A program made the translations under genes and the position numbers. From positions 434,001 to 498,000 of the forward strand of contig NZ_CP011533.1 of the NCBI RefSeq assembly GCF_001704275.1: a stretch of 64,000 nt of DNA. Reading direction: 5' to 3'. The stretch comes from Streptomyces noursei ATCC 11455 (GTDB lineage Bacteria; Actinomycetota; Actinomycetes; Streptomycetales; Streptomycetaceae). The notes under the pieces were generated by a model. That model searched no databases, was not told the origin of the DNA, and saw only the letters and a list, made by a program, of their open reading frames with translations. Position 1 is the first letter of the stretch. Every line of letters starts with the position of its first letter. Shown one piece after another: positions 1-64,000 of this stretch.

Positions 1-150
1 CTGGAACTGCACTTCCAGGCAACGCGACTGCCCCCACCGGACCAGGAACTGACGATGCTGCTGTACGCGGCAGAGCCCGATTCGCCGTCCCGAGCAGCAC
101 TGCTTGCGCTGTCGGGAAGAGCCACACCTCATGCAGACGCTGTTGGTTAG
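1..150 (+). CDS. C-terminal end of an XRE/MmyB-like transcriptional regulator (partial)
   Basis: An open frame enters from the left edge and ends at TAG (148-150), leaving 49 residues. The stretch LYAAEPDSPSRAALLAL resembles the end of the MmyB-like ligand-binding domain of actinobacterial XRE regulators, where a similar 'ytAEPGSPSaeaL' pattern closes the protein. The DNA-binding half lies outside the window. The family assignment rests on this tail only, so it is moderate. Nothing coding is evident between its stop and the membrane protein that follows. Confidence 0.55.
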   Translation: MELHFQATRLPPPDQELTMLLYAAEPDSPSRAALLALSGRATPHADAVG

Positions 151-313
151 GTTTTGGGCCCCGGGCGCTTGTGAGGACAGCTCGCGTGCCCGGTCCACCC
201 GGAGGTCTAGGTCGGGCTCCGCCGTCCGGCGGAGGTGGACGCTCCCAGTGGCGGACGTGTACGAGCAAGGTGATGCCCGAGGCTGGAGGTCCTGCCGAGG
301 AAGGGGTATCCGG

Positions 314-1288
314 GTGGAACGCTGGGAACGGGTTGGACGATGCGCGGGATACGGGGCGGCGCTGGCGATGTCGCCCTACTTGTTGATCAAGGTGTCATGG
401 GTCGTCGGTTCACTTCTGGGACTGGCGCCGATCGGACAGGGTTTCAACCTGACCGAGTGGTTCCTCCTCAACACCGTGACCATCGGCATGGCGGGGATCG
501 GCATCGCCCTGTCGCTCGCCCTGGTGCAGCCCTGGGGCATGCGGATACCGGGGCGGCTGGTGGCCTTCTGTGCCTGGACGGGAGCAGGGTTCCTCGTGTC
601 GATCTTGCCCTACGCCGTGCTCAGTGCGGTGCTGGATGCGGGTCACGGCGGCGCACCGAACAGCGGGGGCGACGACGCTGCCATGCCTGGCTGGGAAGGC
701 GCACTGATCCAGTTCAGCTTTGTCGGGATGGGGCTGGGTCTGGCCCTTGCGCTCCCCGCCTACCCGCGGCGGCGCTGGCCGGAAGCCTTCACCGCGCGAG
801 TCGGGGACGACAGCGGTAGGGCTGCGCCATGGGCCGCTGCCGTCGCAGCCGTCGTCGGTCTTGTCTGGGCATATTGGGCAGTTGGTGGCAGCCTCGGAGT
901 CGCGCATCCGGCGCAGAGGGACACCAATGGGTACCTGCTGACGGGCGTGGGTGCGCTCTGGGCCCTTGCCGGATCCGCCGCCGTCTGGATGCTCGCCCAG
1001 CAAGACCCTACGCGAGGGCCCCACCGGCGCCTGCTGATGCTCGGTTGGCTCGGGTCAGGCTCGCTCTTCGCGTGGAGCAGCTGGAAACTGCCCATCACGC
1101 TCTTCGTGGCACTGGCCCACCCGCACGACGTCCCCTTGCCGGAAGACCCCGCCGTCGCTGCGGTGCTTCACCTGGCTGCGGTCGTGGCGGGAGTCGGCAT
1201 GCTGAGATCACTTGTCGGCTCGCGTCCACGCACCCCTGCCGGCACCAGCCCAACGTCCCTGCACGCATCAGGGCCGGGTCGATACTGA
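314..1288 (+). CDS. Conserved hypothetical multi-pass membrane protein
   Basis: About 324 residues from a GTG at 314, preceded by AGGAAGGGG at good spacing; an in-frame ATG at 368 is the alternative start. Hydrophobic stretches recur through the protein: SPYLLIKVSWVVGSLLG near the start, GMAGIGIALSLALVQPW, LVAFCAWTGAGFLVSILPYAV, a segment around WAAAVAAVVGLVWAYW and more toward the end, suggesting about seven membrane spans. The family is widespread in Streptomyces and has no assigned function that I know. The upstream in-frame extension to 104 has no ribosome site and an unnatural Arg-rich composition, so I exclude it. Confidence 0.7.
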   Translation: MERWERVGRCAGYGAALAMSPYLLIKVSWVVGSLLGLAPIGQGFNLTEWFLLNTVTIGMAGIGIALSLALVQPWGMRIPGRLVAFCAWTGAGFLVSILPYAVLSAVLDAGHGGAPNSGGDDAAMPGWEGALIQFSFVGMGLGLALALPAYPRRRWPEAFTARVGDDSGRAAPWAAAVAAVVGLVWAYWAVGGSLGVAHPAQRDTNGYLLTGVGALWALAGSAAVWMLAQQDPTRGPHRRLLMLGWLGSGSLFAWSSWKLPITLFVALAHPHDVPLPEDPAVAAVLHLAAVVAGVGMLRSLVGSRPRTPAGTSPTSLHASGPGRY

Positions 1289-1550
1289 TGGCGAAGCCCG
1301 CCAACGGATGCCCTCAGTCACGCCGACCGATCCGCAGGAAGCGACAATGACTCCTTCACCGAAGGCACGGGTCGTTCTCGACGGCTCCGGAGGTCTTGAG
1401 GCCAAGTGCAACCTCGACGTCGAATGCCATGCGCTGTCGGTCAGCCGTGTGGACGACGAGTCCGTGATCAGGCGAAGGCCGCCCCGGCGTCCGGCACATG
1501 ACCATCCGGGCGAAGCAGTTCGAGACCTTGTTCGAGGCACCAGGCGCCGC

Positions 1551-1961
1551 TCAGTCGGGCAGCGCGGCGGTGAGGTCCACCTCGACCAGCTGCCCAGCGA
1601 AGCCCAACTGCGCAACCCCCAAGAGCGTGCTGGCGGACGTGAACGCCGGTCCGAGGACGGAAGCGGTAAGCCGGCCCCAGGCGATGCCCAGGTCCTCCCT
1701 GTCGTCGCTCCGCACGTAGATCACTGAACGCACCACGTGCTGTGGCTGGGCATTCACCGCCGCGAGGGCGGCGAGCGCGTTCGCGACGACCTGGTCGACT
1801 TGCATCTCGAGGGCACCCGGACCAACGAGGGAGCCACACGGATCGAGCGGGCACTGCCCCGCCAGGTAAGCCGTTCGGCCGGCCTCCACAACGGTGATGT
1901 GGTGATAGCCCGGCGTCTCATGTAACCGGTCGGGGTTGAAGCGGGTGATCTTCGCAGTCAT
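1551..1961 (-). CDS. RidA/YjgF/UK114-family protein
   Basis: 136 residues, the usual length for RidA proteins, which hydrolyse reactive enamine/imine intermediates formed by PLP enzymes in the cytoplasm. Visible family features are the early HHITVVEAGRTAYLAGQ strand-turn, QVDQVVANALAALAAV in the first helix, and VVRSVIYVRS. The Arg that binds the carboxylate of the substrate in true RidA lies in a '..R..V..' pattern here, but the C-terminal PxPxR-type motif is not clear. It may therefore belong to an Rid1-7 paralogue without deaminase activity. It stands alone on the minus strand. The 260 bp downstream (1290-1550) contains no convincing gene. Confidence 0.85.
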   Translation of the reverse strand: MTAKITRFNPDRLHETPGYHHITVVEAGRTAYLAGQCPLDPCGSLVGPGALEMQVDQVVANALAALAAVNAQPQHVVRSVIYVRSDDREDLGIAWGRLTASVLGPAFTSASTLLGVAQLGFAGQLVEVDLTAALPD

Positions 1962-2119
1962 GCCACGAGTCTGACGAGCCTGCCGCAGAAACGCATCACG
2001 ATTTGCCCCACGGCACGACCAGCCGTCACGGCATCAGGTTAAAGAACAAGTTCAGGGGCTGTCCCGCGACTGCGTGTGAGGCTGGTGCATGGGTGGATCG
2101 GCATGGCTATGGTGCCCGC

Positions 2120-2503
2120 ATGACCGATCAGGTGGCTGACGCGAGTGGCGCCCCGCTCGCCAGGCCGGAACTGCACACGGTGCCGCTGGAACTTGAGCGG
2201 GAGGTGGCCGCCGATCCCGCCGAGGTCTTCGACCTCCTGGTTCCCCAGCTTGCGCCCGACGACGGACACACGAAGTTCGCTGTCTACCCACATTGCCTCA
2301 CAGCTGTCATGCAGGGCGACTGGTGGTACCGGGGGGAATATCGAGTGACTGATGCGCCTCGGGGTGCGAGGGTCTCGTACACGGTGGTCAACGTTGCGCA
2401 GGAGCAGTACGAGGCTGGGAACCTCATCAGCAAGGGCACTGTCGCGGCGGCACCCGACGCCTTCGCACGTCGCCTCGATGCTCTTGAAGAATCGCTGCGT
2501 TGA
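2120..2503 (+). CDS. SRPBCC/START-like hypothetical protein
   Basis: 127 residues from the ATG at 2120. The opening LELEREVAADPAEVFDLLV and the later WWYRGEYRV and GARVSYTVVNVA have the beta-helix-beta layout of polyketide cyclase/SRPBCC proteins, which bind hydrophobic ligands in a deep pocket. No catalytic residue can be named. The ribosome site is poor. It ends 17 bp before a transposase remnant, so its end could have been altered, although the final helix (DAFARRLDALEESLR) looks complete. The function is unknown. Confidence 0.65.
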   Translation: MTDQVADASGAPLARPELHTVPLELEREVAADPAEVFDLLVPQLAPDDGHTKFAVYPHCLTAVMQGDWWYRGEYRVTDAPRGARVSYTVVNVAQEQYEAGNLISKGTVAAAPDAFARRLDALEESLR

Positions 2504-2520
2504 GGTGAGATGATCTTGGG

Positions 2521-2830
2521 TGGCTGGTGTTCTCACGACGCCGGAGCCGTCGTGGATGGTCCCGTTCACCGGTCTGAACCCGCGGGAGTTCAGCAAGCCG
2601 ATCATCGCGCTGCGGCGTGAAGGAGCGGACCCGGTCTGCAAGGGCCGCCCCAGGCGGCCTGCCACTGGAGGACCGGGTCCTGCTGGTCGTCGCAGGTACT
2701 CCACCAACCACCAGGTGGTCATCGACGCCGACGCCCGACTGGTCGTCGTAGTGGGCCGGCCGGTGCCCGGCAAACGCAACGACCGCAAGGGAGAATGGGC
2801 AGGTCAACACGGTGCCGTAGATCATTCACG
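2521..2830 (+). pseudogene. IS5-family transposase remnant
   Basis: Two pieces of the streptomycete IS5-type transposase survive. One is an N-terminal VPFTGLNPREFSKPIIALRR segment (about 2556-2630) followed, in another frame, by LEDRVLLVVA. The other is a central STNHQVVIDADARLVVVVG piece with PVPGKRNDRK (about 2700-2790). The linking region with the HTH and the first catalytic Asp is missing, and the reading frame changes at the junction. After about 2830 the similarity stops. No terminal inverted repeats were found. This is an old, inactive copy. Confidence 0.7.
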
Positions 2831-2982
2831 GCGCCGTCGCCGTCAAGTGGCAGCGGTCCGCTGCCGGAGACTGGGGCGCCTAGGCAGCCGAGATCAGCCG
2901 GAGGAACAGCTCACGGGATGTGCCACCGAAGGCGGCGGGGCATTGTGGTGCTTCAGTCCTTCGCCGAAAACCGTGCACCCGC

Positions 2983-3336
2983 TCAGGCGCACCATGGAAC
3001 ACGGCAAGTGTGGGGCGCTGTTCCCTCCGGGCACAAGGTCTTGATCACTGCCTTGCGGATCACTCGCCATGTCCGCAGGGAACACGCCAGGTGGACGCGC
3101 AGCTCGACCGCTTCCCGCTCGCCACTGTTCTGACCAGGATGTTCAAAGGCCCACTGTTCCGCCAGAAAGTCGTACATCTCAGCGGTCGTCAGGTCGCTGT
3201 CGGGATAGGTGCGTGCAACATCCGCCGTGATGATCCGGGCACTCCGGGAACCTACGGTCCGATCGACGAGTTCCCTGACCCAGGCCAGCCCCTGCTCGTC
3301 CGCATACAAGCCGAACCTCAGAATTCGCGTCCTCAT
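2983..3336 (-). CDS. Conserved hypothetical protein, 117 aa
   Basis: The product begins MRTRILRFGLYADEQGLAWV and has a well-formed alpha/beta composition with no low-complexity runs: acidic helices (TTAEMYDFLAEQWAFEHPG), REAVELRVHLAC, and a C-terminal CPEGTAPHTCRVPW with two cysteines. Similar short proteins are common in Streptomyces genomes near accessory loci, but I know of no function. The ATG at 3336 follows AGGTTTGCG, a modest ribosome site. It is convergent with the transposase relic and otherwise isolated. Confidence 0.65.
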   Translation of the reverse strand: MRTRILRFGLYADEQGLAWVRELVDRTVGSRSARIITADVARTYPDSDLTTAEMYDFLAEQWAFEHPGQNSGEREAVELRVHLACSLRTWRVIRKAVIKTLCPEGTAPHTCRVPWCA

Positions 3337-3476
3337 GATGGCGCAAACCTACTGATCAGCAGCCTTCAGCAGCAACGCGTCAACCATCAATGACACAGGG
3401 GATCAGGCAGGCATTCCGAGGGTTCCGATGTCCGAGTGCAGCATCATGAAGCCGCCTTTACCCGGCGGGGAGAGGT

Positions 3477-4541
3477 TCAGCGGGCTGCGGTGGGAGGGGG
3501 CAGGCGCAGGCCCGCCAGGTCCGGGGGGACGCAGGAGTCGGGGCGGAAGAACGGGGCGGACTCTCCGTCGGCCGCGGTGGCGGGCGCGTCGGTGAGCCGG
3601 AAGCGGTCCCGCAGACGTCCGTAGAAGTCGGTGGGCTGGAGGCGGACGAGCCGTACGCGTTGCGGGGCGCGGTAGACGCCGATCCAGTCGCCCGGATCGA
3701 GGACGCCCCGGAGTTGGCCGTCGATGCTGACCGCGGCGCGGCCGGAGTGCGGCAGAATGCGCAGCGCGACCGGTTCGTCGGGGGCTGCGACGACGGTGCG
3801 GTTGAAGGTCATGTGGGCAGCGATCGGGGTGAAGACGACGGCGTCCATGTGCGGGGAGAGCACGGGGCCGCCGGCAGCGAAGCTGTAGGCGGTCGAACCG
3901 GTGGGCGTGGCGACCACGAGGCCGTCGGCGGAGTAGGCGGCCAGCAGCCTGCCGGAAATGTAGACGCCGACGCTGACCTGGTGGTCCCGGGCGAGCTTCT
4001 CCACCACCACGTCGTTCAGGGCGTTGACGTCCAGCGGCAGACCCCAGCCGTCGCCCGCGGCGCTCTCCGGTCGCGCCTGCGGTGGCGGCAGGGCTGGGCC
4101 GCGTCCGTAGCAGAGGAGTGCCTCCAGTTCGGCGGGCAGATCCGGGAGGCGGGAGGCGCGCACGGTCAGTGTCATGCGCTCCTCGACCGGGGCGTGGCCG
4201 GCGTGGACGGCGTCGAGGGCAGTGGTGATGTCGCTGGCCGGCACTTCGGTGAGGAAGCCGACCTTGCCCAGGTCGACACCGAGCACGGTGGCACCGGTCT
4301 TCACGGCGATCCGGGCGCCGCGCAGGAAAGTCCCGTCGCCTCCCAGGGTGACGACCAGGTCGGGGTCGCCGGCCGCGCGGGCCTCCTCGCGCGCGGAACG
4401 GCGGTGTTGATCCGCCGACCAGACGTCGATCTCGGTGCAGGGGACCTCGTGCGCCTCGCACCAGGCGTGCACGACGTCGGCTGCTTCCCGGGAGGCGTCC
4501 CGGCCCTGGTGGACGACCAGTCCGACGCGGTGTACGGGCAT
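3477..4541 (-). CDS. nadK: NAD kinase
   Basis: 354 residues from the ATG at 4541, which has GAGG about 10 nt upstream; the much longer open frame on this strand only mirrors the P450. It phosphorylates NAD to NADP. Hallmarks are LGGDGTFLRGARI (the GGDG ATP/diphosphate loop), LNDVVVEK (the conserved NE/ND motif) and ATPTGSTAYSFAAGGP. A proline-rich insertion near residue 150 and a 50-residue C-terminal extension are longer than in housekeeping NadK. This copy is probably a second, accessory NAD kinase; streptomycetes usually carry more than one. It lies downstream of a P450 on the same strand with a 430-bp gap, so co-transcription is uncertain. Confidence 0.9.
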   Translation of the reverse strand: MPVHRVGLVVHQGRDASREAADVVHAWCEAHEVPCTEIDVWSADQHRRSAREEARAAGDPDLVVTLGGDGTFLRGARIAVKTGATVLGVDLGKVGFLTEVPASDITTALDAVHAGHAPVEERMTLTVRASRLPDLPAELEALLCYGRGPALPPPQARPESAAGDGWGLPLDVNALNDVVVEKLARDHQVSVGVYISGRLLAAYSADGLVVATPTGSTAYSFAAGGPVLSPHMDAVVFTPIAAHMTFNRTVVAAPDEPVALRILPHSGRAAVSIDGQLRGVLDPGDWIGVYRAPQRVRLVRLQPTDFYGRLRDRFRLTDAPATAADGESAPFFRPDSCVPPDLAGLRLPPPTAAR

Positions 4542-4974
4542 GGCGGACCTCGTCTGGTTTCCTCGTTCCACGGGTCTGCCCGCCGGGGTGCGGGGGCTGC
4601 CCGTTCTCACCCGGTCAATCCTGGGGCCTCGGCGCGCGATCGGCCCACCGACATGCCGCTCGCCCCGGCCGAGCCGGTGGGGTGTCCATGTCCTTTCCCT
4701 TCGCGGGACCGCGCCCAGGCAGTACCGGAATCTTCTGAGCCGGCTCGATGGCGGTCTGGCCTGCCCTGGTCGTCGTCCATGTCGGACAGCGCGGTCCAGC
4801 CCTGGAAGGTGTGGAAGGCGGAGCGCATCGTCGAGCCCGGGTACTGGGGGCCGGTGGTGCGGTGGTGCGGTGGTGCGGTGGGCCGCGTCCCAAAGGACGG
4901 TGACGACCACCCGATGGATCGGCCGATCCCCGATGACGCTCCGGTGACCAGGCACAGCGTCGCTGCCCTCGCGT
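4542..4974. other. Intergenic, no gene seen; short 8-bp tandem repeat
   Basis: The 433 bp between the P450 and the NAD kinase carry no reading frame with a ribosome site or recognisable product. They include three perfect tandem copies of GGTGGTGC (4853-4876) and a partial fourth. An 8-bp unit would break any reading frame, which supports a non-coding call. Confidence 0.6.
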
Positions 4975-6222
4975 CTACATCTGCCAGGCGACGGGCAGCT
5001 CATGCACGCCGTGGATGAGCATGTCGGTGCGCATGGGAACGTCCTGGGCCGGGAGTGCCAGGCGCAGCGTAGGAAATCTGGTGAGCAGTGCGGGGAGCAC
5101 CACCTGCATCTCCACGCGTGCGAGTTGCTGGCCCAGGCACTGGTGGACGCCGTGGCCGAAGGCCACATGTCCGCTGGCCGGTCGGTGCAGGTCGAGGGTG
5201 TCGGGATCGGGGAAGCGTTGGGGGTCGCGGTTGGCTGCGGGGATCGAGACGGTGACCGACTCGCCGGCTTTGATGAGCCGGCCGTGCAGTTCGACGTCCT
5301 CCAGCGCCGTGCGTACCGTGCCGGGGATGATGCTCAGGTAGCGGAGCAGTTCCTCGACCGCCTGGGCGGCGATGCCCGGGTCCGTGCGCAGGGCGGAGAG
5401 TTGGTCGGGGCGGGTCAGCAGGGCGAAGGTGCCCAGCGCGATCATGTTGGCGGTCGTGTCCAGGCCGGCGCCGAGCAGCACGAAGCCGATGTTGACCAGT
5501 TCCTCGTCACTGAGGTCGGTGGTGGTCAGGCCGCTGAGCAGGTCCTCGGTGGGCTCGGCGCGTTTGGCCGCCACCAGTTCGCCGAGGAACTCCTGCACCG
5601 CCGCGTACGCGGACGCCATCCGCTCCGGCGCGGCGTCCAGGCGGAACAGGTCCAGCGCATGCCCCTGGAAGCGGGCCCGGTCCGCGTAGGGCACGCCGAG
5701 CAGTTCGCAGATCACCTGCGCCGGGATCGGCTGCGCCAAGGCGTCCACCAGGTCCACCGGGCCGCCGTGCCCCTCCATCACGTCGAGGTGTTCGGCGGTG
5801 ACGGCCTCGATGTGATCCGTGAGCTGGCGCATGCGGCGGACGGTGAACTGGCCGGTGAGCAGGCGGCGGTAGCGGGTGTGCTCCGGGGCGTCCATGGCGG
5901 TGAACATTCCCGGTGGTGAGGGCCGGTTGCCGGCGGGTGCGCCGGGAAACGGCAGATGCCGCAGCTCGGCCCTGGCGCTGAACCGCGCATCGGCCAGCAC
6001 CGCGCGGACCAGGGCGTGGCTGGTCACCAGCCACCCCACATGCCCGTCCGGGTAGTTCAGCCGGCTGAGTGGACGCTGCGCGCGCAGCTCGGCCAGTCCC
6101 TCGGGCGGGTCGAACGGCCGGTCGGCCGCTGGGTCGGCAGTACTGCGGTCATAACGGGCTGCTCCTTCCACATGCTTCGTTTGCGATACGCGAAAAGCTA
6201 GGGCCGCATTTCGCATGGACAC
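4975..6222 (-). CDS. Cytochrome P450
   Basis: A soluble bacterial class I P450 of about 400 residues. It shows the I-helix oxygen-activation motif GAGLDTTAN, the K-helix ExxR in VEELLRY, the PPxR-equivalent region and the haem-thiolate loop FGHGVHQCLGQQLAR with the axial Cys. The C-terminus is complete (PVAWQM). No ferredoxin or reductase gene is adjacent. The start is unclear. The in-frame ATG at 6222 has no good ribosome site, whereas an ATG at 6152 has GGAAGGAGC upstream but is in another reading frame. An in-frame GTG near 6171 is a third option. It diverges from a MarR-type regulator, which may control it. The substrate cannot be predicted. Confidence 0.9.
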   Translation of the reverse strand: MSMRNAALAFRVSQTKHVEGAARYDRSTADPAADRPFDPPEGLAELRAQRPLSRLNYPDGHVGWLVTSHALVRAVLADARFSARAELRHLPFPGAPAGNRPSPPGMFTAMDAPEHTRYRRLLTGQFTVRRMRQLTDHIEAVTAEHLDVMEGHGGPVDLVDALAQPIPAQVICELLGVPYADRARFQGHALDLFRLDAAPERMASAYAAVQEFLGELVAAKRAEPTEDLLSGLTTTDLSDEELVNIGFVLLGAGLDTTANMIALGTFALLTRPDQLSALRTDPGIAAQAVEELLRYLSIIPGTVRTALEDVELHGRLIKAGESVTVSIPAANRDPQRFPDPDTLDLHRPASGHVAFGHGVHQCLGQQLARVEMQVVLPALLTRFPTLRLALPAQDVPMRTDMLIHGVHELPVAWQM

Positions 6223-6231
6223 CAGCCAACT

Positions 6232-6273
6232 CCTGTATCAATGCAGGTAGAAGCGAGAAGTTCGATGCAATGA
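6232..6273. promoter_or_regulatory. Candidate operator between the P450 and the MarR-type gene
   Basis: The divergent intergenic region has CCTG-N8-CAGG (6232-6247), CAGGTAGAA (6244-6252) and TGCAATGA (6266-6273). The last two words recur upstream of the paralogous regulator at 14618. Shared words in front of two paralogous regulators suggest autoregulatory operator elements; this is inference. Confidence 0.35.
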
Positions 6274-6332
6274 CATGCAGCTGAACGCATCGGTTCGTGC
6301 ATCGTCACGAGGCGGTGGAACGGGAGGGCAGG

Positions 6333-7061
6333 ATGCCTGGAGGTCGTCTGACGTACGAGGAGCGACAGCATGTCGCGGCCGGGCTGGCAGCAGGGCTCAG
6401 CTGCGCCGAGATAGCTCGCCGGCTGGGACGGCCCGGGTCGACCATCAGCCGCGAGGTCGCGCGTAACGGTGGGGCTCGCGGCTATCGGGCGAACCAGGCG
6501 CAGCAGGCCGCCAAGTGGCGGGCCCGCCGCCGCGATCCGCACCCCGGCACGCCGCCCGCTACGGGCATCGACGGGTGCGATCCACAGGCACAGCGCGAGT
6601 TCGAGGACGGGCTCGTCGAGATGATGATCCAGACCGGGGTCCCGGCGATGATGGCCAGGGTCCTGACGTGCCTGTTCACCAGCGACACCGGCAGCATCGG
6701 CTCCGCCGAGCTCGTCGCCCGGCTACAGGTCAGCCCGGCCTCCGTCTCCAAGGCCGTCGGCTGGCTGGAACAGCGGGGGCTGGTCAGGCGCGAACGCGAC
6801 GGCCGGCGACAGCGGTACCTCATCGACGACTCCCCCGGGTACCAGGCGTGGCAGGCCAGCACCCAATCGATGGTCAGGTGGGCGGAACTCACCCAACGGG
6901 GAGCCGAACTGTTCGGCAGCACCACGCCGGTCGGGGCCCGGCTGCACACAACGAGCGAGTTCTTCCGGCACCTCACCCATGACATGACCCGGGCGGCCGA
7001 GCACTGGCGGCAGACGCTCTCAGCGGGGCCGTCGCCCCGGCCAGCTTGCCGGTGCGTGTGA
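6333..7061 (+). CDS. Regulator with an IS30-type HTH fused to a GbsR/MarR winged helix
   Basis: 242 residues from the ATG at 6333, which has GGGAGGG upstream. Residues 1-65 (RLTYEERQHVAAGLAAGLS, EIARRLGRPGSTISREVARN, then GYRANQAQQ) match the N-terminal HTH of IS30 transposases (HTH_38). Residues 95-175 (GVPAMMARVLTCLFTSD, LVARLQVSPASVSKAVGWLE, GLVRRERDGRRQRY) form a MarR/GbsR winged helix. There is no transposase catalytic domain, so it should be a transcription factor with a borrowed DNA-binding module. It diverges from the P450 and has a close paralogue at 14618. The effector is unknown. Confidence 0.85.
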   Translation: MPGGRLTYEERQHVAAGLAAGLSCAEIARRLGRPGSTISREVARNGGARGYRANQAQQAAKWRARRRDPHPGTPPATGIDGCDPQAQREFEDGLVEMMIQTGVPAMMARVLTCLFTSDTGSIGSAELVARLQVSPASVSKAVGWLEQRGLVRRERDGRRQRYLIDDSPGYQAWQASTQSMVRWAELTQRGAELFGSTTPVGARLHTTSEFFRHLTHDMTRAAEHWRQTLSAGPSPRPACRCV

Positions 7062-7206
7062 GCGGCCGCGCCCACCGTGAGGGCTGTCGTCCGTACCGGC
7101 CCTGTCGGCACGAAATCGACGGCGGCGGTGACGGTCAGCACCAGCAGATAGTCACGCACAAGCCCCCAGGGACGTCTCAACGCGCATGGACGGTACCCGG
7201 TTCGGT

Positions 7207-7279
7207 CGCCGGCGGCTGACACCACCACCCGACGACCACAACACGCACAAGCGACCCCGGCCCGTCCCTCAGCCCGTAC
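7207..7279. repeat. 73-bp dispersed repeat, copy 1 (USP 3' end)
   Basis: These 73 bases are identical to 46646-46718. This copy contains the stop codon of the minus-strand USP (7269-7271) and its downstream flank. The second copy begins within the end of the V/A-ATPase subunit D gene. No inverted repeats flank either copy. Confidence 0.8.
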
Positions 7280-8147
7280 CGGCCCCCTGAGGCACCACCG
7301 CCAACGGACCCGGCGCGAAGTGCGCCAAGCTGCGGCTGGTGGAGCCGAGCACCATCCCGCGGAAACCGCCCAGGCCACGGGACCCGACCACCAGGCAGCG
7401 TGCCGCGGTGGCCTCCTGGGCCAATTGCACCGCCGGCTGCCCCATCACGACCTTCTCCCGCACCACGACTTGCGGGTACTTCTCGCGCCACCCGGCGAGT
7501 GCCTCCGACACGTCGACGAAGGACTCCTCGACGGCCTCCGGCCAGTCGCCGCGGCGCGGCCGTCGCACCTGCACCGCGAGCAGGTCCGCCTCGCTCGACG
7601 CCGCCTCCTCGAAGGCGAAGGCCACCGCCGGCGCCGATGCCGGCGAACCGTCCACGCCGACCATCACCGGGCCGAGCCGGTCGTAGCGCGCGGTGTCGCC
7701 GACGACCAGCACCACCGGGCACGGAGGGTGCCCGACGAGGGACCGGCCGACCGTGGTGAAGGTGACCGCCTCCCCCGGGCCGGACACCTGACGGGAACCG
7801 ATCACCAGCAGGACGGCGCCCTCCGCCGCCTCCCGCAGCACGGCGGGCGGATCGCCGTCCTCCAGACGCGTGCTGATCCGCAGGCCGGGCACCTGCTCTG
7901 CCGCGCTGTCCATGTGGTTCCGCAGAAGATCCCGTCCCGCGGCCCGGAAATGCGAGGCCCACACCTGATCCGGCGCGTCATGCCGATGCTTCGGCGCGGC
8001 TCCGGCGGGCCATTCCTGGGCATGCACAAGGCACAGCTCCCGGCCACGTCGCGCCGCGGCGTCCGCCGCCCAGGCCACCGCACTCGCGGCCGTCGACGAA
8101 CGGGAGACTCCGACCATCACCGGGTTGCCCGGATCGTTGCTGCTCAT
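7269..8147 (-). CDS. Universal stress protein, two tandem Usp domains
   Basis: 292 residues. Domain 1 is about 1-140 (VMVGVSRSSTAASAVAWAAD ... LLVIGSRQVSGPGEA) and domain 2 about 150-288 (VMVGVDGSPASAPAVAFAFE ... LVVGSRGLGGFRGMVLGSTS). The second domain keeps the ATP-binding G-x2-G-x9-G-S/T loop. The first has it degraded to GSRQVSGPGEAVTF, so probably only one site binds nucleotide. A tandem pair of GGGCC-N4-GGCCC boxes lies about 90-125 bp upstream, as for other stress genes here. The ATG at 8147 follows GGAGGGAGATGAAGC. The stop lies in a 73-bp repeat. Confidence 0.92.
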   Translation of the reverse strand: MSSNDPGNPVMVGVSRSSTAASAVAWAADAAARRGRELCLVHAQEWPAGAAPKHRHDAPDQVWASHFRAAGRDLLRNHMDSAAEQVPGLRISTRLEDGDPPAVLREAAEGAVLLVIGSRQVSGPGEAVTFTTVGRSLVGHPPCPVVLVVGDTARYDRLGPVMVGVDGSPASAPAVAFAFEEAASSEADLLAVQVRRPRRGDWPEAVEESFVDVSEALAGWREKYPQVVVREKVVMGQPAVQLAQEATAARCLVVGSRGLGGFRGMVLGSTSRSLAHFAPGPLAVVPQGAGTG

Positions 8148-8236
8148 GCTTCATCTCCCTCCGGAGACGGACCGCCGGAGAGGCCCGACAGGAACCCTGT
8201 GGTCCCAGCTTGACGCGCGCGGCACCGACACCGATA

Positions 8237-8270
8237 GGGCCGGGTGGCACCGCACGGGGCCCGGAGGCCC
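8237..8270. promoter_or_regulatory. Two DosR-like palindromic boxes upstream of the USP
   Basis: GGGCCGGGTGGCAC (8237-8250, one half-site mismatch) and GGGCCCGGAGGCCC (8257-8270, perfect GGGCC-N4-GGCCC). The boxes are spaced 20 bp centre to centre, so they lie on the same helix face. They are 90-123 bp upstream of the minus-strand USP start at 8147. The proposed activator is a DosR/OsdR-type response regulator (inference). Confidence 0.5.
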
Positions 8271-8390
8271 CCTCACCCAGGACCAGGAAATCAGGCCGTC
8301 GCCCCCCTCGCCGGTGCGGGAGTAGAGAGAGTCCCCAGATTCCGAGACATGGTTGCATCCATCAACCATTCCTGCGGTCCGGGGCATGCG

Positions 8391-8426
8391 AACGGCCACC
8401 CTCGGTCACGTTGGAGGGTGGCCGTT
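8391..8426. terminator. Strong intrinsic-terminator-like hairpin
   Basis: A perfect 13-bp stem, AACGGCCACCCTC / GAGGGTGGCCGTT, encloses a 10-nt loop. It lies 40 bp beyond the stop of the minus-strand XRE/TPR gene (8467) and upstream of the USP promoter boxes, so it probably insulates the two genes. Confidence 0.75.
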
Positions 8427-8466
8427 GGGCTGTGTCAGGCCGTGAGTTCCACGCTGGCGTATACAG

Positions 8467-9392
8467 CTATGTGCACAGCAGATGCCCGTGGTCATGAAGC
8501 AAGTCGCCGACTTCGGAGACTTGCTTGAACTCTTCGAGCCGGTGGAGCACAACACGAGCACGTGACGTGATGCGGTCGCTGGCCATGTCCGTGGAAGCAA
8601 TCACAACGCGTCGGGCTTCCTCCGCCGCCTGTTCGGGTTCGTTGGCGTCAGCGAGAGCGACGGCGAGCCACGACCGGTAGAGGGCGACTTCCCGGGCGTG
8701 CGTGGCGTCATAGCGGCTGAGGACATGGGTCAGCAACGGGACGGCTCGCAACGGACGGTGTAGCTCGGTGAAAACCCGGGCGTCCATCACCTCAAGCTCT
8801 TCCCGGCTCACCCAGTAGGCCCACGTGGGTGCTCCCACGTCGACATCTGCTAGTGCGTCGTGTGCCTGCCCGAGAGCCTGCATGGCAGGTTGCGCCTCTC
8901 CGACGCGTGTGTGAGCCCACGCAATCCGGTCGAAGAACAGTGCACGTGTCTTGGCCGGAGCGTCGGCCCCAGCTTCGTCAAGTGCGGCACGGGAGAGATC
9001 AAGACCCGCACGTTCTTGTCCGGTGTTGCTGAACTGGTAGGCGAGACTGCCCGCAAGGTTCGCGACCAAGGGGCCGTTGTCCGCCTGTCGTGCCGCGTCG
9101 ATACCGATGCGGTAAACGCGTTCAGCCTGGGCGTGCTGTCCGGCGTCGCTGGCGATCCAACCGGCGATTTGGGCCAGTTCACCAATCTGGGACAGGAGAG
9201 CGCTGCCTACCGCCTCTGTGTGGGTGCTCTCGCGATACTGCCGCATCGCGGCATTGAGCTCGCGGAACACAGGCGTCATCAGGTCTCCCCCGGTCAGCAC
9301 GTCATCGGCGAGCCGAAAGCCGTGTACCCGGGCGGCAAGGGTCGCTACGTCCTCCCGGCCGATGCGGCGGCCTGACCTTGTGCCGAGCGGCG
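8467..9392 (-). pseudogene. XRE/TPR regulator, C-terminal part (split by MITE)
   Basis: This is the helical TPR-like C-terminal part of a streptomycete XRE regulator: LSQIGELAQIAGWIASDAG, AERVYRIGIDAARQADNGPL, LSRAALDEAG, REVALYRSWLAVALADAN. It continues, after removal of the MITE and one CTAG copy, directly into the HTH fragment at 9557-9872 in the same frame (GDSL joins APLGTR). As it stands the fragment could only be translated from an internal start, such as one inside the MITE at 9438. A strong hairpin lies downstream (8391-8426). Such regulators usually control a divergent small-ORF set, as seen here on the other side. Confidence 0.8.
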
Positions 9393-9396
9393 CTAG

Positions 9397-9556
9397 GGCG
9401 CTTCTGATGGATCTCCGCGGCGTCGCGGCGCCTGCCACGCACGCTCGCGGCGTTGCCGAAATGCCCCCATAGCTCCGCTATGAAGACATCCCGGCGCCTT
9501 GCGATCGCACGCACCAGGCGCCGCTCCTTCTTCCACGGAGATCCATCAGAAGCGCC
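9397..9556. mobile_element. 160-bp MITE with CTAG target duplication
   Basis: The element has 24-bp terminal inverted repeats (9397-9420 and 9533-9556) with one mismatch, beginning GGCGCTTCTGATGGATCTCC. It is flanked by direct CTAG copies (9393-9396, 9557-9560). A subterminal inverted repeat GGCGCCTG (9427-9434) / CAGGCGCC (9515-9522) adds structure. It is too short to encode a transposase. CTAG-type targets are typical of the IS427 group of the IS5 family, which would be the likely mobiliser (inference). It interrupts the XRE/TPR gene, and precise removal restores the frame. Confidence 0.9.
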
Positions 9557-9872
9557 CTAGTGAGTCGCCTGGCGGGATCAGCTCAGCAAGGATCACGGCG
9601 GCCCCGAACGGTGGTCCGTCCGATTCGCCTCGGGCGTAGCTGGCCGCTCGCTCTAGTTCCCCAAGGGGAACACCCAGGACTTCCGCAACGAACTGGAGCC
9701 AGGAATCAGGGATGCGCCCTCCACGCTCCCAGCGGGATACCTCGTTCCGCGTGAGGGACTGCGTGCCGGAGACATCGCACAGCATCGCAGCCAACTGCCG
9801 TTGACTCTTGTGCGCATCCTTTCGTAGCCGTGCCAAGTACGCGCCGAACCACTGTCGCCGGTCATTACTCAC
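9557..9872 (-). pseudogene. XRE/TPR regulator, N-terminal HTH part (split by MITE)
   Basis: A classical XRE helix-turn-helix: WFGAYLARLRKDAHKSQRQL, SLTRNEVSRWERGGRIPD, LGVPLGELERAA. The open frame runs into the MITE and stops after GDSLGRF (stop at 9546), giving 108 residues without the TPR sensor part. The truncated peptide might still bind DNA without being regulated. The ATG at 9872 follows GGGGCCAGCAC, a weak site. The 160-bp region upstream is shared with the divergent small ORFs beginning at 10036. Confidence 0.8.
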
Positions 9873-10035
9873 GTGCTGGCCCCCTCTCCACTCCAGTGTG
9901 GCTCCTCCCTGGCCCCCCGTGAGGCTCCTCTCTCAGATCAACCCCAACGGTTGGATGAGGTTTCCGTCATAGGCAGACCCCCGCGACGCGGCGACGTCCG
10001 GGGGCGTGGCCACCAACCGCTAGGAGGTTGACGAC

Positions 10036-10349
10036 ATGCGCAAACATAGCGCGTGGATCATCGCAGTGGTGCTGGATCTGCTGTTCCCCGCCCGGGGCCG
10101 GCATGGTTCCGCCGACGCACCGCCCACCCCCGGGCACCCCGACACCCCACCCTCACGATCCCCCGTGTCCCCGTCGAACAGCGGATGCTGCGGGGAGAGG
10201 ACGTGGCTTTCCTCTGTCCGTACGTCCTGACGCCTCAGGAGCGCCCGGAGCGGCGGTTACAGCGTGGGGGGCGCCGGGCGTTGTGGTTCTCGACGTACGG
10301 CGTTGATGCGGGGCCGCGTTGGATTCATGGGGTCGAGGTGGGGTGCTGA
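10036..10349 (+). pseudogene. Small conserved streptomycete ORF, frameshifted
   Basis: The ATG at 10036 has a good ribosome site (GGAGG, 10022-10026) and encodes MRKHSAWIIAVVLDLLFPAR with a proline-rich continuation, but this frame stops at 10230. The expected second half (RGEDVAFLCPYVLTPQER, then RRALWFSTYGVDAGPR) is in the neighbouring frame and ends at 10349. I know this pair as one protein of about 100 residues in Streptomyces, lying between an XRE/TPR regulator and other small ORFs. The shift maps to about 10150-10200, a C-rich stretch. A sequencing error or two overlapping genes are possible. The function is unknown; the N-terminus could be a membrane anchor. Confidence 0.55.
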
Positions 10350-10543
10350 TGCCGAGTCTGAGTGGGTCGGTACATCTGAGGTACTCGTTTCCGTTGCCGT
10401 TTCCTGAGCCCGTGGCCGGGTGCGACGTGTGCGGCGCTCTGGCGAGGCAGCGGGCGGCGGCCCGTGCTGCCGGGGACGAGTCGAAGGTGATCGACTGCAA
10501 CATCGAGATGCGTCGTCATTCGCACCGAAAGGCGGCGCGATGA
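10349..10543 (+). CDS. Small hypothetical protein with CxxC, 64 aa
   Basis: The start overlaps the preceding stop (TGATG), so it is translationally coupled. The protein has one CDVC motif (GCDVCGALARQRAAARAAGD) followed by a helical, basic end. It resembles the small zinc-ribbon-like proteins found in streptomycete XRE-associated small-gene clusters. No function is known. Confidence 0.5.
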   Translation: MPSLSGSVHLRYSFPLPFPEPVAGCDVCGALARQRAAARAAGDESKVIDCNIEMRRHSHRKAAR

Positions 10544-10556
10544 CATCCTGGACGCA

Positions 10557-10778
10557 GTGGCGCGACCGGGGAGGGAGGCGTGGAACCGGCACGTCAGGTA
10601 TCGGGAGTCGTACCGCCAGCTCGACGCCGTGCGGGATGCACTGAAGGCTCGTACGGCGTGGGTAGATGAGCTGACCGAGGAAGAACTCACCGAGATGCAG
10701 CGTGGTTTGGCTGCGTGCATCGACGCGTTGCAGGCGGCGGCCGTCGAGGCTCCGGAGCGTCCCGAGAGCACGTCATGA
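10557..10778 (+). CDS. Small helical hypothetical protein, 73 aa
   Basis: From the GTG at 10557 the product is almost entirely helical and heptad-like: REAWNRHVRYRESYRQLDAV, ALKARTAWVDELTEEELTEM, QRGLAACIDALQAA. It ends in an ATGA overlap with the next gene (10775). A coiled-coil or dimer is likely. An ATG at 10540 opens another frame with a poor product and is rejected. Confidence 0.5.
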   Translation: MARPGREAWNRHVRYRESYRQLDAVRDALKARTAWVDELTEEELTEMQRGLAACIDALQAAAVEAPERPESTS

Positions 10779-11260
10779 CGGGGCGTAGGAGGCCGCAGGA
10801 ATGGGCGCTCCGGATCGACCCGGACTGGAGCGTGCGGCACGTGGGGAAGTGCCTTGTCTGCGGGGAGTTCTGTGTCGATACTGCCTCCTCTGGTGAAGCC
10901 CGAGAGTGGTGTGTCGGCCACGCACGTGCCACCGGCGACGACCACTTCGAGTTGGCAGCCTTTGAGTACATCAGCGCCATCTCGGCCGAACACCCTCCGT
11001 CGATGAACGGCACTTCGCCGACGAAGGCCGGGGCGGGCCGATCGTCCCGCCCGCATAGATGTCCCGCCCTTTGCCGGACTACCGCAGAAGGGCGGGATCA
11101 CCCCGCATCAGGGGAACCTGTTCTCGACATTGCCTGTGCCGGGTTACGGGCCGCCGGTCGGCTGGAAGTGACTGGGAGTGAGGCGCCGCGCTCACTCCCG
11201 CACTTCGGCTTCCCTCCGTGCTGGACGAATGGCCGACTCGCCGACGTGGTACGGGGCTAG
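10775..11260 (+). CDS. DUF7848-like small cysteine protein
   Basis: Residues 1-75 (EWALRIDPDWSVRHVGKCLVC, then CVGHARATGDDHFEL and FEYISAIS) fit the DUF7848-type pattern C-x2-C ... W-x2-HA-x-TGH-x-x-F seen in small streptomycete proteins. A zinc site formed by the Cys pair and His is plausible. The remaining 80 residues (from SMNGTSPTKAG on) have no family character and may be read-through caused by loss of the native stop. It closes the small-ORF run, 10 bp before the Ser/Thr kinase. Confidence 0.5.
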   Translation: MTGRRRPQEWALRIDPDWSVRHVGKCLVCGEFCVDTASSGEAREWCVGHARATGDDHFELAAFEYISAISAEHPPSMNGTSPTKAGAGRSSRPHRCPALCRTTAEGRDHPASGEPVLDIACAGLRAAGRLEVTGSEAPRSLPHFGFPPCWTNGRLADVVRG

Positions 11261-11270
11261 GGTATGCGCC

Positions 11271-12677
11271 ATGGCAGAGGCGAGCGGGGAAATAATCGGC
11301 GGCCGCTACCGGCTCCTGGAGCAGATCGGCCAGGGCGGTATGGGCCGTGTGTGGCGGGGCCGTGACGAGACGCTGGGCCGGGAGGTCGCCGTCAAGCAGG
11401 TCACGCTCCCACAGGGTGTGAGCGACGAACAGCGAGATGTCCTGCTCCGGCGCGTCATGCGTGAGGCGCGGGCCGCCGCGCGACTCAACCACCCGGGGAT
11501 CATCACCGTGCACGACGTGGTCGAGCACGAGGGCGCGCCCGTCATCGTCATGGAGTACGTGAGGGGCACGTCCCTCGCCGCCGCCGTGGCGCGGGACGGA
11601 CACCTGCCGGTGCGGCGGGTCGCCGAGATCGGCGTCCTGATGCTGAAGGCCCTCGGCCAGGCCCACGCCGCGGGCATCGTCCACCGTGACCTCAAGCCCG
11701 ACAACGTCCTGCTGATGGACGACCGCGTGATCATCACGGACTTCGGCATAGCGCACATGTCGGACGCCACCATGGCGCTTACCCACTCGGGGACGATCAT
11801 CGGCACCCCTGCCTACATGGCCCCGGAGCAACTGGAAGGCAGGCCCCCGACACCCGCCACCGACCTCTGGTCGTTGGGCGCCACCCTGTACACCGCCGTC
11901 GAGGGCCGGCCGCCGTTCTCCGCCGAGACGTTCACCGCGCTGTGCATCGCCATCGTCACGCAGGATCCGCAGGTGCCGGAGCGGGCCGGGGCACTGGCTC
12001 CGGTGCTGGCGGCACTGCTGACGAAGGACCCGACGCAACGAGCCACCGCCGAGCAGGCGCTGACGGCGCTGGACGCCTTCTCCCGCGGCCACGGGGCCAC
12101 CGGGATTCCCTTACCGGGTCAGGCCCAGGCTCCCGTGCCGACGGAGGTCGCGCCGCCCGGGCAGGTGCCGATCCCGCCGGCGTTCGGTCCGGCGCCGGCA
12201 CCGTTCAACGCGCCGCCCGCGCGCGCCGCGTCGTCGGCCCCTGCTTCCGCATGGGGCTCGGCACCCGCCGCACCTGCACCACACGCCGCGCCTGTGGCAT
12301 CGGCCGCACCCGCCGGACGGCGGCGGCCGTCCCCGGCCCTGCTGGTACGCGGCGTGGCCTGCTTCGCCCTCGTCTGGATCGGCACCCTCATCCTGCCGTG
12401 GAACGACGTGCTCTCGCACCGGGACGGCACCCCACGGGAGGTGCTCGTCTTCGGCGTGGCCGTAGTGGCGGCCCTGCTGAACACGGCGATCCGCCGCCCC
12501 CGGTGGCCGACCGCCCTGGTGTGGCTGGCGTTTTTCGCGATGAACTTGGTGCTGTTCTTCGCCGTGACCGTGATCTTCCCCCTCTGGGCCTGGATGGGGA
12601 TCATCTTCAACTCGCTGCTTCTGGGGACCTGTTGCTGGTTCCTGTGGTGGGTGGTGCCGGACAGGCACAGTCGCTGA
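11271..12677 (+). CDS. Membrane-anchored serine/threonine protein kinase
   Basis: 468 residues from the ATG at 11271. The Hanks-type kinase domain spans about 12-270: P-loop GQGGMGRVWRG, VAIB-type Lys in AVKQV, catalytic HRDLKPDNVLL, DFGIA, and the GTPAYMAPEQL activation segment. An Ala/Pro-rich linker (about 285-345) follows, then three to four membrane spans (VRGVACFALVWIGTLILP; VFGVAVVAALLNTAI; ALVWLAFFAMNLVLFFAVTV; a Trp/Cys-rich last span). The usual extracellular PASTA sensor is absent, so signalling may depend on the membrane domain. It follows the small-ORF run but probably has its own promoter within 11160-11270. Confidence 0.92.
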   Translation: MAEASGEIIGGRYRLLEQIGQGGMGRVWRGRDETLGREVAVKQVTLPQGVSDEQRDVLLRRVMREARAAARLNHPGIITVHDVVEHEGAPVIVMEYVRGTSLAAAVARDGHLPVRRVAEIGVLMLKALGQAHAAGIVHRDLKPDNVLLMDDRVIITDFGIAHMSDATMALTHSGTIIGTPAYMAPEQLEGRPPTPATDLWSLGATLYTAVEGRPPFSAETFTALCIAIVTQDPQVPERAGALAPVLAALLTKDPTQRATAEQALTALDAFSRGHGATGIPLPGQAQAPVPTEVAPPGQVPIPPAFGPAPAPFNAPPARAASSAPASAWGSAPAAPAPHAAPVASAAPAGRRRPSPALLVRGVACFALVWIGTLILPWNDVLSHRDGTPREVLVFGVAVVAALLNTAIRRPRWPTALVWLAFFAMNLVLFFAVTVIFPLWAWMGIIFNSLLLGTCCWFLWWVVPDRHSR

Positions 12678-12789
12678 CCGGCAACACTCACCTCGGCCCC
12701 GCCGCCAGCTCAGGCTCCTCCGGCTGCTCCAGACACTCAGACAGCCGCCTTTCATTGCGACGCGGCCGTCTCGACACGAGCGTCTCGGC

Positions 12790-13593
12790 TCAGCCGACCT
12801 TGTGGTCCCGGGTGGCGGCGAGCTCACGAACCGCGTCGGCGACGGCTCGGAAGTCCTTGCTCAGGATCTTCGAGTGGTTGCTCTCGACCTTCGCGCTCAC
12901 GCGGATGTTCGGGTTGCGGGCGAGCACCGGGGCGAGGTTGGCACGTATCTGTTCCATCAACTTCGGGTCACCGCCCAAGTTGCCACCTGTGGCGAGCACG
13001 TACCGGGTCGGTACGGTCACCCGGTCGAAGACCGGATCGAGGGCGCTGTGCGCGTAGAGTTCGTTGATCTCGATGTTGATCTCAGCATGCTGCGCGGCGC
13101 TCATCCGTGCGGCCAGGCCCAGCCGACGGCCGATCGGGAACAGTGGGCTCAGCCGGCGGAACAGCTTCCGGAGATGTTCCCGGGCGGCGTCGTCGAGCCA
13201 CTCGTGCGGCAACGCGCCGTCCACGGACACCACCCCCAGGGCTCGGTCCGGATTCCGAGCGGCCCAGTGGATCGCGAGCATGGCGCCGTAGGACCAGCCC
13301 ACCAGGATCGGCCGGTCGACGCCCCTCGCCGTGAGGACGGCGTCGATGTCACGGACGCACGCCTCGAACGAGTAGTCCGCCGAGCACTCCGACTTGCCGC
13401 GGGCACGCTCGTCGAAGGTGATGTGCCGGTAGCCGATACCGAGGTCGGCGATGACGCGCCGCCAGTGCGACTGGTCGGCGTAGGAGCCGTTGAGGTAGAC
13501 CACGGGACGGCCGGGTCCGCCGGTGTCGGTCACTGCCAGTGCGGTGTCGTCGACCGACACCATGCCGGTGAAGGAGGGGTGCTTGATGGTCAT
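12790..13593 (-). CDS. Alpha/beta-fold hydrolase
   Basis: 267 residues from the ATG at 13593, preceded by AAAGG. The nucleophile elbow is GWSYGAM with the catalytic Ser. The oxyanion-side motif is VVYLNGSYADQSHW, DERARGKS precedes the cap region, and the C-terminal ESNHSKIL supplies the His. The family includes haloalkane-like and ester hydrolases, and no substrate is evident. It follows the DUF4097 gene on the same strand with a 110-bp gap. The pair is divergent from the IS30-HTH/MarR regulator, a likely controller. A longer frame up to 13707 lacks a proper start. Confidence 0.88.
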   Translation of the reverse strand: MTIKHPSFTGMVSVDDTALAVTDTGGPGRPVVYLNGSYADQSHWRRVIADLGIGYRHITFDERARGKSECSADYSFEACVRDIDAVLTARGVDRPILVGWSYGAMLAIHWAARNPDRALGVVSVDGALPHEWLDDAAREHLRKLFRRLSPLFPIGRRLGLAARMSAAQHAEINIEINELYAHSALDPVFDRVTVPTRYVLATGGNLGGDPKLMEQIRANLAPVLARNPNIRVSAKVESNHSKILSKDFRAVADAVRELAATRDHKVG

Positions 13594-13703
13594 CGGGTGC
13601 CTTTCTTCAGGAGCCGAATGTGGATCAGGAGCAAGGAGTGGTGAAGCCACCGCAGGAGGTGCGGCCTCACGCCTCGTCGGCCTCTTGGGGCCGGGTGGTG
13701 GCG

Positions 13704-14372
13704 TCAAAGGCTGCGGGCGGTGATGTCGCCGTAGGCGGTGGTCGCGTGGATGTTCAGCCCGGCGGCGCCCTCGGTGTTCTTGAGGGAGTTGTGGACCCGG
13801 CCATAGGAGGTGCCGGCGTCCAGGGAGGCGGAGACGCCTCGGGCGGCGCCGACCGAGATGTCGCCGGCCTGCGTGTGCAGCGTGACCGTGCCGTGCATGG
13901 CCTCGGCGATGTTGAGGTCGCCCTTCTCCGTGCTGATTTCCGCGGGGCCGCCGAGACGACCGACCGAGATGTCGCCTGCGAGGAGGGCGAGGCTGGCACT
14001 TTCGGTCTCGTCGAGCTTGATCGAGCCCTGTGCGCCCTCGAACGCGACGTCACCGAGCCGTCCGACGCACCGGAAATCGGCGCTGGCAGCCTTCGCCTCG
14101 ATGCGGGAGCCTGCGGGCAGTTGGACGGTCACCTCAAGGGAACCGGAGCTGCCGAGGACCCGGTTCGTCGCCGCCGGGGTCACGACCCGCAGGACACCGT
14201 CGTCATAGGCGACCTCGGTCTGCTCCGCCGCCTTCACGTCGCGGCTCTTCGAGGCGTTCGTGGGCAGAACCTCGACCGTGCTGTCGGCCCGGTCCGCGGC
14301 GATGAACCGGATGTGTCCCGCGGGGATGTCGAGGACGGCGGAGATCGGGGTGGGAGTGTCGAACTTCTGCAT
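13704..14372 (-). CDS. DUF4097-family beta-helix protein
   Basis: 222 residues from the ATG at 14372 with AAGGAG 7 nt upstream. The sequence is a string of short beta repeats, each ending in a G-D-I/V-x-V pattern (AGDISVGRLGG, GDLNIAEAMHGTVTL, TQAGDISVGAARG, YGDITARSL), typical of DUF4097 (putative adhesin) right-handed beta-helix proteins. There is no signal peptide, so it should be cytoplasmic. In Streptomyces these genes commonly adjoin PadR/MarR regulators; here it is first in a two-gene unit with a hydrolase. The function is unknown. Confidence 0.85.
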   Translation of the reverse strand: MQKFDTPTPISAVLDIPAGHIRFIAADRADSTVEVLPTNASKSRDVKAAEQTEVAYDDGVLRVVTPAATNRVLGSSGSLEVTVQLPAGSRIEAKAASADFRCVGRLGDVAFEGAQGSIKLDETESASLALLAGDISVGRLGGPAEISTEKGDLNIAEAMHGTVTLHTQAGDISVGAARGVSASLDAGTSYGRVHNSLKNTEGAAGLNIHATTAYGDITARSL

Positions 14373-14490
14373 CGTGCGCTCCTTACTTCTGCCTGGCGCG
14401 CCCCTTAGGCGCAATGTTTCCGATGAAGAAAACGCTACGTTGCGTTCGGTGATCCAACAACAGATTCGCCATGCAGAATCACCATAACTA

Positions 14491-14565
14491 CAGGTAGAAT
14501 CCAGGAAATCATTGCAGCGGCCTTCGAGGTTAACGCAACGACCTTCATCCGGCCCGTTGCAATGA
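14491..14565. promoter_or_regulatory. Candidate operator upstream of the second IS30-HTH/MarR gene
   Basis: The divergent region contains CAGGTAGAA (14491-14499) and TGCAATGA (14558-14565), the same two words found before the paralogue at 6333. ATTGCAG (14511-14517) and several TGC/GCA-centred words lie between. TAGAAT (14495-14500) could act as a -10 element. The operator role is inferred. Confidence 0.35.
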
Positions 14566-14617
14566 GCTGGAAGTGAACGCTACGTCGGAGACACCGCAGA
14601 CCACAGAGGAGACCGCG

Positions 14618-15367
14618 ATGCCGGGAGGCAGGCTCACCCAGCAGGAACGCCGGCAGATCGCACTGGGACTGGCCGACGGCCTCGCCTATGCGGAGATCGC
14701 CAGACGCCTCGACCGCCCGACCTCGACCATCACGCGCGAGGTGATGCGCAATGGCGGCCCCACCGACTACCGCGCCGACTCGGCCCACCGCGCCACCGAA
14801 CGCCGCGCCCACCGGCGCAGGCAGGCCGCGCGCCGAGAGCCGCAGGTGTCCCCACAAGCCCACGGACGCGACGACGAGGCCGTGCGCGCGTACGAGGAGA
14901 TGTTCACCACCGTCCTTATGCGGACGGGCATGCCCAAGATGATGTCCCGGGTGCTGGTGTGTCTCTACACCACCGACGCGGGCAGCCTCACCGCGTCCGA
15001 ACTCGCCAGGCACCTCCAGGTCAGCCCGGCGTCCATCTCCAAGGCGGTCGCGTTCCTTGAGGGTCAGGGCCTGGTGCGCCGGGAACGCGACGATCGCCGT
15101 CGCGAGCGCTACGTCGTCGACGACGACATCTGGTACCAGGCGATGATCGCCGACGCCCGCGGCACCGCCGACCTCGCCGAAGCCGCACGACAGGGCGTCG
15201 GCGTCCTCGGGCCCAGCACGCCAGCCGCCACCCGCCTGGAAAACATTGCCCGCTTCGTCGACTTCATCGGTGAGAGCATTTCCCGCGCCGCGGAACAGGC
15301 TCGCGAAATCCTCCACACGAAGCCCGAAACGAATGCTGCCAAGACCCGCACTACCGGCACCACCTGA
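14618..15367 (+). CDS. Regulator with an IS30-type HTH fused to a GbsR/MarR winged helix (second copy)
   Basis: 249 residues from the ATG at 14618, with AGAGGAGA upstream. The layout equals that of the gene at 6333: an IS30-like HTH (RLTQQERRQIALGLADGL, EIARRLDRPTSTITREVMRN, YRADSAHRA), then after a basic linker a winged helix (MPKMMSRVLVCLYTTDAGSL, LARHLQVSPASISKAVAFLE, GLVRRERDDRRRERYVVDDD) and a C-terminal helical segment. It is divergent from the DUF4097/hydrolase unit. The two paralogues differ most in the linker and C-terminus, so they may sense different ligands but read related operators. Confidence 0.85.
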   Translation: MPGGRLTQQERRQIALGLADGLAYAEIARRLDRPTSTITREVMRNGGPTDYRADSAHRATERRAHRRRQAARREPQVSPQAHGRDDEAVRAYEEMFTTVLMRTGMPKMMSRVLVCLYTTDAGSLTASELARHLQVSPASISKAVAFLEGQGLVRRERDDRRRERYVVDDDIWYQAMIADARGTADLAEAARQGVGVLGPSTPAATRLENIARFVDFIGESISRAAEQAREILHTKPETNAAKTRTTGTT

Positions 15368-15444
15368 GCCACATTCAGATCGCGGCCGGGCAGCGGCCTC
15401 GATCGCCGCGGAGAGCCGCCGCTTCCGGTGGGTAGTCCTCTACG

Positions 15445-16277
15445 TCACTGGGCCCAGGTGCGGAGTTCGGCGCACACCTCCCCCCTCGTCGGCCGATCGG
15501 CGGGGTTCCGCGCCATCATCTGCTCGATGAGTCGACCGAGCGGCCCCGGGACGTTGATGCGTCGGTGGGGCTTCTGGACGATGGCGCGTCGTCGCTCCTC
15601 GCGCTCGGCGTCGTCCGGGTAGGAGACGTGTCTCCAACCCGTGGCCGAGATGAACCATGAGGCGGCCAGGGCGTACACGTCGGCCGCCTTCGTCGGAACC
15701 GCAGTGCTGTTGGTCAGGATGCCGTGTGAGATCTCCGGCGCCTCGTAGTGGACCAGGCATCCGCGGTAGGCGAAGTCCACGTGCGGCGGAATCCCCCGGC
15801 CGTGAGCCAGGGCGAGGTCGATCAGGACGGCCCGGCCGTCGTGAACGAGGAGGTGGTTGGGCTGCACGTCGCCATGGGCCCAACCGGCGTCGTGCGGTGC
15901 GGCCAACGCCACGGCGCCGGCGAGAGCGTCGGCCGGGCTCGGCTCCGCGGGCTCGACCGGATGTCGTCCCGGCCGCCACCGGTCGAAGAGCCCGGCGCCC
16001 GGGTGCCACGGCTGGGCGTTCCAGGTGCCCTCCGCCCACTCGCCATGGTGCACATCGTCGACACCGAGTTGATGGAGGATCGCGGCCCCCGGGCCGGAGC
16101 CTGCGCGGTCCACTGGTGCTTGGCCGTCGGGCAACCGAGCTTTACTGCGTACCGGCGGATGTCGGTACGCACGTCCCAGACAGTTGAACCACGACGGTCG
16201 CCCACGAGACGAGCCTCCCGTGGGCGGATCATGTTCCGTACGTTCTCAGGGATTTGGAAGGGGCCGCTGGGTTGCAT
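15445..16277 (-). pseudogene. Ser/Thr kinase-like protein, single-base frameshift
   Basis: The N-lobe is in one frame (ATG at 16277: FQIPENVRNMIRPREARLVG, GSTVWDVRTDIRRYAVKLG) and the C-lobe in the next (VDDVHHGEWAEGTWNAQPW, HGDVQPNHLLV, LIDLALAH, YEAPEISHG, ADVYALAASWF, NPADRPT). Inserting one base in the GGGGG run near 16097-16101 joins them into a protein of about 277 residues. The catalytic loop is HGDVQPNH rather than HRDLKPxN and the DFG motif is replaced by DLA, so even the intact protein would be a divergent, perhaps lantibiotic-type or pseudo-kinase. A sequencing error in the G run would make this an intact gene. Confidence 0.7.
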
Positions 16278-16297
16278 TGCGTGTCCTCTCCATGGCG

Positions 16298-16331
16298 GCG
16301 GGCCGGCCCGTGGGGTTCGGGGCCGGCCCGC
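16298..16331. terminator. GC-rich hairpin after the small minus-strand gene
   Basis: Inverted repeat GCGGGCCGGCCC (16298-16309) / GGGCCGGCCCGC (16320-16331) with a 10-nt loop. It starts 9 bp beyond the stop at 16340 on the minus strand, a position expected for a terminator of the 16340-16666 gene. Confidence 0.55.
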
Positions 16332-16339
16332 CCAGCAGA

Positions 16340-16666
16340 CTACTGGCGATCAGCTGAGGTGATGTCGTTCCGGTCGACGCGCAGATGCTCCCTGCTGGCA
16401 GCGCCGTACAGGGGGCGCAGTAGCCATACCGGTTGGCCGGTCCTGGCACGGGCGATGTCTGTGCACACCCACTTCCTGCTGGTTGTCACGGCGACAACGA
16501 GATCGCCGACCTCGACCTCGTGACGCGCGCCGCTCACAGGGCAGTTGCCTCGGCGGACGCGGGCTCGCCTCGGTTCGCTCGCGGTGGGTGGGGGATGATT
16601 GCCAGCCGCCCGCCTCGCGTTGGGAAGGAACCAGCCGGCGGCCCTGCCACCGACGGTCGCGTTCAC
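16340..16666 (-). CDS. Small hypothetical protein
   Basis: Up to 108 residues. The C-terminal 55 (ARHEVEVGDLVVAVTTSRKW, then a WLLRPLYGA segment and DRNDITSADR) resemble the small 'VGDLVxDxxxxxxG ... LRPVxGGREW' proteins of Streptomyces, which have an SH3-like or PRC-like beta fold. The N-terminal part is Arg-rich and doubtful; the true start may be an internal GTG near 16550. A clear hairpin terminator just beyond the stop supports expression. It lies upstream of the kinase-like gene on the same strand. Confidence 0.45.
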   Translation of the reverse strand: MNATVGGRAAGWFLPNARRAAGNHPPPTASEPRRARVRRGNCPVSGARHEVEVGDLVVAVTTSRKWVCTDIARARTGQPVWLLRPLYGAASREHLRVDRNDITSADRQ

Positions 16667-16744
16667 GCACGCGCTCCCAGGACGGCTGATGATTAGTCAA
16701 CGTGAAAGGACGCGCGCGCGGAGACTCCAGAACGTGACTCCCAT

Positions 16745-17362
16745 GTGGAGTCAGGGCCCTGGAGGCGCAGGGAGACGGCCCCACAACATGCCCCTGAGGC
16801 GTCGGCCGCCGAGAAGCTGCACGAGCGGGTGCCCACCTGGGTCGCCGTGCGCGTGGCGGCCCGCGAGGTGGAAGAAGAAACCGGCTGGCGCCCGGACACG
16901 ATGAAACCGTTGATCTACGCGGAACCGGCGAACGGAATCACGGACTCACAGCACTACGTCTTCCGTGCCGACGGCGCGACGTACATGGGGCCGCCGACGG
17001 AGAAGAACGAGTCCGACAGGATCGAATGGGTCCCGCTCAGCGAGGCCCGCGCCATGATCGACCGCCGCGAAGTCGTCAGCAGCGGCTCGCTGGTCGGCCT
17101 GCTCTACGTCCTCATGGACGAAGCCATCCGCCGACCGCCTCCGGGAAAGTCTCCCGCAGTCGGGACTCGAACTCGCTCACCGACCGCTCCCTGCGACGAG
17201 AAGCAAGCTGCACGAAGAGCTCCCGAAGATGTTCCCTCACCCGCTCGCGCCTTCGCCCGCGCCGTGGTCAGGGAGCCCGACCGGTTCAAGGCGCTCAATG
17301 ACCCGTGCTGGCTGCGGGCGCGGTTCGTCACTGCGCACGGCGACCAGACTGTTGCCGGATGA
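16745..17362 (+). pseudogene. NUDIX hydrolase, N-terminally truncated
   Basis: Only the second half of the Nudix box remains, REVEEETGW, preceded by sequence lacking the G-x5-E part (the protein enters the family only at about AVRVAAREV). The downstream part is recognisable: SQHYVFRADGATYMG, TEKNESDRIEWVPLSEARA, VSSGSLVGLLYVLMDEA. After about residue 120 (17130) the sequence is low-complexity and not Nudix-like. Without the first Gly/Glu of the box it should not bind metal correctly. The gene appears broken at the 5' end, near 16790. Confidence 0.65.
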
Positions 17363-17712
17363 CCAGCCCCCTGATCCTCTGCAACGGGCCGGAGTACGGC
17401 TGGCCACCGACCCGATCCGCCGTCGTGCTTCCGGCACCCGCTGGGCTGGGCCCGTACGTCCCCGGCGCATCAGCGATTGGCCGGAGCACGGTGCCGAGGA
17501 GGGCTTGGGTACGCAGCCGGGCTCTCCGTGAGCGAGGGCGATGACCAGGACGAAGGCACCGCCCAGCGGGGCACCGTTTACCCGACCGGATAGTGTGCGC
17601 ATGACAAAATCCCGCATGCGAGCCATTAAAGTCCGATAAAGTGCCTGGCAGGAGTGCCGGGAAGTCTGGTCGGCGGAGAAAGATCACAAGCCGCTTTCGA
17701 CAGGGGACCTCC
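17363..17712. other. Intergenic before the antiporter; no gene seen
   Basis: These 350 bp hold no frame with a family signature. The last 75 bp (after 17640) should contain the antiporter promoter and leader. CATGACAAAATCC (17600-17612) and CATTAAAGTCCGATAAAG (17624-17641) form an AT-rich patch that could be a promoter core. Confidence 0.4.
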
Positions 17713-19284
17713 ATGACCGGCCTGACCATCGTGCTACTCCTCGTGGTCCTGGCCACCGCTGTTGCCACAGGCGCCCGCCACTGGAGCCTGCCCGCCCCGT
17801 CTCTCCTGGTAATCGCCGGCCTGGTCGTCGGACTGTTGCCATGGGTGCCGGACATCCATGTCGCACCGCAAGTGATCAGTGTCCTGGTGCTGCCGCCGCT
17901 GCTGTACGCCTCGGCCGAGGAAATATCCGGGCGCGAGTTGCGCGCAGTGTGGCGCCCGGTGACCATCCTCGTCTTCGGGCTCGTCCTGGCCTCGGCCGTT
18001 GCCGTGGGAATGATCGCCTCGGCCCTGACCCCGCTCACCACGGCGACGGCGTTCGTACTGGGTGCGGTCCTGGCCAGCACCGACCCGGTGGCAGTCACCG
18101 CGCTCGGACGCCGCCTGGCGCTGCCGCCGAGGGTTCAGTCCATGGTGCAGGCCGAGAGCCTGTTCAACGACGCCACCTCACTGGTGCTTTTCAAGGTCGC
18201 CGTGGGGACCGCGGTGGCCGCCGGGGCGGTGTCCATTCCCTCGGCCGCAGGGCAGTTCGTCCTGCTCGGCGGAGGCGGAGCCCTCATCGGCGCCGGAGTC
18301 GCCGGAGTGGTGACGCTCATCCGCAGACGTACCGAGGACCCCGTGTTGGAGACCGTCATCGCACTGGTCACCCCCTACGCGTCCTACGTCCTGGCCGAGG
18401 AGCTGCACACCTCCGGCGTGACCGCCGTCGTGGTCGCGGGGGTCATCCTCGGCTCAACCGGCCACAAACTCACCAACGCCCATATCCGCCTCCAGATCCA
18501 CGCCGTCTACGGCACGGTCGTCTTTCTCTTGGAAAGCGTCGTCTTCGCCATCATCGGCCTCCAGCTACCGACCCTGGTCCACGAGTTGGCCGCCGACGAG
18601 CGCGGCTGGCCCCTGTGGGTCCCGGTCGTCGCCGTCACGGTCCTGGCCATCCGACTCCTGTGGGTCTTTCCGCTCTCCGCGCTGATGCAGTACCGGCGGG
18701 GCGCCGAACGGCTCTCCTGGCGTGTGCCGGCCGTCCTGTCCTGGGCCGGCACACGCGGGGTCATGCCCCTGGCCGCCGCCCTGTCCATCCCCCTGACCAC
18801 TCACGCCGGCGCCCCACTGCCACACCGGGCGCTGATCCTCACCCTCACCACGGGCACCATCGCACTGACTCTCGTCGTCCAGGGCTTCACCCTCGCCCCC
18901 GTCGTCCGCCGTTCCGGCATCGCACTGGAACCACAACACACCGCCCGCGAGGAAGCCCAGGCCCGCCGTCACCTGGCCACCGCCGCCCTGACCGAGCTGG
19001 ACCGGTACGAAGAAGCCGACGCAGCCTCCGAGACCGTTCTGAAGCAGGTCCGCCGCCACCTCGAAGCCCACCTTCGTCAGGCGAACGCCGACGCGGGCAA
19101 CGACGCACCTACCGACGACCTCGCAGCCCGCCCCGCCGATGCCTACGGCGAGATACGCCGGGCACTGATCGCAGTGGAAACCGCCGAGTTGCAACGCCTC
19201 TACGAGGAGAACAAGATCAGCAACACGACCCGACGCCGACTCCAACGCGCACTCGACCTCGAAGAAGCCGGCCTCACGGGCTGA
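17713..19284 (+). CDS. CPA1-family Na+/H+ antiporter
   Basis: 523 residues from the ATG at 17713; the longer frame has no start signal. It exchanges cytoplasmic Na+ (or K+) for protons. About twelve membrane spans are evident from LTIVLLLVVLATAVATGA to LILTLTTGTIALTLVVQGF. The CPA1 ion site is intact: the TDPVAVTAL segment in span 4, ESLFNDATSLVLF (the ND motif) in span 5, and WAGTRGVMPLAAALSIP near the last spans. A cytoplasmic helical tail of about 110 residues (AREEAQARRHLATAALTELD ... LQRALDLEEAGLTG) is typical of bacterial NhaP-type exchangers. It stands alone; the 3' neighbour is convergent. Confidence 0.9.
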   Translation: MTGLTIVLLLVVLATAVATGARHWSLPAPSLLVIAGLVVGLLPWVPDIHVAPQVISVLVLPPLLYASAEEISGRELRAVWRPVTILVFGLVLASAVAVGMIASALTPLTTATAFVLGAVLASTDPVAVTALGRRLALPPRVQSMVQAESLFNDATSLVLFKVAVGTAVAAGAVSIPSAAGQFVLLGGGGALIGAGVAGVVTLIRRRTEDPVLETVIALVTPYASYVLAEELHTSGVTAVVVAGVILGSTGHKLTNAHIRLQIHAVYGTVVFLLESVVFAIIGLQLPTLVHELAADERGWPLWVPVVAVTVLAIRLLWVFPLSALMQYRRGAERLSWRVPAVLSWAGTRGVMPLAAALSIPLTTHAGAPLPHRALILTLTTGTIALTLVVQGFTLAPVVRRSGIALEPQHTAREEAQARRHLATAALTELDRYEEADAASETVLKQVRRHLEAHLRQANADAGNDAPTDDLAARPADAYGEIRRALIAVETAELQRLYEENKISNTTRRRLQRALDLEEAGLTG

Positions 19285-19670
19285 CGACGCACCGCGTCAC
19301 GGTCACAGCGCAATCGGAATCTCCCGCGCCCGGCCACCGCTTCTGAGGCCAAACGAGCCACGGACACCCACCGCCTGATAGAGCTTCGAGCAGACTGGCG
19401 AGGCTGGGGTCGGACGCCCCGACCGGGACCGGCGTCGCGGTACCGCACTGGCCTGTGGCACCCACAGGACGCAGACCGAACCCTTCCGATCACGACGTCG
19501 GCGATGCAAGGGGCGCAGCGCGTCCGTGCCCGAGGTCGAACATCGCGTCCGGCGCTGCCGCCTACCCACCCGCGGTCGGGTCGCGTGCCCCATCCGGGAC
19601 AGAGGTTGGAGCCGTGGTGCCCGCTGACGGCTCCGGCCGGGTGTGGGGGACGCATAGGCCCGTCCGGCGC
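19285..19670. other. Convergent intergenic region; no gene seen
   Basis: These 386 bp lie between the ends of the antiporter and the beta-CASP hydrolase. Reading frames exist on both strands but are Arg/Pro-rich mirrors without start signals. No clear long hairpin was found. Confidence 0.4.
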
Positions 19671-21107
19671 TCAGCGCACCAGGACGTTCTCTCCCGAGCG
19701 TGGCAGGACCGCGTGCCAGCCCAGTTCCCGCGCGATCCGGTCCCGTAGGGCCGTGGAGGCGTCCGGCTCACCGTGCACCAGATACGTGGTGTGCGGAGGC
19801 GGGGCGGCACGCAGCCAGTCCACGATCTGCGCCGCGTCCGCGTGGGCCGAGAAGTGCGGAACGTTCGCCACCTCGGCGCGCACGGGGACGTACTCGCCGA
19901 ACATCTTGAGTGCGCCGGCCCCGTCCACCAGGTCGCGGGCGCGGGTGCCCACCGCCGCGAAGCCCACGATGACCACGGCGTTGCGCGGGTCGGGCAGGCG
20001 CCGCCGCAGGTGATGCAGAACGCGTCCGCCGGTCGCCATGCCCGCCGACGAGACGATGACCGCCGGGCCCTGCGTGTGGTTGATGTCGATCGACTCCTGA
20101 ACGGAGCGGGCGGCGGTGAACGGGTCGGGGCTCAGCGCGGCCGTCCCTGCGGAGGTGATCTCGGGCAGCAGTTCGGCGGCGCGGGAGTGGATGGCGTCCC
20201 GATACACGTCCAGGGCCCTCAGGGCCATGGGGCTGTCGACGTACACCGGGACCTTCTTGGGCAGTGCGCCCTGGGCTCGCAGGGCGGCCAGCTCGTTCAA
20301 CACGACCTCCGTGCGGTCCAGGGCGAAGGCGGGAACGACCACGATTCCTCCGCGTCGCAGCGTGCGGGCCAGCACGTGGCCGAATCGTGCCCGACCGGCC
20401 TCGTCGTCGTGCCGGCGATTGCCGTACGTCGACTCCACCAGCAACACGTCCGCCCCCGAGAACGGCTCGGCCGGGCGCAGCAGGGGATGCCCGGGGCGTC
20501 CGAGGTCGCCGCTCACCGCGAGGGTGTGTCCGTCTTCCAGGGTGAGGTGGGCCCACGTCGAGCCGAGGATGTGTCCGGCGCGTCGCAGGGTCAGCGTGGT
20601 CCCGGTGGTGACGTCGATGGCGGTGTCCACGGGTACCGGATCGAAATATTGCAGGGTGCGGTCGACGTCGGCGTCGTCGTAGAGCGGTTCGGCGACCCGG
20701 TGTTTGGACCAGCCGTGCGCGTTGGCGTGCGCTGCCGCCTCCATCTGCAGGTGGGCGCTGTCACGCAGCACGATCCCGGCCAGTCGCGCGGTGTACGTGC
20801 TGGCGAGGATCGGCCCCCGGAAGCCCTGGCGGACGAGGCGGGGCAGATAGCCGCAGTGGTCCAGGTGCGCGTGGGTGACGACGACGGCCTCGATGTCGGA
20901 TGCGTCGCGAGGAAGACTCCGCCAGTTGCGGCGGCGCAGCTCGCCGAGACCTTGGAAGAGCCCGCAGTCGACGAGGATCCGCGTGTGGTCGCTCTCGACG
21001 AGGAACTTGCTGCCGGTCACGGTCCCGACGCCGCCCATGAAGGTCAGCAGTGCCGGCCTCCGCCGGGGCGCCGCGGGGCCCGTGGACGGCTGAGGTTCGG
21101 TGGACAT
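19671..21107 (-). CDS. Metallo-beta-lactamase/beta-CASP/RMMBL hydrolase (RNase-like)
   Basis: 478 residues from the ATG at 21107, with GAGGCGG upstream. The order is a metallo-beta-lactamase domain ([14 protein letters not shown], metal ligands; [12 protein letters not shown]), a beta-CASP domain ([26 protein letters not shown]) and an RMMBL C-terminus ([24 protein letters not shown]). Proteins of this type (YsgA/CPSF-like) cut RNA or phosphodiesters. It follows a USP by 57 bp on the same strand and could be co-transcribed with the SPFH-USP pair. A decayed copy of its central and C-terminal part lies at 63596-63835. Confidence 0.9.
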
Positions 21108-21163
21108 GGAGTTCCGCCTCCCGGTCGTGCATCGGCGCGTACTTTCCATGCCCTGTGAAGGCT

Positions 21164-22024
21164 TCAGCCGGCATGGGGTGTGCGGTGTGGTCGGACGACC
21201 GCCACAGGGCACTGGGAGAACTGCAGGAGTTGGTGGCTGACCGACCCCATGGCCAGTCCGCGGAAGCCGCCGCGGCCGCGGGAGCCGACGACCAGGAGGT
21301 CCGCCCGGTCGGACGCGCGGGCCAGAGCGAGCATGGGGTCTTCCTCGGGGAGATGCTTCACCACCTCCACCTCGGGGTGCTGGCGAGTCAGTGGGGCCAG
21401 CCAATCCTCCAGGTCCTTCCGGTGCGCTCGGGCCGCCTCGTCCAGTGCTCCGGCGGTCGTGAGACCGTGCAGTCCCGGGCGGGTCCAGGCGTGCACGGCC
21501 TGCAGGGGGATACCACGCAGGGATGCCTGCTCGAAGGCGTACGCCAGGGCGGCGTCCGAGTGGGTCGAGCCGTCCGTGCCCACCACGATGCGGTTGTGAC
21601 CGGTGGTGAGGTAGTTGACGACGACCACGGGGCACACCGCATGTCCGACGACCTGAAGCGCGACCGAGCCCAGCAGCAGGCTCCCGAACCCACCCATGCC
21701 CTTGGCACCGAGCACAAGCGTGTGCGCGTGCTCCGCCTCGGACAGCAGCGCAGCAGGTGGAGCACCCGAGGGCAGCGCGGAAGTGACTTCCAGGCCCGGA
21801 TGCGCGTCCTTGACGACCGTGATGGCCTCGTCGACCACTCCCCTGTCGTGTTGCCCTGCCTCCCAGGCACGTCCCTCCGGGGTGGTGGCGTATGCGTGTG
21901 CCGGGGGCAGGACGTGCACGATGCGCAGAGCACGACCTCGCGATGCGGCCTCGTGGGCCGCCCAGATCAGGGCCCGCAAGCTGCGTCCGGAACCGTCGAC
22001 CCCGACGACGATCGATCCAGTCAT
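21164..22024 (-). CDS. Universal stress protein, two tandem Usp domains
   Basis: 286 residues from the ATG at 22024. Both domains keep the nucleotide loop: [20 protein letters not shown] in the first half and [20 protein letters not shown] in the second. Each begins with a canonical strand ([40 protein letters not shown]). Two ATP sites per chain are therefore expected. It lies between the SPFH gene (166 bp upstream) and the beta-CASP hydrolase (57 bp downstream), all on the minus strand. Confidence 0.93.
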
Positions 22025-22190
22025 GGCCACTCCCTTGTGCGAAACGTCGGCGCCGGACCGGCGCCCGGTATGCCCGAGCACAGCCCGTTCCGCCGCGGGG
22101 GCGGGAGGAGCTTCTGTCCGGCCGGGCCGGTCCGTGTCCGCCGTGCCCCGCTGCCGTCGGCGAGCGAATGCATCTGCCGCTCGTGCGCGC

Positions 22191-22982
22191 TCATGCCACA
22201 GTGGCTTGCTCGACGGGCACCGGCTCTGGGTGCGGACTTCGGGTCGGCGGTGGGGCAGTGATGTGCTGTGTTTCGTCCTCGACGAATCGGGCCAGGGCGC
22301 GGGCGCTTTCCAGGAACTGGGCGGGGAAGACGATGGTGGAGTTCTTCTCTGCGGCGATCTCGGAGAGGACCTGCAGGTTCCGCAGCTGCAGGGCGACGGG
22401 GTGGGCGCTGATGACGTCGGCGGCCTCGGCGAGGCGGTCCGCGCTCAGTGCCTCTCCCTCGGCTGCGATGATCTTGGCGCGCTTCTCCCGCTCGGCCTCG
22501 GCCTGGCGTGCCATCGCGCGCTGCATGGTGGGCGGCAGTTCGATGTCCTTGAGCTCCACCAGCAGGACGTAGATGCCCCAGCGTTGGGTCAGCCCGTCGA
22601 GGATGTCCTTGATCTGGGTGTTCAACGTTTCGGTGTCGGTGAGGACCTGGTCGAGGAGGGACCGGCCCACGACGTTGCGCACGGTGGTCTGGGCTATCTG
22701 ATCGGTGGCGGCCGACACGTCCTCGATCTCCACGATGGACTTCACGGGGTCGACACGACGGAAGTATGCGACGGCCGCGACGCCGATGGAGACATTGTCG
22801 CGGGTGATGACCTGTTGGGAGGGGATCGGCATGGTCACCGTCCGCAGGGTGACCTTCCACATCCGATCCGCCAAAGGGATCATGAAGCGAATACCCGGAT
22901 TCCGGACGTTGCGTAGTTTCCCGAAGCGGAACACCACTCCACGTTGGTACTGACGCACGATCGCGACACCGAGATTCGCCAT
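22191..22982 (-). CDS. SPFH/stomatin-like protein (slipin)
   Basis: 263 residues from the ATG at 22982, with GAGGAGGTGG just upstream. The SPFH core is complete: [78 protein letters not shown], and a flotillin-type coiled coil with repeated Ala-Glu ([20 protein letters not shown]). It lacks the N-terminal membrane hairpin of classical slipins, so it may join membranes peripherally. A perfect GGGCC-N4-GGCCC box lies 61-74 bp upstream. A related C-terminal piece is fused to an IS110 fragment at 49609-49940. Confidence 0.9.
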
Positions 22983-23042
22983 GCCACCCACCTCCTCGAA
23001 GGCGTTTGTTCCACAGTGGCCGATGTCGGTTCGTCGGCGCTT

Positions 23043-23056
23043 GGGCCCTCCGGCCC
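23043..23056. promoter_or_regulatory. DosR-like box upstream of the SPFH gene
   Basis: GGGCCCTCCGGCCC, a perfect GGGCC-N4-GGCCC palindrome 61-74 bp upstream of the SPFH start at 22982. The site is closer to SPFH than to the divergent SpoIIAA-like gene at 23349. Confidence 0.5.
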
Positions 23057-23348
23057 TGCGCTCTGGGTCGATCCGACCACATTCCAGCCCTACCCGACTG
23101 CCCCGGTGCTGCGGGAGAGTCCGCGATTCGTCACCGCTTGCCAATGCCTGCCGACCAGAGGCCCCAGCCGACCCGCGCCTCCGCACGCCTGGCTACGACG
23201 GGTGACCGATCGCCCGCCCAGACCGTTTCGCGCACAGGGCCTTGGGCGAAGGCGGAATACTGGAAGGGGCGAGTCCGCGAACGGGCGGCACGGTACCGCT
23301 CTCGGCGTCCGCGTAAGCCCGTCCCCCTCACGTGGAGGGAGCGACCTC

Positions 23349-24116
23349 ATGCTGAAGGCAACCAAGGAAACACCCGCAGGCGTCGATGTGGTGAAGGCCG
23401 TCGGCACCGTGTCGAAGGGCGACTACGAGCGCGTGGTCGTGCCACTCGTCGAGGACGCCCGCCAGGCAGGACGGCGCCTGCGCGTCCTGTGTGAGATCGG
23501 GCCGGAGTTCCGGTCGTTCACCCCGGCTGCGGCCTGGGAGGACCTCAAGGTCGGTCCCGGAGCCATGCGGCTGTGCGACGGCTGCGCCGTTGTCACCGAT
23601 GCCGGATGGATCCGCGAGACGACCCGTTTGCTGCGCTTCCTGGTGCCCTGCCCCGTGCACGTCTTCGGCGCCCAGGAACGCGAAGAGGCGCTGCAGTGGC
23701 TGACGTCACTGCCCGAAGGCCCCGGCATCTCCCACCGGCTCCTGACCGACTCCCGCGTACTCGTCGTCGAAGTCCAACAGCCGCTGCGCTCACAGGACTT
23801 CGAGGCACTGGCGGCGACCGCGGACATCTGGCTGCAGACCCACGACGCACTGGCCGGCGTCGTGATCCACACACGCGAGTTTCCCGGTTGGGAAAACCTC
23901 GGCAGCCTGGTACGCCACGTGCGGTTCATCCGTGACCACCATCGGAAGGTCGAAAGGATCGCGTTGGCAGCGGACAGCAGGGTCGCCGCGCTGGTGCCCC
24001 ACCTCGCGAACCACTTCGTCCATGCCGAGGTGCAACGCTTCGCATACGACGAGCTCGACGACGCGCTCGCGTGGGCCGCCGATGCCGAGACGCAACAGCC
24101 GGGCAAGGCATGTTGA
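23349..24116 (+). CDS. SpoIIAA-like (STAS superfamily) two-domain protein
   Basis: 255 residues from the ATG at 23349, preceded by GGAGGGAG. It contains two SpoIIAA-like (DUF3478-type) domains, about 1-120 (VVKAVGTVSKGDYERVVVPL, FRSFTPAAAWEDLKVG, VVTDAGWIRET) and about 130-250 (RVLVVEVQQPLRSQDFEAL, LAGVVIHTREFPGWENLG, ADSRVAALVPHLANHFVHAE). Single-domain relatives are small soluble proteins sometimes tied to stress or lipid membranes. It is divergent from the SPFH operon and may share its control region. The biochemical role is unknown. Confidence 0.82.
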   Translation: MLKATKETPAGVDVVKAVGTVSKGDYERVVVPLVEDARQAGRRLRVLCEIGPEFRSFTPAAAWEDLKVGPGAMRLCDGCAVVTDAGWIRETTRLLRFLVPCPVHVFGAQEREEALQWLTSLPEGPGISHRLLTDSRVLVVEVQQPLRSQDFEALAATADIWLQTHDALAGVVIHTREFPGWENLGSLVRHVRFIRDHHRKVERIALAADSRVAALVPHLANHFVHAEVQRFAYDELDDALAWAADAETQQPGKAC

Positions 24117-24172
24117 CCACCTGGTGGCGTTCGGGGCACCAGTGCAACCCCTGTGGACCGGTCCCGGATTCG

Positions 24173-25045
24173 TCAGCCGTGCGGCACGATGGCGACGGGG
24201 CACGACGCGTGGTGTGCGGCGGCATGCGCGACGTTGCCCAGCCGTGGCGCCAGGGCGGGCCGTTGCCGACGGCGTCCGATCACCAGGAGATCGGCGGCCG
24301 AGGCCGCTCGTACGACGGCCCGGGACGGGCTCTCCAGAAGTACGCTGTCGATCACCCGCACACCGGGGAACTTCTCGCGCGACGAGCGGAGTGCCTCGCC
24401 CAGCCGCTGCCGGGCTTCCTCGGTGATCTCCTCGATGACGTCGGGATTCCCGGCCCACGGCACGTACGTATCCACCGGCAAGCTCCTCCCGTGGACGGCG
24501 TGCAGGGGCACTTCGCGCAGGGCGGCGGCCTCGAAGGCGAACTCCAGCAGGTCGTCGCACTGCCCGTGCAGGCTCACCCCGACCACCACGACTCCGCCCG
24601 GGCCGCGAGCCGAATCCGGGGCGGGGCGCAGGCCGGCGCGCACCAGCACGACCGGCCGCTCTGCTCGTGCCACGATCTCCATACTGGTGTCGCCCAGGAA
24701 GAAGCATGCGGCGGTGGACAGTCCCCGCGATCCGAGTACCAGCAGTTCGGACCGCGCCGACGCGCCGAGCAGGGCGGTCTCGGCGTCAGATGCGACCAGG
24801 TCCTCGACGACGGGGAGGTCCGGGTAGCGCCCGTGAATTTCCGATTGCGCATCGTGCACGATACGTTTCGCCCAGTAGTTCTGGTCCACCTCCGGGGCCG
24901 GCCCGACGGCCTCCGGTGCGAGCATGGGCCAGGCATGCAGCAGGCGTAGCGGGAGCCCTCGGCGATCGGCTTCCCCGGCTGCCCAGCGGGCAGCCGCCAG
25001 GCTCTCGGCCGAGCCGTCGAGCCCCACGGTGACGGCGTGGTCCAT
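24173..25045 (-). CDS. Universal stress protein, degenerate ATP sites
   Basis: 290 residues. Two Usp domains are present (AVTVGLDGSAESLAAARWAA; VVVVGVSLHGQCDDLLEFAF). The first nucleotide loop reads LGSRGLSTAACFFLGDTS and the second IGRRRQRPALAPRLGNVA, which has lost the Gly-x2-Gly pattern. This protein therefore belongs to the non-ATP-binding or weak-binding type, like the USPs at 34973 and 48246, with which it shares the C-terminal HHASCPVAIVPH signature. A perfect GGGCC-N4-GGCCC box is 90-103 bp upstream. Confidence 0.92.
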   Translation of the reverse strand: MDHAVTVGLDGSAESLAAARWAAGEADRRGLPLRLLHAWPMLAPEAVGPAPEVDQNYWAKRIVHDAQSEIHGRYPDLPVVEDLVASDAETALLGASARSELLVLGSRGLSTAACFFLGDTSMEIVARAERPVVLVRAGLRPAPDSARGPGGVVVVGVSLHGQCDDLLEFAFEAAALREVPLHAVHGRSLPVDTYVPWAGNPDVIEEITEEARQRLGEALRSSREKFPGVRVIDSVLLESPSRAVVRAASAADLLVIGRRRQRPALAPRLGNVAHAAAHHASCPVAIVPHG

Positions 25046-25134
25046 GGCAGTTGCCTCCTTCTCACCGCGAGCCGGAGCGGGGTACGAACAGGTCTTCCTC
25101 CCTCCAGCGTGCGGTCACCGTCCGTCCGGCGACA

Positions 25135-25148
25135 GGGCCCCTTGGCCC
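25135..25148. promoter_or_regulatory. DosR-like box between a USP and the flavin-binding protein gene
   Basis: GGGCCCCTTGGCCC, a perfect GGGCC-N4-GGCCC. It is 90-103 bp from the minus-strand USP start (25045) and 156-169 bp from the plus-strand gene at 25304, so either or both could be controlled. Confidence 0.5.
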
Positions 25149-25303
25149 AAGGACCGGGGCCGACGGCAGCGGAGAAGGCGTCGAAGCCGACGCGGGCGGG
25201 GCCAGGCGACGGCGTACGGGCGCGGCGGAACGGCCCGAACCACCCCGCGACGGGGGACCATCGGCCCTACGCCCTGTCCGTGCGGTGCGCGCACGCTGAG
25301 GCC

Positions 25304-25759
25304 ATGCAGTGGGACAACGGCCTTCGACAGCTGGACCGGCAGGAGTGCCTGCGCTTCCTGACGTTGGTGCCCATCGGCCGCATCGTGTACACGCACGAGG
25401 CTCTGCCGGCCGCCCTGCCGGTCAACTTCTCTCTGGACCAGGACCACGCGGTGGTGTTCCGGACTTCGGCGCGGTCACGTGTGGCGCATGCCGTCGACGG
25501 CGCCGTTGTGGCTTTTGAAACCGACTGGTTCGACGAGGAGTCGCAGTCGGGCTGGAGCGTGGTCGTGACCGGGCGGGCCGCCCTGGTCACCGACCGGAGG
25601 GATCAGGAACGGCTGCGAACGGTCGGGCTCCGCTCGTGGGTGTCCGTGGCGGAGGACGCCTTCGTCCGGATCACCCCCGATCTCGTGAGCGGTCGCCTCC
25701 TGCACGGGCACCCGCGCGGCGGCGAGCGGGGCGCGGCGTCCCTCGCCGACGTCCCGTGA
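25304..25759 (+). CDS. Pyridoxamine 5'-phosphate oxidase-family flavin/F420-binding protein
   Basis: 151 residues from the ATG at 25304. The split-barrel fold is clear: [83 protein letters not shown]. Proteins of this group bind FMN, F420 or haem, and the Rv1155/Rv3369-like group reduces F420 or stabilises cofactors. The catalytic role is not predictable. It sits between a USP and the acetyl-CoA operon. A decayed relative with an N-terminal HTH is at 35886-36200. Confidence 0.85.
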
Positions 25760-25843
25760 CGACTGTGGCATCCGTCCGTACCGGAGGGCTCAGCGCCGCG
25801 ACGGCCCGACCCACGGCCCCTCTGCCCGGCCGGTCCGTGTCCC

Positions 25844-25857
25844 GGGCCCTTCGGCCC
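25844..25857. promoter_or_regulatory. DosR-like box upstream of the acetyl-CoA operon
   Basis: GGGCCCTTCGGCCC, a perfect GGGCC-N4-GGCCC, 63-76 bp upstream of the ATG at 25920. The position fits an activator bound next to the -35 region of the five-gene operon. Confidence 0.5.
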
Positions 25858-25919
25858 CATGCGCCTGTGCGCGGGGTCCGCGATCCTGTAGTGGGTGCGA
25901 AGCGTCGGAGGAAACCGCG

Positions 25920-27713
25920 ATGACGTGGGAGACCATACGCAAGGACAGCACTGCGCAGGTGGCGCCGAACCTCGCCGACTACGCGCGGGAACGCTCGGAG
26001 TTCACCTGGTCCCGAGCGCGGAAGTGCCTGGACGGTCTGCCCTGCGGGCGCGGCCTGAACATGGCGTACGAGGCCGTCGATCGTCATGTGGGGACGATGC
26101 GTGGCGGCAAGGTCGCGTTGCGGTGTCTCGCGCGTGACGGCACCGTCACCAGCGCCACGTACGCCGAGTTGGCCCACCGCACGGCGCGTTTCGCGAACGT
26201 CCTGCGCTCGCTGGGAGTCGGCCGCGGTGACGCGGTGTTCACCTTGCTCGGCAGGTGTCCGGAGCTGTACACGGTCGTGCTCGGCACGTTGAAGAACACC
26301 AGCGTGCTCTGTCCGCTCTTCTCCGCATTCGGCCCCGACCCGGTCGAGCAGCGCCTTCGGCTCGGCGACGCCCTCGTGCTGGTCACCACGGCGGCCCTCT
26401 ACCGGCGCAAGGTCGCGGAACGCAGGCCGGACCTCCCCGGACTCGCACACGTCCTCATCGTCGGGCCCGGTGCCGAGGAACTGCCCGGGACGCTCTCGTT
26501 CGACGCGCTCATGGCCGCCGCTTCCGGGCATTTCGCCATCCCGCCGACCTCGCCCGAGGACATGGCACTACTGCACTTCACGAGCGGAACCACCGGTACC
26601 CCGAAGGGTGCGATCCACGTCCACGAAGCCGTCGTCGCCCACCACGCCACGGCCGCCTACGCACTGGACCTGCACCCCGAGGACGTGTACTGGTGCACCG
26701 CCGACCCGGGCTGGGTCACCGGCATGTCCTACGGCGTCATCGCTCCGCTCGTCCATGGCGTGACCGTAGTGGTCGACGAGGGGGACTACGACGCCCTGCG
26801 CTGGTACCGCATTCTCGACGAGCAGCAGGTGAGCGTCTGGTACACCGCGCCCACGGCGCTGCGCATGCTCATGCGCGGCGCGCCGCCACAGCGGTCCAAC
26901 GACGGGCGAGCGGTGCACGACCTGCCGGCCCTGCGCTTCGTCGCGTCCGTCGGCGAGCCCCTCAACCCCGAGGCCGTGGTCTGGGGCCAGGAGTCGCTGG
27001 GCCTGCCTGTGCACGACAACTGGTGGCAGACCGAGACCGGTTGCATCATGATCGCCAACTTCGCCGCCTGCGAGATCCGGCCCGGGTCGATGGGCCGACC
27101 ACTTCCGGGCGTTGAGGCCACGGTGCTGGAACGCGGCGAGGACGGCCGCGCCCGGATCACCGACGGCGGTGTGCGTGCGGTGCACGAACCGGACGTGGTG
27201 GGCGAGTTGGCACTGCGTCCTGGCTGGCCCTCCATGTTCCGCGGATATCTGCACGACGAGAAGCGCTACGAGGCGGCGTTCGCCGACGGCTGGTACCTGA
27301 CCGGAGACCTGGCCAGGCGGGACGAGGACGGGTGGTACTGGTTCGTGGGCCGGGCCGACGACGTCATCAAGTCGGCGGGGCACCTGATCGGCCCCTTCGA
27401 GGTGGAGAGCACCTTGATGGAACACCCGGCCGTCGCCGAGGCCGGGGTGATCGGACGGCCCGACCCCATGGCCGGGAACATCGTCAAAGCGTTCGTCTCG
27501 TTGCGACCCGGTGTCGAGCCGACCGCCGCGCTGGAGCGTGAGTTGCTGGCCTTCGGCCGTCGGCGGCTGGGCCCCGCCGTCGCTCCCCGGGAGATCGCCT
27601 TCGACCAGAATCTGCCCAAGACACGCAGCGGCAAGGTGATGCGCCGGCTGCTGCGCGCCCGTGAACTCGGGCTGCCAACCGGCGACCTGTCCACACTGGA
27701 GGGATCCGTATGA
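25920..27713 (+). CDS. acsA: Acetyl-CoA synthetase (AMP-forming)
   Basis: 597 residues. It forms acetyl-AMP and then acetyl-CoA from acetate, ATP and CoA. ANL-family motifs are all present: P-loop [26 protein letters not shown] with the substrate-pocket Trp/Gly, [32 protein letters not shown], and the C-terminal catalytic Lys in [13 protein letters not shown]. Its length is closer to the 570-residue AcsA type than the 650-residue Acs. It is the first gene of an operon with the oxo-acid dehydrogenase subunits (next start overlaps at ATGA, 27710). Together they could supply acetyl-CoA from acetate and pyruvate. Propionate or another short acid remains possible as substrate. Confidence 0.9.
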
Positions 27714-28738
27714 CCTCCGTCCGTGGCACCCGCAGACGCAAGGCGACGATGAGCGCCGACGTGGCAACCCGGGCCGAGCACCGCGGCGAACTGCTGCACG
27801 CCATGCTGCGCATCCGACGTTTCGAGGAGCGCTGCGTCGAGTTGTACAGCGCCGCGAAGATCCGCGGCTTCGTCCACCTCTACATCGGGGAAGAGGCCGT
27901 CGCCGTCGGCGTCAACGAAGCCCTGACCGCCGAGGACGCGGTGGTCTCCACCTACCGCGAGCACGGCCACGCGCTGGCCCGCGGTCTCCCGGCCGAAGCC
28001 ATCATGGCCGAGATGTACGGCAGGGCCACCGGCTGCAGCGGAGGGCGCGGCGGGTCCATGCACCTCTTCGACGCCGGACGTCGCTTCTACGGCGGGAACG
28101 CGATCGTCGCGGGCGGGCTGCCGCTGGCCGCCGGGCTCGCGCTCGCCGACCGCATGTGCGGGCGGTCCCGTGTCACGTGCTGCTTCTTCGGCGACGGTGC
28201 CTTCGCCGAGGGCGAGTTCCACGAGACGGCGAATCTGGCCGCCCTGTGGGACCTGCCGCTGCTGTTCGTGTGCGAGAACAACCTGTATGCCATGGGCACG
28301 GCCCTGCAACGCCACGAGGCGCAGACCGACCTGGCGCTGCGCGCCGCCTCCTACGGCATGGCGGCGTGGGCGGTGGACGGCATGGACGTCGAAGCCGTCG
28401 AGCGGGCCGCCCGTCGGGCCGCCGAGGGCATTCGGGGTGGCGGCGGGCCGTACTTCCTCGAAATGCGCACCTACCGCTTCCGTGCCCACTCCATGTACGA
28501 CCCGGACCGCTACCGCGACAAGGCGGAGATCGAGCGCTGGAAGGCCCGCGACCCGGTCACCCGGCTCACGGACCGGATGCGTGCGGACGCCGAGCCGGTC
28601 GAGGACCGGCTCGGCGAGATCGAACGCCAGGTCACCGAGGAGATCGACGCCGCTGTGGACGGGGCCGAGCGCGCACCTGAAGAGCCGGTCGAGAGCCTGC
28701 TGCAGCACGTCACCAGCCCCCGGACGGAGGCGACGTGA
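27710..28738 (+). CDS. pdhA: 2-oxoacid (pyruvate-type) dehydrogenase E1 component, alpha subunit
   Basis: 342 residues; the start overlaps the acsA stop. It shows the thiamine-diphosphate motif [20 protein letters not shown] beginning at residue 161 and closing with ENN (189-191). [10 protein letters not shown] and [18 protein letters not shown] are as in pyruvate/acetoin dehydrogenase alpha subunits. [17 protein letters not shown] is the phosphorylation-loop equivalent. It should decarboxylate a short 2-oxoacid with the beta subunit encoded next. The family cannot be split into pyruvate, acetoin or branched-chain types by eye. The acetyl-CoA synthetase context favours pyruvate. Confidence 0.92.
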
Positions 28739-29736
28739 TCATGACCCCGGATGCTGCCGTAGCAACGAAGACGACGTATCGGGAGGCGATGCGGGAAGCT
28801 CTCCGGGAGGCACTGCGCGCCGACGACCGGGTCTTCCTCATGGGCGAGGACGTGGGCCGGTACGGCGGCTGCTTCGGTGTGAGCCTCGGGCTGCTGGAGG
28901 AGTTCGGACCCGAGCGGATCTTGGACACCCCCCTGTCGGAGTCCGCGTTCGTGGGCGCGGGTATCGGCGCTGCCCTCAACGGGATGCGGCCGATCGTCGA
29001 GATCATGACGATCAACTTCAGCCTGCTCGCCCTCGACCAGATCCTCAACAACGCCGCCACGCTCCTGCACATGTCGGGCGGCCAACTGTCCGTACCGCTC
29101 GTGATCCGCATGACGACGGGCGCCGGCCGACAGCTGGCCGCCCAGCACTCGCACAGCCTCGAAGGGTGGTACGCACACATCCCGGGCATCCGCGTGCTCG
29201 CACCGGCGACCATCGAGGACGCTCGCCACATGCTCGCACCGGCACTGGCCGACCCCGACCCCGTGCTGATCTTCGAACACGGCAGTCTCTACAACGCCTC
29301 CGGCGAGCTCGCCCCGCCAGCCGGCCCCGTGGACCTGGACCACGCCGCGGTCCGCAGGCCGGGCACCGACATCTCCCTTATCACCTACGGCGGTTCCCTC
29401 CCGAAAGCGCTGACCGCGGCGGACGAGCTGGCGAACGACGGCATCGACGCCGAGGTCGTCGATCTGCGCACCCTGCGGCCCCTCGACGGCACGGCCGTGG
29501 CCGCCTCCGTGGCCCGCACGCACCGCGCGGTGGTGATCGACGAGGCATGGCGCAGCGGCAGTCTCGCGGCCGAGGTGTCCGCGAGGATCGCCGAGACATC
29601 GTTCTACGAACTGGACGCACCGGTCGAGCGGGTGTGCAGCGCGGAGGTACCCATCCCCTACGCACGGCTGCTCGAACAGGCCGCCCTCCCGCAGACCGCC
29701 GACATCATCGCGGCGGCGCACCGGGCGGTGGACTGA
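28735..29736 (+). CDS. pdhB: 2-oxoacid (pyruvate-type) dehydrogenase E1 component, beta subunit
   Basis: 333 residues from the GTG at 28735 (overlaps the previous stop; an ATG at 28741 is also possible). It contains [39 protein letters not shown], the conserved Glu-containing [34 protein letters not shown], and [18 protein letters not shown]. These match the beta subunit that completes the thiamine site of the heterotetrameric E1. The C-terminal part has the transketolase-like [19 protein letters not shown]. It is translationally coupled to both neighbours or within 2 bp. Confidence 0.92.
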
Positions 29737-29738
29737 CG

Positions 29739-31142
29739 ATGGCCGAGTTCACGATGCCCTCGCTGGGCGCCGACATGGATCAGGGCACGCTGCAGGAGTG
29801 GCTCGTGCACGCCGGTGACCCCGTGCGCAAAGGGGATCCGGTCGCAGTCGTCGAGACCGCGAAGTCCACGATCGAGGTGGAGTGCTTCGAGACGGGCACG
29901 ATCGGGCAGCTGCTCGTGACCCCGGGCACGACGGTGCCGGTGGGCACGCCGCTCGCGCGGATCGAGCCGACGGCGGAGGCCGGCACGCCCACAAAGCCGG
30001 CAGCGCCCGCAAAGCCCGCGCGATCCCCCCGCCCACCGGCGGCGGAGGGGGCACGGTCGACGGCGCGGAAGCCCCCGCGGCGGAAACCGACACCCCCACT
30101 GGCGCCGGCGGCGACCGCCCCGCCCGCCGACCACGCCATCAAGCATCGCGGCCACGACGACGAAGGGCCGCTCGTCCGGCATCTCGCCGAGCGGGCGGGC
30201 GTCGATCTGGACACGGTCCACGGGACCGGTCGTGGCGGGCGTGTCACCCGTGCCGATGTCGGGCGGGCCGCTGCGGCAGCGCGGTCCCCGGCTCGGGTCA
30301 CCCCGTACGCGCGCAGGCTCGCCCGCGAACTGGGCGTCGATCTCCGCGGGCTGACGGGCACCGGCCCGGACGGCACCCTCCGTGCTTCGGACGTCCGCGC
30401 GGCGGCTCCCGGCCCGACGACTCCGACCACTCCGCAGTCCGGCGCCAGGGTGCCGGCCCGCGCCTCGGCGGTTCGGCGGGAGGAGGGGATGCGGGAGGCC
30501 ATCGCTGGCCTGATGAGCCGCGCCAACCGGGAAATCCCGCACTACTACCTGTCCACGAGCATCGACATGGCCACCGCGTTGGACTGGATGCACGAGCACA
30601 ACCACCACTGCCCCGTGGGCGAACGGCTGCTTCCGGCGGCCCTGTTGCTCAAGGCCGCGGCGCGGGCGGCCCGGGAAGTACCCGAGTTGAACGGCCATTG
30701 GCTCGATGGCCGCTTCGCCGCCGGCGAGGAGGTACGCCTCGGCGTGGCCGTCTCCCTGCGCGGCGGTGGGCTCGTCGCCCCCGTTCTGCGGCACGCTGAC
30801 GCACTTGAACTCCCCCAGCTGATGGCCGAGTTGAAGGACCTGGTCGCCCGCGCCCGAAACGGCCGACTGCGCGGTTCCGAAGTGGCGGATCCCACCCTCA
30901 CCGTCACCAACCTCGGCGATCAAGGGGTGGAGGCGGTGCTGGGTGTCATCTACCCACCGCAGGTGGCCTTGGTGGGTTTCGGCCGGGTGGTCGAAAGACC
31001 GTGGGCGGTCGACGGCCTGCTCGGCGTACGGCCGGTGGTCACGGCCAGCCTCTCGGCCGACCACCGGGCGACCGACGGCGCAGTCGGGGCCCGTTATCTC
31101 GCCACCGTCGACCGACTCCTGCAGAGGCCGGAGGAGCTATGA
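29739..31142 (+). CDS. pdhC: Dihydrolipoamide acyltransferase (E2) with one lipoyl and two peripheral-subunit-binding domains
   Basis: 467 residues from the ATG at 29739, 2 bp after the E1beta stop. The lipoyl domain is residues 1-78 with Lys42 in ETAKSTIEVE. A Pro/Ala/Lys-rich linker follows. Two E1/E3-binding motifs come next: 143-176 (LVRHLAERAGVDLDTVHGTG) and 186-220 (RVTPYARRLARELGVDLRGL). The catalytic domain is about 245-467, ending with the active-site segment SADHRATDGAVGARYL (His442, Asp446). Two binding domains with one lipoyl domain is unusual, since E2 normally has one. The E3 (lipoamide dehydrogenase) must come from elsewhere. An ACP gene overlaps its stop. Confidence 0.92.
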   Translation: MAEFTMPSLGADMDQGTLQEWLVHAGDPVRKGDPVAVVETAKSTIEVECFETGTIGQLLVTPGTTVPVGTPLARIEPTAEAGTPTKPAAPAKPARSPRPPAAEGARSTARKPPRRKPTPPLAPAATAPPADHAIKHRGHDDEGPLVRHLAERAGVDLDTVHGTGRGGRVTRADVGRAAAAARSPARVTPYARRLARELGVDLRGLTGTGPDGTLRASDVRAAAPGPTTPTTPQSGARVPARASAVRREEGMREAIAGLMSRANREIPHYYLSTSIDMATALDWMHEHNHHCPVGERLLPAALLLKAAARAAREVPELNGHWLDGRFAAGEEVRLGVAVSLRGGGLVAPVLRHADALELPQLMAELKDLVARARNGRLRGSEVADPTLTVTNLGDQGVEAVLGVIYPPQVALVGFGRVVERPWAVDGLLGVRPVVTASLSADHRATDGAVGARYLATVDRLLQRPEEL

Positions 31143-31384
31143 AGCGCGACGAAGCAGAAGACATCGTGAAGGGGGCGCTGGCCGATGTCGTGCCGGAGGC
31201 CGACCTCAACACCCTGGGCCCCGACGAGACGTTCCGGGACGCGCTGGGAATGGACTCGCTCGACTTCCTGAGCTTCATCGAGATCCTCACCAGGCGCACC
31301 GGCGTCCGGATCGACGACGAGGACGCTCCGCATCTCACCACACTCGCGGACAGCACCGGGTTTCTCCTGGCCCGAGCGGAGTGA
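31139..31384 (+). CDS. Acyl carrier protein
   Basis: 81 residues; the start overlaps the E2 stop (ATGA). The phosphopantetheine site is Ser40 in ALGMDSLDFLSFIEIL, and the protein is acidic and helical, as expected. A discrete ACP coupled to a 2-oxoacid dehydrogenase E2 is not the standard arrangement. It suggests that the acyl group formed by E1/E2 may be passed to an ACP, or that the ACP carries lipoate precursor (octanoyl) chains for E2. Both are inference. No ketosynthase or acyltransferase is nearby. Confidence 0.88.
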   Translation: MKRDEAEDIVKGALADVVPEADLNTLGPDETFRDALGMDSLDFLSFIEILTRRTGVRIDDEDAPHLTTLADSTGFLLARAE

Positions 31385-31430
31385 ACGGGCACGATGTGAA
31401 CGGGCACGATGCCGAGGAATTGATGGCCCG

Positions 31431-31850
31431 TCAGGAAGGCGTGCAGACCATCTCGACGAAGCGACCGACCTGCTTCTCCGAGAGATGACGGGCGAGATCC
31501 GCTTCGCTGATCATCCCCACCAGACGGTGCTCGGAGATGACGGGAAGCCTGCGGATCCGGTGCCCTTCCATGGCCCGGAGGACCTGTTCGGCGTCGGCCT
31601 CGGCATCGATGGTGACAGGCTTCCCCTGCGCAAGCTGACCCGCGGTCATGACCTTGGGATCCTTGCCCTTGGCAAGGCACTTCACGACGATGTCCCGATC
31701 GGTGATGATCCCGTGCAACCGGTCGTCCGGACCACAGATCGGCAGGGAACCGATATTCAGTTCGCTCATCCGGCGCGCGGCGCTCTCCAACGTCTCGTCT
31801 TCCCGCACACAGGTGCCACCGGCGTGCATGATGTCTCGTGCGATGGTCAT
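31431..31850 (-). CDS. CBS-domain pair protein
   Basis: 139 residues from the ATG at 31850, with GGAGGGA at 9 nt; an ATG at 31856 is also in frame. Two CBS motifs are present: RDIMHAGGTCVREDETLESA ... GIITDRDIVVKCL and KPVTIDAEADAEQVLRAMEG ... RLVGMISEADLARHL. Stand-alone CBS pairs bind adenosine nucleotides and act as energy sensors. A fragment of a close relative is at 52395-52488. It is divergent from the USP at 32098 with a 247-bp shared promoter region that has GGACCAGGTCC (31982-31992) but no full GGGCC box. Confidence 0.88.
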   Translation of the reverse strand: MTIARDIMHAGGTCVREDETLESAARRMSELNIGSLPICGPDDRLHGIITDRDIVVKCLAKGKDPKVMTAGQLAQGKPVTIDAEADAEQVLRAMEGHRIRRLPVISEHRLVGMISEADLARHLSEKQVGRFVEMVCTPS

Positions 31851-32097
31851 GGCCATCCATCCCTCCACGTCCGGAAAGTCGACCTCGCCGGCCGCCTCGC
31901 CCGCCGGCGGGCGGTCAGGTGGCAAGGCGTCTCTCCCCCAGTGTCGCGCCGAGTGCGGGACGGTCACCAGTCGAAGGCCCGGGACCAGGTCCGGCTCACC
32001 TCGACATCCCTCTCCCATGGCTGTCTGTCGTGCCACTCGCCGTCGAGGGCGCCATTCTGGAAGAGGAGCTGCCAACGGGCGTGGTAGGGAGAGGGCG

Positions 32098-32988
32098 ATG
32101 ACCTCAGTGGAAGGACGCCGGTCGATCGTGGTCGGCGTGGATCCGGATCCTTCCCAGCGGACAGCACTGGCCTGGGCGGCGGACCAGGCGGCGCGCCGCC
32201 GGATGCCACTGTGCGTGGTCCATGCCGAGGGAGTACCCACCGGTGGCTACCGGAAGACGGAGGTACGGCCTTCGTGGGAGGAGTGGAACCAGTCTCTGCA
32301 CGAAGCCGGCGAGCGCGTGCTCGAGGACGCGGTGGCGTTCGTGGAGAACCGGCAACCACAGGTGCGGATCTCGGCTCTGCTGGCCGAGGGCAGACCGGCG
32401 TGGGTCCTTCGGGAGCAGGCCCGTGATGCCGCCGAGGTGGTGTTGGGTTCCCGCCACCTGGGCCGGGTGCAGGAGGTCTTCAATCCGGCTTCCGTCGCGC
32501 TGCCCGTCATGGCACACGTCTCCTGCCCGGTCGTCGTGGTGCCCGAAGCGGAACACGTCACCCAGGACCCGCCGTACGTCGTCGTCGGGGTCGACGGCAG
32601 CGCGCACTCCGCGGCCGCCGTGGACATCGCCTTCCAGCAGGCCGCCCTGCACGGCGCCGTCCTGCGAGCTGTGTACGTACGGAGCCCGGAGCGGTTCCGT
32701 GTGCGGGACGAGGACACCGTGGAAGGCGAATACCGCAGTCTGCTGTCCGAGACCGTGGCAGGCCGTACCGCGACCTACCCCGAGGTGGAACTGCACCACG
32801 AGGTCGTCCTCGGACACCCGGTGGAAGCGCTCGCCAAGGCATCCGCCCACGCCCTGTGCCTGGTGGTGGGAACCCGCGGGCGCGGCGGCTTCACCGGCAT
32901 GCTGCTGGGCTCGGTCAGCCAGGGCCTGCTCCATTACGCACAGTGTCCCGTCATCGCCGTACCGCAGCCCGAGAAAGACACCACCTGA
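32098..32988 (+). CDS. Universal stress protein, two tandem Usp domains
   Basis: 296 residues from the ATG at 32098. Domain 1: SIVVGVDPDPSQRTALAWAA and VVLGSRHLGRVQEVFNPASV (the loop is altered). Domain 2: YVVVGVDGSAHSAAAVDIAF and LVVGTRGRGGFTGMLLGSVS (intact ATP loop). The sequence is strongly similar along its whole length to the USP at 50097 (for example both have VALPVMAH, CPVVVVPE and the GFTGMLLGSVSQG region), so the two are paralogues. It is divergent from a CBS protein, a pairing repeated in this region. Confidence 0.92.
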   Translation: MTSVEGRRSIVVGVDPDPSQRTALAWAADQAARRRMPLCVVHAEGVPTGGYRKTEVRPSWEEWNQSLHEAGERVLEDAVAFVENRQPQVRISALLAEGRPAWVLREQARDAAEVVLGSRHLGRVQEVFNPASVALPVMAHVSCPVVVVPEAEHVTQDPPYVVVGVDGSAHSAAAVDIAFQQAALHGAVLRAVYVRSPERFRVRDEDTVEGEYRSLLSETVAGRTATYPEVELHHEVVLGHPVEALAKASAHALCLVVGTRGRGGFTGMLLGSVSQGLLHYAQCPVIAVPQPEKDTT

Positions 32989-33151
32989 TGCCCGACGAGG
33001 CGCTTCCGAGGTCCGGCGTCCGCCCCTCACCCCTGCCCGTCAGCGCGGTGCCGCTCTTCCCGGCGGCCGTGTGCATCCACGTGCCGATGAGGGGATACGA
33101 GCGGCCGCGCGAACTCGCTGCGGGAAGTTCACGCGTGCACGCGGGGTCTGT

Positions 33152-34012
33152 ATGAGTACGCCGCTGGTCGTCGGCACCGACGGCTCCGACGACGCCTTGC
33201 GCGCGGTGGACTGGGCCGCCGACGAAGCGGCCCTGCGCGGTTGTCCGCTGCGTCTTCTGCACGCGTCGCTGTGGGAGTCCTACGCAACCTCCGCGATGCC
33301 CACCGCCCGGAATCCGCAAGCACGGCGGGACGCCGCGGCCAGGCAAGTGGTAGCCGGCGCGGAGGAGCGGGTCCGGCAGCGACGGCCGGAGGTGACGGTG
33401 TCCGGCGCGGTCCGGGAAGAGGACCCGGTCCACGCGCTGGTCGACGCGAGCGACCATGCCGCCATGGTCGTGGTCGGCAGTCAGGGGCACGGCCTGTCCG
33501 GCGTGGTGTTGGGATCGGTGAGCTTGACCGTCGCGGCACAGGCCCACTGCCCGGTGGCAGTGGTGCGGACCGGACGCGACACCGGCCGGGTGGGAGGGCA
33601 GTGGGCCGTGCTCGGGCTCGCGGCACCGCACCGGAATCCGGCGGCGGCCGACTTCGCGTTCGCGGAAGCGGCACTGCACGGCTACGGGGTCACCGTCGTA
33701 CACGCCACCGTCCGCGTCAGCCGGTCCGCAGCAGGCCCGGCCCAGCGAGGGCAGGAAGTCGAGGACTGGCTGGACGCGGCGCTGGCACGGTCCGTCGCGG
33801 GCCACCCCGACGTACCGGTACGCCGCGTCGTCGTCGCCGGCCGCGCTCATCCGGCGCTCCTCGCGGCGACGAAAGGCGCGGAGCTACTGGTACTGGGGGC
33901 TCGTCGGCGAGCGAATCCGCTCGGCCCGCAACTTGGGCCGGTCAACCACGCGATGCTCCACCAGGCACCGTGCACCGTCGTGATCGTCCCGGTACAGCCG
34001 GCCGGTGGGTGA
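33152..34012 (+). CDS. Universal stress protein, two tandem Usp domains
   Basis: 286 residues from the ATG at 33152; the ribosome site is weak. Domain 1 is well conserved (LVVGTDGSDDALRAVDWAAD; MVVVGSQGHGLSGVVLGSVS). Domain 2 has lost the DG motif (VLGLAAPHRNPAAADFAFAE) and its nucleotide loop (VLGARRRANPLGPQLGPVNH). Only the N-terminal half should bind ATP. It follows the USP at 32098 by 160 bp and precedes the CBS-BON gene by 247 bp. Confidence 0.92.
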   Translation: MSTPLVVGTDGSDDALRAVDWAADEAALRGCPLRLLHASLWESYATSAMPTARNPQARRDAAARQVVAGAEERVRQRRPEVTVSGAVREEDPVHALVDASDHAAMVVVGSQGHGLSGVVLGSVSLTVAAQAHCPVAVVRTGRDTGRVGGQWAVLGLAAPHRNPAAADFAFAEAALHGYGVTVVHATVRVSRSAAGPAQRGQEVEDWLDAALARSVAGHPDVPVRRVVVAGRAHPALLAATKGAELLVLGARRRANPLGPQLGPVNHAMLHQAPCTVVIVPVQPAGG

Positions 34013-34168
34013 GGCGGCGCGGAGTGTCCCGCACCCGGGCATCGATCCTGAGGTGCGGCCGAAGGCCCGGCTGTCCTCCTCGGTCGGGACCGTCTCTCCC
34101 CTCTCCCTCGTCCCGCTCCGCGCATCGAGTGACCGGTCGGCCCGGCGGGGACGGCCGGCCGCGCAACA

Positions 34169-34182
34169 GGGCCGAGTGGCTC
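34169..34182. promoter_or_regulatory. Near-match DosR-like box upstream of the CBS-BON gene
   Basis: GGGCCGAGTGGCTC: the GGGCC half is perfect and the other half has one mismatch to GGCCC. It is 78-91 bp upstream of the ATG at 34260. A nearly identical site (GGGCCGGTCGGCTC) precedes the DUF1876 gene. Confidence 0.4.
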
Positions 34183-34259
34183 ATTTCGGTGCGACCGGCG
34201 GCCCAGCCACGCTGGAGGTGCGGCCGCGCCGCCGGCCGCCGGGCCGGAAGGAGCCGGAG

Positions 34260-34976
34260 ATGGAGCACCGCACGATAAGTGAGCTAATGACCCGGAAAGT
34301 CGTAAGCGTGCGGCTCGACACCCCCTTCAAGGAGATCGCGCAGACGCTCACCGACCACGCGGTGAGCGCCGTACCGGTGCTCGACAGCCTCGGCAGACCG
34401 GCCGGCGTCGTCTCGGAGGCCGACCTGCTGCGCAAGGCCGCCGACCGATCCGACCTCTCCGGCCGGACCCCACTACCTCACCTGGAGGCGTGGGAGAAGG
34501 CCCGCGCGGAGGGACGCACCGCCGGAGAGCTGATGTCCGCTCCGGCAGTGTGCGCCCATCCGGACTGGACGGTGGTGGAGGCGGCGCGCCTGATGGAGGT
34601 GCAGCACCTCAAGCGGCTCCCCGTGGTCGACGAGACCGATGTCCTGCTGGGCATCGTCAGCCGCAGCGACCTGCTGCGCGTCTTCCTGCGGAAGGACGAG
34701 GCGATCCGGGAGGAGATCGCCCGGGAAGTCATCGGGCGCACGGCACGCCTTGGTGCGTCGGGGGTGACCGCCGAGGTCAATCGAGGGCAGGTCGCCCTGC
34801 ACGGCACGGTGGTGGATCCGCTGCTCATCCCCGTCCTGGTCCGGATGTGCGCGAGCGTCGACGGCGTGGTGTCGGTCTCCGAGGACGTCAAGCAAGCACC
34901 GGCCACCGCCGACCGGTCCGGCCGTTCCGTCGTGACGGTCGAAGGGCGAGCGGGCGAAGGCCGGTCGCTGTCATGA
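34260..34976 (+). CDS. CBS-domain pair with C-terminal BON domain
   Basis: 238 residues from the ATG at 34260, with GGAAGGAG upstream. CBS1 is ISELMTRKVVSVRLDTPFKE ... PAGVVSEADLLRKA, CBS2 is AGELMSAPAVCAHPDWTVVE ... LLGIVSRSDLLRVFLRKD, and the BON domain (about 155-215) is EIAREVIGRTARL ... VTAEVNRGQVALHGTV ... VDGVVSVSEDV. BON domains contact phospholipids or bind osmoprotectants, so this is an adenylate sensor with a membrane-contact module. Its stop overlaps the next USP (ATGA, 34973), so the two are co-expressed. Confidence 0.92.
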   Translation: MEHRTISELMTRKVVSVRLDTPFKEIAQTLTDHAVSAVPVLDSLGRPAGVVSEADLLRKAADRSDLSGRTPLPHLEAWEKARAEGRTAGELMSAPAVCAHPDWTVVEAARLMEVQHLKRLPVVDETDVLLGIVSRSDLLRVFLRKDEAIREEIAREVIGRTARLGASGVTAEVNRGQVALHGTVVDPLLIPVLVRMCASVDGVVSVSEDVKQAPATADRSGRSVVTVEGRAGEGRSLS

Positions 34977-35833
34977 AGGACGTCGTCACCGTCGGTGTGG
35001 ACGGTACGCCCCAGGCCCTGGCAGCGGCACAGTGGGCGGCACACGAGGCCCGGCTGCGGCAGTCCCGACTACGACTGCTGACCGCCTGGCAACCGCTCAC
35101 GGCGAAGCCGCGGCCCCCCTGGGCACCGGAGATGCCACACTGGCCGGACCGGATCATCGAGGAAGCCAGGGCCACGGTCGAGTCGACGGAGCCGGGCGTG
35201 GCCCTCGAGGTGCGCCTGGTGCGCGAGCCGCCGTTGAAGGCCCTGGTCGAGGCCGCCGAACAGACAGACCTGCTGGCCCTGGGATCGCGAGGGCTGGGCC
35301 CCGCCGCCCGCTTCACACTGGGCGGAACCGGCCTGGAACTGGTGCCGCGGGTCACCATCCCCATCGTCCTGGTGCGGGCCAGGCACGACCGCCCGGCGAC
35401 CGAGGAGGGCAGCGGCGTCGCGGTCGGTGTCAGCCTGCACGCGGCATGCGAAAACCTCTTGGCCTTCGCCTTCGAAACCGCCGCCCGGCGGGCCGTCCCG
35501 CTCCGGGCCGTGCACGGCAGGAACCTGCCCCCATTCGCCTACGACCAGGGCGGTGCCGCGGAGCGAGCCGCCGCGGAACAGGCTGAATTCTTCGCGCGTG
35601 AAGAACTGTCCCAGGCGCTGCGCCCGTGGCGGGAGAAGTTCCGGGACGTACGCGTCGAGGAGCAGGTGGTCATGGAGAGTCCAGCACCCGCCCTCCTGCA
35701 CGGCGCGGCGGGCACGCAACTGCTCATCGTCGGCCGTCGACACCTGGGCCCCGGGGTCCCGCGCATCGGCCACGTCGTCCACGCGGCCGTCCACCACGCA
35801 CCATGCCCCGTGGCGATCGTGCCGCACGAGTGA
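34973..35833 (+). CDS. Universal stress protein, degenerate C-terminal ATP site
   Basis: 286 residues, translationally coupled to the CBS-BON gene. Domain 1 is TVGVDGTPQALAAAQWAAHE and LLALGSRGLGPAARFTLGGTGL. Domain 2 is VAVGVSLHAACENLLAFAFE and IVGRRHLGPGVPRIGHVVHA, lacking the G-x2-G-x9-G-S loop. It ends with HHAPCPVAIVPHE. It is paralogous to the USPs at 24173 and 48246. A physical partnership of CBS and USP proteins, both adenylate-binding families, is a reasonable inference from the coupling. Confidence 0.92.
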   Translation: MKDVVTVGVDGTPQALAAAQWAAHEARLRQSRLRLLTAWQPLTAKPRPPWAPEMPHWPDRIIEEARATVESTEPGVALEVRLVREPPLKALVEAAEQTDLLALGSRGLGPAARFTLGGTGLELVPRVTIPIVLVRARHDRPATEEGSGVAVGVSLHAACENLLAFAFETAARRAVPLRAVHGRNLPPFAYDQGGAAERAAAEQAEFFAREELSQALRPWREKFRDVRVEEQVVMESPAPALLHGAAGTQLLIVGRRHLGPGVPRIGHVVHAAVHHAPCPVAIVPHE

Positions 35834-35885
35834 CCCGCTCCGTAGGGACGTGGCTGGAGTCGCCTGTAGGAAGGAAGCGTGCGCG

Positions 35886-36200
35886 ATGACGACCGACCGA
35901 GCAGCCGATCCGGTGAGCAGGGACGGCGCCGCGGTGACCTGGGGCGGCGCGTCGCACTGCGTCGTCGGCAGCTGGTGCTGACCCAAGAGGAGGTCGCGGC
36001 CCTGGGCCGCCGCGCTGCTCTCCACCCACGGCATCGGCAGGGTGGCCGTCACCCCCAACGACACCCCCGCGGTCTTCCCCGTCAACTACACCGTCGTCGA
36101 CGACGTGATCGCCTACCGCACCCAGGCGGGCTCCGGTCCCGCCGACCGGAGAAGCCGAACACAGCACCAACGCGTGAACCGGACCGGCCACACCGCGTGA
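35886..36200 (+). pseudogene. HTH/pyridoxamine-oxidase-like fusion protein, decayed
   Basis: The first part reads DLGRRVALRRRQLVLTQEEV (an XRE HTH start) in one frame. It then jumps, by a deletion, to LLSTHGIGRVAVTPNDTPAV, FPVNYTVVDDVIAYRTQ in another frame, which is the split-barrel part of the pyridoxamine 5'-phosphate oxidase family. The latter ends early at TGA 36198-36200. Streptomycetes have intact HTH-PPOX proteins of about 230 residues in dormancy-type clusters. Here the second HTH helix, the linker and the C-terminal half are missing. Confidence 0.65.
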
Positions 36201-36227
36201 TACTGCGCCGAACGAAGCTTCAGCGCG

Positions 36228-36674
36228 TCAACCGGCCCGCGGCATCGGTCCGTCCGGTGGTTCGGCGAGGACGCACCACGAGACCGCGCCGAGCAGTTCG
36301 GAGAGCCTCCGAGAGACGTCCATCAGCAGGTCGTCCAACGCCACCACGCCCACGAGCCGGCCCTTGTCCAGGACCGGAAGCCGGCGGACCGCCGAACGAC
36401 GCATGGTGCGGTACGCGGCATCGACGTCGTCACCCGCACCGACGGCATGGACCGGCACCGTCATCACCTCACTGACCGGCGCGGTCGCGCTCCGCGCCGC
36501 GCCCAGTCCACGCACGGCCAGGTCCCGGTCGGTGACCATGCCGAGGACCGTCTCCCCGGACACCACCGCCACACACCCGACGGTGCGCTGCTGCATCAAC
36601 CGCGCAGTCTCCCCCAGCGTGGCTTCGGGCGCGACTGAGACCACCGGCGTCCGCATCACGTCTCGAACCCGCAT
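36228..36674 (-). CDS. CBS-domain pair protein
   Basis: 148 residues from the ATG at 36674, with GTGAGGAGG upstream. CBS1: [20 protein letters not shown] ... [18 protein letters not shown]2: [20 protein letters not shown] ... [15 protein letters not shown], ending [12 protein letters not shown]. The CBS protein at 60132 has the same length and ending, so the two are paralogues. A GGGCC-N4-GTCCC box lies 59-72 bp upstream, the usual place in this region. Confidence 0.9.
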
Positions 36675-36732
36675 GACTGGCCTCCTCACCGGCGTCGAAC
36701 CCACTGTCGCGCGGGAACGTGGTCGCAGATGT

Positions 36733-36746
36733 GGGCCGATCGTCCC
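36733..36746. promoter_or_regulatory. DosR-like box upstream of the CBS gene
   Basis: GGGCCGATCGTCCC: one half is the GGGCC form found here, the other the GTCCC form of the classical DosR box. It is 59-72 bp upstream of the minus-strand start at 36674. Confidence 0.5.
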
Positions 36747-36951
36747 CGCCGGCAGCCGAAGGGCCCACGGTTTCCGCCCACCGACGCCCCGGGGAGCAGC
36801 CTCGGACGACTGCGGAACGGCCGCCCGGCCCGCAGGACGGGAACCGTCCGGTCCTGCCCCCGAGTCGTCCGAGCTGATGCGCTGGAAGCCAGCCCCGGTA
36901 CGCGCACACGGACGCCCGCCCCGTGGCGGCCATGCCGGCGTACCGACAGCA

Positions 36952-37331
36952 AAAGGCGTGGAAGGAACGGCCGGGGAGCCGTTGTTGGAGGTCACGGCGC
37001 CCCTGCCGCAGGCGCAGCTCGTCGAGACGAGCGTGCTGAACCACCTCAGCCACCAGACCCTGGTGGCCTCCAAGTGCGTCCGGTGTGTCCTCGCCGCCCG
37101 GGGACATGCGGTGGTGGACTTCTCGCTGCGCCGCCGGAGGACGCCAGGCGACGGCTCGCCGCGGAAGTGGCGCAACTTCCGGCCGCGGCCAGGGAGATCA
37201 GGTCGCCGGTGCCGGTACGGCCGGCCGTGTCGAAACTGCTCGCCCGGCTGACGAACCAGGTGCGCCAGCAGATCGAGCGGGAAGTGTTCGGCCCGTCCCG
37301 GGTGGCGCACCGAGGCCGCGTGCCCGGCTGA
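36952..37331 (+). pseudogene. pncB: Nicotinate phosphoribosyltransferase, decayed fragments
   Basis: Fragment 1 (about 36967-37137) reads [33 protein letters not shown] and VVDFSLRR, a well-conserved internal section of the NAD-salvage enzyme. The His/Gly-rich catalytic portion expected after FSLRR is absent. Fragment 2, in another frame (about 37155-37331), reads [20 protein letters not shown] ... [16 protein letters not shown] and is the C-terminus. The N-terminal third and most of the phosphoribosyl-binding part are missing. An intact copy of this gene lies beside CRP-like and DUF1918 genes in the S. coelicolor low-oxygen region, which matches the neighbours here. Confidence 0.75.
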
Positions 37332-37354
37332 CGGGAACAGGCACCGCGGGTCGT

Positions 37355-37816
37355 TCAAGGCGGTGTGGGTCGAAGGCTCGCGCCCGCGCCACTCAGGTCG
37401 ATCAGCCGGTGCCGGGTGGCCAGCAGCCGGCGGGCGACGACGTCGAGGACCTGCCGGGTCACCGCCAGTCCCAGGACCGGGTCCGCCTCGCAGAGCGCGC
37501 GCACCCCGCTCGCGTCGAACTCATGGGCCCGCACGAGGGTGAACGCCTCCGCACCCATCCGCCAGCGGTACGGCGGCACCAGCCACGACCAGCCCAGCAG
37601 GTCCCCGGGACCGAGCAGGTCGACAACCGCCGGCCGCCGGCCGGCCAGCCGTACTTCCAGGTTCACCGAACCGGTGCGGATGATCCAGAAATGGTCGGCC
37701 GCCCCGCCTTCCTCGAAGATGTGGGCACCTTCAGGGAACGTCACCTCGTGGGCGAAGGCCAGCAGGCGGTCCCGCCCCTCGGACGGGAGCCGCTGGAGCA
37801 GGGGCGTGGTGGCCAT
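37355..37816 (-). CDS. Cyclic-nucleotide-binding protein, CRP-like without HTH
   Basis: 153 residues from the ATG at 37816, with GAGGAGG upstream. The cNMP-binding beta-roll is clear: FPEGAHIFEEGGAADHFWII, GSVNLEVRLAGRRPAVVDLL, GPGDLLGWSWLVPPYRW (phosphate-cassette position), EADPVLGLAVTRQVLDVVAR. The protein ends soon after, with no winged helix, so it does not bind DNA by itself. The usual RAA of the cAMP cassette is not conserved, so the ligand may differ. Stand-alone proteins of this type accompany DUF1918 and USP genes in low-oxygen regions. Confidence 0.88.
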   Translation of the reverse strand: MATTPLLQRLPSEGRDRLLAFAHEVTFPEGAHIFEEGGAADHFWIIRTGSVNLEVRLAGRRPAVVDLLGPGDLLGWSWLVPPYRWRMGAEAFTLVRAHEFDASGVRALCEADPVLGLAVTRQVLDVVARRLLATRHRLIDLSGAGASLRPTPP

Positions 37817-38193
37817 GGCGGTCCTCCTCATCACCGGCCGCCCGAAGGAGGCAGCCGCCGGAGGACCAGGGCACCGGAGCCGCGGGCCCGCCGGCGGACG
37901 GACCATGAACGTGCCGGCCCGCACTGGCGAGCCGGCGTTCGCGATCAAGGAGGACCGCCCACTTCTCGCAGGCCCTGATTGCGCGGTGCGCGGTCTCGCT
38001 CCGCTTCTCCGCGTCTGCCCGTCCTCCTTGTCACTTTCAGTGAAGCGCATGGCGCTTCCGAGGGACAGTTCCGGTCGGCCCCCGCACCATGGGCCGAACG
38101 ACCCTTTGGCCAGGCACCTCGCCCCATAACCCGCCTGGCTCCGGCTGTGGCAGGTTCGGCACTGGGCACCGGTGCACAAGTGAGGTGAGGGCG
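37817..38193. other. Divergent promoter region, CRP-like gene / DUF1918-USP-V-ATPase genes
   Basis: This 377-bp gap holds no gene. It contains a DosR-like box at 38091-38104 and should carry the promoters of both the minus-strand CRP-like gene and the plus-strand run that leads into the V/A-ATPase operon. Confidence 0.45.
38091..38104. promoter_or_regulatory. Near-match DosR-like box upstream of the DUF1918 gene
   Basis: GGGCCGAACGACCC, one mismatch in the second half-site, 90-103 bp upstream of the GTG at 38194. The core CCGAACG is shared with the site before Hsp20 (47862-47875). Confidence 0.4.
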
Positions 38194-38430
38194 GTGAAGG
38201 CACACATAGGCGATCAACTCGTGGTCTCGTCGCCGACCACAGGAACCCCACGGCGGGACGGCGAGGTCGTCGGACTGCACCACGAGGACGGGACCCCGCC
38301 CTACGACGTCCGCTGGTCGGACACCGATCAGGTCTCGCTCTTCTTCCCCGGCCCGGACACCCGCATCCGGCACCTCCACTGCTCGTCGGGAAACGCACCG
38401 CCGGGCACCGTCACTCCGAAGGAGGCGTGA
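38194..38430 (+). CDS. DUF1918-family protein
   Basis: 78 residues from the GTG at 38194; GTGAGGTGAGGG lies just upstream. The family pattern is complete: GDQLVVSSPTTGTPRRDGEV, VGLHHEDGTPPYDVRWSD, SLFFPGPDTRI. DUF1918 proteins are small SH3-like proteins induced in low-oxygen or stress conditions in actinobacteria. They have no known biochemical role. The gene is followed one base later by a broken USP and then by the V/A-ATPase operon, so all may share a promoter. Confidence 0.88.
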   Translation: MKAHIGDQLVVSSPTTGTPRRDGEVVGLHHEDGTPPYDVRWSDTDQVSLFFPGPDTRIRHLHCSSGNAPPGTVTPKEA

Positions 38431-38431
38431 G

Positions 38432-38844
38432 ATGGGCGACGCGGTCCTCGTCGGACTCGACGGCACCGGCAACAGTGAGCCGGCCGTGCGCTGGGGCGCC
38501 GAGGAGGCGGCCGTCCGCAACCTGCCGCTGCACCTCCTGCATGCCTGGACCTCCCAGCCCAGGCCGGTCTCCTCAGTGGCGGAGGACGCCGAACTACGCC
38601 GCTACGGAACCGAAGTTCTCCGCCGGGCCGAGGCCGCGGCCAAGGAGCTGCATCCGGAAATTCCGGTGAAGGCCGAGCAGGTCGACGAGGAAGCTGCTGG
38701 CCCGCGCTGCTGGATGCCTGCTCACGGGCCGGGCTGCTGATCATCGGACGTCGTACACAGCGCATGCCCATGCCCCTCGGGCCGTCCGTGCTCGCCCTCC
38801 TGCACCACTCCCACTGCCCGGTCGCTGTCGTTCCACGGCGGTGA
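38432..38844 (+). pseudogene. Single-domain universal stress protein, frameshifted
   Basis: The first 85 residues are normal (VLVGLDGTGNSEPAVRWGAE, LPLHLLHAW). The frame is then lost near 38685-38705 and stops at 38740. The missing end is found one frame over: ALLDACSRAGLLIIGRRTQR, SVLALLHHSHCPVAVVPRR, ending TGA 38842-38844. An intact version would have about 137 residues, a single Usp domain, unlike the eight two-domain USPs of this window. A one- or two-base indel explains it; a sequencing error is possible. Confidence 0.7.
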
Positions 38845-38939
38845 GCCGTCGTGCCTCTCCGCGTGCTATCCGCCGCACCCCGAGGAAACTGGAAGCACGA
38901 CCACACCGGGCGGCACAGTCGGCGGAGGGAGGATCGGCG

Positions 38940-39419
38940 ATGGCCGGGTTGCGTGATCTGCTGATGCGCTTCCGTCCGGTCGGCACGCCGGGGCCTGCGG
39001 CCACCGGCGTACCCGCCGATCGCACCGCGGAGCTGACCCTGGAGCTGACGCCGACCCTGGCACTACTGGACGGCACGGCCGACGAGGCCGAAGCGGTCCG
39101 TGGCGCGGCGCGCGGCGACGCCGACCGCATCCGCCGGGACGCCGCCCACCGCGCGGAGGTCATCACGGCCCGTGCGGCTGCCCTCTCCCAGCGCATCCGA
39201 ACGAAGACCGCGGACCGGCGGCTGGAGCTCGGCCGACAAGAGGCCGCCGCGCTGCGCGAGGAAGGCCGATGCACGGAAGCCGCAGTCAGACGCCGGGCCG
39301 CGGCACGGATCCCGGCCATGGCGGACCGGTTGGCCGACGAGGTTCGTCGTCAACTCGGCCTGCCCACCACCCACGCCGGACTCCCCGATGCTTCAGGGGA
39401 GCGGGACGGCGGCCCATGA
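38940..39419 (+). CDS. V/A-type ATPase peripheral-stalk subunit, G/H-like
   Basis: 159 residues from the ATG at 38940, with GGAGGGAGG upstream. Most of it is one long Ala/Arg/Glu helix (EAEAVRGAARGDADRIRRDA, EVITARAAALSQRIRTKTAD, RRLELGRQEAAALREEGR) as in the G/H subunit that pairs with subunit E in the peripheral stalk. A non-helical N-terminus of about 40 residues precedes it. It is the first gene of the nine-gene operon and overlaps the next by 4 bp. Identification rests on shape and position, not on a sequence motif. Confidence 0.75.
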   Translation: MAGLRDLLMRFRPVGTPGPAATGVPADRTAELTLELTPTLALLDGTADEAEAVRGAARGDADRIRRDAAHRAEVITARAAALSQRIRTKTADRRLELGRQEAAALREEGRCTEAAVRRRAAARIPAMADRLADEVRRQLGLPTTHAGLPDASGERDGGP

Positions 39420-40322
39420 GTGCCGCATGGGTAGCCGGGGTGACCAGGGCGCGCGAGCTGTTGGGCCGCTGTCCTGGCACCGCCGGCGCCCGGCGGGTCG
39501 CGGCGGGCGGCACGTTGGACGAGGCCCTGCGTCGTCTGACCACCACCCCCTACCAACGTCGGCTGGCGGTCGGCATGTCCTTGCCGGCGGCGCAGCGGGC
39601 CGTCACGGCCACTTTGCTCTGGCATCTTCGGGTGCTCGCCGGCTGGCTGCCACGACGCGGGGTGGAGTGTCTGCGGCTACTGGCGTCGGGTTTCGAGATC
39701 ACCAACATCGAGAGCCGCTTCCGGCTGCTGAGCGGTGCTGCGTCGGAGCCGCCACCGTATGAGCTGGGAGCGCTGGCAACCGCCTGGCGCCGCCTCTCCC
39801 ACACCACCCGGCCGGAGGGGCTGCGGGCTGCTCTGGCCGCCTCGGCCTGGCGTGATCTCGGCGGTACGGCAGCCGAGCTGGCCGTCGGGCTTCGACTGAC
39901 CGCAGCGGCCAGAACCGCCGTGGCAGTCCCCTGCGCGTCCCGTTGGTCGGCGGGCCGCGCCGCCCTTCTCGTCGCCCGGGAACGGTTCGTACACGGTCGG
40001 GAACTGCCGGCGCAGGCCACCGGCCCGGCCGCACGACTCCTCGGCGTCGCCCACCGCGCTCCTGACTTCCGCGCATTCACGCGTCAGCTCCCCCCGTCGG
40101 CACGGTGGGCACTGAACGACGTCGACGATCCGGCCGATCTGTGGCAGGCGGAGGGGCGGTGGTGGCGGGATATCGAGCAGGACGGCCGGGGTATGGCGCG
40201 CCGCGCTCGGTACGACGCGATTCCCGTGGTGGGCGTGGTCGCGGTCCTCTCGACCGACGCATGGCGCACCCGCGCCGCGCTGGAACTCGCCTCGCGCGGC
40301 GCCTCTACCTTGGAGGGCTTCG

Positions 40323-40345
<23 letters not shown>
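39416..40345 (+). CDS. V/A-type ATPase subunit C (AC39/d family)
   Basis: 309 residues, ATGA overlap with the previous stop. It is helical throughout with the AC39 landmarks SRFRLLSGAASEPPPYELGA, in place of the usual 'N.k.ilR.k' region, and a C-terminal helical bundle. Early ARELLGRCPGTAGARRVAAG, with LDEALRRLTTTPYQRRL, is typical of the first bundle. Subunit C links the central shaft to the membrane ring. Divergence is high, as for actinobacterial V/A-ATPases. Its 3' end overlaps the subunit I gene by 23 bp. Confidence 0.75.
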
Positions 40346-42362
<2,017 letters not shown>

Positions 42363-42366
<4 letters not shown>

Positions 42367-42899
42367 CCCCCGCCGCACAGACCCACGCGATCGCCCCGGC
42401 CGACCCGCTGGCACCCGTCCGGACGGCGCTGCTGCGCGCCGCCGAGGAGGAGGCCCACCAACTGGTGGCCGCGGCGCACCGGGACGCCGAGGCGGTCATC
42501 GCCACCGCGCGGTCCCGTTCGACCGCCGTACTGCGCGAGGCACGCCGTCAGGGAGAGCAGGACGGCGGGCGAGCCGCGGCCGACGCCACGGCCCGAGCCC
42601 GCCACACCGTGCGCACCGGGCTCCTCCGCGCCCAGGCCGAGGCGTACGACGAACTGCGCCGGACGGTCCTGTCGCGGGTGCGGCAGTGCCGGAGGGAACC
42701 GGGGTACCCCGCCGTGCGGGAGCAGCTGTCCGACCAGGTGCGCCGGCTGCTCGGCCCGGAGGCCGTCGTCATCGAGCACCCGCGGGGCGGGGTGATCGGC
42801 ACGGCCGGCGGGCGGACCGTGGATCTGAGCCTGGACGCCCTGGCACTCCGTGTGTTCGACGGCGCCGGTGCCGGGATCGAGTCGCTGTGGCGGACCTGA
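42363..42899 (+). CDS. V/A-type ATPase subunit E
   Basis: 178 residues from the GTG at 42363. A long N-terminal helix (RTALLRAAEEEAHQLVAAAH, DAEAVIATARSRSTAVLREA) leads into a globular end: SRVRQCRREPGYPAVREQL, VVIEHPRGGVIGTAGGRTVD, SLDALALRVFDGAGAGIESL. The GG-hairpin region followed by D-x-S-L is the mark of subunit E, the peripheral stalk partner of G/H. Its stop lies inside the start of subunit A (12-bp overlap). Confidence 0.88.
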
Positions 42900-44635
42900 C
42901 GGCGGCGGAGGCGCCTGCCCGCCCGACCGCCGCCACCCGTATCCTGCGGGTGGCCGGGCCACTCGTCGAGTTGGAGAACGCCGGCGGGGTCGCCATGAAC
43001 GACCTGGTGCTGCTCGGCGCGGAGCGGGTACCGGCCGAGGTCGTCGAGATCACCACATCCCGGGTCACCGTCCAGGCCTACGAGTACACCGGCGGTCTGG
43101 CACCGGGCCGGCACGCCTTCCCGTTGGGCGCACCGGTCTGCGCGCGGCTCTCCCCGGGCCTGCTGGGCGGGGTGTTCGACGGCCTGCTCCGCCCGCTGAC
43201 GGACTTCGGCGACCGGCTCGCGCCGGGCACCGGGACGGACGCACCCCCGGCACGCCGCTGGGCGTTCGACGCGGCCGTCGCCAAGGGGCAGGAGGTGAGC
43301 GAGGGCACGGTGATCGGGGAGGCGGGAAACCCGGACGGTCCGCGGACCCGGATTCTCGTGCCGCCGGGCTGCGCGGGCGAGGTCACGTACGTGGCCGACT
43401 CCGCCGAGCACCCCGAGGACACGGCGCTGGCCGTGGTCGGCGGCACCGAGATCCGGTCGGTGACCGAATGGCCGGTGCGCCGGCCGCGGCCGGTCCGGGA
43501 ACGGGTCCCCGCGCGCACACTGCTGACCACCGGACAGCGGGTGATCGATCTGCTCTTCCCCGTGGCCCGGGGCAGCACGGTCGCAGTACCCGGGGGCTTC
43601 GGCACGGGCAAGACGCTGTTGCTCCAGCAGATCGCCAAGTGGTGCGACGCCGACGTGATCGTCTACATCGGCTGTGGTGAGCGCGGCAACGAGATGGCCG
43701 ACGTCATCACGGAGTTCGCCGAGCTGACCGACCCCCGGACCGGCGGGCGCCTGGCGGACCGCACCGTGATCATCGCCAACACCTCCAACATGCCGATGAT
43801 GGCCCGGGAGACGAGCATCCACACCGGTGCCACCGTCGCCGAGTACTTCCGCGACATGGGGCACGACGTGGTGGTCATCGCCGACTCCACCTCCCGTTGG
43901 GCCGAGGCGCTACGGGAATTCGCCTCGCGGACCGGCGAGCTGCCCGCGGAGGAGGGCTATCCGGCCGGTCTGGCCTCGGCCCTCGCGGCCTTCTACGAAC
44001 GGGCCGGAGCGGTGACCACGCTCGGGGCGGGGCCCGGCTCGGTGACCGTCTTCGGGGCCGTCTCACCACCCGGCGGCGACCTGGCCGAGCCGGTCACCGC
44101 GCACACCGAACGCTGTGTGCGCGGCCGGTGGACGCTCGACCGGGATCTGGCCTACGCGCGCCACTACCCCGCGGTGTCGTGGTCGCACTCGTTCTCCAGG
44201 GATACCGACGTCCTCAGCACGGGCCCGGACGGGCGGGAGACCGCCGGCCGTCGAGCCGCCGTGGCCGAACTACTGACCGCGGCCGACCGCTTGGCGGACC
44301 TCGTCGAACTGGTCGGCGTCGGTGCACTGCCGGCACCGGAACGGGTCAGCGTGCTGGCCGGCCGCCTCATCCGGGAGGGACTGCTCCAGCAGAGCGCCCT
44401 CTCCCCCAACGACACGCACTGCACCCCGGCGAAGACGGCCGCGCTCGCCGACGCGGTGCTCGCCGTCATCGAGCGGTGCCGATCCCTGGTGGCATCCGGT
44501 ACTCCGCCGGACGTCGTGGAACAGGCGGACTTCACCGCCCTGTTGCGGGCCCGCGAGGAGGCGGGGCCCGGCGACGCCGCCACCGTGCGGGCCGCCCGCG
44601 ACACCACCCTCGCCGTCCTGGGGGAACTCCGATGA
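42887..44635 (+). CDS. atpA: V/A-type ATPase catalytic subunit A
   Basis: 582 residues from the GTG at 42887. Walker A is GGFGTGKT (236-243; the usual form is GPFGSGKT), the catalytic Glu265 is in IGCGERGNEMADVI, and the Walker B region is VVVIADSTSRWAEALRE. The non-homologous insert typical of V-type A subunits is present (about 120-190, with KGQEVSEGTVIGEAGN). The NTSNMPMMARETSIHTGATV segment is invariant in the family. It hydrolyses or makes ATP together with subunit B. A V/A-type ATPase is uncommon in Streptomyces, where the F-type enzyme is the housekeeping ATP synthase. Confidence 0.95.
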   Translation: MADLTAAEAPARPTAATRILRVAGPLVELENAGGVAMNDLVLLGAERVPAEVVEITTSRVTVQAYEYTGGLAPGRHAFPLGAPVCARLSPGLLGGVFDGLLRPLTDFGDRLAPGTGTDAPPARRWAFDAAVAKGQEVSEGTVIGEAGNPDGPRTRILVPPGCAGEVTYVADSAEHPEDTALAVVGGTEIRSVTEWPVRRPRPVRERVPARTLLTTGQRVIDLLFPVARGSTVAVPGGFGTGKTLLLQQIAKWCDADVIVYIGCGERGNEMADVITEFAELTDPRTGGRLADRTVIIANTSNMPMMARETSIHTGATVAEYFRDMGHDVVVIADSTSRWAEALREFASRTGELPAEEGYPAGLASALAAFYERAGAVTTLGAGPGSVTVFGAVSPPGGDLAEPVTAHTERCVRGRWTLDRDLAYARHYPAVSWSHSFSRDTDVLSTGPDGRETAGRRAAVAELLTAADRLADLVELVGVGALPAPERVSVLAGRLIREGLLQQSALSPNDTHCTPAKTAALADAVLAVIERCRSLVASGTPPDVVEQADFTALLRAREEAGPGDAATVRAARDTTLAVLGELR

Positions 44636-46032
44636 GCCCCGACCGCACACCGGTCGAATACACCTCGGTGCGCGAACTGCGCGGGCCGCTCATCGTGGTG
44701 GCGGGGGTCGGCGGGGTCGGCTGGGACGAGTTCGCAACGATCACTCTCGCTTCGGGGGAACGACGGCACGGTGTCGTCCTGGAGGTGCGCGACGACCTCG
44801 CGGTCGTCGCGGTGCTGGAAGGCACCGGCGGCATGGATCCGGCGGGGCTGCGCATGGCGTTCGACGGCCACCCGCTGACGGTCCCGGTCGGGGAGGGTTG
44901 GCTGGGTCGGACCTGCGACGGCAAAGGGGCTCCGCGCGATGGCGGGCCACCCGTCTTCGGCCGGACCTCCGCCCCCGTGGAGGGGGTGGCGATCAACCCC
45001 GTGCGCCGGCGGCCGCCCGGTGAGCCGGTGCTGACCGGCATCGCCGCGGTGGACGTGCTCACCACCCTGGTGCGCGGGCAGAAGCTTCCGATCTTCTCGA
45101 CCGCCGGTCTGCCGCACCTCGAACTCGCGGTGCAGATCGCCGCCCAGGCCACCACGACAGGAGAGCGGTTCAGCGTCGTCTTCGCGGGCATGGGGCTGAC
45201 CCATGCGGACGCGTTCTTCGTCCAAGAGGCGCTGGCGGAACGCGCCGCCGCCGGTGAACTGTGCCTGCTGCTCAACACCGCCGACGATCCGGTGATCGAG
45301 CGCATCCTCACACCGCGGCTGGCGCTCACGGTCGCCGAACACCTCGCGTTCGACGGCGGGCGGCACGTCCTGGTGATCATGACGGACATGACGTCCTACG
45401 CCGAGGCGCTGCGCGAGGTCTCCGCAGCCCGCGGGGAGGTGCCCGGCCGCCGGGCCTACCCCGGCTACCTCTACAGCGACCTGGCCTCCCTGTACGAGCG
45501 GTGCGGCCGCATCGTCGACCGGCCGGGCTCGGTGACCGTGCTGCCCGTCCTGACCATGCCCGCCGGGGACATCACCCACCCCGTCCCCGACCTCACCGGC
45601 TACATCACCGAAGGACAGATCGTCCTCGCCCCGCAGATCCACGCCGAAGGCGTGTACCCACCCGTGGACGCGCTGTCCTCCCTCTCCCGCCTGATGCGCA
45701 AGGGAGCCGGACCCGGTCGGACTCGGGGCGACCACCTGGACGTGGCGGCACAGCTCACCGCCGCGCTCGCCCGCGCCCGGCAGGCCGGTGAACTCGCCGA
45801 ACTCGTCGGGGAATCCGCCCTGAGCCCGGCCGACCGCCGCTACCTGGCGATGTATCCGAGGTACCTCCACGACTTCCTGCACCAGGAGCGCGACCGGACA
45901 CTGGCCCTGGACGAGTCACTGGAGCGTGCCTGGCGGGTCCTGCTGACGCTGCCGCCCGGCGAACTGGGCATGCTCCCGACGGCGTTGTTGGACGCACGGA
46001 ACTCCGACGTCTCTCCGGGAGCCGCGCCGTGA
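44632..46032 (+). CDS. atpB: V/A-type ATPase subunit B (non-catalytic nucleotide-binding)
   Basis: 466 residues, ATGA overlap with subunit A. The B signature QKLPIFSTAGLPHLELAVQI takes the place of the Walker A loop. Later conserved parts are VVFAGMGLTHADAFFVQEAL, HVLVIMTDMTSYAEALREVS, RAYPGYLYSDLASLYERCGR, and PVLTMPAGDITHPVPDLTGY. It has the normal length, and the C-terminal domain (PADRRYLAMYPRYLHDFL) is intact. The subunit names here follow V-type use, so atpB means the V-type B subunit and not the F-type a subunit. Confidence 0.95.
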   Translation: MSPDRTPVEYTSVRELRGPLIVVAGVGGVGWDEFATITLASGERRHGVVLEVRDDLAVVAVLEGTGGMDPAGLRMAFDGHPLTVPVGEGWLGRTCDGKGAPRDGGPPVFGRTSAPVEGVAINPVRRRPPGEPVLTGIAAVDVLTTLVRGQKLPIFSTAGLPHLELAVQIAAQATTTGERFSVVFAGMGLTHADAFFVQEALAERAAAGELCLLLNTADDPVIERILTPRLALTVAEHLAFDGGRHVLVIMTDMTSYAEALREVSAARGEVPGRRAYPGYLYSDLASLYERCGRIVDRPGSVTVLPVLTMPAGDITHPVPDLTGYITEGQIVLAPQIHAEGVYPPVDALSSLSRLMRKGAGPGRTRGDHLDVAAQLTAALARARQAGELAELVGESALSPADRRYLAMYPRYLHDFLHQERDRTLALDESLERAWRVLLTLPPGELGMLPTALLDARNSDVSPGAAP

Positions 46033-46658
46033 CGGCGTCCGCCCCTCCTCCCGTCGGCCGCGCCGCCCGGCTGCGGCTGCGGCGCACCCTTCACGTCGCC
46101 ACCCGCGGTGCGCAGTTGCTCGACCGGCAGCTCCACCTCCTCCGGGCCGAACTCGCGGAGCTGCGGCGGGCGGAGGCCGCGGCCCGTGACGAGTGGGAGG
46201 CACGGGTGCGGGAGGCCCGGACCTGGCTGCTGCGCGGATTGCTGATCAGCGGGGAGGACGCCCTGCGGACGGCCTCGCGCGTGCCGCCCGCGCACGTCAC
46301 CGTGGCATGGGAGGACTCACTGGGCGTGCGCCACCCGGGCCGGACCGCCGTGTACCCGGGCGTCACGGACGCGTCCGACGCCGCCCCCCGCAACACCGCC
46401 CTGGCCCACGCCGGTACCTCGTACCGCGCGGCGGTCGAGGCGGCCGCGCGGTACGGCACCGCCTCGACCGCCGCACGCCTGGTCGAGGCCCGGCTACGCG
46501 ACACCACCGTCCGGGTCAGAGCACTGCACCGGCTCCGCATACCCCGTCTCCAACAGAACCTCACCGCCATCGAGCTGGCCCTGGAACAGTCGGAGCACGA
46601 GGACGCCCTCCGACGCCGCTGGGCCGCGCGACGCACCCGTCCGGCCGCCGGCGGCTGA
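46029..46658 (+). CDS. V/A-type ATPase subunit D (central shaft)
   Basis: 209 residues from the GTG at 46029, overlapping subunit B by 4 bp. Two long helices frame it: RLRLRRTLHVATRGAQLLDR, QLHLLRAELAELRRAEAAAR near the start, and DTTVRVRALHRLRIPRLQQN, LTAIELALEQSEHEDALRRR at the end, the coiled-coil shaft that turns inside the A3B3 head. It is the last gene of the operon. Its last codons are part of the 73-bp repeat shared with the USP at 7269. Confidence 0.88.
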   Translation: MTASAPPPVGRAARLRLRRTLHVATRGAQLLDRQLHLLRAELAELRRAEAAARDEWEARVREARTWLLRGLLISGEDALRTASRVPPAHVTVAWEDSLGVRHPGRTAVYPGVTDASDAAPRNTALAHAGTSYRAAVEAAARYGTASTAARLVEARLRDTTVRVRALHRLRIPRLQQNLTAIELALEQSEHEDALRRRWAARRTRPAAGG

Positions 46659-46718
46659 CACCACCACCCGACGACCACAACACGCACAAGCGACCCCGGC
46701 CCGTCCCTCAGCCCGTAC
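46646..46718. repeat. 73-bp dispersed repeat, copy 2
   Basis: Identical to 7207-7279. It includes the last four codons and the stop of the V/A-ATPase subunit D gene and 60 bp downstream. In copy 1 the far end is the stop region of a USP on the other strand, so this copy looks like a USP 3' end joined to the ATPase operon. Confidence 0.8.
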
Positions 46719-46998
46719 TGGTGCGCCCCGGACGGGGAAGGACCGGCGCCATGGACGGTTCCTCCGGCTCCCCGCCCGGACCGCCGCCACCGTTGCCCCG
46801 CTCGTCGCACGGATCGAGCAGGACCTCGCGCCCCGCCGCGGCGCGGAATTCGGACGCTGAGGTCAGCACCCTTCGCGCGGTCGCGGGACGAGTCCACGAA
46901 AGGGCCGGTCGGCTCATGGATCGAGACGCTTCAGCCCTGCTGGAGACTCATGGCGCGGGCCGAACCTGGTACTGGGAGATCGCCGCAGGAGGTACGTC
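46659..46998. other. Intergenic between the V/A-ATPase operon and the DUF1876 gene
   Basis: This 340-bp gap has no supported gene. It contains the remainder of the 73-bp repeat and, at 46902-46915, a DosR-like box. Open frames in it are Ser/Pro/Arg-rich and lack ribosome sites. Confidence 0.4.
46902..46915. promoter_or_regulatory. Near-match DosR-like box upstream of the DUF1876 gene
   Basis: GGGCCGGTCGGCTC, one mismatch in the second half-site, 84-97 bp upstream of the GTG at 46999. Confidence 0.4.
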
Positions 46999-47274
46999 GT
47001 GGCCAGGACTCTTGAGTGGAAGGTACAGCTGCACCTCTTCGAGGAGGGAAGTACCACGAAGGCCCATGTGGTCCTCGATACCGGGACCACCACGCTCACC
47101 GGACACGGGACAGCACGGTGCAATCCGCACGACCCGAACGTGCCCGAGATCGGCGACGAACTGGCCGCGAGCCGCGCGATGGACGACCTTGCCGGACAAC
47201 TGGCGCGCGCCGCGTCCGACGACCTGGAGGGCCTACGGGAGCCGCTGCGGCGCTCGGCCGAGGTGACCACGTGA
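46999..47274 (+). CDS. DUF1876-family protein
   Basis: 91 residues from the GTG at 46999, with GCAGGAGG upstream. The family pattern is intact: WKVQLHLFEEGSTTKAHVVL, TLTGHGTARCNPHDPNVPEI, GDELAASRAMDDLAGQL. DUF1876 is a dsRBD-like fold found in actinobacteria, often in DosR-type regulons (Rv2632c-like). It has no established function. It is convergent with Hsp20, and a DosR-like box lies upstream. Confidence 0.9.
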   Translation: MARTLEWKVQLHLFEEGSTTKAHVVLDTGTTTLTGHGTARCNPHDPNVPEIGDELAASRAMDDLAGQLARAASDDLEGLREPLRRSAEVTT

Positions 47275-47316
47275 CGCGGGGCTGACATGGCGCGGGGCTC
47301 CGTTTGCCCTGCGGGC

Positions 47317-47754
47317 TCAGCTGGGCCGCGTGACCCGAGTAACGGGGATTTTGGTGGTCTCGCCCTTCGCCGCCTCCAGCGGCACCCGGACGGTGAGGAT
47401 GCCGTCGGTGTAATCCGCGGTCGCCCTGTCGCCTCGGGCGCCTGCGGGCAGCCGCACCGCGCGGGCGAACGAGCCGTAATGGAACTCCGAGCTCTCCTTG
47501 GTTTCTGCGCGCTCCTCGCGCTCGGCGCGGATCGTCAGGAAGTCACCCGTGACGTCGATCTCCAGATTCTTCTCCGGTTCGATGCCCGGCAGCTCCGCCT
47601 TGACCTGGTACGCGTCCGTCTCCAGGTGTTCCTCGATGCGGATCTCGTGTGTACCGAAGTGCCACGGCCCGCCAAGGATCCCGCTTTCCAACCGGTCGAA
47701 CACGTCCTGCATCGAGAGGGTCCGTGCCGGGTGGCGTTGCAGTACGTTGCCCAT
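47317..47754 (-). CDS. Small heat-shock protein (Hsp20/alpha-crystallin)
   Basis: 145 residues. The alpha-crystallin domain covers about 38-135: IRIEEHLETDAYQVKAELPG, LEIDVTGDFLTIRAEREER, FARAVRLPAGARGDRATADY, DGILTVRVPLE. The C-terminal I-x-I/V anchor is IPVTRV. The protein is an ATP-independent chaperone that holds unfolded proteins. It resembles the low-oxygen-induced Acr-type of actinobacteria. A DosR-like box lies 108-121 bp upstream. No clear HspR inverted repeat was found. Confidence 0.92.
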   Translation of the reverse strand: MGNVLQRHPARTLSMQDVFDRLESGILGGPWHFGTHEIRIEEHLETDAYQVKAELPGIEPEKNLEIDVTGDFLTIRAEREERAETKESSEFHYGSFARAVRLPAGARGDRATADYTDGILTVRVPLEAAKGETTKIPVTRVTRPS

Positions 47755-48245
47755 CGTTGCTCCTCAGTCAAGACGGCCATGGGGCGGTGGGAGGCTGCCC
47801 CTCGTTGTCGAGCCTGCGCCTCGGCCCTCTGCCGGCCAATGAGCCGATGGGCGTCGGTCCCGGACCGAACGGCCCACGGTGCGGCGACGGATGGTGCATC
47901 GGTGGGGACTGCGCGCGTGAGGTGCCCGTCAGTCGCTCGCACTACCGTGGTGGGGTGGCCGAGCCACGTATACCGGTACCGGCCGCGGTGGAGGCGTGCT
48001 GTGGGCGAGGACAGCTGCCGGACGGACGGGGTGCATACACAACTGCACGCACTGTCAGACGACGAGAGGCTGCGGCACCTTCAGGGTGCGATTGCCGGCC
48101 CACCCCTGGCCGGTCGTCCGGCGCTACCTCCGGCCGACCGGCCAGAGCGCTCCTCGTCGCGGGGACCGACCGGCCCTCCCGCGAAGCGCGCGCACTGCGC
48201 AGTCTGGGAGACACGACGCGCGCGTCCGTCGCGTGGGAGGCAGCC
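47755..48245. other. Intergenic Hsp20 / USP; divergent promoters
   Basis: 491 bp without a supported gene. Site GGACCGAACGGCCC (47862-47875), one mismatch from GGGCC-N4-GGCCC, lies 108-121 bp from Hsp20 and 371 bp from the USP start. The frame running into the USP from 47649 is Arg/Pro-rich and has no ribosome site. Confidence 0.45.
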
Positions 48246-49124
48246 ATGACACGCCCCGTGACCGTTGGAGTCGACGGCTCGCCCGCGGGCCTGGCCGCCG
48301 CTGACTGGGGTGCCCGCGAGGCGCTGCTCAGAGACCTACCACTGCGACTGATCCACGCCTGGGAGCGGCAGCACCACTCGCACACCTCGCTTCCCTGGCC
48401 GGCAGCCCCCAGCCGCTGGTCGGAGGGCATTCCCCTGGTGGTGACCGACCGGCTGCGGCGTCGCTACCCGGGCCTCGACATCACAGCGGACCACATCATC
48501 GGCCCGCCGCGCGACGTACTGTGCCGAGCCTCGAAGGGAGCCGAAGCGCTGGTGATCGGCACGGCCGGAGTGGGCAGGTTCGCCGGCTTCCTGCTCAGCT
48601 CGGTGAGCATGGCCACCGTCGCCCACGCCGAAGCACCCGTCGTCCTCGTGCGGATCGGGGTTTCAGAAGGACAGCCGCTTCCCGGTGCGGCACCGGGACC
48701 GCCCCCTCCGGTGGTGCTCGGATTGGATCTCAGCCGCCCTTGCGGCGAGGTAGTCGACTTTGCCTTCAAGGCCGCAAACGTGCGCGCCACATCCCTGGTA
48801 GTTGTGCACGGCTGGAACCCACCGCCGTATTACCTCTACGGACTCGGCGCGGCATTGAAGTTCGGCACCGACCTCTCGGCCGAGGATCGCGAATCCGTAC
48901 GCCAGGCGCTACAACCGTGGCGGGAACGCTACCCGGGTGTGGAGGTCGTGGCGCAGGCCGTCATCGGCGAGCCCGCACACCACCTGCTCGACGCGGCAGC
49001 AAACGCCGCGCTCGTCGTCATCGGACGGCACCGCCGGGCAACCTCGCTGCCCCACATCGGGCATACCGCGCAAGCCGTCCTGCACCACTGCCCCGCCCCG
49101 GTCGCCGTCGTCCCACACAGCTGA
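48246..49124 (+). CDS. Universal stress protein, degenerate C-terminal ATP site
   Basis: 292 residues from the ATG at 48246, with GTGGGAGG upstream. Domain 1: VTVGVDGSPAGLAAADWGAR, LVIGTAGVGRFAGFLLSSVS (the loop ends S-S instead of G-S). Domain 2: VVLGLDLSRPCGEVVDFAFK, VVIGRHRRATSLPHIGHTAQ (loop lost). It ends HHCPAPVAVVPHS and is paralogous to the USPs at 24173 and 34973. Its 3' end overlaps a minus-strand open frame (48929-49522). Confidence 0.92.
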   Translation: MTRPVTVGVDGSPAGLAAADWGAREALLRDLPLRLIHAWERQHHSHTSLPWPAAPSRWSEGIPLVVTDRLRRRYPGLDITADHIIGPPRDVLCRASKGAEALVIGTAGVGRFAGFLLSSVSMATVAHAEAPVVLVRIGVSEGQPLPGAAPGPPPPVVLGLDLSRPCGEVVDFAFKAANVRATSLVVVHGWNPPPYYLYGLGAALKFGTDLSAEDRESVRQALQPWRERYPGVEVVAQAVIGEPAHHLLDAAANAALVVIGRHRRATSLPHIGHTAQAVLHHCPAPVAVVPHS

Positions 49125-49522
49125 GCATTGCAGGGCGGGCGTAGACCGCCGTGGGTGTGCCCCAGTCCCAGAAGTCGCCAGTCGTGGGCGGGGCGATAGC
49201 GACGGGGCACGGCGCTCGTGAACAGCAGCCCCCACAGGGACAACGCGCCGATCCGCGGGATCAGCTCCGCCTCGTACCAGACGCGTCCCTTGGTCTTCTC
49301 GCCAAGCCGCCGGGCAGGACCGAGAGGCGGCGTGGTCGCTTCCGGGGCAACCTCTGCCGGCCCCGCGGCCCGTTCGGGGGGCTTGGACGACGCGGCGTGA
49401 GCCACAGCGCCGAGATAGCGCCGCAGCACCTCCTGGCGGTGCTCTTCATCCGGCGACCAGGCCCGACCCGCCACGGCGCGACGGGCTTCCTTCGCAGCGG
49501 CATGGCGTTCGAAGTCGCTCAC
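48929..49522 (-). CDS. Hypothetical protein, doubtful 3' end
   Basis: From the GTG at 49522, with GGGAGG at 8 nt, the first 120 residues look coding: VSDFERHAAAKEARRAVAGR, DEEHRQEVLRRYLGAVAHAA, GRVWYEAELIPRIGALSLWG, RRYRPAHDWRLLGLGHTHGG. Beyond about 49125 the frame mirrors the USP and is probably not native, so the original stop may have been lost. I do not recognise a family. The region just upstream is a scrap yard of gene fragments, so this too may be a truncated gene. Confidence 0.4.
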   Translation of the reverse strand: MSDFERHAAAKEARRAVAGRAWSPDEEHRQEVLRRYLGAVAHAASSKPPERAAGPAEVAPEATTPPLGPARRLGEKTKGRVWYEAELIPRIGALSLWGLLFTSAVPRRYRPAHDWRLLGLGHTHGGLRPPCNAQLCGTTATGAGQWCRTACAVCPMWGSEVARRCRPMTTSAAFAAASSRWCAGSPMTACATTSTPG

Positions 49523-49608
49523 GGCAACCTCCCGACGAACAGGCCCGCCACCTACCAGGCCGGTGTCGCACCGATCCGAGGTGCGCGCCGCCGCGCCTGC
49601 CTTCCCAG

Positions 49609-49940
49609 TCACAGTCGCGCACCGGACAGCACAGCGCGGGCTGCCGCCTCCACATCGATGGCGTCGGTCTTGCCGCGGCGTCGGCGTACTGCCTGGTGCG
49701 GCAACGGTGCGGCGGTACGTCTGGTTTCCTCTTCAACGAATTGGGCCAGGCCGCGGGCGCTTTCCAGGAACTGGGCGGGGAAGACGATGGTGGAGTTCTT
49801 CTCCGCGACGATCTCGGAGAGGACCTGCGGGTTCCGCAGGTGCAGGGCGACCGGGTGGGCGCTGATGACGTCAGCGGCCCCGGCGAGGCGTTCCGCGCTC
49901 AGTGCCTCTCCCCGGTCTGCGATGTTCTTGACGCGCGCAG
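49609..49940 (-). pseudogene. SPFH C-terminal fragment fused in frame to an IS110 transposase fragment
   Basis: The frame reads SPFH sequence closely similar to the intact slipin at 22191 ([40 protein letters not shown]) and then, after PLPHQ, changes into [25 protein letters not shown] and a stop (49609-49611). The second part is the [21 protein letters not shown] segment of IS110-type transposases. No start codon is evident, and the SPFH core is absent. It records a recombination or insertion-deletion event. Confidence 0.7.
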
Positions 49941-49973
49941 TCGGCCGTTCTCGTCAACGGGCCTCGCCGATGT

Positions 49974-50096
49974 TTCAGAGCACCGTGCGGATCGCCGGGA
50001 GCCCGGGCGCCGGGGAGCGCCCCTGGTAGAAAGCGTTGAAGTCGACGTCCGACGGATCAAAGTCGAATGTCTCGGCCGTGCCTGTCGTTTCGTCGA
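49974..50096 (-). pseudogene. SAM-dependent methyltransferase N-terminal fragment
   Basis: The frame ending at 49974 encodes DFDPSDVDFNAFYQGRSPAP, GLPAIRTVL. Streptomycete class I methyltransferases start with a very similar 'DFDALYxGESPAEGxPAxxTxPWD'. The SAM-binding part is missing. No start codon was found before the USP that abuts it. Low to moderate confidence. Confidence 0.45.
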
Positions 50097-50975
50097 TCAG
50101 TGGGCGGCGGGCACGTGCTCGTGCTCACGTGCCAGGCGTCCGGGAAGCGGGACGGTGATGACGGGGCAGCGGGCGTAGTGGAGCACGCCCTGGCTCACCG
50201 AGCCCAGCAGCATGCCGGTGAAGCCGCCGAGCCCCCGGGTTCCCATCACCAGACCGAGTGCATGGACGGACGCCTTGGTGAGCTCTTCCACGGGATGGCC
50301 TGTGAGGACTTCGAGGTGCACTTCCACTTCGGGCCAGGACTCGGCACGGCTGGCCACGGTCTCTGACAGCAGGCTGCGGCACTCCTGCTCCGTAGCGGGC
50401 TCTTCCGGTGAACCGAGCCGGTGCGGATGCCTTACGTACAGTGCTCGCAAGGCGGCGCCGTGCAGGGCGGCCTCCTGGGAAGCGACGTCGACGGCTACCG
50501 CCGAGTGCGCGCTGCCGTCGACCCCGACGACGAAATACCAGGGCTGCTGAGTGAGGTGTTCGGGTTCGGGCACCACGACCACCGGGCAGCGGGCGTGTGC
50601 CATCACCGGCAGCGCGACCGAAAGCGGGCTGAACACCTCCTGGACCCGGCTCAGGTGGTAGGAACCCAGCACCACCATGGCGGCGTCCTGGGCCTCCTCC
50701 TGCAGCACCCATGCCGGCTTCCCTTCGGCCAGCAGGCTGGAGAGTTCCACCTGCGGCTGCCGCGTTCGAGCAAAGGCCAGCGCCTCCTTGGCCACGTGCT
50801 CCCCGGCCGCATTCCCGTAGCCGCCGGTAGGCCCTGTCACGGCGTGGACCAGGTGCAAGGGCACCTGGCGCAGAGCCGCCTCGTCCGCTGCCCAGGCCAG
50901 AGCCATCCGCTTGGAGGTATCTGGGGCGACACCGACCACGATTGGTCGGCACAGTTGCGCTGGGGCCGTCATCAT
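50097..50975 (-). CDS. Universal stress protein, two tandem Usp domains
   Basis: 292 residues from the ATG at 50975; the next codon is also ATG, and GGAGG lies about 12 nt upstream. Domain 1: PIVVGVAPDTSKRMALAWAA, VVLGSYHLSRVQEVFSPLSV. Domain 2: FVVGVDGSAHSAVAVDVASQ, LVMGTRGLGGFTGMLLGSVS with an intact nucleotide loop. It is a full-length paralogue of the USP at 32098, including the altered first loop. The C-terminal extension EHEHVPAAH is unique to this copy. Confidence 0.92.
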   Translation of the reverse strand: MMTAPAQLCRPIVVGVAPDTSKRMALAWAADEAALRQVPLHLVHAVTGPTGGYGNAAGEHVAKEALAFARTRQPQVELSSLLAEGKPAWVLQEEAQDAAMVVLGSYHLSRVQEVFSPLSVALPVMAHARCPVVVVPEPEHLTQQPWYFVVGVDGSAHSAVAVDVASQEAALHGAALRALYVRHPHRLGSPEEPATEQECRSLLSETVASRAESWPEVEVHLEVLTGHPVEELTKASVHALGLVMGTRGLGGFTGMLLGSVSQGVLHYARCPVITVPLPGRLAREHEHVPAAH

Positions 50976-51554
50976 CTCCCCGCTACACCTCCAGGTCTTG
51001 CCCCTCTCCTCCAGCATGACTCCGTCGGCATGAGGTGTCTCGACGTGCGATGACGGCAGGACATGGTGTGAGTACGGCCGGGCGTTACCGCGTTTCTCAG
51101 GCTGGCACCCTGCGGCTCCATGTCCCCGCGCGGCTCCTGGTGCAGCTCCACGTTGGCGCGCGGGCCGCGCAGACCGGCCTGTTGGAAGCAACTCCGGTGC
51201 GGTCCGGCACCCTCGGCTTCCACGAGGAGCCTGTCGGTCCAACCCCTCATCCGCGCTGTGATGTACGGGGCGTGAGGCTGGTTGTGGTGTCGCAGCGCGT
51301 ATTGGCCACGGCCGGTGGACGGTGGGGACGCCACTGCGAAACGTCGAGCCGAGCCGACACTGGACACCATGGCGCGGTGAATTCGGAAGAGACCCGCCAT
51401 GCCCGATCCGCCACTTCCTTGAGTCTGCTCACCGATAGGTGTGAACTCTCAAAATCGGAGCCGGACCTCCTCGCTCCGGATGACGCAGGCGCAGCACGAC
51501 GCTTCGACTCCGGGCACGGGTCAGTGCTGCGCCTGCATTCACGCCCTCCTCTGC
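50976..51554. other. Intergenic; no supported gene
   Basis: The 579 bp upstream of the USP contain long frames on both strands, none with a family signature or ribosome site. No DosR-like box was seen in the first 200 bp before the USP, in contrast to several other stress genes. Confidence 0.4.
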
Positions 51555-52157
51555 TCACGTCTTCATGCGCCTCGCAGGTCTCGACGACCGAAACTCTGGC
51601 CGCTGACGCCCAGGGACAGGGGAAACACACAAGTGGTGCACCAAACGGTTCCTGAGTGAGCTTCCGAGACGGATCTGCGCATGTCTTGGAAGTAGTTGGC
51701 CGCGCAGGCGGTTGATCCGACGGGTGCGGTCTGCGTTCAGGTCGGCCCGACGGCTGGTGAGGACCCGCAGTTCGATGGCGTGCTCGTCGTCCGGCCTCAG
51801 GATGGTCAGGTCAGGGCGCATCCGAGCCTGGTCGGCGATGACGGTGGCGTCCTTCGCGTCGGTCTTGCCCGTGCCCCGGTAGCCGGCCGAAGCCCGGTTG
51901 ACGGCCAGGCCGGGTATGTGGACAAGGTGCTGGCCGTGGTTGAGCAGCACGTTGATCCACAGGGCGGCCATGCCGTCGGCGACGTCTACCGCCCAGACCA
52001 CGTCCTCGTCGATGGCCAGCACGTCGGCGAGCAGGGCCAGCAGCTCCGGCTCGTCGTTCAGGACTCGCCGCGACAGCAGCCGTGCGCCCTCGGCGTTGAG
52101 GACCACGCAGTGGTGATGGGCCTTGCCGATGTCCGTACCCGTCCAGATCTGGGCCAC
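51555..52157 (-). pseudogene. IS110-family transposase, C-terminally truncated
   Basis: From the GTG at 52157, with CCGGAGGAAC upstream: WTGTDIGKAHHHCVVLNAEG (first DEDD Asp), VVWAVDVADGMAALWINVLL (second acidic residue), PGLAVNRASAGYRGTGKTDA, KDATVIADQARMRPDLTIL (third and fourth), ELRVLTSRRADLNADRTRRI. The DEDD N-terminal domain is present. The C-terminal Transposase_20 domain with the Ser nucleophile is missing after about NRLRGQLLP (near 51700), and unrelated residues follow to the stop at 51555. The element cannot transpose on its own. Confidence 0.8.
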
Positions 52158-52394
52158 CGGTTCCTCCGGTCGTTCGCTGTTGCGCTGTTCTCCCGGACGA
52201 CCTCGCCGGCGTGGTCCTACTCGGAGATCCGCCCGAAGGCGTTCGCAGCTCCTGGTCAGCGGCCGAGTCGTCGTGAGACACCGGGCGGCCAGGTGGATGG
52301 AACCATCGAGGGCAACCGCTTGGAAGCCATACCTGGTGTCTCTGGGTCTCTGGACCTTACGACGGCCCGTCCAACCCACGAACAAGGTAGGACC

Positions 52395-52488
52395 GATCGG
52401 TCGGCATGATCAGCGAGGCAGACCTCGCTCACCGCCTGCCGAAGGACCAGGTGGGCCACTTCGTAGAGGTCGTCTGCGCGACCGCCTA
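52395..52488 (+). pseudogene. C-terminal fragment of a CBS-domain protein
   Basis: The short frame SVGMISEADLAHRLPKDQVG, HFVEVVCATA and a TAA stop matches the last 30 residues of the CBS protein at 31431 (LVGMISEADLARHLSEKQVG, RFVEMVCTPS). The rest of the gene is absent; the IS110 remnant ends about 240 bp away on the left. Confidence 0.7.
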
Positions 52489-52747
52489 ACCGGTGCAGTG
52501 CCGACTTATAAACTTGATCAGCTGCCTGAGGAGGCGAGGGAACTCCTGGCTTCGGCGGGGTGCCAGGCTGCAGTAGGACAGCCGGCCGCAGGAGACGCAG
52601 TTCCCAGGCGGCCGGCTGCCAGTCCAGGTCACGTGAGAAATAGCGTCTGGTCCCCGGAGGCCACCAGCCAAATGCCGTCGTGTCATAGGTCGTTGGCCTG
52701 GAACAACAGCCGGATGGCACGTCGCACCAGCAGTCGGCAATCGGGAA

Positions 52748-53647
52748 CCATGGCTGCGTGAACCCCAGTACGTGTGACGCCTCTTCCGTCGCGTTGACGG
52801 TTTGGGATCGAAGCCCTTTCCTGCCCCGCACCGGATCGGGGGTACGCAGCCCGAAGACGGTGGACCTGATGATCTTGATGGTTTCGTCCAGGTCCTCCAC
52901 CGCGCGCAACAGCCGATCACTCGCCTCCGGGTGGTCGACGAAACGGATCGCGCTCTGCAATGTCATCCCGGTGGCGAACAGCCGCTGGATCGCCAGGTCG
53001 TGCGGATCGCGCGCGATCCGCTCCCGATCCCTGAGCAGCGCCACCTGGCCCGCAGCGATGCGCCGCTCCGCCAGCTCCATTGCCAGCGCGGCCTGACCGG
53101 CGAAGGTCAGCAGCGGCCCCGTCTCCGGCTCCGTGAACGATTCGCGTCCCTGCAGCCGGGCCAGTTGCAGGACTCCGCGTACCCGCTCACCGGTAGCCAT
53201 CGGGACCGCGACGGCGGGCCCCAGCCCCGACCAGCGCGGCGGACCGACGGTGACCCTGGGGTCGTGCTCGATGTCATGGCTGATCAACGGGCCCTTGGCG
53301 GTGATCGCCGCGCCCGCGAACGACCCACGGCGGGGAAGAACCAGGCCGCGGTGGGCTACGGCGTCGACACCGGACGCCAGCTCCACGCGCAGACGGTCGC
53401 CGTCGACAGGCATGACCAGGACGCCGAGATCAGCGGAGAGGATGCGCACCGCGTGGCCGACGATCATCGCGAGCACATGCGTCTCCTCGGCATCCGGCAA
53501 CAGCCCGGCGACGATCTCGCTGTTGGCCTCCAGCCACTGCTGGCGGTAGCGGGCCTCCTCGTAGAGCCGGGCGTGCTCGACGGCCACCCCCGCCGCCACC
53601 GCCAGCGCAAGCCTCCGCAGCAGCCGGAATCGGTGGTCCCGCCACAC
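52748..53647 (-). pseudogene. DevS/DosS-like GAF sensor histidine kinase, truncated at both ends
   Basis: The preserved part starts at the end of a first GAF domain (LALAVAAGVAVEHARLYEEA), covers the second GAF domain (EETHVLAMIVGHAVRILSAD, GVLVMPVDGDRLRVELASG, AVAVPMATGERVRGVLQLAR) and the HisKA_3 box (RERIARDPHDLAIQRLFATG, with the phospho-His but Leu changed to Pro before it). The start of the ATPase-linker (VNATEEASHVLGF) follows. The N-terminal haem-type GAF and the HATPase domain are missing, and the frame then runs into unrelated DNA to 52256. The closest functional class is the low-oxygen sensor kinase DevS/OsdK. It should be non-functional. Confidence 0.78.
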
Positions 53648-53942
53648 CGCTCACGGTAGTGCGACGAGCCGACGGGCACCTGGCGGCCGAGGCCCTCGTG
53701 TGCCCGACTCCGTAGTACGAAGTGGCATCGGAGTCGTTGCCGCTCGGTCCGCACAGCGGCGGCAGGACAGCGTCTGCCCGACGGGCCACGCCCGTCCTGC
53801 GGCATGATTCGGCATCTTGCTCCGAGCCCGTCATGGCCCCATAGCCCCCGCAAGTGCCCAGACGGCCCATCGGCGCGACCCGCCTCCCGGAGTCACCCTG
53901 GACACGGAGAAGAAAGCGAGACAGGAAACGAGGTGAGCCACG

Positions 53943-54170
53943 ATGAAAGCGCATGAAGGAGACATGCTGCGGTTCACCGGCAGAACCGTGGGAACGCCCG
54001 AGCACCATGCGACCGTCGTGCGCGTGCTGGGCCCGAACGGCGAACCGCCCTATCAGGTTCGCTACGAAGACGGTCACGAGGCAGAGATCTTCCCTGGCCC
54101 CGGTTGCGTGATCGAGACCCATCCAGCACACGATGCCTCGTTCGGGCAGCCGCATCGGGAGAGGAGATGA
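53943..54170 (+). CDS. DUF1918-family protein
   Basis: 75 residues from the ATG at 53943, with ACGAGGTGAG upstream. It shows GDMLRFTGRTVGTPEHHATV, GPNGEPPYQVRYEDGHEAEI, FPGPGCVIE, the family pattern. It is a paralogue of the gene at 38194 and like it lies next to kinase/USP-type genes. No GGGCC box was found upstream. Confidence 0.88.
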   Translation: MKAHEGDMLRFTGRTVGTPEHHATVVRVLGPNGEPPYQVRYEDGHEAEIFPGPGCVIETHPAHDASFGQPHRERR

Positions 54171-54572
54171 CCGCGCTCGCCGATGGCGGGAGCACGTCCG
54201 CTCGGCCTGCCTGTGGAGCCAAGCTCCCGTTGCACAGAGCGGCACGAGGATCGACGGCGACACGATCGAGGGGTACCAGTGCCCCCGAGAACCGGCACGG
54301 GTGGTTGCTGCTGGCCAAGTCGGGCTGGAAGCGCGTCGACACCATACGTGTACGCCGTCTTTTCAGCTGACACCGGCAGGCCGACTTGCTGTCGCAAGCG
54401 TGCCGAGTCCAGCTGTGAAGACTTCGCGCCACGTTATCGGCTCCGGATCCAGAACGAGAGAGCAATGCGCGCCGCAGCGAGGCGCGTTCGTTCTCCACCG
54501 GAGTAAGGATGGACATGCGGGGGACGTTGCCCGCCGTGCTCTGCCATGTCCCCCCGGCAAGGAGGCCGGATC
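54171..54572. other. Intergenic; no gene seen
   Basis: The 402 bp between DUF1918 and the phosphoribosyltransferase hold frames without signatures. GGGGGACGTTGCCCGCC (54520-54536) is a near-palindromic word but does not have the spacing of the DosR-like box. Confidence 0.4.
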
Positions 54573-55253
54573 GTGTTCTTCACGGACCGTCGAGACGCCG
54601 GTCGACAGCTGGCGGCGAGACTCAAACACCTCAAAGGCGCCGATGTCGTGGTCCTGGGGCTACCCCGCGGAGGCGTCCCGGTCGCCGCGGAAGTCGCCAG
54701 GGCGCTGGGCGCGCCGTTGGACGTCTGCCTGGTGCGGAAGCTGCGCGTGCCGTTCCAACCGGAACTCGGGATGGGGGCGATCGGTGAAGGCGGGGTCCGC
54801 GTCATCAACGACGAGGTGGTGCGCGCCACCCGTGTCACCCCGGACGAGCTGGCCCAGGTCGAGGCATGTGAGCGGGACGCCCTGGAGGCCCGCGCCCGGC
54901 ACTACCGGGGTGGACGTGAACCGACGCCTGTCACAGGCCGCACCGTGTTGGTCGTCGACGACGGGGTGGCCACGGGGTCGACGGCACGGGCGGCCTGTCA
55001 GATCGCCCGCGCCCGCGGTGCCGTACGGATCGTGCTGGCAGTTCCCGTGGCACCTCACGGCTGGACCGCACGGTTGGGTGGGGACGCCGACGAGTTGCTG
55101 TGCATGCACACGCCGTGGACCTTCTACGCGATCGGGCAGTTCTACGCCGACTTCTCCCAGATCGACGACGACGAGGTCGTCGCCTGCCTGGAGGAGAGAC
55201 TCCCCCGCCCAGTGAGCACCCGCCGAACTCCGCCAGGTCATGCCGCGCCCTAG
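54573..55253 (+). CDS. Phosphoribosyltransferase-family protein
   Basis: 226 residues from the GTG at 54573, placed by AAGGAGG (54559-54565) at 7 nt; an ATG at 54546 lacks this. Family features are LKGADVVVLGLPRGGVPVAA (the PPi loop GLPRGG), VCLVRKLRVPFQPELGMGAI, and the PRPP-binding motif TVLVVDDGVATGSTARAA. The FYADFSQIDDDEV end is typical of the stand-alone 'erythromycin esterase/dienelactone-associated' PRTase group. These proteins commonly accompany stress genes in actinobacteria. The substrate base is not known. Confidence 0.9.
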   Translation: MFFTDRRDAGRQLAARLKHLKGADVVVLGLPRGGVPVAAEVARALGAPLDVCLVRKLRVPFQPELGMGAIGEGGVRVINDEVVRATRVTPDELAQVEACERDALEARARHYRGGREPTPVTGRTVLVVDDGVATGSTARAACQIARARGAVRIVLAVPVAPHGWTARLGGDADELLCMHTPWTFYAIGQFYADFSQIDDDEVVACLEERLPRPVSTRRTPPGHAAP

Positions 55254-55498
55254 CTACTTGCCTCTGAAACAGGTTGGGCTGGTGACGGGGGACAAAGTTG
55301 TTGGCCGGCACCAGACCGTCGGCCCGCCGTTGGTCACAGCCCCACCGGCTGAGGGTGGTCATCCGTTGGGGGTTGTAGGCGAAGACTCCGAATCCGTTCC
55401 ACGTGGCTGGTATCGCGTCGCAGCCCGGCGCATCGCCGGGAGCCTCACCCGGCCCGTGCCGCGCCGGTGACCGGACCTGGCCCGGCGTAAGATCGGAT

Positions 55499-55510
55499 GC
55501 CGATATCGGC
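55499..55510. promoter_or_regulatory. Palindrome GCCGATATCGGC upstream of padR
   Basis: A perfect 12-bp palindrome 39-50 bp upstream of the PadR start (55549). Its core CGATATCG recurs before DoxX and before the amino-acid permease, so it is a candidate PadR operator. Confidence 0.55.
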
Positions 55511-55548
55511 TTCGTCATAGCCGGGACAGGCGGGGAGGCAGGACCAGG

Positions 55549-55857
55549 GTGAGGGAGTTCCAGCGGGGAGCCGTGCGGCTGCACATCCTGCATCACGCGG
55601 CCGAAAGGGAGATCCACGGTGCGTGGATGACGGAGGAATTGGCTTCCCATGGTTACCAGATCAGCCCGGGCACGCTGTACCCGACGCTCCACCGGCTGGA
55701 GGCGGACGGCCTGCTGGAATCCGAGCAGCATGTGGTCGACGGCCGCATGCGACGCATCTACCGTGCAACCGCCGCCGGCCGGAAGGCCCTGGCCGAGGAC
55801 CGCAAGGCGCTGCGTGAGCTGGCCCGCGAAGTCCTCGGCGACGACGAGGTGCGTTAA
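55549..55857 (+). CDS. PadR-family transcriptional regulator
   Basis: 102 residues from the GTG at 55549, with GGCAGGACCAGG upstream. The winged helix is complete: LHILHHAAEREIHGAWMTEE, LASHGYQISPGTLYPTLHRL, EADGLLESEQHVVDGRMRRI. It ends soon after the wing with one dimerisation helix, a short PadR of subfamily 2. The nearby genes DoxX and the APC permease share its candidate operator. Confidence 0.9.
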   Translation: MREFQRGAVRLHILHHAAEREIHGAWMTEELASHGYQISPGTLYPTLHRLEADGLLESEQHVVDGRMRRIYRATAAGRKALAEDRKALRELAREVLGDDEVR

Positions 55858-56016
55858 CGAGCACCGAGTCAACTGACGCGTATGCGAGGGTGACGCGCCA
55901 GTACCGACCTGCGCAGCGCGAGTCATGGGGAGACGCAGAGGTTCACGCGGGCTCCCGAGGAAGCGGCCCTGGTCGGCGGACCAACCCCCGCGAAACGTGG
56001 CTTCGGCCTCTGTTCG

Positions 56017-56514
56017 TCACTCCTGCCCGGCGGCGGCAGGACGGACGCGACGGCGGTGCAAGCTCGCGTCGAGGGAGAGGGCGCCTGCGCCGACGATGAA
56101 CAGGAAGAGGCTGCCGCACAGCTGCGCGAAGTCCAGGCGGGCCTCGTGCGCCAAGTCCCACCAGCCCGACTCCCCGCGGAACAACCCGGAACCGCCCCAC
56201 AGGATCGGCACCTTGGTGATCAGGAGTGCGCCGAGCATGTCCACGACCATGGGTACCACCGCGAGCCGAGTGAGCAGCCCGACCAGGACCAGCACCCCGC
56301 AGACGATCTCGAACACCCCGTCCAGCAGGGCGAAGAAGTCCGGCGCGGGAATGCCGGCTTTGTCGAACCGGCCCGTGCCCAGCGCATGGGAGCGCAGGAA
56401 CTTCAGGATCCCCTCGACAAGGAAGACCGCACCTACGTACAGGCGGATAAGGACGACCGAGGCTGGTGCGGTGGTCCCTGTGAGCTTCGCCATCCAGTCG
56501 CCAAGCTGTGCCAT
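56017..56514 (-). CDS. DoxX-family membrane protein
   Basis: 165 residues from the ATG at 56514. Four membrane helices: VVLIRLYVGAVFLVEGILKF, FFALLDGVFEIVCGVLVLVG, LAVVPMVVDMLGALLITKVP, FAQLCGSLFLFIVGAGALSL. DoxX-like proteins take part in quinone-linked redox or oxidative stress responses. The site CGATATCG is 39-46 bp upstream of the start. It is 3' of the APC permease on the same strand, 92 bp away. Confidence 0.85.
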   Translation of the reverse strand: MAQLGDWMAKLTGTTAPASVVLIRLYVGAVFLVEGILKFLRSHALGTGRFDKAGIPAPDFFALLDGVFEIVCGVLVLVGLLTRLAVVPMVVDMLGALLITKVPILWGGSGLFRGESGWWDLAHEARLDFAQLCGSLFLFIVGAGALSLDASLHRRRVRPAAAGQE

Positions 56515-56542
56515 GCCGTCGGCCCCTTCGCCGTCGAAGGCG

Positions 56543-56560
56543 TATCGGATACCGATATCG
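56543..56560. promoter_or_regulatory. CGATATCG site upstream of doxX
   Basis: TATCGGATACCGATA (56543-56557), two 6-bp arms around ATA, overlaps CGATATCG (56553-56560). The start of doxX is at 56514, so the site is in promoter position. Confidence 0.5.
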
Positions 56561-56605
56561 TCCCGCGTCGTGCCCGGGAGCGGGCGGTTGTCACGCCCGT
56601 TCGGC

Positions 56606-57901
56606 TTACCCCACCGCACCGGCCCGCCGCTGCCGCCGCTCGCCGAGCGCGCGCCGGAACCCGTAGGCGGCGGCGCCGACCACGACGACCGCCGCACCAT
56701 AGATCATCGAGGAGACCGGCAGGGCGAAGGCGAGCACCAGGCAGCCGACCAGGCCGACGGCCGGGACGATGCGCGGCGGGCGTCCCTCATCCGAAGACAG
56801 CGTCCACGCCGAGACGTTGGCGATGGCGTAGTACACGAGCACCCCGAAGGATGAGAAGCCGATCGCCCCGCGCACGTCCACCAGGGTCGCAAGCGCCACC
56901 ACGACCAGACCGACCGTGATCTCGGCCCGGTGCGGCACCGCGAACCTCGGGTGCACCGCGGACAGGGCGTGCGGCAGGTGCCGGTCACGGGCCATCGCCA
57001 ACGTGGTGCGGGAGACGCCGAGGATCAGCGCCAGCAGCGAGCCGAGCGCGGCCACGGCCGCACCGGCACGGACCACAGGCACCAGCCAGTCGATGCCCGT
57101 CGCGCGCGCGGTGTCCGTCAGCGGCGCGGGCGCATGCGCGAGCCCCGCCGGACCGAGCACCATCAGGGCGGCGACGGCAACCACGGCATAGACGGCGAGC
57201 GTGATGCCCAGCGCCAACGGGATCGCACGAGGGATGGTGCGCGCCGGGTCGCGCACCTCCTCGCCGAGGGTGGCGATGCGCGCGTACCCGGCAAAGGCGA
57301 AGAACAACAGGCCCGCTGCCTGGAGTACCCCGCCGACGGTGGCGTCGGCGCCCACGTCCAGCCGCCCGGCGTCCGCGCCGGACGAGGTGAGGGCGGCCAC
57401 CACCACCGCGGCGAGCACGGCCAGCACTACGGCGACGATCACGCGGGTGAGCCAGGCCGACTTCTGCACCCCTCGGTAGTTGACCGCAGTCAGCGCCACC
57501 ACAGCGGCCACCGCCACCGCATGCGCCTGACCTGGCCAGACATACGAACCGACGGTCAAGGCCATCGCCGCACAGGAAGCAGTCTTGCCCACCACGAATG
57601 CCCACCCGGCCAGGTACCCCCAGAAGGCGCCGAGGCGCTCCCGCCCGTAGACGTACGTCCCGCCAGACGCCGGATAGCGGGCGGCCAGCCGTGCCGATGA
57701 GGTCGCATTGCAGTACGCGACCACGGCAGCCAACGCCAGCCCCAGCAGCAGACCGGAACCGGCTGCGCGTGCGGCCGGAGCCAGAGCGGCGAAGATCCCC
57801 GCCCCGATCATCGACCCCAGGCCGATGACCACGGCGTCGAACACTCCCAGCCGCCGCAGCAACTCCCCCGACGGCCCGGCCGCGGTCGGTGACGTGCTCA
57901 T
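56606..57901 (-). CDS. APC-family amino-acid permease
   Basis: 431 residues from the ATG at 57901, with CGGAGGG upstream. Twelve membrane spans are expected. The first has the family's GLGSMIGAGIFAALAPAARA (GSxxGxGxF-like substrate loop), and later YPASGGTYVYGRERLG and FFAFAGYARIATLGEEVRDP (span 6, GEE) are diagnostic of the APA/cationic-type group. The C-terminal 60 residues are less conserved. A CGATATCG palindrome lies 39-48 bp upstream, so PadR control is plausible. The transported amino acid is not predictable. Confidence 0.9.
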   Translation of the reverse strand: MSTSPTAAGPSGELLRRLGVFDAVVIGLGSMIGAGIFAALAPAARAAGSGLLLGLALAAVVAYCNATSSARLAARYPASGGTYVYGRERLGAFWGYLAGWAFVVGKTASCAAMALTVGSYVWPGQAHAVAVAAVVALTAVNYRGVQKSAWLTRVIVAVVLAVLAAVVVAALTSSGADAGRLDVGADATVGGVLQAAGLLFFAFAGYARIATLGEEVRDPARTIPRAIPLALGITLAVYAVVAVAALMVLGPAGLAHAPAPLTDTARATGIDWLVPVVRAGAAVAALGSLLALILGVSRTTLAMARDRHLPHALSAVHPRFAVPHRAEITVGLVVVALATLVDVRGAIGFSSFGVLVYYAIANVSAWTLSSDEGRPPRIVPAVGLVGCLVLAFALPVSSMIYGAAVVVVGAAAYGFRRALGERRQRRAGAVG

Positions 57902-57939
57902 ACGGCTTGCCCTCCGCATCATGCGAACAATTACGTCAT

Positions 57940-57949
57940 CCGATATCGG
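57940..57949. promoter_or_regulatory. CCGATATCGG palindrome upstream of the APC permease
   Basis: A perfect 10-bp palindrome 39-48 bp upstream of the permease ATG (57901). A second CGATAT half (57954-57959) follows. It is the same core as the sites at 55499 and 56553. Confidence 0.5.
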
Positions 57950-58154
57950 CACACGATATATGCCCACGGGCTGCTAATGCGACGCGTACCGCGAGGAAAC
58001 GACTCGCCGCACAGGTGCGGGGCCCGGACAGCCCGTGGAAACGTGCGGCCTGCGGGGCGTTGTGAGATCGTGCGACGCCGTCGCTGCCGTCTTACGGTGG
58101 CAGTGAGGGGGTGGACGCGAGTCTTCACCTCACGCCGAAAGGCGGGCGTTACGC

Positions 58155-59213
58155 ATGGCATCTCCTGGCATGCGGGTGGTGGTCGTCGGGGCCACCGGCA
58201 ACGTAGGCACGAGCGTCATCCTGGCACTCGGTGCGGAGCCGGGCATCGAGTCGATCCTGGGGCTGGCCCGACGGCTTCCGCGGTGGTCTCCGGCGAAGAC
58301 CGGGTGGGCGAGCGTGGACATCGCGGACGACAACACGGACCTGGCCGGTCACTTCGTCGGCGCCGACGCCGTCATCCACCTGGCGTGGCTGTTCCAGCCC
58401 ACGCACCACCCGGCGACGACCTGGCGCACGAACGTGCAGGGCAGTACTCGGGTCTTCGAGGCCGCGGCCACGGCCGACGTACCCGCCCTGATCTACGCGT
58501 CCTTCGTCGGAGCCTACTCGCCGGGCCCCAAGGACCGTGCCGTGGACGAGTCCTGGCCCACCGACGGTTGGCCGGAGTCGATGCTGTGCCGGGAGAAGGC
58601 GTACGTCGAGCGTGTCCTGGACACCTTCGAACTCCAACACCCCAAGACCCGGGTGGTGCGGTTGCGGCCCGGTTTCATGCTCAAGCGCGAATCCGCAGGC
58701 GAGCAGCACCGCCTCTTCCGCGGCCCGTTGGTGCCCAAGCACCTGACCCGGCCGGAGCACATGCCCGCGTTCCCGGCCATCCCCGGCATGCGGTACCAGG
58801 TCCTGCACACCGACGACGCGGCCGAGGCGTGCCGGCAAGCCGCCGTGCGCACGGTCCACGGCGCGTTCAACCTGGCGGCCGAACCGGTCGTGGATGCGGC
58901 CGTGTTGGGCGAGATGTTCAGCGCACGCACTTTCCCGATGCCGGGCTGGCCGGCTCGGGCCGCGGTCTCCGCAGCCTGGCGCACGCATCTGCTGCGCACG
59001 CCTCCGTCCCTGTTCGACGCCGTCCTGCACTTCCCGATCATGGATACCTCGCGGGCGCAGCGGGAACTGGACTGGACGCCGCGGTACACGGCCCAGGAGG
59101 CGCTGCGGGTGTGGCTGGCCGGTCTGCACGAGAACGCGAGCCTGCCCACCCCACCGCTGGCCTCCACGGCACGGCGCTCGCGCGAGGCCGAGACCAGGGT
59201 GGTCGGTGCTTGA
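58155..59213 (+). CDS. NAD(P)-dependent epimerase/dehydratase (extended SDR)
   Basis: 352 residues. The Rossmann loop is VVVVGATGNVGTSVILAL. Asp in SVDIADDNTDL and the AVIHLAWLFQPTHHP segment follow. The catalytic triad region is altered: IYASFVGAYSPG and then CREKAYVERVL provide Ser and K but the YxxxK Tyr is not obvious. Extended SDRs of this type act on nucleotide sugars or related substrates. A start at 58170 (MRVVVVG) is also possible. The neighbour to the left is divergent. Its 3' end overlaps the P-ATPase fragment start. Confidence 0.85.
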   Translation: MASPGMRVVVVGATGNVGTSVILALGAEPGIESILGLARRLPRWSPAKTGWASVDIADDNTDLAGHFVGADAVIHLAWLFQPTHHPATTWRTNVQGSTRVFEAAATADVPALIYASFVGAYSPGPKDRAVDESWPTDGWPESMLCREKAYVERVLDTFELQHPKTRVVRLRPGFMLKRESAGEQHRLFRGPLVPKHLTRPEHMPAFPAIPGMRYQVLHTDDAAEACRQAAVRTVHGAFNLAAEPVVDAAVLGEMFSARTFPMPGWPARAAVSAAWRTHLLRTPPSLFDAVLHFPIMDTSRAQRELDWTPRYTAQEALRVWLAGLHENASLPTPPLASTARRSREAETRVVGA

Positions 59214-59390
59214 TCGGGAGCCGGCCGCCGCAACCGGACCGGCCGGCCCCCTCCTGCAGACCGTGCCGCCGGCGGAGGTCTTCGCCGCGCTGGGCACCTC
59301 GCCGCGTGGGCTCACCGCGGCCGAGGCGACGGCGAGGCGGGACCGCTGCGGCCCCAACGAGCTGCCGCACGCCCGCCGGCGGCGGCCGAC
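59206..59390 (+). pseudogene. Cation-transporting P-type ATPase, N-terminal fragment
   Basis: From the GTG at 59206, about 60 residues match the Cation_ATPase_N segment: QTVPPAEVFAALGTSPRGLT, AAEATARRDRCGPNELPHAR. The membrane and catalytic parts are missing. At about 59380 the sequence changes, in another frame, to a TrkA domain. The original operon thus may have been epimerase followed by P-type ATPase. Confidence 0.65.
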
Positions 59391-59953
59391 TGGGCTCCCA
59401 GATCGCCCAGGTGCTCTCCGCCGCCCAGAACGACGTCACCCTCGTCGACCGCAACGAGGACCGCATCGCCGAACTCGCGGGCCGCCGCACCGTACGTCTT
59501 GAGGCCGGCGACGCCTGCCAGGCCGATGTCCTCGAGCACGCCGGAGCCCTCACCGCCGACGTCGTCATCGCCACCACCGGCGACGACGCGGACAACCTCC
59601 TCATCAGCCTGCCCGCCAAGCGCCGGTTCGCTGTTCCGCGGGTCGCCGCCCGCGTCAACGACACCGAGAACACCTGGCTGTTCGACCACCGCTGGGGCGT
59701 CGACGTCCCCGTACCCGCCGCCACCCCGCTGATCTCCCTCATCGAGGAGGCCACCGGAGCCACCGATACCGTCGCACTGCTCCGCCTCAGCAAGGCAGGC
59801 GTCAATGTCGTCGAAACCGCGATCACGCCGCAGTCCCGTGCGGCCGGACGAGCCCTTGCCGATATCGCGCTCCCCGCCGGTACCGTCATCGCCACCGTCG
59901 ACTTCCTGAGCTTCGTCGGGGCCCTCTGCGAACGACGGGGGCAGGATCGTTGA
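59378..59953 (+). pseudogene. TrkA-type potassium channel regulator, 5'-truncated
   Basis: Reading from about 59380: GGGRLGSQIAQVLSAAQNDV (NAD loop lacking its first strand), TLVDRNEDRIAELAGR, VEIxATGD-like VVIATTGDDADNLLISLPAK, then TrkA-C: VVETAITPQSRAAGRALADI, ALPAGTVIATV. No start codon precedes it in frame. About 190 residues of an expected 220 remain. It probably lost its 5' end in the deletion that removed the P-type ATPase body. Confidence 0.7.
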
Positions 59954-60131
59954 CAAGGCCAGGCCACCCTGTCCCTCAGTACACTGGTGGACAGCGCCGA
60001 CTTCCTCGTCGCCCGCACGGTGACGGGCCATGACCGAACGTGCCAGGCCGCCTTCGCTCATCGTGTTCGTGGGGTACGCGACTCCACGTTCCGCCAGGGA
60101 GATCGTGGTCGAAACCGAAAGGAGCCGGCCG

Positions 60132-60578
60132 ATGAACGTCTCAAAGGTGATGAGTGCTCCGGCGGTGGCCGTTCCGGTCGGGACGCATCTGCGGGAAGCG
60201 GCCCGCCAGATGGAAGAGTACGGGGTTGGTTGCCTGGTGGTCACGGACGGCGGGAGGCTGCAAGGCATCGTCACCGACCGCGACCTCGCGGTGCGCATGC
60301 TGACCAGGGGGCTGGACGCGGAGGAGCGGGTGGATGCGGTGATGACCCTGCCCGTGATCACGGTGGATGTGACCGACGACGTTCACGACGCATACCGGGC
60401 CTTCCGTAATTCCGGGGTACGCCGCCTGCCCGTACTGGACGGGCGGCGGCCCGTAGGCATGCTGACCGTGGACGACCTGCTCATGGACGTCTTCCAGCGA
60501 GTGGGCGATCTGCTGGGCCCGGTGGCCTGGAGCATGGTGGAGGGATCAGCCGGGTCGTGCACCACGGATCAGAGCTGA
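60132..60578 (+). CDS. CBS-domain pair protein
   Basis: 148 residues from the ATG at 60132, with AAAGGAG upstream. CBS1: VSKVMSAPAVAVPVGTHLRE ... [18 protein letters not shown]2: VDAVMTLPVITVDVTDDVHD ... RPVGMLTVDDLLMDV, ending FQRVGDLLGPVAWSMVEG. It is the close paralogue of the CBS protein at 36228, with the same length and end. It stands between the TrkA fragment and the formate dehydrogenase relics. Confidence 0.9.
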   Translation: MNVSKVMSAPAVAVPVGTHLREAARQMEEYGVGCLVVTDGGRLQGIVTDRDLAVRMLTRGLDAEERVDAVMTLPVITVDVTDDVHDAYRAFRNSGVRRLPVLDGRRPVGMLTVDDLLMDVFQRVGDLLGPVAWSMVEGSAGSCTTDQS

Positions 60579-60646
60579 ATGCCGCCTGGGCGTGCCGGCG
60601 CGCGACGGTCGCGGTAAACCCGTACGCCGAGGCGTTCGGAGACACC

Positions 60647-60660
60647 GGGCCGCGCTGCCC
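60647..60660. promoter_or_regulatory. Near-match DosR-like box upstream of the formate dehydrogenase relics
   Basis: GGGCCGCGCTGCCC, one mismatch in the second half, 55-68 bp upstream of the ATG at 60715. This is the same distance as for intact stress genes, so the lost operon may have belonged to the same regulon. Confidence 0.35.
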
Positions 60661-60714
60661 GGACCGTGCCGGTCCCCGGATGCGGCGCCCCGCGACCACC
60701 GTGACGATGAGGGC

Positions 60715-61005
60715 ATGGTGCCCGTCCCTTCCGCCGACCGTTTCGACGCCTTCCGGGCTCTCGCCGACCGGCGGGGGAGGCCCGGAGACCGGTTGATGGA
60801 ACACCTGGCCCGGGCCCGGGCAGTAACGGCGGACAGTCCTGAGACCTGGGCGCCGGTCATCGCGGCCGGAGTCGGCCTGCCGGCCGCTGCCGCGCTCGGG
60901 CCGGCCGAGTACTACGCGGACCTGACCACCCCGCACGGCCGCCGCCATGTGCGGGTGTGCGCCGCCACGGCTTGCTTCGCCGCGAGCGGCGGCCGGCACA
61001 GCCGG
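60715..61005 (+). pseudogene. NuoE-like subunit of a NAD-dependent formate dehydrogenase, truncated
   Basis: 97 residues survive: FDAFRALADRRGRPGDRLME, AAGVGLPAAAALGPAEYYAD and the first cysteines of the [2Fe-2S] site, VCAATACFAASGGRH. The other half of the thioredoxin-like domain, with the second Cys pair, is gone. The sequence moves directly into NuoF-like sequence in another frame near 60992-61005. Confidence 0.7.
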
Positions 61006-61700
61006 CTTCCAGGTGGCCGCGAAATGGGCCGCGACAGGCCAGTCACCCGACACCGTGGTCGTCGTCAACGGGGACGAGGGCGATCCGGGCTCCTTCGCCG
61101 ACCGCCTGCTGATGGAGCGCGATCCGGCCCGGGTGCTGGAGGGCCTGGCGCTGGCCTGCTTCGCCTGTGGCGCCCGGCAGGCAGTGGTGCTGGTGCGTTC
61201 GGAGTATCCCCGCGCAGTGGCCCGGATGCGGGAAGCAGTCGACCGGGCCTATGAGGACGGACACTTCGGTGTGGCGGTGCACGACAGCGGGGTGACATTG
61301 GACGTCGAGGTCGCGAGGTGCGGGTTCGTATGCCGCGGGCGAGGAGACCGCCCTGATCGCGAGCCTGGAGGGGAGCCGGGGCTGTGCCCGGCCGCGCCCC
61401 CCGTATCCCGCGAATCGTGGTTTGCGGGATACGCCGACGGTGGTCAACAACGTGGAGACACTGGCGACCGTCCCGTGGATCGTCGCGCACGGTGGCGCCG
61501 CCTATGCCCGGCGCGGGGCGCCCGGCGAGCCCGGTACGAAGCTGGTCTGTCTGTCCGAGCGATTCGCCCGCCCGGGCTGTTACGAGGTGGAACTCGGTAC
61601 ACCGGTCGAACGGATCGTCACGGAGCTGGGTGGCGGTCTGCGGAGCGATGTCGATCTGGCGGTCCTTCAGGTCGGCGGACCGCCGGGCGGTTTCCCGTCT
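60992..61700 (+). pseudogene. NuoF-like (diaphorase) subunit of formate dehydrogenase, truncated and frameshifted
   Basis: The N-terminal third is missing (begins GTAGFQVAAKWA). FMN/NADH-site sequences follow: VVVNGDEGDPGSFADRLLME. A frameshift near 61315-61325 moves the frame to SYAAGEETALIASLEGSRGC, then TPTVVNNVETLATVPWIVAH. The [4Fe-4S] C-terminal domain is absent; after VDLAVLQVGGPPGG the molybdopterin subunit starts. Confidence 0.75.
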
Positions 61701-63466
61701 CCTCGGCCCGCGCGGCCGGGGTCGAGCACTACCTCGCCCAGAAGTTCCTCCGGGTCGCGATCGGCACCAACAACGTCGACAACTGTTCGCGGCTGTGCCA
61801 CTCCCCGTCCGCCGCCGGCCTGTCCGCCTCCTTCGGGCTCCCCGGCGGCACCGACTCCTTCGACGACGTCGAGCGGGCCGACTGCGTGCTCGTGGTAGGA
61901 GCCAACCCGGTCGAGTCCCACCCGGTGATCGGTGCGCGCCTGCTGCAACGCGAGCTGCGCGGAGCCCGGTTGATCGTCGCCGACCCCCGTTCCGTCGGCC
62001 TGGCCACGTACGCCGATATGCATCTGCGGTTGCGCCCCGGCACCAATGTCGCGCTGTGCCACGGGCTCGCCCACGTCCTGCTCGCCGAAGGACTGATGGA
62101 CGAGCGGTTCCTGCACGAACGGGCCGCCGGACTGCCGGAATTCACCGAGCTGCTCGCCGACTACCCGCCCGACCGGGTCGCGGACATCACCGGCGTCCCC
62201 GCCTCGGACCTGGTCGCGGCTGCCCGCCTCTATGGACGCGCCGAGCGGCCCGCCATCGCCTACGGCCTCGGAGTCACCGAGCATCTGCACGGCACCGACG
62301 GTGTACGGGCCCTGGCCAATCTGGCGATCCTGCGCGGGGCGGTCGGCACCGGCCGCGGATACGGCGTCAACCCGCTGCGCGGCCAGAACAACGTCCAGGG
62401 CGCCTCCGACATGGGCGCGCTGCCCGACACCCTCCCCGGGTACGGGAAGGTGACCGACCCGGCCGTCCGGTCACGTGCCGAGGAAGTATGGAGGGCACGG
62501 GTCCCGGCCCGCCCCGGACTGCGGATCCCGCAGATGTTCGCGGCGGCACGAGCCGGGGACCTGCGCGCACTGTGGGTCATCGGGGAGGACGTCTGCGCCA
62601 CCGACCCCGATACGAACCGGGTGGCCGAAGCCCTGCGCGCCGGCCCGCTCGTCATCTGCAACGAACTCTTTCTCTCTGAGACCGCACTCCACGCGGACAT
62701 CGTCCTGCCGGTCGCCTCCTGGCTGGAGAAGGACGGCATCTTCGTCAACTTCGACCGCCGGTTCCAGCGGGTCCGTGCAGCCGTCTCGCCACCGGGGCAG
62801 GCCCGTACGGACTTCGAGACCGTACACGCGGTGGCCTCTGCCATGGGCGTCGATCTCGGTTGCCCCACCCCGGCCGCCGCGCTGGACGAGTGCGGACTGC
62901 TCGCTCCCGTCTTCGCGGGGCTCTCGCACGGCCGGCTGGACCGCGCGGGGGCGATCCCGTGGCCCTGCCCGTACGCCGACCAGCCGGGCGAAGCCACGTT
63001 GTACACGGGACGGTTCGCTACCGCGGACGGACGTGCGCACCTCGCGTCCTGCCCCTACCTGCCGCCGGGTGAGGAGGCCGACGACGACTACCCGCTGATC
63101 ATGGTCACCGGGCGGCGGCTGGCCCACTACAACTCCGGCGGCATGACCCGGCGCACGGCCAACCTCCTGCTGGAGTCCGCCGACTGGCTGGACCTCCACC
63201 CCGATGACGCGGACCGCTACGACCTGCGGGACGGCGAACCCGTCACGGTGGAAAGCCGCCACGGCCGGGCGCGGCTGCTCGCCCGAGTCAGCAGCGAGGT
63301 GAACCCGGGGCAGGTCTTCTGCGCGTTCCACTTTCCGGCCCACGGAGTGAACCGGTTGACCTCCAGCCATGCGGACACCGTCACGTCGTGCCCCGAATAC
63401 AAGGTCACCGCTGTACGGGTGACCCGGTACCCCGCACAGCAAGACGCAGCTACTGCGCCCGGGTGA
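61700..63466 (+). pseudogene. Formate dehydrogenase alpha (molybdopterin) subunit, 5'-truncated
   Basis: About 585 residues of the catalytic subunit are intact in one frame from GVEHYLAQKFLRVAIGTNN. The active-site region is NNVDNCSRLCHSPSAAGLSA, with Cys at the position of selenocysteine in E. coli FdhF. Later molybdopterin-binding segments are YGVNPLRGQNNVQGASDMGA, ELFLSETALHADIVLPVASW and VTGRRLAHYNSGGMTRRTAN, with a C-terminal molydop-binding domain. The N-terminal ferredoxin-like and [4Fe-4S] domains are gone, so electron transfer out of the cofactor is broken. A strong terminator follows at 63480. Confidence 0.8.
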
Positions 63467-63479
63467 CGACAGTCGGCGG

Positions 63480-63517
63480 CCGGGCCGTCCGCTCCGGAGC
63501 CGGAGCGGACGGCCCGG
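63480..63517. terminator. Intrinsic-terminator-like palindrome after the fdhA relic
   Basis: A perfect inverted repeat of 18 bp, CCGGGCCGTCCGCTCCGG, with only AG between the arms (63498-63499), followed by TTCCTCG. It begins 13 bp after the stop at 63466. It probably ended transcription of the formate dehydrogenase operon. Confidence 0.8.
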
Positions 63518-63595
63518 TTCCTCGTCGGAATCCCGGTCGAAGGCGCCCGGCTTGGGCCTGAATCCGGCGGGGCCTGGCGGACCGTGGTCAGCGTG

Positions 63596-63835
63596 CCTCA
63601 CCCGCTCCGTCCAGGAGTCGATCGACATCAACCGCACACAGCCCGGCTGTCATCGTGTCATCGGCGGGCATGGCGACCGGAGAACGCGTCGCACCACCTG
63701 TGGCGGCTGCCCGCTGCACAGTGCCGTGGTGATCGTGGTCTTCGCAGCGGTGGGCGCCCGCGCCCACGACCAGGAGAGAACGTCCTGGTCCGCTGGCTGC
63801 TTGACCGCGTCACGGTCAGTCACTCGCCGTGGTAG
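63596..63835 (+). pseudogene. Decayed beta-CASP metallo-hydrolase fragment
   Basis: Short pieces, in alternating frames, match the hydrolase at 19671: [12 protein letters not shown], then [33 protein letters not shown], and GENVLVRWLLDR to a TAG at 63833-63835. The order is that of the intact gene but several internal blocks are deleted. The lactamase metal-site half is missing. Confidence 0.65.
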
Positions 63836-64000
63836 AGCCTGTCGACGTCGACCAGGAGGACCTCTCCCCTGGCTTCCGCGGCCCGCAGTTCCGGGCCGAA
63901 CCCGATCCCGCTGTAACACGCCGGCGTGGCCCCGTTGACGTCCTCGCCGGAAGCTCCGAGGACGGACAGAACATGGCGCAGCCGTTCCAGGTGCTGGATG
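63820..64000 (-). CDS. C-terminal end of a hypothetical protein (partial)
   Basis: The frame enters from the right edge and ends at TGA (63820-63822), giving about 60 residues: HLERLRHVLSVLGASGEDVN, GATPACYSGIGFGPELRAAE, ARGEVLLVDVDRLYHGE. The 'GIGFxPELRAAxARGEVxLVDxDxLY' end is typical of an actinobacterial ATP-binding protein (DUF234/archaeal-ATPase-like) with an endonuclease-like C-terminus. I cannot confirm the family from this part alone. It overlaps the end of the decayed hydrolase fragment by 16 bp. Confidence 0.5.
   Translation of the reverse strand, partial: IQHLERLRHVLSVLGASGEDVNGATPACYSGIGFGPELRAAEARGEVLLVDVDRLYHGE

Follow-up and report, generated by a model that had tools for sequence, protein, structure and literature searches.

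OsdR boxes in the promoters of a putative dormancy and stress island of Streptomyces noursei, and a possible link to a V/A-type ATPase

Introduction

Which protein might read the palindrome that recurs between the genes of a 64,000-nucleotide stretch of the Streptomyces noursei ATCC 11455 genome (contig NZ_CP011533.1, positions 434,001 to 498,000; hereafter the window)? The original prediction described a DosR-like box, GGGCC-N4-GGCCC, with a free spacer, located upstream of stress genes. The palindrome is already known from the literature as the Streptomyces OsdR box, AGGGCCGATCGGCCCT (Urem 2016, PMC5069765). OsdR of S. coelicolor binds sequences of this type, for which a consensus and EMSA have been published (Urem 2016, PMC5069765); OsdR also recognizes the DosR box, and USP and heat-shock genes are under DosR/DevR control (PMC5069765).

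Materials and methods

Sites were scored with a matrix (PWM) built from the 25 S. coelicolor sites printed in PMC5069765 and hence independent of the window, using a cut-off of ≥11 bits, and 30 other 20-kb stretches of the same genome, with 20% of bases noncoding, served as background. Gene starts were called with a simple custom finder that overlooked even the regulator gene; distances from low-scoring sites to starts were worked out by hand. The regulator-locus sample comprised 80 loci, just one of which belongs to the kind of the second regulator described below. Footprinting against the relatives G175 and G311 left out site 19657. Neither Rfam nor tRNA scanning of the window gave a match.

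Results

The coordinates in the original prediction, four perfect copies (8257, 23043, 25135, 25844) and seven imperfect ones, are correct, but the latter were only 7 of 27 one-mismatch copies. Six of these 11 sites fit the OsdR box and five (8237, 8257, 25135, 34169, 60647) do not. A freely variable N4 does not describe the spacer. These five copies, perfect or imperfect, reach only -0.3 to 5.2 bits. Four strong sites, 25254, 48163, 11035 and 17449, had been overlooked (Table 1). Site 8257 is ruled out as an OsdR box by its score, and 60647, proposed to serve formate dehydrogenase, by its score and its distance of ~290-360 bp from the ORF starts. Weak or secondary use of 8237, 25135 and 34169 may occur; 15 or 16 of their 16 bases are kept in one or two close relatives (8237: 16/16 in G175 and 15/16 in G311, with 8257 less well kept; 25135: 15/16 in G175 versus 46% in its flanks), but one in four of all aligned noncoding 16-mers is retained to this degree.

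Table 1 Palindromic sites and selected genes of the window
Feature	Position	Strand	Score (bits)	Context
Site pair 8237/8257	8236..8271		4.8/3.3	Before USP gene 7269-8147 (-)
Box 11035, CGGGCCGATCGTCCCG	11034..11049		14.7	229 bp before Ser/Thr kinase gene 11271-12677 (+)
Box 17449, GGGCCCGTACGTCCCC	17448..17463		12.7	257 bp before Na+/H+ exchanger gene 17713-19284 (+)
Box-like site 19657	19656..19671		11.6	Convergent genes on either side; starts all >400 bp away
Box 23043, TGGGCCCTCCGGCCCT	23042..23057		13.0	67 bp before SPFH gene 22191-22982 (-); 15/16 bases kept in G175
Site 25135, AGGGCCCCTTGGCCCA	25134..25149		5.2 (weak)	~97 bp before USP gene 24173-25045 (-)
Box 25254, GGGGACCATCGGCCCT	25253..25268		15.6	43 bp before pyridoxamine-oxidase-like gene 25304-25759 (+); 215 bp before USP gene 24173-25045 (-)
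Box 25844, CGGGCCCTTCGGCCCC	25843..25858		13.2	69 bp before AMP-binding/E1-alpha/E1-beta/E2/carrier-protein genes 25920-31384 (+)
Weak pair 34148/34169, 21 bp apart	34147..34183		9.9/2.7	Before CBS-BON gene 34260-34976 (+)
Box 36733, TGGGCCGATCGTCCCC	36732..36747		15.8 (highest in window)	65 bp before CBS-domain gene 36228-36674 (-)
Tandem boxes 38068/38091, 23 bp apart	38067..38105		11.0/12.4	119/96 bp before DUF1918 gene
DUF1918 gene (PF08940)	38194..38430	+		Heads co-directional run into USP remnant and V/A-ATPase genes
USP remnant	38432..38740	+		N-terminal Usp piece; C-terminal-like residues in other frame to ~38842
V/A-type ATPase genes	38940..46658	+		First two without Pfam match
V/A-ATPase subunit I	40323-41720	+
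V/A-ATPase subunit c	41717-42139	+
F-like subunit gene	42136-42366	+		Slightly below Pfam cut-off
Gene of V/A-ATPase run	42363-42899	+		No Pfam match
V/A-ATPase subunit A	42887-44635	+
V/A-ATPase subunit B	44632-46032	+
V/A-ATPase subunit D	46029-46658	+
Box 46902, AGGGCCGGTCGGCTCA	46901..46916		11.1	90 bp before Rv2632c-like gene 46999-47274 (+), PF08962
Box 47862, CGGACCGAACGGCCCA	47861..47876		11.3	114 bp before Hsp20 gene 47317-47754 (-)
Box 48163, GGGACCGACCGGCCCT	48162..48177		15.0	76 bp before USP gene 48246-49124 (+)
IS110 transposase piece	51555-52157			Adjoins truncated kinase
Truncated OsdK/DevS-like kinase	52256..53599	-		One GAF and HisKA_3; alignment spans about residues 170-480 of intact relatives
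Site 60647	60646..60661		-0.3	Before formate dehydrogenase 61013-63466

With the external matrix, 12 sites reached the cut-off in the window, all outside predicted genes, compared with 7 noncoding sites among 26 in the background, which corresponds to a 12.8-fold higher rate of noncoding sites in the window (binomial p 1.6e-7). With 300 column-permuted palindromic matrices the number of noncoding sites in the window never exceeded 5, and noncoding GC hardly differs (0.69 in the window, 0.70 in the background). These values argue against the view that such palindromes arise by chance in 70% GC DNA and were singled out by looking at promoters, which we regard as very improbable even though the loose motif shows no excess in the whole genome of 9.8 Mb (153 perfect copies, ~1 per 64 kb, versus 298 of the commoner backwards control) and 8257 and 60647 look like chance occurrences. 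Within the window, the four perfect copies compare with a shuffle mean of 0.79 (at least four in 2 of 100 shuffles), so that the earlier expectation of about two by chance per 64 kb was too high; 31 copies with at most one mismatch compare with a shuffle mean of 21.0, a count reached by 2 of 100 shuffles. A genome-wide promoter enrichment, suggested as a check, was found neither with the loose motif nor with the matrix in the 30 background stretches, where the 7 of 26 sites in noncoding DNA stand against the 20% of noncoding bases. A stricter pattern does cluster, with 21 occurrences genome-wide, 17 of them in noncoding DNA and four of them in the window. A chance origin is refuted for the set of sites, while single ones such as 19657 are possibly chance; this site, not conserved in G175 and situated between convergent genes, is probably a chance match.

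The position of the boxes relative to genes bears on a further alternative, that they are GC-rich terminator hairpins. They are indeed inverted repeats between genes, and for 3 of the 13 noncoding strict copies outside the window the nearest predicted start is more than 350 bp away, one of them being the box before the regulator gene that the finder missed. However, among the boxes at regulator loci of other genomes that have a start within 400 bp, 138 of 275 sit 80-120 bp before it (median 98 bp), and other palindromes of equal composition are not enriched; we regard the terminator reading, too, as very improbable. In the window, a start codon follows 43-119 bp downstream of the box at 9 of the 12 sites, the number also found within 200 bp of a start, and 11035 and 17449 lie >220 bp from any predicted start. 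The 55-125 bp originally given for this distance is about right for the USP, SPFH, AMP-binding/E1-E2, CBS, DUF1918, Rv2632c-like (then called DUF1876) and Hsp20 genes. The proposed spacing of two helical turns also finds support elsewhere: among the 79 box pairs (≥9 bits) spaced 8-130 bp in the 80 regulator loci, distances of 21-24 bp form a peak with 21 pairs. However, 8237/8257 is not its best example; the best two-turn pair in the window is 38068/38091.

At the 79 OsdR-type loci elsewhere, we counted 287 noncoding boxes (1051/Mb) versus 59 coding ones (48/Mb), a ~22-fold higher density between genes, and at 55 of these loci a box lies no more than 250 bp upstream of the regulator. Seven relatives carry a close SPFH orthologue; three of them also encode OsdK/OsdR kin in the same stretch and have 10, 13 and 7 noncoding boxes, and the remaining four, lacking such kin in the stretch, have zero. 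Conservation is island-wide rather than tied to single promoters, since in these seven relatives a box precedes 6 of 12 orthologues of genes with a box in the window and 5 of 12 orthologues of genes without one. Footprinting showed the boxes to be no better kept than random noncoding 16-mers in G175 (9 sites, P 0.13) and slightly better kept in G311 (6 sites, P 0.025). Box 25844 is lost in G175, 47862 scores higher in both relatives (14.9 in G175, 15.1 in G311), and 38091 is identical in both, with the 38068 position scoring 7.2 and 3.3 there.

No regulator gene was detected inside the window (best E 0.19), only the truncated kinase, which lacks the first GAF and the ATPase domain. A DevR/DosR-type response regulator is encoded 8.2 Mb away, in a locus at 8.73 Mb (8725712-8726446); its top PDB match is M. 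tuberculosis DevR (3c3w, E 7.5e-68), and its recognition helix reads EKTIKN in place of EKTVKN. Convergent to it lies a kinase gene (8726349-8728310) with two GAF stretches, HisKA_3 and HATPase_c, domains that suggest the cognate GAF-GAF-HisKA_3 kinase. At the sequence level, a box of 21.8 bits at 8725613 precedes the regulator gene by ~90 bp, and one of 17.9 bits precedes the kinase gene. A second regulator resembling DevR (4891037-4891678) shares 63% identity with the OsdR-type protein, keeps the EKTIKN helix and could share the boxes. That it is their main binder is unlikely: the 15.6-bit box beside its gene, at 4890955, lies past the 3′ end and 64 bp before a neighbouring gene, and the high box density elsewhere was found at OsdR-type loci, in a sample where only 1 of the 80 loci is of the second kind.

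The DUF1918 gene behind the tandem boxes leads into a USP remnant, whose tail to ~38842 we read as resembling a USP end, and into V/A-type ATPase genes, and an F-type synthase is encoded elsewhere in the genome. Such an operon is present in 36 of 391 sampled Streptomyces species (~9%), and in 22 of the 33 readable relatives a box lies 62-125 bp before its first gene; the divergent gene at this box was CBS-BON in the single case examined. In a gapped promoter alignment the box window (~0.85) was not the best-conserved part, a stretch further downstream reaching 0.86. In the window, 38779 was rejected as the corresponding promoter box, as it scores 7.1 and falls inside the USP-remnant tail. The ATPase promoter here looks changed, and the operon may rely on 38068/38091. 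From the related genomes, we consider it fairly probable that the V/A rotary ATPase regularly belongs to the dormancy regulon of streptomycetes, with OsdR switching it at a box around -100 that mostly serves a divergent gene as well, and that in the window's lineage this promoter is gone and the genes are read from the DUF1918/USP promoter with its tandem boxes.

Discussion

We conclude that the window is very probably a streptomycete dormancy and stress island with OsdR boxes in its promoters, most likely bound by the DevR/DosR-type regulator at 8.73 Mb and switched on when oxygen falls. Computed directly were the boxes themselves, their placement and their excess, as well as the regulator pair with the boxes that precede it. 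In the proposed mechanism, the convergently encoded kinase would phosphorylate the regulator, which would then most likely bind the island's boxes and turn the island on as oxygen falls; we infer that the regulator binds in this strain, that it activates rather than represses, and that oxygen is the signal.

The island resembles the M. tuberculosis DosR/DevR regulon, whose box is usually written GGGAC, in the regulator family, the recognition-helix pattern, a box that OsdR also recognizes, and its USP and heat-shock genes; in contrast, the half-sites in the window are mostly GGGCC and the island genes differ. With the S. coelicolor OsdR regulon (SCO0204/SCO0203; PMC5069765) it has in common the 16-bp palindrome, USPs, a pyridoxamine oxidase-like gene and similar box-to-start distances (Table 1 of PMC5069765). 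Whereas S. coelicolor has an osdR-osdK operon within its island, the S. noursei island holds only a kinase remnant, with the convergent pair 8.2 Mb off, and has V/A-type ATPase genes in addition. The B subunit is like those of the V-type Na+-ATPase (5ze9, E 5e-139) and a V/A-ATPase (3a5c, E 3e-126), but the window's set lies among OsdR boxes in a genome with a separate F-type synthase. The main text of PMC5069765 does not mention ATPase, ATP synthase, formate or Hsp20, and none of the open-licence matches listed connects, by title or abstract start, a V-type ATPase with Streptomyces or OsdR. A second, V-type ATPase under OsdR control is a new lead suggested by related genomes.

A published regulatory code accounts for much of the island's layout and reappears at the OsdR-type loci of numerous streptomycetes, and the arrangement in S. 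noursei suggests that an island can retain its boxes even when the regulator gene lies in another part of the genome. The V/A-ATPase lead links dormancy control to an energy-converting enzyme absent from the main text of the S. coelicolor study; if true, a second ion pump or ATP synthase would be at work in mycelium that is dormant or starved of oxygen.

The palindrome before the stress genes is the OsdR motif

The original prediction of a DosR-like palindrome before stress genes was borne out in part, and the window is probably an OsdR regulon island. The palindrome is the already published motif AGGGCCGATCGGCCCT of OsdR, the streptomycete relative of the mycobacterial DosR/DevR. It was derived from osdR upstream regions of 12 Streptomyces species in a study (Urem, PMC5069765) that shows OsdR binding to the motif, reports its abolition by mutation and gives 43 predicted sites. 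Sites (boxes) were scored with a symmetrised matrix from 25 site sequences printed in Table 1 of that article, which are predictions, some of them EMSA-verified there. In the source genome, a single contig of 9,815,884 bases (G000:C1), the matrix scan yielded 12 sites of at least 11 bits in the window (positions 434001-498000 of the contig, 70% GC), all 12 outside predicted genes and nine no more than 200 bp upstream of a predicted start. Thirty other 20-kb stretches of this genome contained 19 coding and 7 noncoding sites, corresponding to a 12.8-fold higher noncoding rate in the window (binomial p 1.6e-7) and a different coding/noncoding split (Fisher p 3.7e-5). Permuted palindromic-column matrices (n=300) gave at most 5 noncoding sites in the window; the adjoining 100 kb held 0 coding and 5 noncoding sites, and 100 kb surrounding three kinase genes held 3 and 4, respectively.

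The loose form GGGCC-N4-GGCCC showed no genome-wide excess (153 copies vs 298 for the backwards control). The strict pattern GGGMCSWWSGKCCC occurs 21 times (10 for the backwards control), 17 times in noncoding DNA. The window has four copies (Poisson 1.3e-5) and the regulator locus two, and eight of the 13 noncoding copies outside the window stand 200 bp or less upstream of a predicted start. A 21.8-bit box at G000:C1:557321, 59 kb outside the window, has no predicted start within 350 bp, and a 16.8-bit box at G000:C1:1035762, far from the island, lies 110 bp before a gene considered USP-like from a look at the first residues of its protein only.

All eleven palindrome copies originally predicted, four perfect and seven imperfect, were confirmed at their positions; six match the box and five score only -0.3 to 5.2 bits, so that about half are without support, and several of the best sites had been overlooked. 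The 15/16 identity with the close relative G175 seen at weak sites is shared by 25% of aligned noncoding 16-mers. Across 80 regulator loci, the intergenic density of perfect half-sites was highest around spacers that have G..C as outer bases and one or more A/T between them (230 and 158 per Mb), G-S-S-C spacers did not exceed background (7 vs 8 per Mb), and spacers with other outer bases reached 54-86 per Mb against a background of 0-25. The middle four bases therefore matter, and, because the last class also exceeds background, not all weak sites can be dismissed.

Originally predicted sites (window positions) and features of the regulator locus (positions on G000:C1)
Feature	Position	Strand	Bits	Remark
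Predicted site	8237		4.8	poor match; 16/16 bases kept in G175
Predicted site	8257		3.3	poor match; kept less well in G175
Predicted site	23043		13.0	matches box
Predicted site	25135		5.2	poor match; 15/16 bases kept in G175
Predicted site	25844		13.2	matches box
Predicted site	34169		2.7	poor match; 15/16 bases kept in G175
Predicted site	36733		15.8	matches box
Predicted site	38091		12.4	matches box
Predicted site	46902		11.1	matches box
Predicted site	47862		11.3	matches box
Predicted site	60647		-0.3	poor match
Box	8724087		16.8	102 bp before pyridoxamine-oxidase-like gene
Box	8725613		21.8	at regulator locus
DevR-type regulator	8725712-8726446	+		intact; found by GerE domain and ORF list
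Partner-pair kinase	8726349-8728310	-		intact
Box	8728411		17.9	between kinase and COX1 genes

Regulator and kinase

No DevR-type regulator was found among the window's genes (best E 0.19). The regulator encoded elsewhere in the genome, overlooked by our gene finder, has DevR (3c3w, E 7.5e-68) as best PDB match, with EKTIKN in the recognition helix vs EKTVKN in DevR. K179 and N183 of DosR touch DNA. K182 is given as a DNA-binding residue in an abstract. The two named loci most similar to this regulator, both from Streptomyces, match it at 87% and 83%; a second DevR-like regulator (4891037-4891678) is 63% identical to the OsdR-type one. In the fetched regulator region L028, the regulator (712-1443) has seven additional receiver-domain residues absent from three other aligned regulators, and genes for a COX1 oxidase, a flavohaemoglobin-like globin-reductase and an Rrf2-family regulator form an oxygen/NO neighbourhood near a box (G000:C1:8728411-8733447).

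The window itself holds an OsdK-like kinase remnant with an adjoining IS110 transposase piece (51555-53599) and no regulator partner; the kinase piece aligns to about residues 170-480 of intact OsdK-type kinases and lacks both the ATPase domain and the first GAF. At 61013-63466, Complex1_51K and molybdopterin domains share one frame in a formate-dehydrogenase-like protein.

Boxes at related loci

Among 80 named loci, 79 were classed as OsdR-type, one by default (regulator gene not predicted). In these 79, boxes reach 1051 per Mb in noncoding vs 48 in coding DNA, and in 55 a box lies at most 250 bp upstream of the regulator. The median box-to-start distance was 98 bp (275 boxes that have a start no more than 400 bp away), and pairs of boxes of at least 9 bits peaked at 21-24 bp spacing (21 of 79 pairs). 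A close SPFH orthologue (56-59% identity) occurs in 7 of 120 further genomes from the genus. Of the stretches around it, those that include relatives of OsdK or OsdR (both kinds in G014 and G083, kinases only in G068) have 10, 13 and 7 noncoding boxes; those of G117, G033, G020 and G090, without such kin, hold none. Elsewhere in these four genomes, a search mixing both kinds of DevR-like regulator gave a full-length match in two, a partial match in one and none in one. Two results count against the regulon reading: base by base, conservation of the sites in relatives was modest, detectable against G311 (P 0.025, 6 sites) and not against G175 (P 0.13, 9 sites), and a box precedes 6 of 12 orthologues of boxed window genes vs 5 of 12 of unboxed ones.

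Boxes before V/A-type ATPase operons

A V/A-type ATPase operon (subunits I, c, F-like, A, B and D recognised) occupies window positions 38940-46658. Upstream lie a DUF1918 gene and a USP remnant, which plausibly form one transcription unit with the ATPase genes; tandem boxes (38068/38091) head the run. An F-type synthase is also encoded in the genome, and its operon has no noncoding box of at least 9 bits.

A V/A-type B subunit turned up in 36 of 391 further genomes of this genus; the first draw had given 17 of 198. The first set comprised 16 relatives besides G175, which lacks a stretch matching window positions ~39197-42767 (fetched stretches L205-L207) and thus the front of the operon. The operon head was readable in 14 (not in L215 and L222), and in 11 of these a box scoring 13.9-22.4 bits lies about 62-103 bp upstream of the first gene (for L220, distance worked out by hand), with a divergent gene 71-82 bp beyond its other side in 10; in L208, the one case examined, the divergent neighbour is a CBS-BON gene. 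In an ungapped alignment centred on the box, its columns were 91% alike, compared with 58% and 51% for the flanks; with gaps allowed, a stretch further downstream equalled the box in conservation.

In a held-out set of 19 further genomes, 11 have a box (12.6-18.8 bits) 91-125 bp before the first gene, including all 10 whose divergent neighbour is no more than 250 bp away; G265 and G243, with neighbours 298 and 888 bp off, have none. Pooled, 22 of 33 relatives have a box, and these 22 are not independent, because the loci lie in box-dense DNA (904 noncoding vs 51 coding boxes per Mb in the held-out loci) and the genomes are related. The 11 without a box are L209, L211, L212, G311, G265, G243 (9.4 bits), G353, G290, G219, G269 and G255; the ATPases closest to that of the window are those of G311, G265 and G175.

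What was found is real and of an ordinary kind, a probable OsdR regulon island. Among the matches listed, no publication linking a V/A-type ATPase with OsdR control was found, and the ATPase lead is the part of the finding worth following.
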